Below, one piece after another: positions 1 to 34,106 of a stretch of 34,106 nucleotides of DNA (its first letter is position 1; the number at the start of each line of letters is the position of its first letter). The position numbers were made by a program, and so were the translations under genes. This DNA is from Candidatus Endonucleibacter sp. (ex Gigantidas childressi). GTDB lineage: Bacteria > Pseudomonadota > Gammaproteobacteria > Pseudomonadales > Endozoicomonadaceae. Under the pieces are notes generated by a model that saw nothing but the letters and a program-made list of their open reading frames with translations, was not told the DNA's origin and did not search any database. Location: contig JASXSU010000006.1 in the NCBI GenBank assembly GCA_030674875.1, positions 1-34,106 of the forward strand. Direction: 5' to 3'.

Positions 1-132
1 TGTTGTTGCTTGTTCTGGCGCTTGCGTTAAGCAAGGTGCATTCCACACCATAATAAGAGGCTCTTTATAACGACAATATTCTTCTGGTTTAATTTCACAA
101 TCTTCCCCTATAAAAGGCAACTTACTCCTCCT
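1..132 (-). pseudogene. Copy 1, frameshifted 3' continuation (runs off window)
   Basis: The minus strand, read one frame away from the main copy 1 ORF, continues the family C-terminus: RRSKLPFIGEDCEIKPEE, then YCRYKEPLIMVWNAPC and LTQAPEQATT. It matches the equivalent part of copy 8 at about 29059-29190. An extra A at 133 relative to the other copies explains the break. The transmembrane segment and tail must lie beyond the left edge. Confidence 0.8.
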
Positions 133-3100
133 AGCATTGATTAGTTAAGTTCATATTATAATTATACTGATGGTGTGAGACTCCGTTCGCATCATTGTAA
201 GGTGAGTTATCGAATATCTTTTTAGTTTCATCAAAAGTACAATTACTTATTCCATCTTTATTCTCTCCAATACAAAACCCTATTTGTACATTTGATCTCT
301 TCCCTTCAAATAGTACCATGCTCCTACTTACCGTAAAGTTTGAAATAGAAGCGGAATCAATAAACCCAACAGCACCACCTATTGTTATATCCGTTACTCC
401 CTTAATATTGATAAAGCTTTGACTAACTGCAAGCTGTTCATATGCATCATTTTCTGCCATCTGGCCAGTCCCCCACCCAGCATACACCGAACCACCATCT
501 ATACTCAAGTTAGTTTTGATGATCATTGTATTGGAAAATTGTACGCCTGACTCTGACCTTCCAAAACCACCGCCAACGTTGGATAATCCCCACCGTGAGG
601 ATGAGTTAGCAGCACTAATAACAGTATCAATAACAGTAAGGTCTACAGCAGTAATATCACGAGCAGACCCTATTCCGCCCCCAATAGAAGGAATGTCAGT
701 ATCCGCAATAATAGTAGAGCTAGCAACTGTAGCATGTTCCATTTTACTGCCCTCACCACATCCGATCACCCCACCTACACAAAGACCCTTTACTTCCGTC
801 CTAATAACATGACAGGTACTAACTTTATCAGACTTTGAGTAACCTACTATTCCTCCGACACGAGCTCCAGAAATAATCGAATCTATAACGGTAACATTCT
901 GTATGGTATTCGAAAGGGAATGCCCAGCAACACCTCCAACATAACCTTTTTGACCCGCGACCTTTACAATAGTGTTGCCAATATAAACTTCTTTAATTCT
1001 CACACTTCGCATCTTTCCTACTACCCCACCGACATGTTCTTCCCAGCCTGAGGCAGTAATATTGACATTTACTATCATTACTTTAAAAAATTCACTCCCA
1101 TTATTATATACTTCTCCTACTACCCCACCAACATAGCTAAGCCCAGCGACATTAAGAGTGCTATTTGCTATCATTACATTATCAAAACTAGATGCCTCCA
1201 ACATAACATTAGAGACCATACCTATTACACTATCTATACCAACCCCTTCAAACTTACTATTCTCAATTTTGATAAATCTAACTATGGACTTATCATGCAT
1301 AGTATTGGCAACTGCTGGGTCACATTCTGCATTCCTAGTGTCAACATTATTGAAGTTTATGTTTTGAACGATTCCATTACCTGAAAGTCTGTCTATCAAA
1401 CAGCATGGCAGCTCGTCAAGGGTTTCATTATTTCCATTGAAATCACCTGTAAACACCGGTATTGGTTTGTTGAATTTTTTTACGTTAAAGCTTGCAGTTA
1501 GTTTATAGCTGCCGTTACTAGGGTAATCTGCATGATTGCCAATTAAGTTCAGCTCTGTGACATTACTGATGCCAATAACATTAGAAGCAGAGGCTGCACT
1601 CACATCCCTAATATGCCGAAAATGGTTACTATTTAAATTTGAGCTATCGTGTGCTTGGGTATGGTTCTGAAAAAATGCCTCAGCTTGAGGAGAGCTTGCT
1701 GCTGTAGCAGAGTCCACAACAGCTAAAACACACAAGCCTACAACTGCGCCCATAAGAAGCCTACTGTAAAACGATGAATTATAGCTAGATCCTATCCACA
1801 CAGTATTGCGCTGGCCTCTTGCTTGCTCTTCATTTTTTTCTTCATAATCTATATTAATAAAACACCAATCTACGTGCAAAGGTGATGATTTGGTTGTATT
1901 AGTACCATCACTTTCATAACTCCCATCCGCTTCATTAACCTCAACATCATTTTGTGATTTACTTTTTTGTAACGTATAGTCGTTTGTTGGCATAGACAAC
2001 CAATCTCTATGCTTTTCTTCAGCACTATTGTGTTTCGCAAAATCATTACCACTTGCTGGAATATCTATTGGCTGGTCTGCTTGCTCATATTGTAACTCAC
2101 AATCATTAGCATTTTTATCTGAAACAGCAGTAACAAGTGGTTGGTAGCAATATGTTTTTTGTCGTATATCTGCTTTACGCTGTAACCCTGTTAACAGGGT
2201 AAATGCTTGTTCTTTATCTGAACTAGTAAAATCCTGTGCAACCAGTGTAATTAAAGCATCTTTTATGGTTATATCTCCTTCTTTATGCAGGCTATCTATT
2301 TTTATCAACTCTGCCATAACCAATTGTATGCCTGTATTATCTGAGTTATCTGTTAAATGCAAGGCATTTTTTTGTACCATATTAACCCAGGCAGTCATTA
2401 TTTTTTTGCTTTGCTCTTGCTTGGTTGGTGGTGCCGTAAAGCCATTTTTTACAACATTAAATACATAGTTAATACCAGATGCAACTTTACCCAAAAGACT
2501 GTCTTTCATGTTTTTCTTTAGACCTTCCTCTAGGTATTCATCCCAGTCTTCTTGGCCAAATGATCCGTTTTGTTTATCTTTCTTTGTTTTAGCTTGGTCC
2601 TCTGGGTTAAGGCTTTCTTGTTGTTCTAGGTTGCTATGCATTGCATCTAATGCCACAAATCCAGACTGATAAATGACATTTAATTGTTGTACTGTTTTAA
2701 ACTGATCACTTAAATTTTTTATAACATCGCTAGCTAATAAAGTATTAGCAATCTCTCTGGCTTCACAATCACGTAAAGACTCATTTGCACCATGCCATAC
2801 CTCGGTTACATCTTTTGAGTTGTAATGCAAATAGGAGAAAAATACTTTTTCCTCTGCGCTTATGCCATTTGTTTTGTTTTCTGCTGCAGTCAAATGATAA
2901 TCTTGCGTAACCCAACGTTTGCTATCATCTAGTAATTTGCTTATTAAGCTATCGGAATTACGCGCACCCCAATTCACCAATGCTTCTAATACTGGATATT
3001 GTATCTCTGATGGCGTATTACTTGTTGTAGCTACTACATAATGGGTTGATAATACATCCACTAAGTTACGCGTTTGCTTCAAGACAACCTCATTTAAGAA

Positions 3101-3817
3101 GTGCGTATCATTTTGTGCTCTTGACATCAGCGAACTTACTTGTTCATCTAATTTGGCGCAAATTAGTGGGCTAGCGTTACTCGTCTTAACCTTATCTTGC
3201 CACAAGGTGTGAAGCTTATAAAAGCATTGCTTTGCTCTAGAATTCAATACCTCTGCAACGAACATTTGCTCTTCTTTAGTGAGCTGTGTAAACGTTGTTT
3301 TTGTACTTTTTGGCAGGCGGCAACAAGCTCTCTTCTTTATTTCTTGGGTGATACCGCTAAAACCTATTATCCAGCTAGGTGATTCTAACCCAGCGTTAAT
3401 TATGTCTTGTTCAAGCTCACCAACTTCTAGCAAAATACTTACATATACCATAGCAAGCACTTCAAACACGTTTTTTCCCTTAAATGCTTCTAGAGTAACA
3501 GAAAGATCGTTGTCATCTAGCACATGTTGCAAGCAACTAATGCTATTATCATGGCTTTTGCTATATTCAGCGCCTCCTAATAAGTTGCTACTACTAAAAC
3601 ACCTTCCAGCTAAGTTTGCCTCTCTATCAGCCTGACTATTGGTCCAACTTTTTTTGAGTGGCTGCTCGGCACCTTGTTGGTGCAACTGCTCTGCCGGTGA
3701 CGTATAATTTTGCGCTGAACTTACACTGCAACCACAGGCCAATATCAACAGTAAAAAAACACTTTTTACATGTTTGCAACAGAATGGAATTGAATAAGAT
3801 TTAAATGAGATAAACAT
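131..3817 (-). CDS. Copy 1: GLUG-repeat surface protein, frameshifted near C-terminus
   Basis: Encodes 1,228 residues. Residues 1-35 are a Sec signal peptide with a hydrophobic core and LACGC; cleavage after SSA or lipidation at C28 or C30 are both possible. Residues about 60-640 form the invariant helical domain, which I do not recognise. Residues about 685-710 are a second hydrophobic, signal-like segment ending ATAAS. From about 860 on come GLUG-type repeats (VGGVVGEV, VGGVVGKM, VGGVAGHS, VGGIVGYS, VGGVIGCG). The frame ends at TAG just after the NQC motif, because an extra base at 133 shifts the frame; the expected Cys-rich end continues in another frame at 1-132. The start is ATG at 3817, 11 nt after AGGAG. 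Probably an exported, membrane-anchored adhesin or antigen; role inferred only. Confidence 0.85.
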   Translation of the reverse strand: MFISFKSYSIPFCCKHVKSVFLLLILACGCSVSSAQNYTSPAEQLHQQGAEQPLKKSWTNSQADREANLAGRCFSSSNLLGGAEYSKSHDNSISCLQHVLDDNDLSVTLEAFKGKNVFEVLAMVYVSILLEVGELEQDIINAGLESPSWIIGFSGITQEIKKRACCRLPKSTKTTFTQLTKEEQMFVAEVLNSRAKQCFYKLHTLWQDKVKTSNASPLICAKLDEQVSSLMSRAQNDTHFLNEVVLKQTRNLVDVLSTHYVVATTSNTPSEIQYPVLEALVNWGARNSDSLISKLLDDSKRWVTQDYHLTAAENKTNGISAEEKVFFSYLHYNSKDVTEVWHGANESLRDCEAREIANTLLASDVIKNLSDQFKTVQQLNVIYQSGFVALDAMHSNLEQQESLNPEDQAKTKKDKQNGSFGQEDWDEYLEEGLKKNMKDSLLGKVASGINYVFNVVKNGFTAPPTKQEQSKKIMTAWVNMVQKNALHLTDNSDNTGIQLVMAELIKIDSLHKEGDITIKDALITLVAQDFTSSDKEQAFTLLTGLQRKADIRQKTYCYQPLVTAVSDKNANDCELQYEQADQPIDIPASGNDFAKHNSAEEKHRDWLSMPTNDYTLQKSKSQNDVEVNEADGSYESDGTNTTKSSPLHVDWCFINIDYEEKNEEQARGQRNTVWIGSSYNSSFYSRLLMGAVVGLCVLAVVDSATAASSPQAEAFFQNHTQAHDSSNLNSNHFRHIRDVSAASASNVIGISNVTELNLIGNHADYPSNGSYKLTASFNVKKFNKPIPVFTGDFNGNNETLDELPCCLIDRLSGNGIVQNINFNNVDTRNAECDPAVANTMHDKSIVRFIKIENSKFEGVGIDSVIGMVSNVMLEASSFDNVMIANSTLNVAGLSYVGGVVGEVYNNGSEFFKVMIVNVNITASGWEEHVGGVVGKMRSVRIKEVYIGNTIVKVAGQKGYVGGVAGHSLSNTIQNVTVIDSIISGARVGGIVGYSKSDKVSTCHVIRTEVKGLCVGGVIGCGEGSKMEHATVASSTIIADTDIPSIGGGIGSARDITAVDLTVIDTVISAANSSSRWGLSNVGGGFGRSESGVQFSNTMIIKTNLSIDGGSVYAGWGTGQMAENDAYEQLAVSQSFINIKGVTDITIGGAVGFIDSASISNFTVSRSMVLFEGKRSNVQIGFCIGENKDGISNCTFDETKKIFDNSPYNDANGVSHHQYNYNMNLTNQC

Positions 3818-3828
3818 AGTGCTATGTA

Positions 3829-3840
3829 CTCCTGATTATA
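3829..3840 (-). promoter_or_regulatory. Shine-Dalgarno AGGAG and adjacent TATAAT, copy 1
   Basis: AGGAG (3829-3833) lies 11 nt upstream of the ATG. A perfect TATAAT (3835-3840) sits one base further upstream. If TATAAT were the -10 box, transcription would start at or past the AGGAG, so the two signals compete; the pair is conserved in every intact 5' end of the array. No good -35 is visible at 17 nt. Confidence 0.5.
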
Positions 3841-3870
3841 TGCTGTTTTTACTGCTGATAAATACTAGCA

Positions 3871-3894
3871 CATAAACAACATAAACAACATAAC
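3871..3894. repeat. 9-bp tandem repeats upstream of copy 1
   Basis: Plus strand carries cataaacaa/cataaacaa/cataac, a 9-bp direct repeat about 55-80 bp upstream of the ATG. Other copies carry 11-bp repeats of related sequence at the same place. The rest of the spacer (3818-4037) shows no other gene. Confidence 0.6.
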
Positions 3895-4037
3895 TGACCA
3901 AGCTATAGATCGACACACTGTATTATTGTATAAATTATTCCTTTAGCATAGAGAAAAAAGAATACCCACCTGCATTAACCTGTTTTATCATGATCTTCTG
4001 CGCAATCATTTTCATCTAAGCCATCATCATTATCTGC

Positions 4038-5681
4038 TTAATAATCTGCTGTTAGAGAACCCCTCTCCTCGAGATGATAATCTGTTAGCTGATTACTATT
4101 ATCTGAACAACAACCACAGTTCACAGTTGTTAGCAATCTCTGCAATAAGCCTCTTATCCAACCTATACAGCCAGATCGTGTACTCGCATGGCTATGGCTA
4201 TCACCAGTATCAATGCATTCCTCTTCATTATTTGTACGTGAACCACTTTCCATATCATTATTGTGTTTCGCAAAATCATTACCACTTGCTGGAATATCTA
4301 TTGGCTGGTCTGCTTGCTCATATTGTAACTCACAATCATTAGCATTTTTATCTGAAACAGCAGTAACAAGTGGTTGGTAGCAATATGTTTTTTGTCGTAT
4401 ATCTGCTTTACGCTGTAACCCTGTTAACAGGGTAAACGCTTGTTCTTTATCTGAACTAGTACAATCCTGTGCAACCAGTGTAATTAAAGCATCTTTTATG
4501 GTTATATCTCCTTCTTTATGCAGGCTATCTATTTTTATCAACTCTGCCATAACCAATTGTATGCCTTTATTATCTGAGCTATCTGTTAAATGCAAGGCAT
4601 TTTTTTGTACCATATTAACCCAGGCAGTCATTATTTTTTTGCTTTGCTCTTGCTTGGTTGGTGGTGCCGTAAAGCCATTTTTTACAACATTAAATACATA
4701 GTTAATACCAGATGCAACCTTACCCAAAAGACTGTCTTTCATGTTTTTCTTTAGACCTTCCTTTAGGTATTCATCCCAGTCTTCTTGGCCAAATGATTCG
4801 TTTTGTTTATCTTTCTGTGTTTTAGTTTGGTCCTCTGGGTTAAGGCTTTCTTGTTGTTCTAGGTTGCTATGCATTGCATCTAATGCCACAAATCCAGACT
4901 GATAAATGACATTTAATTGTTGTACTGTTTTAAACTGATCACTTAAATTTTTTATAACATCGCTAGCTAATAAAGTATTAGCAATCTCTCTGGCTTCACA
5001 ATCACGTAAAGACTCATTTGCACCATGCCATACCTCGGTTACATCTTTTGAGTTGTAATGCAAATAAGAGAAAAATACTTTTTCCTCTGCGCTTATGCCA
5101 TTTGTTTTGTTTTCTGCTGCAGTCAAATGATAATCTTGCGTAACCCAACGTTTGCTATCATCTAGTAATTTGCTTATTAAGCTATCGGAATTACGCGCAC
5201 CCCAATTCACCAATGCTTCTAATACTGGATATTGTATCTCTGATGGCGTATTACTTGTTGTAGCTACTACATAATGGGTTGATAATACATCCACTAAGTT
5301 ACGCGTTTGCTTCAAGACAACCTCATTTAAGAAGTGCGTATCATTTTGTGCTCTTAACATCAGCGAACTTACTTGTTCATCTAATTTGGCGCAAATTAGT
5401 GGGCTAGCGTTACTCGTCTTAACCTTATCTTGCCACAAGGTGTGAAGCTTATAAAAGCATTGCTTTGCTCTAGAATTCAATACCTCTGCAACGAACATTT
5501 GCTCTTCTTTAGTGAGCTGTGTAAACGTTGTTTTTGTACTTTTTGGCAGGCGGCAACAAGCTCTCTTCTTTATTTCTTGGGTGATACCGCTAAAACCTAT
5601 TATCCAGCTAGGTGATTCTAACCCAGCGTTAATTATGTCTTGTTCAAGCTCACCAACTTCTAGCAAAATACTTACATACAA
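4038..5681 (-). pseudogene. Copy 2: short-form paralogue, 5' truncated
   Basis: The frame of 547 codons matches residues about 125 onward of the family's invariant helical domain up to GNDFAKHN. It then switches to a private tail of about 75 residues, with SGCIGWIRGLLQRLL followed by NCGCCSDNSN and ending LTADY. It has no GLUG domain and no final transmembrane helix, so it is a module-only version of the family. The signal peptide and first ~123 residues are missing: family sequence stops at about 5678 and is replaced by the 472-bp block. An in-frame TAG lies immediately before the first possible start, a TTG at 5681, with only AGGTGA as a weak ribosome site. Most likely a remnant, though internal translation cannot be excluded. 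Confidence 0.75.
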
Positions 5682-5710
5682 CTAGCATCACCTATTACCC
5701 TCGGGTTAAG

Positions 5711-5737
5711 TTGACGACATTAAAGTATGAATAAAAT
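5711..5737 (+). promoter_or_regulatory. Candidate plus-strand promoter in junction block
   Basis: TTGACG (5711-5716) and TAAAAT (5732-5737) each match 5 of 6 consensus bases, but the 15-bp spacer is short. It faces the hairpin at 5891-5929 and would give an RNA of about 190 nt. The same sequence is present at 28185-28211. Confidence 0.25.
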
Positions 5738-5891
5738 CATATCGTTAGCCGTAACTCTTAAGGTTGATGCGCACCAAATCCGTCTTTATTGCACAGCTCA
5801 TACCACCCTTACTGCATTCTGTATAGCGTATCTGAATATCTTTGCTCGTTTACTGACTACTCATCCTTCAACAGTAACGAGTATACCTTAA
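5727..5891 (+). CDS. Possible 54-residue small ORF in junction block
   Basis: ATG at 5727 to TAA at 5889-5891, beginning MNKIISLAVTLKVDAH and ending TVTSIP. No clear Shine-Dalgarno precedes it. The stop abuts a GGGGG/CCCCC hairpin followed by TTTATAT. An identical ORF lies at 28201-28365, but since the whole block is a recent duplicate this is not evidence of selection. I do not recognise the product. It could instead be a chance ORF within a non-coding transcript. Confidence 0.25.
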   Translation: MNKIISLAVTLKVDAHQIRLYCTAHTTLTAFCIAYLNIFARLLTTHPSTVTSIP

Positions 5892-5929
5892 GAGGGGGCA
5901 TCCTTTGTTTTTTTGTAAGCACCCCCTTT
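5891..5929 (+). terminator. GC-rich hairpin in junction block
   Basis: AGAGGGGG (5891-5898) pairs with CCCCCTTT (5922-5929), loop 23 nt, followed on the plus strand by ATATGATCC after TTT. The better U-run is on the plus strand, so it fits a plus-strand transcript ending here, but could also end the minus-strand copy 3 transcript. Repeated at 28365-28403. Confidence 0.35.
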
Positions 5930-6150
5930 ATATGATCCACAGTTATTTTGTTAAACCTCCCTAGCTACCTTTTTTATAATCTTACCACTAGCTAGCCACT
6001 TCTAAACTAGCTTATTTATTTATTTTTTAATCTATTTTTACGTTTTGGTAATGGATTTTCTACCTTTTTCGGCAGAACTTCATCTACACTAATCTGTTTA
6101 TAACCACGTGATAGTGTTCCCTTATTTACCTCATCATCTACTAGGCTCAG

Positions 6151-6328
6151 TTAGTGCATCTGTTCATACATATCTACTAACGCGCTAGTATTGTTTGGCG
6201 CAATTATTGGATTTGCAGCATTATCTATGGATTTTTTAGCTTTAGCTTGATCTTTCGCTTTTTTAGCTTTTTTATCTTTTCCGCTTGGATGGTTATCATC
6301 TTCTGTAGACAGCTCCCTATGACCTGAC
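6151..6328 (-). pseudogene. Copy 3, C-terminal tail in shifted frame
   Basis: This is the charged tail SGHRELSTEDDNHPSGKD, then the Lys-rich KKAKKAKDQAKAKK and the end ALVDMYEQMH. It is the natural continuation of copy 3 but is out of frame with the main ORF because of one extra base near 6329. The frame stays open upstream to 6405, but there it only shadows the transmembrane region. Copy 8 has the same tail in frame, which proves the connection. After TAA the same frame runs 44 more codons to 6016. Confidence 0.7.
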
Positions 6329-9300
6329 ACAACAACCTCCATTATTATGCCTTTTATACCAATAAAAACCACCACCAACAGCAGCAACGGCAATAAAAGC
6401 AGCACCAGATGCTACAAGTGCGATTGTAGGCACCGAGGCTGGTGTTTTTGCTAAGCAAGGTGCATTCCACACCATAATAAGAGGCTCTTTATAACGTCTA
6501 TATTCTTCTGGTTTAATTTCACAATCGTTCCCTATAAAAGGCAACTTACTCCCCTTGCATTGATTAGCTAAGTTCATATTATAATTATACTGATGGTGTG
6601 AGACTCCGTTCGCATCATTGTAAGATGAGTTATCGAATATCTTTTTAGTTTCATCAAAAGTACAATTACTTATTCCATGTTTATTCTCTCCAATACAAAA
6701 TCCTATTTGTACATTTGATCCATCCCCTTCAAATAGTATCTTGCTCCTGCTTACCGTAAAGTTTGAAATAGAAGCGGAATCAGTAAACCCAACAGCACCA
6801 CCTATTTTTATATGCGTTACCCCTGTAATATTGATAAAGCTTTGACTAACTGCAAGCTGTTCATATGCACCACTTCCCGTCATCTGGCCCACCCCCCATC
6901 CAGCATACAAAAGACCATCATCTCCATCTATACTCAAGTTAGTTTTGATGATCATTGTATTTAAAAATTGTACGCCTGACTCTGAACTTCCAAAACCACC
7001 GCCAACTTCTGATTGATATTCTGAGGGTTTGATAACAACATCAATAACAGTATCAATAACAGTAAGGTCTACAGCAGTAAAAGATTTAGATAACCCTATT
7101 CCGCCCCCAACAGAAGGAGCTTCAGCATGCGCAATAATAGTAGAACTAGCAACTGTAGCATTTTTCATTTCACTGATTGCACCATATCCGATCACCCCAC
7201 CTACAAAACGACCACTTACTTCCGTCCTAATAACATGACAGGTACTAACTTTTTCATACCATGAGCCACCTACTATTCCTCCGGCATATTTTCCAGAAAT
7301 ATTCGAATCTATAACGGTAACATTCTGTATGAGACTACCAATGGAGTATCCAACAACACCTCCAACATAACCTCTTTGATCCGAGAACTTTACAATAGTC
7401 TTGCCGATATAAACTTCTTTAACTTTCACACCTTTCATATATCCTACTACCCCACCGACAAATTCAACCCCAGCCCCAGCCCCAGCGACATTAAGAGTGC
7501 TATTTGCTATCATTACATTATCAAAACTAGATCCCTCCCGCATAACATTAGAGACCATACCTATAGCATTCCCTTTAACCGCGATCAAATCCTCTTCAAA
7601 ATAGCTACCAACCCCTTTAAACTGACTATTCTCAATTTTGATAAATCTAACTATGGAATCATCAGTCATAGTCTTAGCAACTGCTGGATCACATTCTGCA
7701 TTCCTAGTGTCAACATTATTGAGGTTTATGTTTTGAACGATTCCATTACCTGAAAGTGCGTCTATCAAACAGCATGGCAGCTCGTCAAGGGTTTCACAAT
7801 TTCCATTGAAATCACCTGTAAACTCCGGTATTGGTTTGTTGAATTTTTTTACGTTAAAGCTTCCAGTTAGTTTATAGCGGCCGTTACTAGGGTAATCTGC
7901 ATGATTGCCAATTAAGTTCAGCTCTGCTACATTACTAATGCCAATAACATTAGAAGCAGAGGCTGAACTCACATCCCTAATATGACGAGAATGGCTACTA
8001 TTTAAATTTGAGCTATTGTGTGCTTGGGTATGGTTCTGAAAAAATGCCTCAGCTTGAGGAGAGCTTGCTGCTGTAGCAGAGTCCACAACAGCTAAAACAC
8101 ACAAGCCTACAACTGCGCCCATAAGAAGCCTACTGTAAAACGATGAATTATAGCTAGATCCTATCCACACAGTATTGCGCTGGCCTCTTGCTTGCTCTTC
8201 ATTTTTTTCTTCATAATCTAGATTAATAAAACACCAATCTACGTGCAAAGGTGATGATTTGGTTGTATTAGTACCATCACTTTCATAACTCCCATCCGCT
8301 TCATTAACCTCAACATCATTTTGTGATTTACTTTTTTGTAACGTATAGTCGTTTGTTGGCATAGACAACCAATCTCTATGCTTTTCTTCAGCACTATTGT
8401 GTTTCGCAAAATCATTACCACTTGCTGGAATATCTATTGGCTGGTCTGCTTGCTCATATTGTAACTCACAATCATTAGCATTTTTATCTGAAGCAGCAGT
8501 AACAAGTGGTTGGTAGCAATATGTTTTTTGTCGTATATCTGCTTTACGCTGTAACCCTGTTAACAGGGTAAACGCTTGTTCTTTATCTGAACTAGTACAA
8601 TCCTGTGCAACCAGTGTAATTAAAGCATCTTTTATGGTTATATCTCCTTCTTTATGCAGGCTATCTATTTTTATCAACTCTGCCATAACCAATTGTATAC
8701 CTGTATTATCTGAGCTATCTGTTAAATGCAAGGCATTTTTTTGTACCATATTAACCCAGGCAGTCATTATTTTTTTGCTTTGCTCTTGCTTGGTTGGTGG
8801 TGCCGTAAAGCCATTTTTTACAACATTAAATACATAGTTAATACCAGATGCAACTTTACCCAAAAGACTGTCTTTCATGTTTTTCTTTAGACCTTCCTCT
8901 AGGTATTCATCCCAGTCTTCTTGGCCAAATGATCCGTTTTGTTTATCTTTCTTTGTTTTAGCTTGGCCCTCTGGGTTAAGGCTTTCTTGTTGTTCTAGGT
9001 TGCTATGCATTGCATCTAATGCCACAAATCCAGACTGATAAATGACATTTAATTGTTGTACTGTTTTAAACTGATCACTTAAATTTTTTATAACATCGCT
9101 AGCTAATAAAGTATTAGTAATCTCTCTGGCTTCACAATCACGTAAAGACTCATTTGCACCATGCCATACCTCGGTTACATCTTTTGAGTTGTAATGCAAA
9201 TAAGAGAAAAATACTTTTTCCTCTGCGCTTATGCCATTTGTTTTGTTTTCTTCTGCAGTCAAATGATAATCTTGCGTAACCCAACGTCTGCTATCATCTA

Positions 9301-10147
9301 GTAATTTGCTTATTAAGCTATCGGAATTACGCGCACCCCAATTCACCAATGCTTCTAATACTGGATATTGTATCTCTGCTGGCGTATTACTTGTTGTAGC
9401 TACTACATAATGGGTTGATAATACATCCACTAAGTTACGCGTTTGCTTCAAGACAACCTCATTTAAGAAGTGCGTATCATTTTGTGCTCTTAACATCAGC
9501 GAACTTACTTGTTCATCTAATTTCGCGCAAATTAGTGGGCTAGCGTTACTCGTCTTAACCTTATCTTGCCACAAGGTGTGAAGCTTATAAAAGCATTGCT
9601 TTGCTCTAGAATTCAATACCTCTGCAACGAACATTTGCTCTTCTTTAGTGAGCTGTGTAAACGTTGTTTTTGTACTTTTTGGCAGGCGGCAACAAGCTCT
9701 CTTCTTTATTTCTTGGGTGATACCGCTAAAACCTATTATCCAGCTAGGTGATTCTAACCCAGCGTTAATTATGTCTTGTTCAAGCTCACCAACTTCTAGC
9801 AAAATACTTACATATACCATAGCAAGCACTTCAAACACGTTTTTTCCCTTAAATGCTTCTAGAGTAACAGAAAGATCGTTGTCATCTAGCACATGTTGCA
9901 AACAACTAATGCTATTATCATGGCTTTTGCTATATTCAGCGCCTCCTAATAAGTTGCTACCACTAAAACACCTTCCAGCTAAGTTTTCCTCTCTATCAGC
10001 CTGACTATGGTCCAGCTTTTTTTGAGTGGCTGCTCGGCACCTTGTTGGTGCAACTGCTCTGCCGGTGACGTATAATTTTGCGCTGAACTTACACTGCAAC
10101 CACAGGCCAATATCAACAGTAAAAAAACACTTTTTACATGTTTGCAA
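6317..10147 (-). CDS. Copy 3: GLUG-repeat surface protein, main open frame
   Basis: The long open frame of copy 3 (1,276 codons from an internal ATG). From about residue 50 on it follows the family exactly: helical domain, hydrophobic segment MGAVVGLCVLAVV, GLUG repeats, Cys-rich segment, NAPCLAKTP, then the transmembrane helix AAFIAVAAVGGGFYWYKRHN. It ends CVRS because an extra base near 6329 throws off the tail. The first ~50 residues (MQTCKKCFFTVDIGL...) are an out-of-frame reading of the signal-peptide region, since one T is missing near 10009. The true start is ATG at 10185, in the other frame. As read, the protein would lack a signal peptide. The two shifts (-1 and +1) cancel for the tail. 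Confidence 0.75.
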   Translation of the reverse strand: MQTCKKCFFTVDIGLWLQCKFSAKLYVTGRAVAPTRCRAATQKKLDHSQADREENLAGRCFSGSNLLGGAEYSKSHDNSISCLQHVLDDNDLSVTLEAFKGKNVFEVLAMVYVSILLEVGELEQDIINAGLESPSWIIGFSGITQEIKKRACCRLPKSTKTTFTQLTKEEQMFVAEVLNSRAKQCFYKLHTLWQDKVKTSNASPLICAKLDEQVSSLMLRAQNDTHFLNEVVLKQTRNLVDVLSTHYVVATTSNTPAEIQYPVLEALVNWGARNSDSLISKLLDDSRRWVTQDYHLTAEENKTNGISAEEKVFFSYLHYNSKDVTEVWHGANESLRDCEAREITNTLLASDVIKNLSDQFKTVQQLNVIYQSGFVALDAMHSNLEQQESLNPEGQAKTKKDKQNGSFGQEDWDEYLEEGLKKNMKDSLLGKVASGINYVFNVVKNGFTAPPTKQEQSKKIMTAWVNMVQKNALHLTDSSDNTGIQLVMAELIKIDSLHKEGDITIKDALITLVAQDCTSSDKEQAFTLLTGLQRKADIRQKTYCYQPLVTAASDKNANDCELQYEQADQPIDIPASGNDFAKHNSAEEKHRDWLSMPTNDYTLQKSKSQNDVEVNEADGSYESDGTNTTKSSPLHVDWCFINLDYEEKNEEQARGQRNTVWIGSSYNSSFYSRLLMGAVVGLCVLAVVDSATAASSPQAEAFFQNHTQAHNSSNLNSSHSRHIRDVSSASASNVIGISNVAELNLIGNHADYPSNGRYKLTGSFNVKKFNKPIPEFTGDFNGNCETLDELPCCLIDALSGNGIVQNINLNNVDTRNAECDPAVAKTMTDDSIVRFIKIENSQFKGVGSYFEEDLIAVKGNAIGMVSNVMREGSSFDNVMIANSTLNVAGAGAGVEFVGGVVGYMKGVKVKEVYIGKTIVKFSDQRGYVGGVVGYSIGSLIQNVTVIDSNISGKYAGGIVGGSWYEKVSTCHVIRTEVSGRFVGGVIGYGAISEMKNATVASSTIIAHAEAPSVGGGIGLSKSFTAVDLTVIDTVIDVVIKPSEYQSEVGGGFGSSESGVQFLNTMIIKTNLSIDGDDGLLYAGWGVGQMTGSGAYEQLAVSQSFINITGVTHIKIGGAVGFTDSASISNFTVSRSKILFEGDGSNVQIGFCIGENKHGISNCTFDETKKIFDNSSYNDANGVSHHQYNYNMNLANQCKGSKLPFIGNDCEIKPEEYRRYKEPLIMVWNAPCLAKTPASVPTIALVASGAAFIAVAAVGGGFYWYKRHNNGGCCVRS

Positions 10148-10185
10148 CAGAATGGAATTGAATAAGATTTAAATGAGATAAACAT
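9979..10185 (-). pseudogene. Copy 3, signal-peptide fragment before frameshift
   Basis: From the genuine family start ATG at 10185: MFISFKSYSIPFCCKHVKSV, hydrophobic core, LACGCSVSSAQ, then LKKSWT, after which the frame is lost. Copies 1 and 8 read ctattggtcc where this copy has ctatggtcc (about 10007-10012), so one T is missing. Restoring it would join this fragment to 6317-10147. Confidence 0.75.
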
Positions 10186-10196
10186 AGTGCTATGTA

Positions 10197-10208
10197 CTCC
10201 TGATTATA
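10197..10208 (-). promoter_or_regulatory. Shine-Dalgarno AGGAG and TATAAT, copy 3
   Basis: AGGAG at 10197-10201 and TATAAT at 10203-10208, same arrangement and spacing as in the other intact 5' ends. Supports ATG 10185 as the ancestral start of copy 3. Confidence 0.5.
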
Positions 10209-10233
10209 TGCTGTTTTTACTGCTGTAACATGC

Positions 10234-10266
10234 TATCAGATGAGCAACAGGTAAGCAACAGATAAC
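10234..10266. repeat. 11-bp tandem repeats upstream of copy 3
   Basis: Plus strand: tatcagatgag, caacaggtaag, caacagataac in direct succession, an 11-bp period close to one helical turn, about 50-80 bp upstream of the start codon. Confidence 0.6.
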
Positions 10267-10534
10267 CAACATGCCCGTCTAAAACATAAAGAGAGCCCAT
10301 GCGCTAAATTGTAATACAATAACTTATAGTGAAATAAATACAAACATGCTAGTAACTGATAAAGATGCAGTCAGCAAATATTCAGAACTTTATAGCTTCA
10401 AATATAGTGTAATTGTCACTCATTATTTTACAATTTAATATTGTAGGTATTTACCAAAAACGGTAAAACTTATATTTACTTCTCAGATAATTTTAAAACA
10501 ACTTAATAGTACCCATAACCCATCGTACTTCAAA

Positions 10535-10572
10535 TGCCTATTCTTACCAATCAGCAAAATTAAGAATAGGCA
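10535..10572 (-). terminator. Conserved hairpin downstream of copy 4
   Basis: TGCCTATTCTTA and TAAGAATAGGCA pair perfectly over 12 bp with a 14-nt loop, 21 nt past the copy 4 stop. Only a short TTTG follows on the minus strand, so it is a weak intrinsic terminator or an mRNA 3'-end stabiliser. The stem is invariant in five spacers although the loop varies (cagcaaaat/cagaaaaat). Confidence 0.55.
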
Positions 10573-10592
10573 GCGTACAGATTCAATTACAG

Positions 10593-10808
10593 CTATTCAA
10601 CTGCACCTGAAGACTCAATCATACTCATACCTTCTTCAGCTTTTTGTTCATCTTTTCCGCGTGGATGGTCACCATCTTCTGTAAACAGCTCCCTATGATC
10701 TGAACAACAACCTCCATTATTATGCCTTTTATACCAATAAAAACCACCACCAACAGCAGCAACGGCAATAAAAGCAGCACTAGATGCTCCAAGTGCGATT
10801 GTAGGCAC
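10593..10808 (-). pseudogene. Copy 4, transmembrane and tail fragment
   Basis: Reads VPTIALGASSAAFIAVAAVG, then GGFYWYKRHNNGGCC and the GAVE-type tail (SDHRELFTEDGDHP, KDEQKAEEGMSMIESSGAVE). This is the expected end of copy 4 but out of frame with 10780-11580: the sequence gtgttctgcgc near 10831 has one base more than gtgtttgcgc in copy 5. It combines the KRHNNGG-type membrane helix with the GAVE tail, unlike copies 3 and 8. Confidence 0.75.
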
Positions 10809-11580
10809 TGTGGCTGCAGAGACTGGTGTTCTGCGCTTGCGTTAAGCAAGGTGCATTCCATACCATAATAACAGGCTCTTTATAACGTCTATATTCTTCT
10901 GGTTTAATTTCACAATCTTCCCCTATAAAAGGCAACTTACTCCTCCTGCATTGATTAGCTAAGTTCATATTATAATTATACTGATGGTGTGAGGTTCCGT
11001 TCGTATCATTGTAAGATGAGTTATCGAATATCTTTTTAGTTTCATCAAAGTCACATGTACTATTTCCATCTTTATTGTATCCCATACAAAATCCTATTTG
11101 TACATTTGATCCATTCCCTTCAAATAGTATCTTGCTCCTGCTTACCGTAAAGCTTGAAATAGAAGCGGAATCAATAAACCCAACAGCACCACCTATTTTT
11201 ATATCCTTTACCCCCTTAATATTGATAAAGCTTTGACTAACTGCAAGCTGTCCATATTCATTACTTCCTGTCATCTGGCCCCACCCCCATCCAGCATCCA
11301 CCATATCTCCAACTATACTCAGGTTAGTTTTGATGATCATTGTATTGGAAAATTGTACGCCTGAACCTGACCATCCAAAACCACCGCCAACTTCTGATTT
11401 ATATTCTGAGGATTTGCTAACAACATCAATAACAGTATCAATAACAGTAAGGTCTACAGCAGTCATAGCAGTAGCCAACCCTATTCCGCCCCCAACAGAA
11501 GGATATTGAGTATGCGCAATAATAGTAGAATTAGCAACTGTAGCATTTTTCATTTCACTGCTTTCACCAGATCCGATCAC
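10780..11580 (-). pseudogene. Copy 4, middle fragment: GLUG repeats and Cys-rich segment
   Basis: The listed frame begins at MIGSGESSEMKN but homologous coding continues upstream to about 11757. It contains VGGGIGLA, VGGGFGWS, AGWGWGQM and IGGAVGFI repeats, then CDFDETKKIF, NQCRRSKLPFIGEDCEI and NAPCLTQAQ, where the frame is lost. Separated from the N-terminal part by a net +1 (or -2) change near 11757 and from the tail by +1 near 10831. Confidence 0.75.
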
Positions 11581-11719
11581 CCCACCTACAAAACGACCAT
11601 TTACTTCCGTCCTAATAACATGACAGGTACTAACTTTATCAGACTTTGAGTAACCTACTATTCCTCCGGCAATGCTTCCAAAAATATTCGAATCTATAAC
11701 GGTAATATTCTGTATGGCA

Positions 11720-14653
11720 CTACCAGCGGAGTTTCCAACAACACCTCCAACACGACTTTTGACCCGCGCCCTTTACAATAGTGTTGCCGATATAAACTTC
11801 TTTAACTGTCACACCTTTCATCATTCCTGCTACCCCACCGACACGTGATGCCCAGCCTGAGCCAGTAATATTGACATTTACTATTATTACCTTAAAAACT
11901 TCACTCCCACTATTATATGCTGCTCCTACTACCCCACCGGCATATTTAACCCCAGTGCCATTAAGAGTGCTATTTGCTATCATTACATTATCAAAACTAG
12001 ATTCCCCCCACATAACATTAGAGACCATACCTATAGCATTCCTTTTAACCTCGCCATAACTTTTCAAATAGCTACCAACCCCTTCAAACTGACTATTCTC
12101 AATTTTGATAAATCTAACTATGGACTCATCAGTCATAGTCTTGGCAACTGCTGGGTCACATTCTGCATTCCTAGTGTCAACATTATTGAAGGTTATGTTT
12201 TGAACGATTCCCTTACCTGAAAGTTTGTCTATCAAGCAGCATGGCAGCTCGTCAAGGGTTTCATTATTTCCATTGAAATCACCTGTAAACTCCGGTATTG
12301 GTTTGTTGAATTTTTTTACGTTAAAGCTTGCAGTTAGTTTATAGCGGCCGTTACTAGGGTAATCTGCATGATTGCCAATTAAGTTCAGCTCTGTGACATT
12401 ACTGATGCCAATAACATTAGAAGCAGAGGCTGCACTCACATCCCTAATATGACGAAAATGGTTACTATTTAAATTTGAGCTATCGTGTGCTTGGGTATGG
12501 TTCTGAAAAAATGCCTCAGCTTGAGGAGAGCTTGCTGCTGTAGCAGAGTCCACAACAGCTAAAACACACAAGCCTACAACTGCGCCCATAAGAAGCCTAT
12601 TGTAAAACGATGAATTATAGCTAGATCCTATCCACACAGTCTTGCGCTGGCCTCCTGCCTGCTCTTCATTTTTTTCTTCACAATCTATATTAATAAAACA
12701 CCAATCTACGTGCAAAGGTGATGATTTGGTTGTATTAGTACCATCACTTTCATAACTCCCATCAGCTTCATTAACCTCAACATCATTTTGTGATTTACTT
12801 TTTTGTAACGTATAGTCGTTTGTTGGCATAGACAACCAATCTCTATGCTTTTCTTCAGCACTATTGTGTTTCGCAAAATCATTACCACTTGCTGGAATAT
12901 CTATTGGCTGGTCTGCTTGCTCATATTGTAACTCACAATCATTAGCATTTTTATCTGAAACAGCAGTAACAAGTGGTTGGTAGCAATATGTTTTTTGTCG
13001 TATATCTGCTTTACGCTGTAACCCTGTTAACAGGGTAAACGCTTGTTCTTTATCTGAACTAGTACAATCCTGTGCAACCAGTGTAGTTAAAGCATCTTTT
13101 ATGGTTATATCTCCTTCTTTATGCAGGCTATCTATTTTTATCAACTCTGCCATAACCAATTGTATGCCTTTATTATCTGAGCTATCTGTTAAATGCAAGG
13201 CATTTTTTTGTACCATATTAACCCAGGCAGTCATTATTTTTTTGCTTTGCTCTTGCTTGGTTGGTGGTGCCGTAAAGCCATTTTTTACAACATTAAATAC
13301 ATAATTAATACCAGATGCAACTTTACCCAAAAGACTGTCTTTCATGTTTTTCTTTAGACCTTCCTCTAGGTATTCATCCCAGTCTTCTTGGCCAAATGAT
13401 CCGTTTTGTTTATCTTTCTTTGTTTTAGCTTGGTCCTCTGGGTTAAGGCTTTCTTGTTGTTCTAGGTTGCTATGCATTGCATCTAATGCCACAAATCCAG
13501 ACTGATAAATGACATTTAATTGTTGTACTGTTTTAAACTGATCACTTAAATTTTTTATAACATCGCTAGCTAATAAAGTATTAGCAATCTCTCTGGCTTC
13601 ACAATCACGTAAAGACTCATTTGCACCATGCCATACCTCGGTTACATCTTTTGAGTTGTAATGCAAATAGGAGAAAAATACTTTTTCCTCTGCGCTTATG
13701 CCATTTTTTTTGTTTTCTGCTGCAGTCAAATGATAATCTTGCGTAACCCAACGTTTGCTATCATCTAGTAATTTGCTTATTAAGCTATCGGAATTACGCG
13801 CACCCCAATTCACCAATGCTTCTAATACTGGATATTGTATCTCTGATGGCGTATTACTTGTTGTAGCTACTACATAATGGGTTGATAATACATCCACTAA
13901 GTTACGCGTTTGCTTCAAGACAACCTCATTTAAGAAGTGCGTATCATTTTGTGCTCTTAACATCAGCGAACTTACTTGTTCATCTAATTTGGCGCAAATT
14001 AGTGGGCTAGCGTTACTCGTCTTAACCTTATCTTGCCACAAGGTGTGAAGCTTATAAAAGCATTGCTTTGCTCTAGAATTCAATACCTCTGCAACGAACA
14101 TTTGCTCTTCTTTAGTGAGCTGTGTAAACGTTGTTTTTGTACTTTTTGGCAGGCGGCAACAAGCTCTCTTCTTTATTTCTTGGGTGATACCGCTAAAACC
14201 TATTATCCAGCTAGGTGATTCTAACCCAGCGTTAATTATGTCTTGTTCAAGCTCACCAACTTCTAGCAAAATACTTACATATACCATAGCAAGCACTTCA
14301 AACACGTTTTTTCCCTTAAATGCTTCTAGAGTAACAGAAAGATCGTTGTCATCTAGCACATGTTGCAAGCAACTAATGCTATTATCATGGCTTTTGCTAT
14401 ATTCAGCGCCTCCTAATAAGTTGCTACCACTAAAACACCTTTCAGCTAAGTTTGCCTCTCTATCAGCCTGACTATTAGTCCAGCTTTTTTTGGCTGGCTG
14501 CTCGGCACCTTGTTGGTGCAACTGCTCTGCCGGTGACGTATAATTTTGCGCTGAACTTACACTGCAACCACAGGCCAATATCAACAGTAAAAAAACACTT
14601 TTTACATATTTGCAACAGAATGGAATTGAATAAGATTTAAATGAGATAAACAT
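11720..14653 (-). CDS. Copy 4: GLUG-repeat surface protein, N-terminal two thirds
   Basis: 977 residues from the family start ATG at 14653 (AGGAG 11 nt upstream). It holds the signal peptide, the invariant helical domain, the internal hydrophobic segment near 688-710, the DELPCCLID and NAECDPAVA motifs, and the first GLUG repeats (AGGVVGAA, VGGVAGMM). The frame breaks after GAGQK and ends KSCWRCCWKLRW, where homologues continue into VGGVVG. The break lies in cacgacttttgac (about 11751-11763), one base longer than copy 6 and two shorter than copy 1. Copy 8 is broken at the same GQK site. If translated as read, the product is exported but lacks the C-terminal anchor. Confidence 0.8.
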   Translation of the reverse strand: MFISFKSYSIPFCCKYVKSVFLLLILACGCSVSSAQNYTSPAEQLHQQGAEQPAKKSWTNSQADREANLAERCFSGSNLLGGAEYSKSHDNSISCLQHVLDDNDLSVTLEAFKGKNVFEVLAMVYVSILLEVGELEQDIINAGLESPSWIIGFSGITQEIKKRACCRLPKSTKTTFTQLTKEEQMFVAEVLNSRAKQCFYKLHTLWQDKVKTSNASPLICAKLDEQVSSLMLRAQNDTHFLNEVVLKQTRNLVDVLSTHYVVATTSNTPSEIQYPVLEALVNWGARNSDSLISKLLDDSKRWVTQDYHLTAAENKKNGISAEEKVFFSYLHYNSKDVTEVWHGANESLRDCEAREIANTLLASDVIKNLSDQFKTVQQLNVIYQSGFVALDAMHSNLEQQESLNPEDQAKTKKDKQNGSFGQEDWDEYLEEGLKKNMKDSLLGKVASGINYVFNVVKNGFTAPPTKQEQSKKIMTAWVNMVQKNALHLTDSSDNKGIQLVMAELIKIDSLHKEGDITIKDALTTLVAQDCTSSDKEQAFTLLTGLQRKADIRQKTYCYQPLVTAVSDKNANDCELQYEQADQPIDIPASGNDFAKHNSAEEKHRDWLSMPTNDYTLQKSKSQNDVEVNEADGSYESDGTNTTKSSPLHVDWCFINIDCEEKNEEQAGGQRKTVWIGSSYNSSFYNRLLMGAVVGLCVLAVVDSATAASSPQAEAFFQNHTQAHDSSNLNSNHFRHIRDVSAASASNVIGISNVTELNLIGNHADYPSNGRYKLTASFNVKKFNKPIPEFTGDFNGNNETLDELPCCLIDKLSGKGIVQNITFNNVDTRNAECDPAVAKTMTDESIVRFIKIENSQFEGVGSYLKSYGEVKRNAIGMVSNVMWGESSFDNVMIANSTLNGTGVKYAGGVVGAAYNSGSEVFKVIIVNVNITGSGWASRVGGVAGMMKGVTVKEVYIGNTIVKGAGQKSCWRCCWKLRW

Positions 14654-14664
14654 AGTGCTATGTA

Positions 14665-14676
14665 CTCCTGATTATA
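14665..14676 (-). promoter_or_regulatory. Shine-Dalgarno AGGAG and TATAAT, copy 4
   Basis: AGGAG at 14665-14669 and TATAAT at 14671-14676, identical in arrangement to copies 1, 3, 5, 6 and 8. Confidence 0.5.
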
Positions 14677-14701
14677 TGCTGTTTTTACTGCTGTAACATG
14701 C

Positions 14702-14734
14702 TATCAGATGAGCAACAGGTAAGCAACAGATAAC
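14702..14734. repeat. 11-bp tandem repeats upstream of copy 4
   Basis: tatcagatgag, caacaggtaag and caacagataac on the plus strand; same three units as upstream of copy 3. Confidence 0.6.
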
Positions 14735-15002
14735 CAACATGCCCGTCTAAAACATAAAGAGAGCCCATGCGCTAAATTGTAATACAATAACTTATAGTGA
14801 AATAAATACAAACATGCTAGTAACTGATAAAGATGCAGCCAGCAAATATTCAGAACTTTATAGCTTCAAATATAGTGTAATTGTCACTCATTATTTTACA
14901 ATTTAATATTGTAGGTATTTACCAAAAACGGTAAAACTTATATTTACTTCTCAGATAATTTTAAAACAACTTAATAGTACCCATAACCCATCGTACTTCA
15001 AA

Positions 15003-15040
15003 TGCCTATTCTTACCAATCAGAAAAATTAAGAATAGGCA
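15003..15040 (-). terminator. Conserved hairpin downstream of copy 5
   Basis: Perfect 12-bp stem TGCCTATTCTTA/TAAGAATAGGCA with a 14-nt loop, 20 nt after the copy 5 stop codon. No long U-run follows. Confidence 0.55.
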
Positions 15041-15060
15041 GCGTACAGATTCAATTACAG

Positions 15061-18000
15061 CTACTCAACTGCACCTGAAGACTCAATCATACTCATACCT
15101 TCTTCAGCTTTTTGTTCATCTTTTCCGCTTGGATGGTCACCATCTTCTGTATACAGATCCCTATGACCTGAAGAACCAACATCTCCATTAATCTTCCTTT
15201 GATACCAATAACAACCAACACCATAAGCAGCAACGGCAATAAAAGAACCACAAGATACTCCAATAATTAATGCTTCTTTAGGTACTTCTGTAGGTGCTTC
15301 TGTAGGTGCTTCTATAGGTGCTTCTATAGGTGTTTCTGTAGGTGTTTCTGTAGGTGCTTCTGTAGGTGCTTCTGTAGGTGTTTCTGTAAGTGCTTCTGTA
15401 GGTGTTTCTGTAGGTGTTTCTGTAGGTGCTTCTGTAGGTGTTTCTGTAGGTGTTTCTGTAGGTGCTTCTGTAGGTGTTTCTGTAAGTGCTTCTGTAAGTG
15501 CTTCTGTAGGTGTTTCTGTAGGTGTTTCTGTAGGTGCTGAAAGTGCGGTTGTAGGCACTGTGGCTGCAGAGTCGGGTGTTTGCGCTTGCGTTAAGCCAGG
15601 TGCATTCCATACCATAATAAGAGGCTCTTTATAACGACAATATTCTTCTGGTTTAATTTCACAATCTTCCCCTATAAAAGGCAACTTACTCCTCTTGCAT
15701 TGATTAGTTAAGTTCATATTATAATTATACTGATGGCATGAGGCTCCGTTCGTATCATTGTAAGGTGAGTTATCGAATATCTTTTTAGTTTCATCAAAGT
15801 CACATTTACTATTTCTGTTTTTGTATCCCATACAAAATCCTATTTGCACATTTGATCCCTCCCCTTCAAATAGTATCTTGCTCCTGCTTACCGTAAAGTT
15901 TGAAATAGAACCGGAATTAATAAACCCAACAGCACCACCTATTGTTATACTCTTTACCCCCTTAATATTGATAAAGCTTTGACTAACTGCAAGCTGTTCA
16001 TATGCACTACTTCCCGCCATCTTGCCACCCCCCCATCCAGCAGACAAAACACCATCACCTCCATCTATACTCAAGTTAGTTTTGATGATCATTGTATTGG
16101 AAAATTGTACGCCTGACTCTGACTTTCCAAAACCACCGCCAACTTCTGACTGATCTTCTGAGGCTTTGATAACAACATCAATAACAGTATCAATAACAGT
16201 AAGGTCTACAGCAGTAATAGCATCAGCAAGCCCTATTCCGCCCCCAACAGAAGGACTTTCAGTATGCGCACTAATAGTAGAACTAGCAACTGTAGCATTT
16301 TTCATTTCACTGTTTTTACCAGATCCGATCACCCCACCTACAAAACGACCACTTACTTCCGTACTAATAACATGACAGATACTAACTGTAGTATGCCTTG
16401 AGACACCTACTATTCCTCCGGCATGGTCTCCAGAAATATTCGAATCTATAACGGTAACATTCTGCATGGCACTACCATAGGAGTATCCAGCAACACCTCC
16501 AATATAACGTGATTGACCCGAGCCACTTACAATAGTCTTGCCGATATAAACTTCTTTAATTCTCACACTTCGCATCTTTCCTGCTATCCCACCTAGATCT
16601 GAGTATAAGCCAGTAATATTGACATTTACTATCATTACTTTAAAAAATTCACTCCCATTATTATATACTTCTCCTACTACCCCACCAACATATTTAACCC
16701 CACTAAGGCCATTAAGAGTGCTATTTGCTATCATTACATTATCAAAACTAGATGCCTCCGACATAACATTAGAGACCATACCTATTCTATTATTTATACC
16801 AACCCCTTCAAACTTACTATTCCCAATTTTGATAAATCTAACCATGGAATAATTATGCATAGTCTTGGCAACTGCTGGGTCACATTCTGCATTACTAGTG
16901 TCAACATTATTGAAGGTTGTGTTTTGAACGATTCCCTTACCTGAAAGTTTGTCTATCAAACAGCATGGCAGCTCGTCAAGGGTTTCACCATTTCCATTGA
17001 AATCACCTGTAAACTCCGGTATTGGTTTGTTGAATTTTTTTACGTTAAAGCTTGCAGTTAGTTTATAGCGGCCGTTACTAGGATAATCTGGATTATTGCC
17101 AATTAAGTTCAGCTCTGCTACATTACTAATGCCAATAACATTAGAAGCAGAGGCTGCACTCATATCCCTAATATGACGAGAATGGTTACTATTTAAATTT
17201 GAGCTATCGTGTGCTTGGGTATGGTTCTGAAAAAATGCCTCAGCTTGAGGAGAGCTTGCTGCTGTAGCAGAGTCCACAACAGCTAAAACACACAAGCCTA
17301 CAACTGCGCCCATAAGAAGCCTATTGTAAAACGATGAATTATAGCCAGATCCTATCCACACAGTATTGCGCTTGCCTCCTGCCTGCTCTTCATTTTTTTC
17401 TTCACAATCTAGATTAATAAAACACCAATCTACGTGCAAAGGTGATGGTTTGGTTGTATTAGTACCATCACTCTCATAACTCCCATCCGCTTCATTAACC
17501 TCAACATCATTTTGTGATTTACTTTTTTGTAACGTATAGTCGTTTGTTGGCATAGACAACCAATCTCTATGCTTTTCTTCAGCACTATTGTGTTTCGCAA
17601 AATCATTACCACTTGCTGGAATATCTATTGGCTGGTCTGCTTGCTCATATTGTAACTCACAATCATTAGCATTTTTATCTGAAGCAGCAGTAACAAGTGG
17701 TTGGTAGCAATATGTTTTTTGTCGTATATCTGCTTTACGCTGTAACCCTGTTAACAGGGTAAACGCTTGTTCTTTATCTGAACTAGTGCAATCCTGTGCA
17801 ACCAGTGTAATTAAAGCATCTTTTATGGTTATATCTCCTTCTTTATGCAGGCTATCTATTTTTATCAACTCTGCCATAACCAATTGTATACCTGTATTAT
17901 CTGAGCTATCTGTTAAATGCAAGGCATTTTTTTGTACCATATTAACCCAGGCAGTCATTATTTTTTTGCTTTGCTCTCGCTTGGTTGATGGTGCCGTAAA

Positions 18001-19377
18001 GCCATTTTTTACAACATTAAATACATAGTTAATACCAGATGAAACTTTACCCAAAAGACTGTCTTTCATGTTTTTCTTTAGACCTTCCTCTAGGTATTCA
18101 TCCCAGTCTTCTTGGCCAAATGATCCGTTTTGTTTATCTTTCTTTGTTTTAGCTTGGCCCTCTGGGTTAAGGCTTTCTTGTTGTTCTAGGTTGCTATGCA
18201 TTGCATCTAATGCCACAAATCCAGACTGATAAATGACATTTAATTGTTGTACTGTTTTAAACTGATCACTTAAATTTTTTATAACATCGCTTGCTAATAA
18301 AGTATTAGCAATCTCTCTGGCTTCACAATCACGTAAAGACTCATTTGCACCATGCCATACCTCGGTTACATCTTTTGAGTTGTAATGCAAATAAGAGAAA
18401 AATACTTTTTCCTCTGCGCTTATGCCATTTGTTTTGTTTTCTGCTGCAGTCAAATGATAATCTTGCGTAACCCAACGTTTGCTATCATCTAGTAATTTGC
18501 TTATTAAGCTATCGGAATTACGCGCACCCCAATTCACCAATGCTTCTAATACTGGATATTGTATCTCTGATGGCGTATTACTTGTTGTAGCTACTACATA
18601 ATGGGTTGATAATACATCCACTAAGTTACGCGTTTGCTTCAAGACAACCTCATTTAAGAAGTGCGTATCATTTTGTGCTCTTAACATCAGCGAACTTACT
18701 TGTTCATCTAATTTCGCGCAAATTAGTGGGCTAGCGTTACTCGTCTTAACCTTATCTTGCCACAAGGTGTGAAGCTTATAAAAGCATTGCTTTGCTCTAG
18801 AATTCAATACCTCTGCAACGAACACTTGCTCTTCTTTAGAGAGCTGTGTAAACGTTGTTTTTGTACTTTTTGGCAGGCGGCAACAAGCTCTCTTCTTTAT
18901 TTCTTGGGTGATACCGCTAAAACCTATTACCCAGCTAGGTGATTCTAACCCAGCGTTAATTATGTCTTGTTCAAGCTCACCAACTTCTAGCAAAATACTT
19001 ACATATACCATAGCAAGCACTTCAAACACGTTTTTTCCCTTAAATGCTTCTAGAGTAACAGAAAGATCGTTGTCATCTAGCACATGTTGCAAGCAACTAA
19101 TACTATTATCATGGCTTTTGCCATATTCAGCGCCTCCTAATAAGTTGCTACTACTAAAACACCTTCCAGCTAAGTTTTCCTCTCCATCAGCCTGACTATT
19201 AGTCCAGTTTTTTTTGGCTGACTGCTCGGCAGCTTGTTGGTGCAACTGCTCTGCCGGTGACGTATAATTTTGCGCTGAACTTACACTGCAACCACAGGCC
19301 AATATCAACAGTAAAAAAACACTTTTTACATGTTTGCAACAGAATGGAATTGAATAAGATTTAAATGAGATAAACAT
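15061..19377 (-). CDS. Copy 5: intact GLUG-repeat surface protein with PT stalk
   Basis: 1,438 residues, uninterrupted, the best reference for the family. Order: signal peptide 1-35; invariant helical domain to about 640; polar linker; hydrophobic segment about 685-710; DELPCCLID and NAECDPAVA; about ten GLUG-like units of 24-35 residues (roughly 890-1185: VGGVVGEV, LGGIAGKM, IGGVAGYS, AGGIVGVS, VGGVIGSG, VGGGIGLA, VGGGFGKS, then degenerate forms); a Cys-rich segment (NQCKRSKLPFIGEDCEI); a stalk of TETP/TEAP repeats (about 1280-1365); a transmembrane helix (ALIIGVSCGSFIAVAAYGVG); QRK stop-transfer; a charged tail ending SSGAVE. NAPG replaces the usual NAPC. GLUG domains occur in bacterial adhesins and proteases; adhesion or antigen function here is inferred. 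Confidence 0.9.
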   Translation of the reverse strand: MFISFKSYSIPFCCKHVKSVFLLLILACGCSVSSAQNYTSPAEQLHQQAAEQSAKKNWTNSQADGEENLAGRCFSSSNLLGGAEYGKSHDNSISCLQHVLDDNDLSVTLEAFKGKNVFEVLAMVYVSILLEVGELEQDIINAGLESPSWVIGFSGITQEIKKRACCRLPKSTKTTFTQLSKEEQVFVAEVLNSRAKQCFYKLHTLWQDKVKTSNASPLICAKLDEQVSSLMLRAQNDTHFLNEVVLKQTRNLVDVLSTHYVVATTSNTPSEIQYPVLEALVNWGARNSDSLISKLLDDSKRWVTQDYHLTAAENKTNGISAEEKVFFSYLHYNSKDVTEVWHGANESLRDCEAREIANTLLASDVIKNLSDQFKTVQQLNVIYQSGFVALDAMHSNLEQQESLNPEGQAKTKKDKQNGSFGQEDWDEYLEEGLKKNMKDSLLGKVSSGINYVFNVVKNGFTAPSTKREQSKKIMTAWVNMVQKNALHLTDSSDNTGIQLVMAELIKIDSLHKEGDITIKDALITLVAQDCTSSDKEQAFTLLTGLQRKADIRQKTYCYQPLVTAASDKNANDCELQYEQADQPIDIPASGNDFAKHNSAEEKHRDWLSMPTNDYTLQKSKSQNDVEVNEADGSYESDGTNTTKPSPLHVDWCFINLDCEEKNEEQAGGKRNTVWIGSGYNSSFYNRLLMGAVVGLCVLAVVDSATAASSPQAEAFFQNHTQAHDSSNLNSNHSRHIRDMSAASASNVIGISNVAELNLIGNNPDYPSNGRYKLTASFNVKKFNKPIPEFTGDFNGNGETLDELPCCLIDKLSGKGIVQNTTFNNVDTSNAECDPAVAKTMHNYSMVRFIKIGNSKFEGVGINNRIGMVSNVMSEASSFDNVMIANSTLNGLSGVKYVGGVVGEVYNNGSEFFKVMIVNVNITGLYSDLGGIAGKMRSVRIKEVYIGKTIVSGSGQSRYIGGVAGYSYGSAMQNVTVIDSNISGDHAGGIVGVSRHTTVSICHVISTEVSGRFVGGVIGSGKNSEMKNATVASSTISAHTESPSVGGGIGLADAITAVDLTVIDTVIDVVIKASEDQSEVGGGFGKSESGVQFSNTMIIKTNLSIDGGDGVLSAGWGGGKMAGSSAYEQLAVSQSFINIKGVKSITIGGAVGFINSGSISNFTVSRSKILFEGEGSNVQIGFCMGYKNRNSKCDFDETKKIFDNSPYNDTNGASCHQYNYNMNLTNQCKRSKLPFIGEDCEIKPEEYCRYKEPLIMVWNAPGLTQAQTPDSAATVPTTALSAPTETPTETPTEALTEALTETPTEAPTETPTETPTEAPTETPTETPTEALTETPTEAPTEAPTETPTETPIEAPIEAPTEAPTEVPKEALIIGVSCGSFIAVAAYGVGCYWYQRKINGDVGSSGHRDLYTEDGDHPSGKDEQKAEEGMSMIESSGAVE
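15281..15538 (-). repeat. 12-bp VNTR coding PT stalk, copy 5
   Basis: About 21 tandem 12-bp units (plus strand ggtgcttctgta and ggtgtttctgta variants) encode TEAP, TETP, IEAP and TEAL tetrapeptides. Unit length divisible by 3 keeps every frame open, so changes in copy number alter stalk length without a frameshift. The homologous stretch is 2 units in copy 6 and more than 570 bp in copy 9. Confidence 0.9.
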
Positions 19378-19388
19378 AGTGCTATGTA

Positions 19389-19400
19389 CTCCTGATTATA
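19389..19400 (-). promoter_or_regulatory. Shine-Dalgarno AGGAG and TATAAT, copy 5
   Basis: AGGAG at 19389-19393 and TATAAT at 19395-19400 ahead of ATG 19377. Confidence 0.5.
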
Positions 19401-19425
19401 TGCTGTTTATACTGCTGTAACATGT

Positions 19426-19465
19426 TAACAGATTATTAACAGATAACCAACATAAACAACATAGC
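19426..19465. repeat. 11-bp and 9-bp tandem repeats upstream of copy 5
   Basis: taacagattat and taacagataac (11 bp each) followed by caacataaa and caacatagc (9 bp each). It joins the 11-bp type of copies 3/4 to the 9-bp type of copy 1. Confidence 0.55.
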
Positions 19466-19729
19466 CGTCTAAAGCATCAAGAGAGCCCGTGCGCTAAATT
19501 GCTATATAATACAATAACTTATAGTGAAATAAATACAAGCATGCTAGTAACTGATAAAGATGCAGCCAGCAAATATTCAGAACTGTATAGCTTCAAATAT
19601 AGTGTAATTGTCACTCATTATTTTACAATTTAATATTGTAGGTATTTACCAAAAACGGTAAAACTTATATTTACTTCTCAGATAATTTTAAAACAACTTA
19701 ATAGTACCCATAACCCATCGTACTTCAAA

Positions 19730-19767
19730 TGCCTATTCTTACCAATCAGAAAAATTAAGAATAGGCA
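19730..19767 (-). terminator. Conserved hairpin downstream of copy 6
   Basis: Perfect 12-bp stem TGCCTATTCTTA/TAAGAATAGGCA, loop 14 nt, 20 nt after the copy 6 stop. Confidence 0.55.
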
Positions 19768-19787
19768 GCGTACAGATTCAATTACAG

Positions 19788-22700
19788 CTACTCAACTGCA
19801 CCTGAAGACTCAATCATACTCATACCTTCTTCAGCTTTTTGTTCATCTTTTCCGCTTGGATGCTCACCATCTTCTGTATACAGCTCCCTATGATCTGAAG
19901 AACCACCATCTCCATTAATCTTCCTTTGATACCAATAACAACCAACACCATAAGCAGCAATGGCAATAAAAGAACCACAAGATACTCCAATAATTAATGC
20001 TTCTTTAGGTACTTCTGTAGGTGCTTCTGTAGAAAGTGCGATTGTAGGCACTGTGGTTGTAGAGACTGGTGTTTTTGCTAAGCAAGGTGTATTCCATACC
20101 ATAATAACAGGCTCTTTATAACGTCTATATTCTTCTGGTTTAATTTCACAATCATTCCCTATAAAAGGCAACTTACTACTCCCGCATTGATTAGCTAATG
20201 TCATATTATAATCATACTGATGGTATGAGGTTCCGTTCGCATCATAGTAAGGTGTGCTATAGAATATCTTTTTAGTTTCATCAAAGCCACATTTACTTTT
20301 TCCATCTTTATGCTCTCCAATACAAAACCCTATTTGTGCATTTGATCCCTTCCCTTCAAATAATACCGTGCTCCTGCTTACCGTAAAGCTTGAAATAGAA
20401 GCGGAATCAATAAACCCAACAGCACCACCTATTGTTATATCCCTTACTCCCTTAATACTGATAAAGCTTTGACTAACTGCAAGCTGTTCATATGCACCAC
20501 TTAGCATAATCTGGCCAGCCCCCCATCCAGCATGCACCTTCTCACCATCTATACTTAAGTTAGTTTTGATGATCATTGTTTTGGAAAATTGTACGCGTGC
20601 AAATGACCTTCCAAAACCACCACCAACTGCTGACTCAAATAGTGAGGGTTTGATAATAACATCAATAACAGTATCAATAACAGTAAAGTCTTCAGCAGTA
20701 ATATTATGTGCAAACCCTATTCCACCCCCAACAGAAGGACTTTGAGCGTGCGCAATAATAGTAGAATTAGCAACTGTAGCATTTTTCATTTCACTGCTTT
20801 CACCATATCCGATCACCCCACCTACAGAATTACCATTTACTTTCGCCCTAATCACATGACAGGTACTAACTTTATCAGACCATGAGGAACCTACTATTCC
20901 TCCGGCAATGCTTCCAAAAATATTCGAATCTATAACGGTAACATTCTGTATGGCACTACCAGCGGAGTATCCAACAACACCTCCAACACGACCTTGACCC
21001 TCGCCCTTTACAATAGTCTTGCCGATATAAACTTCTTTAATTCCCACGCTTCGCATCTCTCCTGCTACCCCACCGACACGTAGAGCCAGGCCTGAGCCAG
21101 TAATATTGACATTTACTATTATTACCTTAAAAACTTCATTCCCCCTATTAAATGCTGCTCCTACTACCCCACCGGCAGATTTAACCCCAGTGCCATGAAG
21201 AGTGCTACATGCTATCATTACATTATCAAAACTAGATTTCCCCCGCATAACATTAGAGACCATACCTATAGCATTCCCTTTAACCTCGCCACTATCCTCT
21301 TCAAAATAGCTACCAACCCCTTTAAACTGACTATTCTCAATTTTGATAAACCTAACTATGGACTTATCATGCATAGTATTGGCAACTGCTGGGTCACATT
21401 CTGCATTCCTAGTGTCAACATTATTGAGGTTTATGTTTTGAACGATTCCATTACCTGAAAGTTTGTCTATCAAGCAGCATGGCAGCTCGTCAAGGGTTTC
21501 ATTATTTCCATTGAAATCACCTGTAAACTCCGGTATTGGTCTGGTGAAGTTTTTTACGTTAAAGCTTGCAGTTAGTTTATAGCGGCCGTTACTAGGGTAA
21601 TCTGTATGATTGCCAATTAAGTTCAGCTCTGCTACATTACTGATGCCAATAACATTAGAAGCAGAGGCTCTAATAGTTGAGCTATCGATTTGGGTAGTAT
21701 TATACAGAAATGACTCAGTTTGAGTATGGTTCTGAAAAAATGTCTCAGCTTGAGTAGTTGAGCTATCGATTTGGGTAGTATTATACAGAAATGACTCAGT
21801 TTGAGTATGGTTCTGAAAAAATGTCTCAGCTTGAGTAGTTGAGCTATCGATTTGGGTAGTATTATACAGAAATGACTCAGTTTGAGTATGGTTCTGAAAA
21901 AATGCCTCAGCTTGAGGAGAGCTTGCTGTTGTAGCAGAGTCCACAACAGCTAAAACACACAAGCCTACAACTGCGCCCATAAGAAGCCTATTGTAAAACG
22001 ATGAATTATAGCCAGATCCTATCCACACAGTATTGCGCTGGCCTCTTGCTTGCTCTTCATTTTTTTCTTCATAATCTAGATTAATAAAACACCAATCTAC
22101 GTGCAAAGGTGATGATTTGGTTGTATTAGTACCATCACTTTCATAACTCCCATCAGCTTCATTAACCTCAACATCATTTTGTGATTTACTTTTTTGTAAC
22201 GTATAGTCGTTTGTTGGCATAGACAACCAATCTCTATGTTTTTCTTCAGCACTATTGTGTTTCGCAAAATCATTACCACTTGCTGGAATATCTATTGGCT
22301 GGTCTGCTTGCTCATATTGTAACTCACAATCATTAGCATTTTTATCTGAAGCAGCAGTAACAAGTGGTTGGTAGCAATATGTTTTTTGTCGTATATCTGC
22401 TTTACGCTGTAACCCTGTTAACAGGGTAAACGCTTGTTCTTTATCTGAACTAGTACAATCCTGTGCAACCAGTGTAATTAAAGCATCTTTTATGGTTATA
22501 TCTCCTTCTTTATGCAGGCTATCTATTTTTATCAACTCTGCCATAACCAATTGTATGCCTGTATTATCTGAGTTATCTGTTAAATGCAAGGCATTTTTTT
22601 GTACCATATTAACCCAGGCAGTCATTATTTTTTTGCTTTGCTCTTTCTTGGTTGGTGGTGCCGTAAAGCCATTTTTTACAACATTAAATACATAATTAAT

Positions 22701-24044
22701 ACCAGATGCAACTTTACCCAAAAGACTGTCTTTCATGTTTTTCTTTAGACCTTCCTCTAGGTATTCATCCCAGTCTTCTTGGCCAAATGATCCGTTTTGT
22801 TTATCTTTCTTTGTTTTAGCTTGGCCCTCTGGGTTAAGGCTTTCTTGTTGTTCTAGGTTACTATGCATTGCATCTAATGCCACAAATCCAGACTGATAAA
22901 TGACATTTAATTGTTGTACTGTTTTAAACTGATCACTTAAATCTTTTATAACATCGCTAGCTAATAAAGTATTAGCAATCTCTCTGACTTCACAATCACG
23001 TAAAGACTCATTTGCACCATGCCATACCTCGGTTACATCTTTTGAGTTGTAATGCAAATAGGAGAAAAATACTTTTTCCTCTGCGCTTATGCCATTTGTT
23101 TTGTTTTCTTCTGCAGTCAAATGATAATCTTGCGTAACCCAACGTTTGCTATCATCTAGTAATTTGCTTATTAAGCTATCGGAATTACGCGCACCCCAAT
23201 TCACCAATGCTTCTAATACTGGATATTGTATCTCTGATGGCGTATTACTTGTTGTAGCTACTACATAATGGGTTGATAATACATCCACTAAGTTACGCGT
23301 TTGCTTCAAGACAACCTCATTTAAGAAGTGCGTATCATTTTGTGCTCTTAACATCAGCGAACTTACTTGTTCATCTAATTTGGCGCAAATTAGTGGGCTA
23401 GCGTTACTCGTCTTAACCTTATCTTGCCACAAGGTGTGAAGCTTATAAAAGCATTGCTTTGCTCTAGAGTTCAATACCTCTGCAACGAACATTTGCTCTT
23501 CTTTAGTGAGCTGTGTAAACGTTGTTTTTGTACTTTTTGGCAGGCGGCAACAAGCTCTCTTCTTTATTTCTTGGGTGATACCGCTAAAACCTATTATCCA
23601 GCTAGGTGATTCTAACCCAGCGTTAATTATGTCTTGTTCAAGCTCACCAACTTCTAGCAAAATACTTACATATACCATAGCAAGCACTTCAAACACGTTT
23701 TTTCCCTTAAATGCTTCTAGAGTAACAGAAAGATCGTTGTCATCTAGCACATGTTGCAAGCAACTAATACTATTATCATGGCTTTTGCTATATTCAGCGC
23801 CTCCTAATAAGTTGCTACGACTAAAACACCTTCCAGCTAAGCTTGCTTCTCTATCAACCTGACTATCAGTCCGGCTTTTTTTGAGTGGCTTCTCGGCATC
23901 TTGTTGGTGCAACTGCTCTGCCGGTGTCGTATAATTTTGCGCTGAACTTACACTGCATCCACAGGCCAATATCAACAGTAAAAAAACACTTTTTACATGT
24001 TTGCAACAGAATGACATTGAATAAGATTTACATGAGATAAACAT
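19788..24044 (-). CDS. Copy 6: intact GLUG-repeat surface protein, short stalk
   Basis: 1,418 residues, complete. It has the signal peptide (MFISCKSYSMSFCC...), invariant helical domain, hydrophobic segment about 685-710 and GLUG repeats (AGGVVGAA, VGGVAGEM, VGGVVGYS, AGGIVGSS, VGGVIGYG, VGGGIGFA, VGGGFGRS, IGGAVGFI). A Cys-rich segment follows, then the transmembrane helix IIGVSCGSFIAIAAYGVGCY and a tail ending SSGAVE. Two features set it apart. The linker after the hydrophobic segment contains three 27-residue repeats (TESFLYNTTQIDSST with QAETFFQNHTQ), replacing the AHDSSNLNSNH linker of other copies. The Pro/Thr stalk is only two tetrapeptides long. Its N-terminal linker (DAEKPLKKSRTDSQVDREAS) is also more divergent than usual. 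Membrane-anchored surface role inferred. Confidence 0.9.
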   Translation of the reverse strand: MFISCKSYSMSFCCKHVKSVFLLLILACGCSVSSAQNYTTPAEQLHQQDAEKPLKKSRTDSQVDREASLAGRCFSRSNLLGGAEYSKSHDNSISCLQHVLDDNDLSVTLEAFKGKNVFEVLAMVYVSILLEVGELEQDIINAGLESPSWIIGFSGITQEIKKRACCRLPKSTKTTFTQLTKEEQMFVAEVLNSRAKQCFYKLHTLWQDKVKTSNASPLICAKLDEQVSSLMLRAQNDTHFLNEVVLKQTRNLVDVLSTHYVVATTSNTPSEIQYPVLEALVNWGARNSDSLISKLLDDSKRWVTQDYHLTAEENKTNGISAEEKVFFSYLHYNSKDVTEVWHGANESLRDCEVREIANTLLASDVIKDLSDQFKTVQQLNVIYQSGFVALDAMHSNLEQQESLNPEGQAKTKKDKQNGSFGQEDWDEYLEEGLKKNMKDSLLGKVASGINYVFNVVKNGFTAPPTKKEQSKKIMTAWVNMVQKNALHLTDNSDNTGIQLVMAELIKIDSLHKEGDITIKDALITLVAQDCTSSDKEQAFTLLTGLQRKADIRQKTYCYQPLVTAASDKNANDCELQYEQADQPIDIPASGNDFAKHNSAEEKHRDWLSMPTNDYTLQKSKSQNDVEVNEADGSYESDGTNTTKSSPLHVDWCFINLDYEEKNEEQARGQRNTVWIGSGYNSSFYNRLLMGAVVGLCVLAVVDSATTASSPQAEAFFQNHTQTESFLYNTTQIDSSTTQAETFFQNHTQTESFLYNTTQIDSSTTQAETFFQNHTQTESFLYNTTQIDSSTIRASASNVIGISNVAELNLIGNHTDYPSNGRYKLTASFNVKNFTRPIPEFTGDFNGNNETLDELPCCLIDKLSGNGIVQNINLNNVDTRNAECDPAVANTMHDKSIVRFIKIENSQFKGVGSYFEEDSGEVKGNAIGMVSNVMRGKSSFDNVMIACSTLHGTGVKSAGGVVGAAFNRGNEVFKVIIVNVNITGSGLALRVGGVAGEMRSVGIKEVYIGKTIVKGEGQGRVGGVVGYSAGSAIQNVTVIDSNIFGSIAGGIVGSSWSDKVSTCHVIRAKVNGNSVGGVIGYGESSEMKNATVANSTIIAHAQSPSVGGGIGFAHNITAEDFTVIDTVIDVIIKPSLFESAVGGGFGRSFARVQFSKTMIIKTNLSIDGEKVHAGWGAGQIMLSGAYEQLAVSQSFISIKGVRDITIGGAVGFIDSASISSFTVSRSTVLFEGKGSNAQIGFCIGEHKDGKSKCGFDETKKIFYSTPYYDANGTSYHQYDYNMTLANQCGSSKLPFIGNDCEIKPEEYRRYKEPVIMVWNTPCLAKTPVSTTTVPTIALSTEAPTEVPKEALIIGVSCGSFIAIAAYGVGCYWYQRKINGDGGSSDHRELYTEDGEHPSGKDEQKAEEGMSMIESSGAVE
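20008..20031 (-). repeat. Minimal stalk repeat, copy 6
   Basis: Only two 12-bp units, encoding TEAP and TEVP, at the site where copies 5 and 9 carry long arrays. It fixes the lower end of the length range. Confidence 0.7.
21681..21923 (-). repeat. Three 81-bp tandem repeats inside copy 6
   Basis: Units begin at 21681, 21762 and 21843 with gctatcgatttgggtag and are almost identical. Each codes for 27 residues with two N-x-T motifs (NTT and NHT). The leftmost base pattern ends at the SASNVIGIS junction, the right end at the SSPQAEAFFQNHTQ sequence common to the family, from which the unit was apparently built. Confidence 0.9.
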
Positions 24045-24055
24045 AGTGCTATGTA

Positions 24056-24067
24056 CTCCTGATTATA
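24056..24067 (-). promoter_or_regulatory. Shine-Dalgarno AGGAG and TATAAT, copy 6
   Basis: AGGAG at 24056-24060 and TATAAT at 24062-24067 ahead of ATG 24044. Confidence 0.5.
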
Positions 24068-24092
24068 TGCTGTTTTTACTGCTGCAACATGT

Positions 24093-24135
24093 TAACAGGT
24101 AACCAAGAGATAAACAACAGATAAACAATATAACC
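24093..24135. repeat. 11-bp tandem repeats upstream of copy 6
   Basis: taacaggtaac, caagagataaa, caacagataaa and a partial caatataacc: three to four 11-bp units, one more than upstream of copies 3 and 4. Confidence 0.6.
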
Positions 24136-24407
24136 AAAATAGCCGTCTAAAGCATCAAGAGAACCCGTGCGCTAAATTGCTATATAATACAATAACTTAT
24201 AGTGAAATAAATACAAGCATGCTAGTAACTGATAAAGATGCAGCCCACAAACATTCATAACTTTATAGTTTCAAATATAGTGTAATTGTCACTCATTATT
24301 TTACAATTTAATATTGTAGGTATTTACCAAAAACGGTAAAACTTATATTTACTTCTCAGATAATTTTAAAACAACTTAATAGTACCCATAACCCATCGTA
24401 CTTCAAA

Positions 24408-24445
24408 TGCCTATTCTTACCAATCAGCAAAATTAAGAATAGGCA
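24408..24445 (-). terminator. Conserved hairpin downstream of copy 7
   Basis: Perfect 12-bp stem TGCCTATTCTTA/TAAGAATAGGCA, loop 14 nt, 20 nt after the copy 7 stop. Confidence 0.55.
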
Positions 24446-24465
24446 GCGTACAGATTCAATTACAG

Positions 24466-27400
24466 CTACTCAACTGCACCTGAAGACTCAATCATACTCA
24501 TACCTTCTTCAGCTTTTTGTTCATCTTTTCCGCTTGGATGGTCACCATCTTCTGTATACAGCTCCCTATGACCTGAACAACAACCTCCATTATTATGCCT
24601 TTTATAGCAATAAAAACCACCACCAACAGCAGTAGCGGCAATAAGAATAGTACTAGATACCCCAAGTGAGGCTGTAGACACTCTGTCTACATAGACTGGT
24701 GTTTTTACTACGCAAGGTGTATTCCATACCATAATAACAGGCTCTTTATAACGTCTATATTCTTCTGGTTTAATTTCACAATCGTTTCCTATAAAAGGCA
24801 ACTTACTCCATCTACATTGATTAATTAAGTTCATATTATACTGTTGGCATGAGGCTGCGCTCGCATCATTGCAAGATGAGTTATCTAATAGCTTTTTAGT
24901 TTCATCAAAGTCACATTTACTATTTCCGTTGTTGCGTCCCATACAAAACCCTATTTGTACATTTGATCCCTCCCCTTCAAGTAGTACCATGCTCCCACTT
25001 ACCGTAAAGCTTGAAATAGAAGCGGACTCAATAAACCCAACAGCACCACCTATTGTTATATGCGTTACCCCTGTAATATTGATAAAGCTTTGACTAACTG
25101 CAAGCTGTTCATATGCACCACTTCCCGTCATCTTGCCCACCCCCCATCCAGCAGACAAAACACCATCATCTCCATCTATACTCAAGTTAGTTTTGATGAT
25201 CATTGTATTGGAAAATTGTACGCCTGACTCTGACTTTCCAAAACCACCGCCAACTTCTGATTGATATTCTGAGGGTTTGATAACAACATCAATAACAGTA
25301 TCAATAACAGTAAGGTCTACAGCAGTAATATCACGAGCATACCCTATTCCGCCCCCAGCAGAAGGAGCGTAAGTATCCGCAATAATAGTAGAGCTAGCAA
25401 CTGTAGCATGTTCCATTTTACTGCCGTCACCAGATCCGATCACCCCACCTACAAAACGACCACTTACTTCCGTCCTAATAACATGACAGAGACTAACTGT
25501 ATTATGCCTTGAGACACCTACTATTCCTCCGGCATATTTTCCAGAAATACTCGAATCTATAACGGTAACATTCTGTATGGAGCTACGATCGGAGTCTCCA
25601 GCAACACCGGCAACAAAACTTTCTTGACCCGCGCCCTTTACAATAGTGTTGCCGATATAAGCTTCTTTAATTTCTATACCTAGCATCATTCCTGCTACCC
25701 CACCGATACGTGCATCCTTGCCTGAGCCAGTAATATTGACATTTACTATTCTTGCTTTAAAAACTTCACTCCCCATATTATGTGCTGCTCCTACGACCCC
25801 ACCGGCATATTTAACCCCACTAAGGCCATTAAGAGTGCTATTTGCTATCATTACATTATCAAAACTAGATGCCCCCCGCATAACATTAGAGACCATACCT
25901 ATAGCATTCCCTTCAAAGTCGCCACTATCCTCTTTAAAATAGCTACCACCCCCTTCAAACTGACTATTCGCAATTTTGATAAATCTAACTATGGACTCAT
26001 CATACATAGTATTGGCAACTGCTGGATCACATTCTGCATTCCTAGTGTTAACATTATTGAAGTTTATGTTTTGAACTATTCCCTTACCTGCAAGTGTTTT
26101 TATCAAGCAGCATGGCAGCTCGTCAATGGTTTCACAATTTCCATTGAAATCACCTGTAAACACATGTATTGGTCCGGTGAAGTTTTTTACGTTAAAGCTT
26201 GCAGTTAGTTTATAGCGACCGTAATTAGGGTAATCTCTATGATTGCCAATTAAGTTCAGCTCTGTGACATTACTGATGCCAATAACATTAGAAGCAGAGG
26301 CTGCACTCACATCCCTAATATGACGAAAATGGTTACTATTTAAATTTGAGCTATCGTGTGCTTGGGTATGGTTCTGAAAAAATGTCTCAGCTTGAGGAGA
26401 GCTTGCTGCTGTAGCAGAGTCCACAACAGCTAAAACACACAAGCCTACAACTGCGCCCATAAGAAGCCTACTGTAAAACGATGAATTATAGCTAGATCCT
26501 ATCCACACAGTCTTGCGCTGACCTCTTGCTTGCTCTTCATTTTTTTCTTCATAATCTAGATTAATAAAACACCAATCTACGTGCAAAGGTGATGATTTGG
26601 TTGTATTAGTACCATCACTTTCATAACTCCCATCAGCTTCATTATACGCAACATCATTTTGTGATTTACTTTTTTGTAACGTATAGTCGTTTGTTGGCAT
26701 AGACAACCAATCTCTATGCTTTTCTTCAGCACTATTGTGTTTCGCAAAATCATTACCACTTGCTGGAATATCTATTGGCTGGTCTGCTTGCTCATATTGT
26801 AACTCACAATCATTAGCATTTTTATCTGAAGCAGCAGTAACAAGTGGTTGGTAGCAATATGTTTTTTGTCGTATATCTGCTTTACGCTGTAACCCTGTTA
26901 ACAGGGTAAACGCTTGTTCTTTATCTGAACTAGTACAATCCTGTGCAACCAGTATAGTTAAAGCATCTTTTATGGTTATATCTCCTTCTTTATACAGGCT
27001 ATCTATTTTTATCAACTCTGCCATAACCAATTGTATGCCTTTATTATCTGAGCTATCTGTTAAATGCAAGGCATTTTTTTGTACCATATTAACCCAGGCA
27101 GTCATTATTTTTTTGCTTTGCTCTTGCTTGGTTGGTGGTGCCGTAAAGCCATTTTTTACAACATTAAATACATAGTTAATACCAGATGCAACCTTACCCA
27201 AAAGACTGTCTTTCATGTTTTTCTTTAGACCTTCCTCTAGGTATTCATCCCAGTCTTCTTGGCCAAATGATCCGTTTTGTTTATCTTTCTTTGTTTTAGC
27301 TTGGTCCTCTGGGTTAAGGCTTTCTTGTTGTTCTAGGTTGCTATGCATTGCATCTAATGCCACAAATCCAGACTGATAAATGACATTTAATTGTTGTACT

Positions 27401-28155
27401 GTTTTAAACTGATCACTTAAATTTTTTATAACATCGCTAGCTAATAAAGTATTAGCAATCTCTCTGGCTTCACAATCACGTAAAGACTCATTTGCACCAT
27501 GCCATACCTCGGTTACATCTTTTGAGTTGTAATGCAAATAAGAGAAAAATACTTTTTCCTCTGCGCTTATGCCATTTGTTTTGTTTTCTGCTGCAGTCAA
27601 ATGATAATCTTGCGTAACCCAACGTTTGCTATCATCTAGTAATTTGCTTATTAAGCTATCGGAATTACGCGCACCCCAATTCACCAATGCTTCTAATACT
27701 GGATATTGTATCTCTGATGGCGTATTACTTGTTGTAGCTACTACATAATGGGTTGATAATACATCCACTAAGTTACGCGTTTGCTTCAAGACAACCTCAT
27801 TTAAGAAGTGCGTATCATTTTGTGCTCTTAACATCAGCGAACTTACTTGTTCATCTAATTTGGCGCAAATTAGTGGGCTAGCGTTACTCGTCTTAACCTT
27901 ATCTTGCCACAAGGTGTGAAGCTTATAAAAGCATTGCTTTGCTCTAGAATTGAATACCTCTGCAACGAACATTTGCTCTTCTTTAGTGAGCTGTGTAAAC
28001 GTTGTTTTTGTACTTTTTGGCAGGCGGAAACAAGCTCTCTTCTTTATTTCTTGGGTGATACCGCTAAAACCTATTATCCAGCTAGGTGATTCTAACCCAG
28101 CGTTAATTATGTCTTGTTCAAGCTCACCAACTTCTAGCAAAATACTTACATACAA
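24466..28155 (-). pseudogene. Copy 7: GLUG-repeat surface protein lacking its 5' end
   Basis: Open for 1,229 codons, and from family residue about 125 to the end it is intact. It has the helical domain, hydrophobic segment, GLUG repeats (AGGVVGAA, IGGVAGMM, VAGVAGDS, AGGIVGVS, VGGVIGSG, AGGGIGYA, VGGGFGKS), Cys-rich segment, transmembrane helix ILIAATAVGGGFYCYKRHN and tail ending SSGAVE. The signal peptide and first ~123 residues are absent. Family sequence ends near 28152 and the 472-bp block begins. The only start available is TTG at 28155, right after an in-frame TAG. The junction is identical to that of copy 2. As it stands it has no export signal at its N-terminus; it may act as a silent donor for recombination. 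Confidence 0.8.
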
Positions 28156-28624
28156 CTAGCATCACCTATTACCCTCGGGTTAAGTTGACGACATTAAAGT
28201 ATGAATAAAATCATATCGTTAGCCGTAACTCTTAAGGTTGATGCGCACCAAATCCGTCTTTATTGCACAGCTCATACCACCCTTACTGCATTCTGTATAG
28301 CGTATCTGAATATCTTTGCTCGTTTACTGACTACTCATCCTTCAACAGTAACGAGTATACCTTAAGAGGGGGCATCCTTTGTTTTTTTGTAAGCACCCCC
28401 TTTATATGATCCACAGTTATTTTGTTAAACCTCCCTAGCTACCTTTTTTATAATCTTACCACTAGCTAGCCACTTCTAAACTAGCTTATTTATTTCTTTT
28501 TTAATCTATTTTTACGTTTTGGTAATGGATTTTCTACCTTTTTCGGCAGAACTTCATCTACACTAATCTGTTTATAACCACGTGATAGTGTTCCCTTATT
28601 TACCTCATCATCTACTAGGCTCAG
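28153..28624. repeat. 472-bp junction block, second copy
   Basis: Duplicate of 5679-6150 with one substitution noticed. It again lies between a gene truncated at the YVSILL codons and a gene ending ALVDMYEQMH. It carries the same 54-codon plus-strand ORF (28201-28365), promoter-like TTGACG/TAAAAT (28185-28211) and GC hairpin (28365-28403). Confidence 0.85.
28201..28365 (+). CDS. Possible 54-residue small ORF, second copy
   Basis: Same sequence as 5727-5891 (MNKIISLAVTL...). No recognised family and no clear ribosome site; kept only as a candidate. Confidence 0.22.
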   Translation: MNKIISLAVTLKVDAHQIRLYCTAHTTLTAFCIAYLNIFARLLTTHPSTVTSIP

Positions 28625-29833
28625 TTAGTGCATCTGTTCATACATATCTACTAACGCGCTAGTATTGTTTGGCGCAATTATTGGATTTGCAGCATTATCT
28701 ATGGATTTTTTAGCTTTAACTTGATCTTTCGCTTTTTTAGCTTTTTTATCTTTTCCGCTTGGATGGTCATCATCTTCTGTAGACAGCTCCCTATGATCTG
28801 AATAACAAACTAACGCGCTAGTATTGTTTGGCGCAATTATTGGATTTGCAGCATTATCTATGGATTTTTTAGCTTTAGCTTGATCTTTCGCTTTTTTAGC
28901 TTTTTTATCTTTTCCGCTTGGATGGTCATCATCTTCTGTAGACAGCTCCCTATGATCTGAACAACAACCTCCATTATTATGCCTTTTATACCAATAAACA
29001 CCACCACCAACAGCAGCAACGGCAATAAAAGCAGCACCAGATGCTCCAAGTAGGATTGTAGGCACTGTTGTTGCTTGTTCTGGCGCTTGCGTTAAGCAAG
29101 GTGCATTCCATACCATAATAAGAGGCTCTTTATAACGACAATATTCTTCTGGTTTAATTTCACAATCGTTCCCTATAAAAGGCAACTTACTCCCCTTGCA
29201 TTGATTAGTTAAGTTCATATTATAATTATACTGATGGTGTGAGACTCCGTTCGCATCATTGTAAGGTGAGTTATCGAATATCTTTTTAGTTTCATCAAAA
29301 GTACAATTACTTATTCCATCTTTATTCTCTCCAATACAAAACCCTATTTGTACATTTGATCTCTTCCCTTCAAATAGTACCATGCTCCCACTTACCGTAA
29401 AGTTTGAAATAGAAGCGGAATCAATAAACCCAACAGCACCACCTATTGTTATATCCGTTACTCCCTTAATATTGATAAAGCTTTGACTAACTGCAAGCTG
29501 TTCATATGCATCATTTTCTGCCATCTGGCCAGTCCCCCACCCAGCATACACCGAACCACCATCTATACTCAAGTTAGTTTTGATGATCATTGTATTGGAA
29601 AATTGTACGCCTGACTCTGACCTTCCAAAACCACCGCCAACGTTGGATAATCCCCACCGTGAGGATGAGTTAGCAGCACTAATAACAGTATCAATAACAG
29701 TAAGGTCTACAGCAGTAATATCACGAGCAGACCCTATTCCGCCCCCAATAGAAGGAATGTCAGTATCCGCAATAATAGTAGAGCTAGCAACTGTAGCATG
29801 TTCCATTTTACTGCCCTCACCACATCCGATCAC
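28625..29833 (-). pseudogene. Copy 8, C-terminal part with duplicated tail
   Basis: Homologous coding extends upstream to about 30013, where a missing T breaks the frame; the ATG at 29833 is internal. It holds GLUG repeats (IGGGIGSA, VGGGFGRS, IGGAVGFI), CTFDETKKIF, NQCKGSKLPFIGNDCEI, NAPCLTQAP, the transmembrane helix AAFIAVAAVGGGVYWYKRHN and a Lys-rich tail. The tail module (DHRELSTEDDDHPSGKD ... APNNTSALV) occurs twice in tandem before DMYEQMH. The GLUG part is almost identical to copy 1. Confidence 0.8.
28650..28967 (-). repeat. 159-bp tandem duplication in copy 8 tail
   Basis: Two units starting at 28650 and 28809 (actaacgcgctag...), 159 bp or 53 codons, in frame. They differ at few bases (for example ttaacttgatc versus ttagcttgatc). 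Copy 3 has one unit. Confidence 0.9.
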
Positions 29834-29946
29834 CCCACCTACACAACGACCCTTTACTTCCGTCCTAATAACATGACAGGTACTAACTTTATCAGACTTT
29901 GAGTAACCTACTATTCCTCCGACACGAGCTCCAGAAATAATCGAAT

Positions 29947-30216
29947 CTATAACGGTAACATTCTGTATGGTATTCGAAAGGGAATGCCCAGCAACACCTC
30001 CAACATAACCTTTTGACCCGCGACCTTTACAATAGTGTTGCCAATATAAACTTCTTTAATTCTCACACTTCGCATCTTTCCTGCTACCCCACCGACATGT
30101 GCTTCCCGGCCTGAGCCAGTAATATTGACATTTACTATCATTACTTTAAAAAATTCACTCCCATTATTATATACTTCTCCTACTACCCCACCAACATATT
30201 TAACCCCAGCTGCCAT
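29947..30216 (-). pseudogene. Copy 8, GLUG fragment between frameshifts
   Basis: Reads GVKYVGGVVGEVYNNGSEFF, VGGVAGKM and IKEVYIGNTIVKVAGQK, then leaves the family frame because ccttttgac (about 30009-30017) has four T where copy 1 has five. Its upstream limit is an extra base at 30210. Confidence 0.75.
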
Positions 30217-30412
30217 TAAGAGTGCTATTTGCTATCATTACATTATCAAAACTAGATGCCTCCAACATAACATTAGAGACCATACCTATCTTACTATCTA
30301 TACCAACCCCTTCAAACTTACTATTCTCAATTTTGATAAATCTAACTATGGACTTATCATGCATAGTACTTGGCAACTGCTGGGTCACATTCTGCATTCC
30401 TAGTGTCAACAT
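30200..30412 (-). pseudogene. Copy 8, short fragment between frameshifts
   Basis: Reads DKSIVRFIKIENSKFEGVGI, SKIGMVSNVMLEASSFDNVM and IANSTLN. It matches copy 1 there. Bounded by an extra base at 30368-30369 (agtacttgg) and another at 30210 (ccagctgcc). Confidence 0.75.
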
Positions 30413-32882
30413 TATTGAAGTTTATGTTTTGAACGATTCCATTACCTGAAAGTCTGTCTATCAAGCAGCATGGCAGCTCGTCAAGGGTTTCACCATTTCC
30501 ATTGAAATCACCTGTAAACTCCCGTATTGGTTTGTTGAATTTTTTTACGTTAAAGCTTGCAGTTAGTTTATAGCGGCCGTTACTAGGGTAATCTGCATGA
30601 TTGCCAATTAAGTTCAGCTCTGTGACATTACTGATGCCAATAACATTAGAGGCAGAGGCTGCACTCACATCCCTAATATGACGAAAATGGTTACTATTTA
30701 AATTTGAGCTATCGTGTGCTTGGGTATGGTTCTTAAAAAATGCCTCAGCTTGAGGAGAGCTTGCTGCTGTAGCAGAGTCCACAACAGCTAAAACACACAA
30801 GCCTACAACTGCGCCCATAAGAAGCCTACTGTAAAACGATGAATTATAGCTAGATCCTATCCACACAGTCTTGCACTGGCCTCTTGCTTGCTCTTCATTT
30901 TTTTCTTCATAATCTATATTAATAAAACACCAATCTACGTGCAAAGGTGATGGTTTGGTTGTATTAGTACCATCACTTTCATAACTCCCATCCGCTTCAT
31001 TAACCTCAACATCATTTTGTGATTTACTTTTTTGTAACGTATAGTCGTTTGTTGGCATAGACAACCAATCTCTATGCTTTTCTTCAGCACTATTGTGTTT
31101 CGCAAAATCATTACCACTTGCTGGAATATCTATTGGCTGGTCTGCTTGCTCATATTGTAACTCACAATCATTAGCATTTTTATCTGAAACAGCAGTAACA
31201 AGTGGTTGGTAGCAATATGTTTTTTGTCGTATATCTGCTTTACGCTGTAACCCTGTTAACAGGGTAAATGCTTGTTCTTTATCTGAACTAGTACAATCCT
31301 GTGCAACCAGTGTAGTTAAAGCATCTTTTATGGTTATATCTCCTTCTTTATGCAGGCTATCTATTTTTATCAACTCTGCCATAACCAATTGTATGCCTGT
31401 ATTATCTGAGTTATCTGTTAAATGCAAGGCATTTTTTTGTACCATATTAACCCAGGCAGTCATTATTTTTTTGCTTTGCTCTTGCTTGGTTGGTGGTGCC
31501 GTAAAGCCATTTTTTACAACATTAAATACATAGTTAATACCAGATGCAACCTTACCCAAAAGACTGTCTTTCATGTTTTTCTTTAGACCTTCCTCTAGGT
31601 ATTCATCCCAGTCTTCTTGGCCAAATGATCCGTTTTGTTTATCTTTCTTTGTTTTAGCTTGGTCCTCTGGGTTAAGGCTTTCTTGTTGTTCTAGGTTGCT
31701 ATGCATTGCATCTAATGCCACAAATCCAGACTGATAAATGACATTTAATTGTTGTACTGTTTTAAACTGATCACTTAAATTTTTTATAACATCGCTAGCT
31801 AATAAAGTATTAGCAATCTCTCTGGCTTCACAATCACGTAAAGACTCATTTGCACCATGCCATACCTCGGTTACATCTTTTGAGTTGTAATGCAAATAGG
31901 AGAAAAATACTTTTTCCTCTGCGCTTATGCCATTTGTTTTGTTTTCTTCTGCAGTCAAATGATAATCTTGCGTAACCCAACGTTTGCTATCATCTAGTAA
32001 TTTGCTTATTAAGCTATCGGAATTACGCGCACCCCAATTCACCAATGCTTCTAATACTGGATATTGTATCTCTGATGGCGTATTACTTGTTGTAGCTACT
32101 ACATAATGGGTTGATAATACATCCACTAAGTTACGCGTTTGCTTCAAGACAACCTCATTTAAGAAGTGCGTATCATTTTGTGCTCTTAACATCAGCGAAC
32201 TTACTTGTTCATCTAATTTGGCGCAAATTAGTGGGCTAGCGTTACTCGTCTTAACCTTATCTTGCCACAAGGTGTGAAGCTTATAAAAGCATTGCTTTGC
32301 TCTAGAATTCAATACCTCTGCAACGAACATTTGCTCTTCTTTAGTGAGCTGTGTAAACGTTGTTTTTGTACTTTTTGGCAGGCGGCAACAAGCTCTCTTC
32401 TTTATTTCTTGGGTGATACCGCTAAAACCTATTATCCAGCTAGGTGATTCTAACCCAGCGTTAATTATGTCTTGTTCAAGCTCACCAACTTCTAGCAAAA
32501 TACTTACATATACCATAGCAAGCACTTCAAACACGTTTTTTCCCTTAAATGCTTCTAGAGTAACAGAAAGATCGTTGTCATCTAGCACATGTTGCAAGCA
32601 ACTAATGCTATTATCATGGCTTTTGCTATATTCAGCGCCTCCTAATAAGTTGCTACTACTAAAACACCTTCCAGCTAAGTTTTCCTCTCCATCAGCCTGA
32701 CTATTGGTCCAACTTTTTTTGAGTGGCTGCTCGGCATCTTGTTGGTGCAACTGCTCTGCCGGTGTCGTATAATTGTGCGCTGAACTTACACTGCAACCAC
32801 AGGCCAATATCAACAGTAAAAAAACACTTTTTACATGTTTGCAACAGAATGGAATTGAATAAGATTGAAATGAGCCAAGCAT
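30357..32882 (-). CDS. Copy 8: surface protein, N-terminal part
   Basis: 841 residues from ATG 32882, with AGGAG 11 nt upstream. The N-terminus MLGSFQSYSIPFCC is slightly different, followed by the usual LACGCSVSSA signal, invariant helical domain and hydrophobic segment MGAVVGLCVLAVV. The end is DELPCCLIDRLSGNGIVQ, then NAECDPAVAKYYA where the frame is lost. The break is an extra base in agtacttgg at 30368-30369. Correcting three single-base changes (30369, 30210, about 30013) would restore a full-length gene with the copy 1 GLUG domain and the MYEQMH tail. Product function unknown; exported as read, but without a C-terminal anchor. Confidence 0.8.
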   Translation of the reverse strand: MLGSFQSYSIPFCCKHVKSVFLLLILACGCSVSSAHNYTTPAEQLHQQDAEQPLKKSWTNSQADGEENLAGRCFSSSNLLGGAEYSKSHDNSISCLQHVLDDNDLSVTLEAFKGKNVFEVLAMVYVSILLEVGELEQDIINAGLESPSWIIGFSGITQEIKKRACCRLPKSTKTTFTQLTKEEQMFVAEVLNSRAKQCFYKLHTLWQDKVKTSNASPLICAKLDEQVSSLMLRAQNDTHFLNEVVLKQTRNLVDVLSTHYVVATTSNTPSEIQYPVLEALVNWGARNSDSLISKLLDDSKRWVTQDYHLTAEENKTNGISAEEKVFFSYLHYNSKDVTEVWHGANESLRDCEAREIANTLLASDVIKNLSDQFKTVQQLNVIYQSGFVALDAMHSNLEQQESLNPEDQAKTKKDKQNGSFGQEDWDEYLEEGLKKNMKDSLLGKVASGINYVFNVVKNGFTAPPTKQEQSKKIMTAWVNMVQKNALHLTDNSDNTGIQLVMAELIKIDSLHKEGDITIKDALTTLVAQDCTSSDKEQAFTLLTGLQRKADIRQKTYCYQPLVTAVSDKNANDCELQYEQADQPIDIPASGNDFAKHNSAEEKHRDWLSMPTNDYTLQKSKSQNDVEVNEADGSYESDGTNTTKPSPLHVDWCFINIDYEEKNEEQARGQCKTVWIGSSYNSSFYSRLLMGAVVGLCVLAVVDSATAASSPQAEAFFKNHTQAHDSSNLNSNHFRHIRDVSAASASNVIGISNVTELNLIGNHADYPSNGRYKLTASFNVKKFNKPIREFTGDFNGNGETLDELPCCLIDRLSGNGIVQNINFNNVDTRNAECDPAVAKYYA

Positions 32883-32893
32883 AGTGCTATCTA

Positions 32894-32905
32894 CTCCTGA
32901 TTATA
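32894..32905 (-). promoter_or_regulatory. Shine-Dalgarno AGGAG and TATAAT, copy 8
   Basis: AGGAG at 32894-32898 and TATAAT at 32900-32905 ahead of ATG 32882. Confidence 0.5.
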
Positions 32906-32930
32906 TGCTGTTTTTACTGCTGTAACATGT

Positions 32931-32970
32931 TAACAGATTATTAACAGATAACCAACATAAACAACATAGC
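32931..32970. repeat. 11-bp and 9-bp tandem repeats upstream of copy 8
   Basis: taacagattat, taacagataac, then caacataaa and caacatagc, as upstream of copy 5. Confidence 0.55.
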
Positions 32971-33140
32971 CGTCTAAAGCATCAAGAGAGCCCGTGCGCT
33001 AAATTGCTATATAATACAATAACTTATAGTGAAATAAATACAAGCATGCTAGTAACTGATAAAGATGCAGCCAGCAAACATTCAGAACTTTATAGTTTCA
33101 AATATAGTGTAATTGTCACTCATTATTTTACAATTTAATA

Positions 33141-33180
33141 TTGTAGGTATTTACTAGGAATTGTAGGTATTTACCAAAAA
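33141..33180. repeat. 20-bp tandem duplication in the 8/9 spacer
   Basis: ttgtaggtatttac occurs at 33141 and again at 33161; all other spacers have it once. Confidence 0.75.
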
Positions 33181-33254
33181 CGGTAAAACTTATATTTACT
33201 TCTCAGATAATTTTAAAACAACTTAATAGTACCCATAACCCATCGTACTTCAAA

Positions 33255-33292
33255 TGCCTATTCTTACCAATCAGAAAAATTAAGAATAGGCA
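33255..33292 (-). terminator. Conserved hairpin downstream of copy 9
   Basis: Perfect 12-bp stem TGCCTATTCTTA/TAAGAATAGGCA, loop 14 nt, 20 nt after the copy 9 stop. Confidence 0.55.
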
Positions 33293-33312
33293 GCGTACAG
33301 ATTCAATTACAG

Positions 33313-34106
33313 CTACTCAACTGCACCTGAAGACTCAATCATACTCATACTTTCGTCAGCTTTTTGTTCATCTTTTCCGCTTGAATGGTCATCATCTTCT
33401 GTAGACAGCTCCCTATGATCTGAAGAACCACCATCTCCATTAATCTTCCTTTGATACCAATAACAACCAGCACTATAAGCAGCAACGGCAATAAAAGAAC
33501 CACAAGATACTCCAATAATTAATGCTTCTTTAGGTACTTCTTTAGGTGCTTCTGTAGGTGATTCTGTAGGTGCTTCTATAGGTGCTTCTATAGGTGCTTC
33601 TATAGGTGCTTCTATAGGTGCTTCTATAGGTGCTTCTGTAGGTGCTTCTGTAGGTGCTTCTGTAGGTGCTTCTATAGGTGCTTCTGTAGGTGCTTCTGTA
33701 GGTGCTTCTGTAGGTGCTTCTGTAGGTGCTTCTGTAGGTGTTTCTGTAGGTGTTGTAGGTGTTGTAGGTGTTGTAGGTGTTGTAGGTGTTTCTGTAGGTC
33801 CTTCTGTAGGTGTTTCTGTAGGTGTTGTAGGTGTTGTAGGTGCTTCTGTAGGTGCTTCTGTAGGTGCTTCTGTAGGTGCTTCTGTAGGTGCTTCTGTAGG
33901 TGTTTCTGTAGGTCCTTCTGTAGGTGTTTCTGTAGGTGTTTCTGTAGGTCCTTCTGTAGGTGTTTCTGTAGGTGTTGTAGGTGTTGTAGGTGCTTCTGTA
34001 GGTGCTTCTGTAGGTGCTTCTGTAGGTGTTTCTGTAGGTCCTTCTGTAGGTGTTGTAGGTGCTTCTGTAGGTGTTTCTGTAGGTGTTGTAGGTGCTTCTG
34101 TAGGTG
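33313..34106 (-). CDS. Copy 9: surface protein, 3' end only, very long PT stalk
   Basis: The open frame enters from the right edge and ends at TAG 33313-33315. Reading toward the C-terminus: a long Thr/Glu/Pro stalk (TEAP, TETP, TEGP, IEAP and TTP units), then KEVPKEALIIGVSCG, FIAVAAYSAGCYWYQRKI, GDGGSSDHRELSTEDDDH and a tail ending SSGAVE. The transmembrane segment is the copy 5/6 type. At least 190 residues of stalk lie in the window. No start codon is available here, and the GLUG and N-terminal parts must lie beyond the edge. Identity with the family is certain from the tail; whether the gene is intact is unknown. Confidence 0.85.
   Translation of the reverse strand, partial: PTEAPTTPTETPTEAPTTPTEGPTETPTEAPTEAPTEAPTTPTTPTETPTEGPTETPTETPTEGPTETPTEAPTEAPTEAPTEAPTEAPTTPTTPTETPTEGPTETPTTPTTPTTPTTPTETPTEAPTEAPTEAPTEAPTEAPIEAPTEAPTEAPTEAPIEAPIEAPIEAPIEAPIEAPTESPTEAPKEVPKEALIIGVSCGSFIAVAAYSAGCYWYQRKINGDGGSSDHRELSTEDDDHSSGKDEQKADESMSMIESSGAVE
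33533..34106 (-). repeat. Mixed 12-bp/9-bp VNTR stalk, copy 9
   Basis: At least 574 bp of 12-bp units (ggtgcttctgta, ggtgtttctgta, ggtccttctgta, ggtgcttctata) interspersed with 9-bp units (ggtgttgta, coding TTP). Both are multiples of 3. Longer composite blocks recur, such as gtttctgtaggtccttctg followed by two 9-bp units, so the array has also grown by duplication of several units at once. It continues past the window. Confidence 0.9.

Follow-up and report, generated by a model that had tools for sequence, protein, structure and literature searches.

The 34,106-base window (the whole stretch of DNA analysed here, which is the complete contig C6 of a 3.68-Mb, 12-contig assembly) is one part of a dispersed family of paralogous, probably exported proteins. 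It seems rather probable that their N-terminal half is kept alike, and their β-helix half diversified, by in-register gene conversion acting together with selection, the whole forming a likely reservoir of variants.

The family and its arrangement

How many copies are there, and how many can still be read? Contig C6 contains nothing but the array, with all copies on the minus strand and each contig end falling inside a copy (Table 1). The initial annotation described an array of nine genes. The tandem minus-strand order is borne out and the locus is larger than claimed, as the window belongs to a 38-copy family. The count and the state of the genes have to be revised: the window has eight 5' ends and one C-terminal end, and only two of the eight copies are open and full length, four being broken and two lacking the first 362 bases.

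The 38 copies lie on four contigs and were collected by an own-genome protein search and a nucleotide map, a copy being counted when at least 300 bases of the N-terminal half aligned. By our own sorting, 19 are full length and open (one of them cut by the end of its contig), 10 combine a complete 5' end with a broken frame, eight are 5'-truncated and one is an isolated chimera; a full 5' end is thus present in 29 of the 38. The tail is frame-altered in three of the 19 open copies and of another type in two. By coordinates the arrays span about 168 kb, or 4-5% of the assembly by our own arithmetic. An ARAGORN scan of the window found no tRNA, and tRNA scans of five other loci were likewise empty. 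IS4-like transposase ORFs, read from translations, lie at one array edge (C1:140244-141225). Four array edges have the same flank at about 96-97%, those at C1:6189-10019, C1:654553-658393 and C2:1501-5177 being related to C1:140244-141225.

Table 1. Features of the window (window coordinates) and places of the family copies in the assembly
Feature	Position	Strand	Remarks
Copy 1	131..3817	-	Full 5' end, 1228 codons open; frame lost before the C-terminal end, which runs on in another frame up to the contig edge
Copy 2	4038..5687	-	Starts at family nt 363, ends near nt 1795; without β-helix
Shared 569-bp segment	5688..6256	-	Upstream of copy 2
Copy 3	6317..10185	-	Full 5' end; early frame break with the first stop at codon 68; remainder mostly open
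Copy 4	10780..14653	-	977 codons open, break inside the β-helix; rest is a second ORF
Copy 5	15061..19377	-	Open, 1438 codons; Pro/Thr stalk, C-terminal hydrophobic segment and tail
Copy 6	19788..24044	-	Open, 1418 codons; reference copy
Copy 6, β-helix (GLUG-type) domain	20118..21665	-	Model pLDDT 85.7, pTM 0.88
Linker repeat, about 81 bp (TESFLYNTTQIDSST...)	21683..21835	-	Copy number varies among copies
Copy 6, near-invariant N-core	21975..23789	-	Codons 86-690
Copy 6, 5' spacer	24091..24147	-	Degenerate GTTTATCTGTT-like repeats; length varies among copies
Copy 7	24466..28161	-	5'-truncated at nt 363; otherwise open across β-helix and tail
Shared 569-bp segment	28162..28730	-	Upstream of copy 7
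Copy 8	28625..32882	-	841 codons open, broken β-helix; 98.6-99.6% identical to the start of C1
Copy 9, C-terminal end	33313..34104	-	Truncated by the contig end; has Pro/Thr stalk, hydrophobic segment and tail
Family copies	Start of C1		Two
Family copies	C1:141-191 kb		Eleven
Family copies	C1:655-664 kb		Two
Family copy	C1:1304 kb		Single
Family copy	C1:1515 kb		Single
Family copies	C2, each end		One per end
Family copy	C3:1252-1257 kb		Single
Family copies	C3:1315-1356 kb		Ten
Family copies	Window (C6)		Eight

The near-invariant N-terminal half

Silent sites were compared among the 19 open copies (171 pairs). The N-core (codons 86-690) has a pS of 0.027. The value is 0.085 for codons 36-85 and 0.073-0.079 for the β-helix, taken in three parts; for codons 1-35, pN is 0.048 and pS 0.024. 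The first ~1.9 kb of every gene had been described as nearly invariant, silent sites included. This holds for the N-terminal half in general but not for codons 36-85, and variability does not set in at 1.9 kb: diversity climbs near codon 720-790 instead. Is the N-core held by constraint? Of the five pairs of remoter N-domain paralogues tested, four have a pS of 0.38-0.56 (the fifth is a recent duplicate, pS 0.012), so constraint is not what holds these silent sites. The comparison supports an N-core that has been homogenised or is young, in agreement with the gene conversion or very recent duplication first suggested from silent invariance, and plain recent duplication fits poorly with a pS that changes about threefold within a single gene.

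Of five further loci that carry the N-domain (34-55% identity), one has a near-duplicate at C2:240431. Within C2:226000-245999 a segment of ~7.7 kb was duplicated recently, and this duplication contains two near-identical remote family members as well as a phosphoserine aminotransferase-like neighbour. The loci at C3:467621-470230 and C3:201895-205050 keep the N-domain with quite different C-terminal parts, in which the GLUG β-helix is not visible. In Pfam the N-domain of member 1 matched no family, and among seven members four weak matches turned up, each isolated in a single member. PDB sequences gave two unconvincing matches (E 0.15 and 0.34) and NCBIfam weak matches only. The structure model of the N-domain is helical, with low confidence.

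The variable β-helix half

The variable half is modelled confidently as a right-handed β-helix. Its closest fold match is that of the IgA1 proteases, and carbohydrate-active β-helices share the fold too. Copy 1 scores 22.7 bits against PF07581 (GLUG), above the curated cut-off of 20.5; of the other window proteins two fall below the cut-off and one has no match, and the window β-helix alone scores 22.1 bits. Scanning the own genome with PF07581 returned no match, although single proteins pass the cut-off. The four whole window proteins scanned contain no M26 catalytic domain family. The protein is probably an exported membrane protein, and the signal-peptide-like start, further hydrophobic segments, β-helix, Pro/Thr stalk and tail are the features that would make it a candidate surface antigen. 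A polymorphic toxin is not favoured, as the C-terminus is a hydrophobic segment and a tail common to many copies; the next ORF after each copy is the next copy, and no toxin family was detected in the four window proteins scanned. A second tandem array at C3:28000-47999 comprises about ten ORFs (257-477 aa); most of them have a start of the MKLKIKAKAFIGCL type, and in several there is a short match to the β-helix start.

The comparison of dN/dS by domain, proposed in the initial annotation, separates the two halves of the gene: the pooled value is 0.48 in the N-core (95% codon bootstrap 0.32-0.74) and 1.69 in the β-helix (1.37-2.13). It reaches 3.59 (2.59-5.35) in a 99-codon stripe on either side of the GG-x-x-G turn motif, a value biased upward because the stripe was picked after the entropy profile, for its variability, and is 1.18 (0.81-1.80) outside the stripe within codons 940-1225. 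Entropy plotted relative to the turn motif peaks at one phase, and none of 2000 random phases is as high; mean entropy barely differs between strands (0.59) and loops (0.64). Diversifying selection on the β-helix half is well supported by these codon comparisons.

Where does the variety of the turns come from? Each of nine turns is found as 25-31 distinct DNA words in 33 copies, and the nine-turn haplotypes of these 33 copies are all different. Since most words are private to one copy and whole blocks are seldom shared, block shuffling can explain only part of the pattern. Exchange between different helix turns was rejected, as no word of at least 12 bases is common to registers, fewer than in shuffles. 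Words that are private and confined to their register imply short, in-register exchange; mutation under selection, or donors outside the sample, must account for much of the variety seen in the turns. A diversity-generating retroelement was rejected too, with no RVT_1 match in the genome and, at variable sites, an A fraction without marked excess (0.29 in the stripe vs 0.28 outside it).

Evidence for recombination among copies

The block sharing from which recombination was first proposed is present. IDVVIKPSEYQSEVGGGFG is found in both copies 3 and 7, SKMEHATVASSTIIAD is common to copies 1, 7 and 8, and GVVGAA and NVNITGSG occur in copies 4 and 6 as claimed, copy 7 carrying both too. A PHI-type test of linkage and compatibility on 19 copies (62 sites in the N-core, 221 in the β-helix) placed nearby-site compatibility above all permutations in both regions (0 of 500 reached the observed value). 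Mean r2 within 10 bases is 0.475 in the N-core and 0.196 in the β-helix and falls to 0.06-0.08 beyond 100 bases, near the 1/(n-1) background for 19 copies. Recombination-free simulations on a fitted single tree (20 at each of two rate settings) yielded far fewer incompatible site pairs than observed: 0.54 observed vs a simulated mean of 0.08-0.12 (maximum 0.17) in the N-core, and 0.52 vs 0.24 (maximum 0.30) in the β-helix, where only 9 informative fourfold sites exist, too few for a clean silent-site test. A copying model divided the β-helix into 11.2 segments per copy vs 4.8-5.5 in five simulations (33 copies, the five without the region left out) and the N-core into 3.0 vs 1.5-2.2 (34 copies, four left out). 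Distances across blocks correlate weakly to moderately (-0.14 to 0.57).

The isolated gene at C3:1252816-1257531 adds a different kind of evidence. From nt 801 to 2500 it is on average 88-99% identical to the 19 open copies (95-99% up to nt 2100), with both flanks at 52-89%, and this central stretch of ~1.7 kb can be read as a conversion tract. The PHI-type test, the linkage decay, the tree-only simulations, the copying model and the tract agree with the recombination originally proposed from shared blocks. Ectopic recombination combined with diversifying selection is well supported at the sequence level. Loss of mismatch repair was rejected, a MutS_V match being present in the genome.

Truncated and broken copies

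All eight truncated copies, on C1, C2, C3 and C6, start at the same base, nt 363, and upstream of each lies a 569-bp segment with 99-100% identity. The same segment is found twice more outside the arrays, at C3:1244304 and C3:1248967 (98-99%). This pattern can be read as one rearrangement, in which a different 3' flank became joined to a beheaded copy, that would have spread to eight positions. In the broken copies, the frame breaks up to the β-helix end are small indels, mostly outside homopolymers, several of which were found in more than one pair of copies, so random sequencing error is unlikely as their main cause. Applied to the 19 open copies, the frame-break script flagged solely linker repeats, in two copies. 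The first stop falls at codon 841 in three copies, on C1, C3 and C6; those on C1 and C6 are near-duplicates and the one on C3 arrives there via a different indel. The recurrence suggests that broken copies take part in exchange.

Flanks and distribution

The 29 full copies have a similar 45-base proximal 5' flank, with at least three sequence types further upstream, and the similarity of the proximal flanks makes a single-expression-site design unlikely. The 5' spacer consists of degenerate 11-bp repeats and, in the 27 of 29 copies in which it was measured (four via another anchor), is 20-142 bases long, most commonly 46.

How widespread are the two halves? The N-domain profile matches the own genome only, both within the family (1 of 37 genomes, none in the 36 others) and in an order sample of 389 other genomes plus the own (1 of 390, with up to two candidates scored per genome). 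The β-helix profile matches 15 of the 37 family genomes, the own included, with up to 23 matches in one of the 14 others; identities in a single-sequence search are 23-35%. The β-helix proteins of other genomes of the family are thus alike in the β-helix and differ in having no N-domain. As the β-helix is widespread in the family and the N-domain is seen only here, a β-helix has been joined to the N-domain. No sequence relatives were found in plasmids, in viral contigs searched with two patterns, or in genome_contigs, a collection from which near relatives may be left out. In one housekeeping protein, identity to two other genomes of the genus is 78% and 74%.

'Candidatus Endonucleobacter' has been described as a group of intranuclear parasites of deep-sea mussels within the Endozoicomonadaceae, and the 'Ca. 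E. childressi' genome was assembled from PacBio HiFi reads; genes combining BIR and RING number seven in this species and thirteen in 'Ca. E. puteoserpentis' (PMC11521996). In the present assembly seven ORFs have both BIR and RING matches, paired by place and ORF length. This points with moderate confidence to 'Ca. Endonucleobacter', perhaps 'Ca. E. childressi', and the organism would be an animal parasite. At C1:1275951-1289609 five weak RING matches below the cut-off are spaced ~3.4 kb apart and may mark a third tandem array. The main text of PMC11521996 contains none of the words GLUG, adhesin or antigen.

Proposed mechanism and alternative explanations

Most likely, ordinary homologous recombination takes place between near-identical copies, with tracts extending into the β-helix. 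Repeated in-register gene conversion would keep the N-terminal half alike and make the β-helix half different, while selection for amino-acid change would act on a stripe of positions near the turns of the helix. Copies that are broken or 5'-truncated have sequence in common with intact ones and may act as donors. The likely use would be to present ligand or antigen variants to the host, or to phages and other attackers. We infer that the proteins are exposed, that they contact the host, that switching is ongoing and that broken copies are donors; antigenic variation, display to the host and evasion of recognition are plausible from the sequence of this one genome.

Is switching needed at all? 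The copies could be adhesins or lectin-binding proteins that form a standing repertoire: many would be made at once, and their diversity would suit varied host glycans or innate receptors rather than the timed switching of a single exposed antigen. We give this reading a little less than an even chance. No unique expression site was seen; the similar proximal 5' flanks and full 5' ends of 29 of the 38 copies (19 of them open) and a fold common to carbohydrate-active β-helices as well as IgA1 proteases also fit such a repertoire, which would have no need for the broken or truncated copies that make up about half of the family. Neutral concerted evolution, in which tandemly duplicated genes undergo recombination and decay while display is not under selection, is very unlikely: it would account for the 10 broken and 8 truncated copies and the transposase ORFs at array edges, but is weakened by the lower bound of 1.37 on the β-helix dN/dS, by diversity in phase with the turn motif and by the 19 open frames that have been kept.

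An assembly artefact, with mosaics or extra copies arising from merged strains or misjoined repeat reads, is improbable as well. The ends of the window and several other contig ends do fall inside copies, and C1:2-4497 matches window positions 28962-33358 at 98.6-99.6%, so that one copy may be counted twice; copy 8 and the first C1 copy may have arisen by recent duplication, stem from two strains or represent a single place that was assembled twice. Among the matches listed, however, the other between-place alignments of at least 2 kb are at most 99.5% identical, most near 98%; single copies stand at C1:1304 kb, C1:1515 kb and C3:1252 kb, and the frame breaks are mostly away from homopolymers. 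Plain allelic duplicates are likewise not general, the exception being copy 8, which is near-identical to the start of C1 and 98.5% identical to copy 1.

Gene conversion with selection on the β-helix is the reading we prefer. Going further, we consider tentatively that a bacterium which infects invertebrates, possibly inside the nucleus, uses about 4-5% of its assembly for a recombining β-helix display repertoire, with broken copies as donors. This would resemble antigenic variation, directed at a host without antibodies, and its combination of scaffold and lineage-restricted N-domain is undescribed in the literature searched. No report of GLUG-based antigenic variation, of gene conversion in Endozoicomonadaceae or of antigenic variation in Endozoicomonas was found in open-licence literature. 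If the repertoire is displayed to the host, it would be an antigenic-variation-style system in a lineage without such a report in that literature. What would an invertebrate host recognise so as to drive such variation? Apart from this question, the family is a rich natural record of short-tract gene conversion beyond the usual model pathogens.

Comparison with known systems

The predicted β-helix resembles in fold the N-terminal β-helix of GLUG/M26 IgA1 proteases. The fold match is confined to the β-helix, with about 20% identity and a best M26_N score, among those shown, below its cut-off. As in the vlsE/vls cassettes of Borrelia burgdorferi (PMC2632889), a conserved frame surrounds variable regions, conversion is short and broken copies may be tolerated as donors. 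However, vlsE has one expression site and partial cassettes, whereas in this family the 5' end is complete in 29 of 38 copies, the scaffold is a β-helix and switching is putative. Of the features of vls- and pil-type systems, gene conversion among copies was found, and a layout of mostly partial cassettes was not, as eight of the 38 copies are 5'-truncated. The vlhA family of Mycoplasma gallisepticum (PMC6258824) is similar in its large arrays of mostly complete paralogues and in having variable-number repeats near the promoter. Spacer length could tune expression here as it does in vlhA, which is only a lead: unlike in vlhA, the spacer repeats are degenerate, and 11 of the 27 measured spacers fit 37, 48 or 59 bases.
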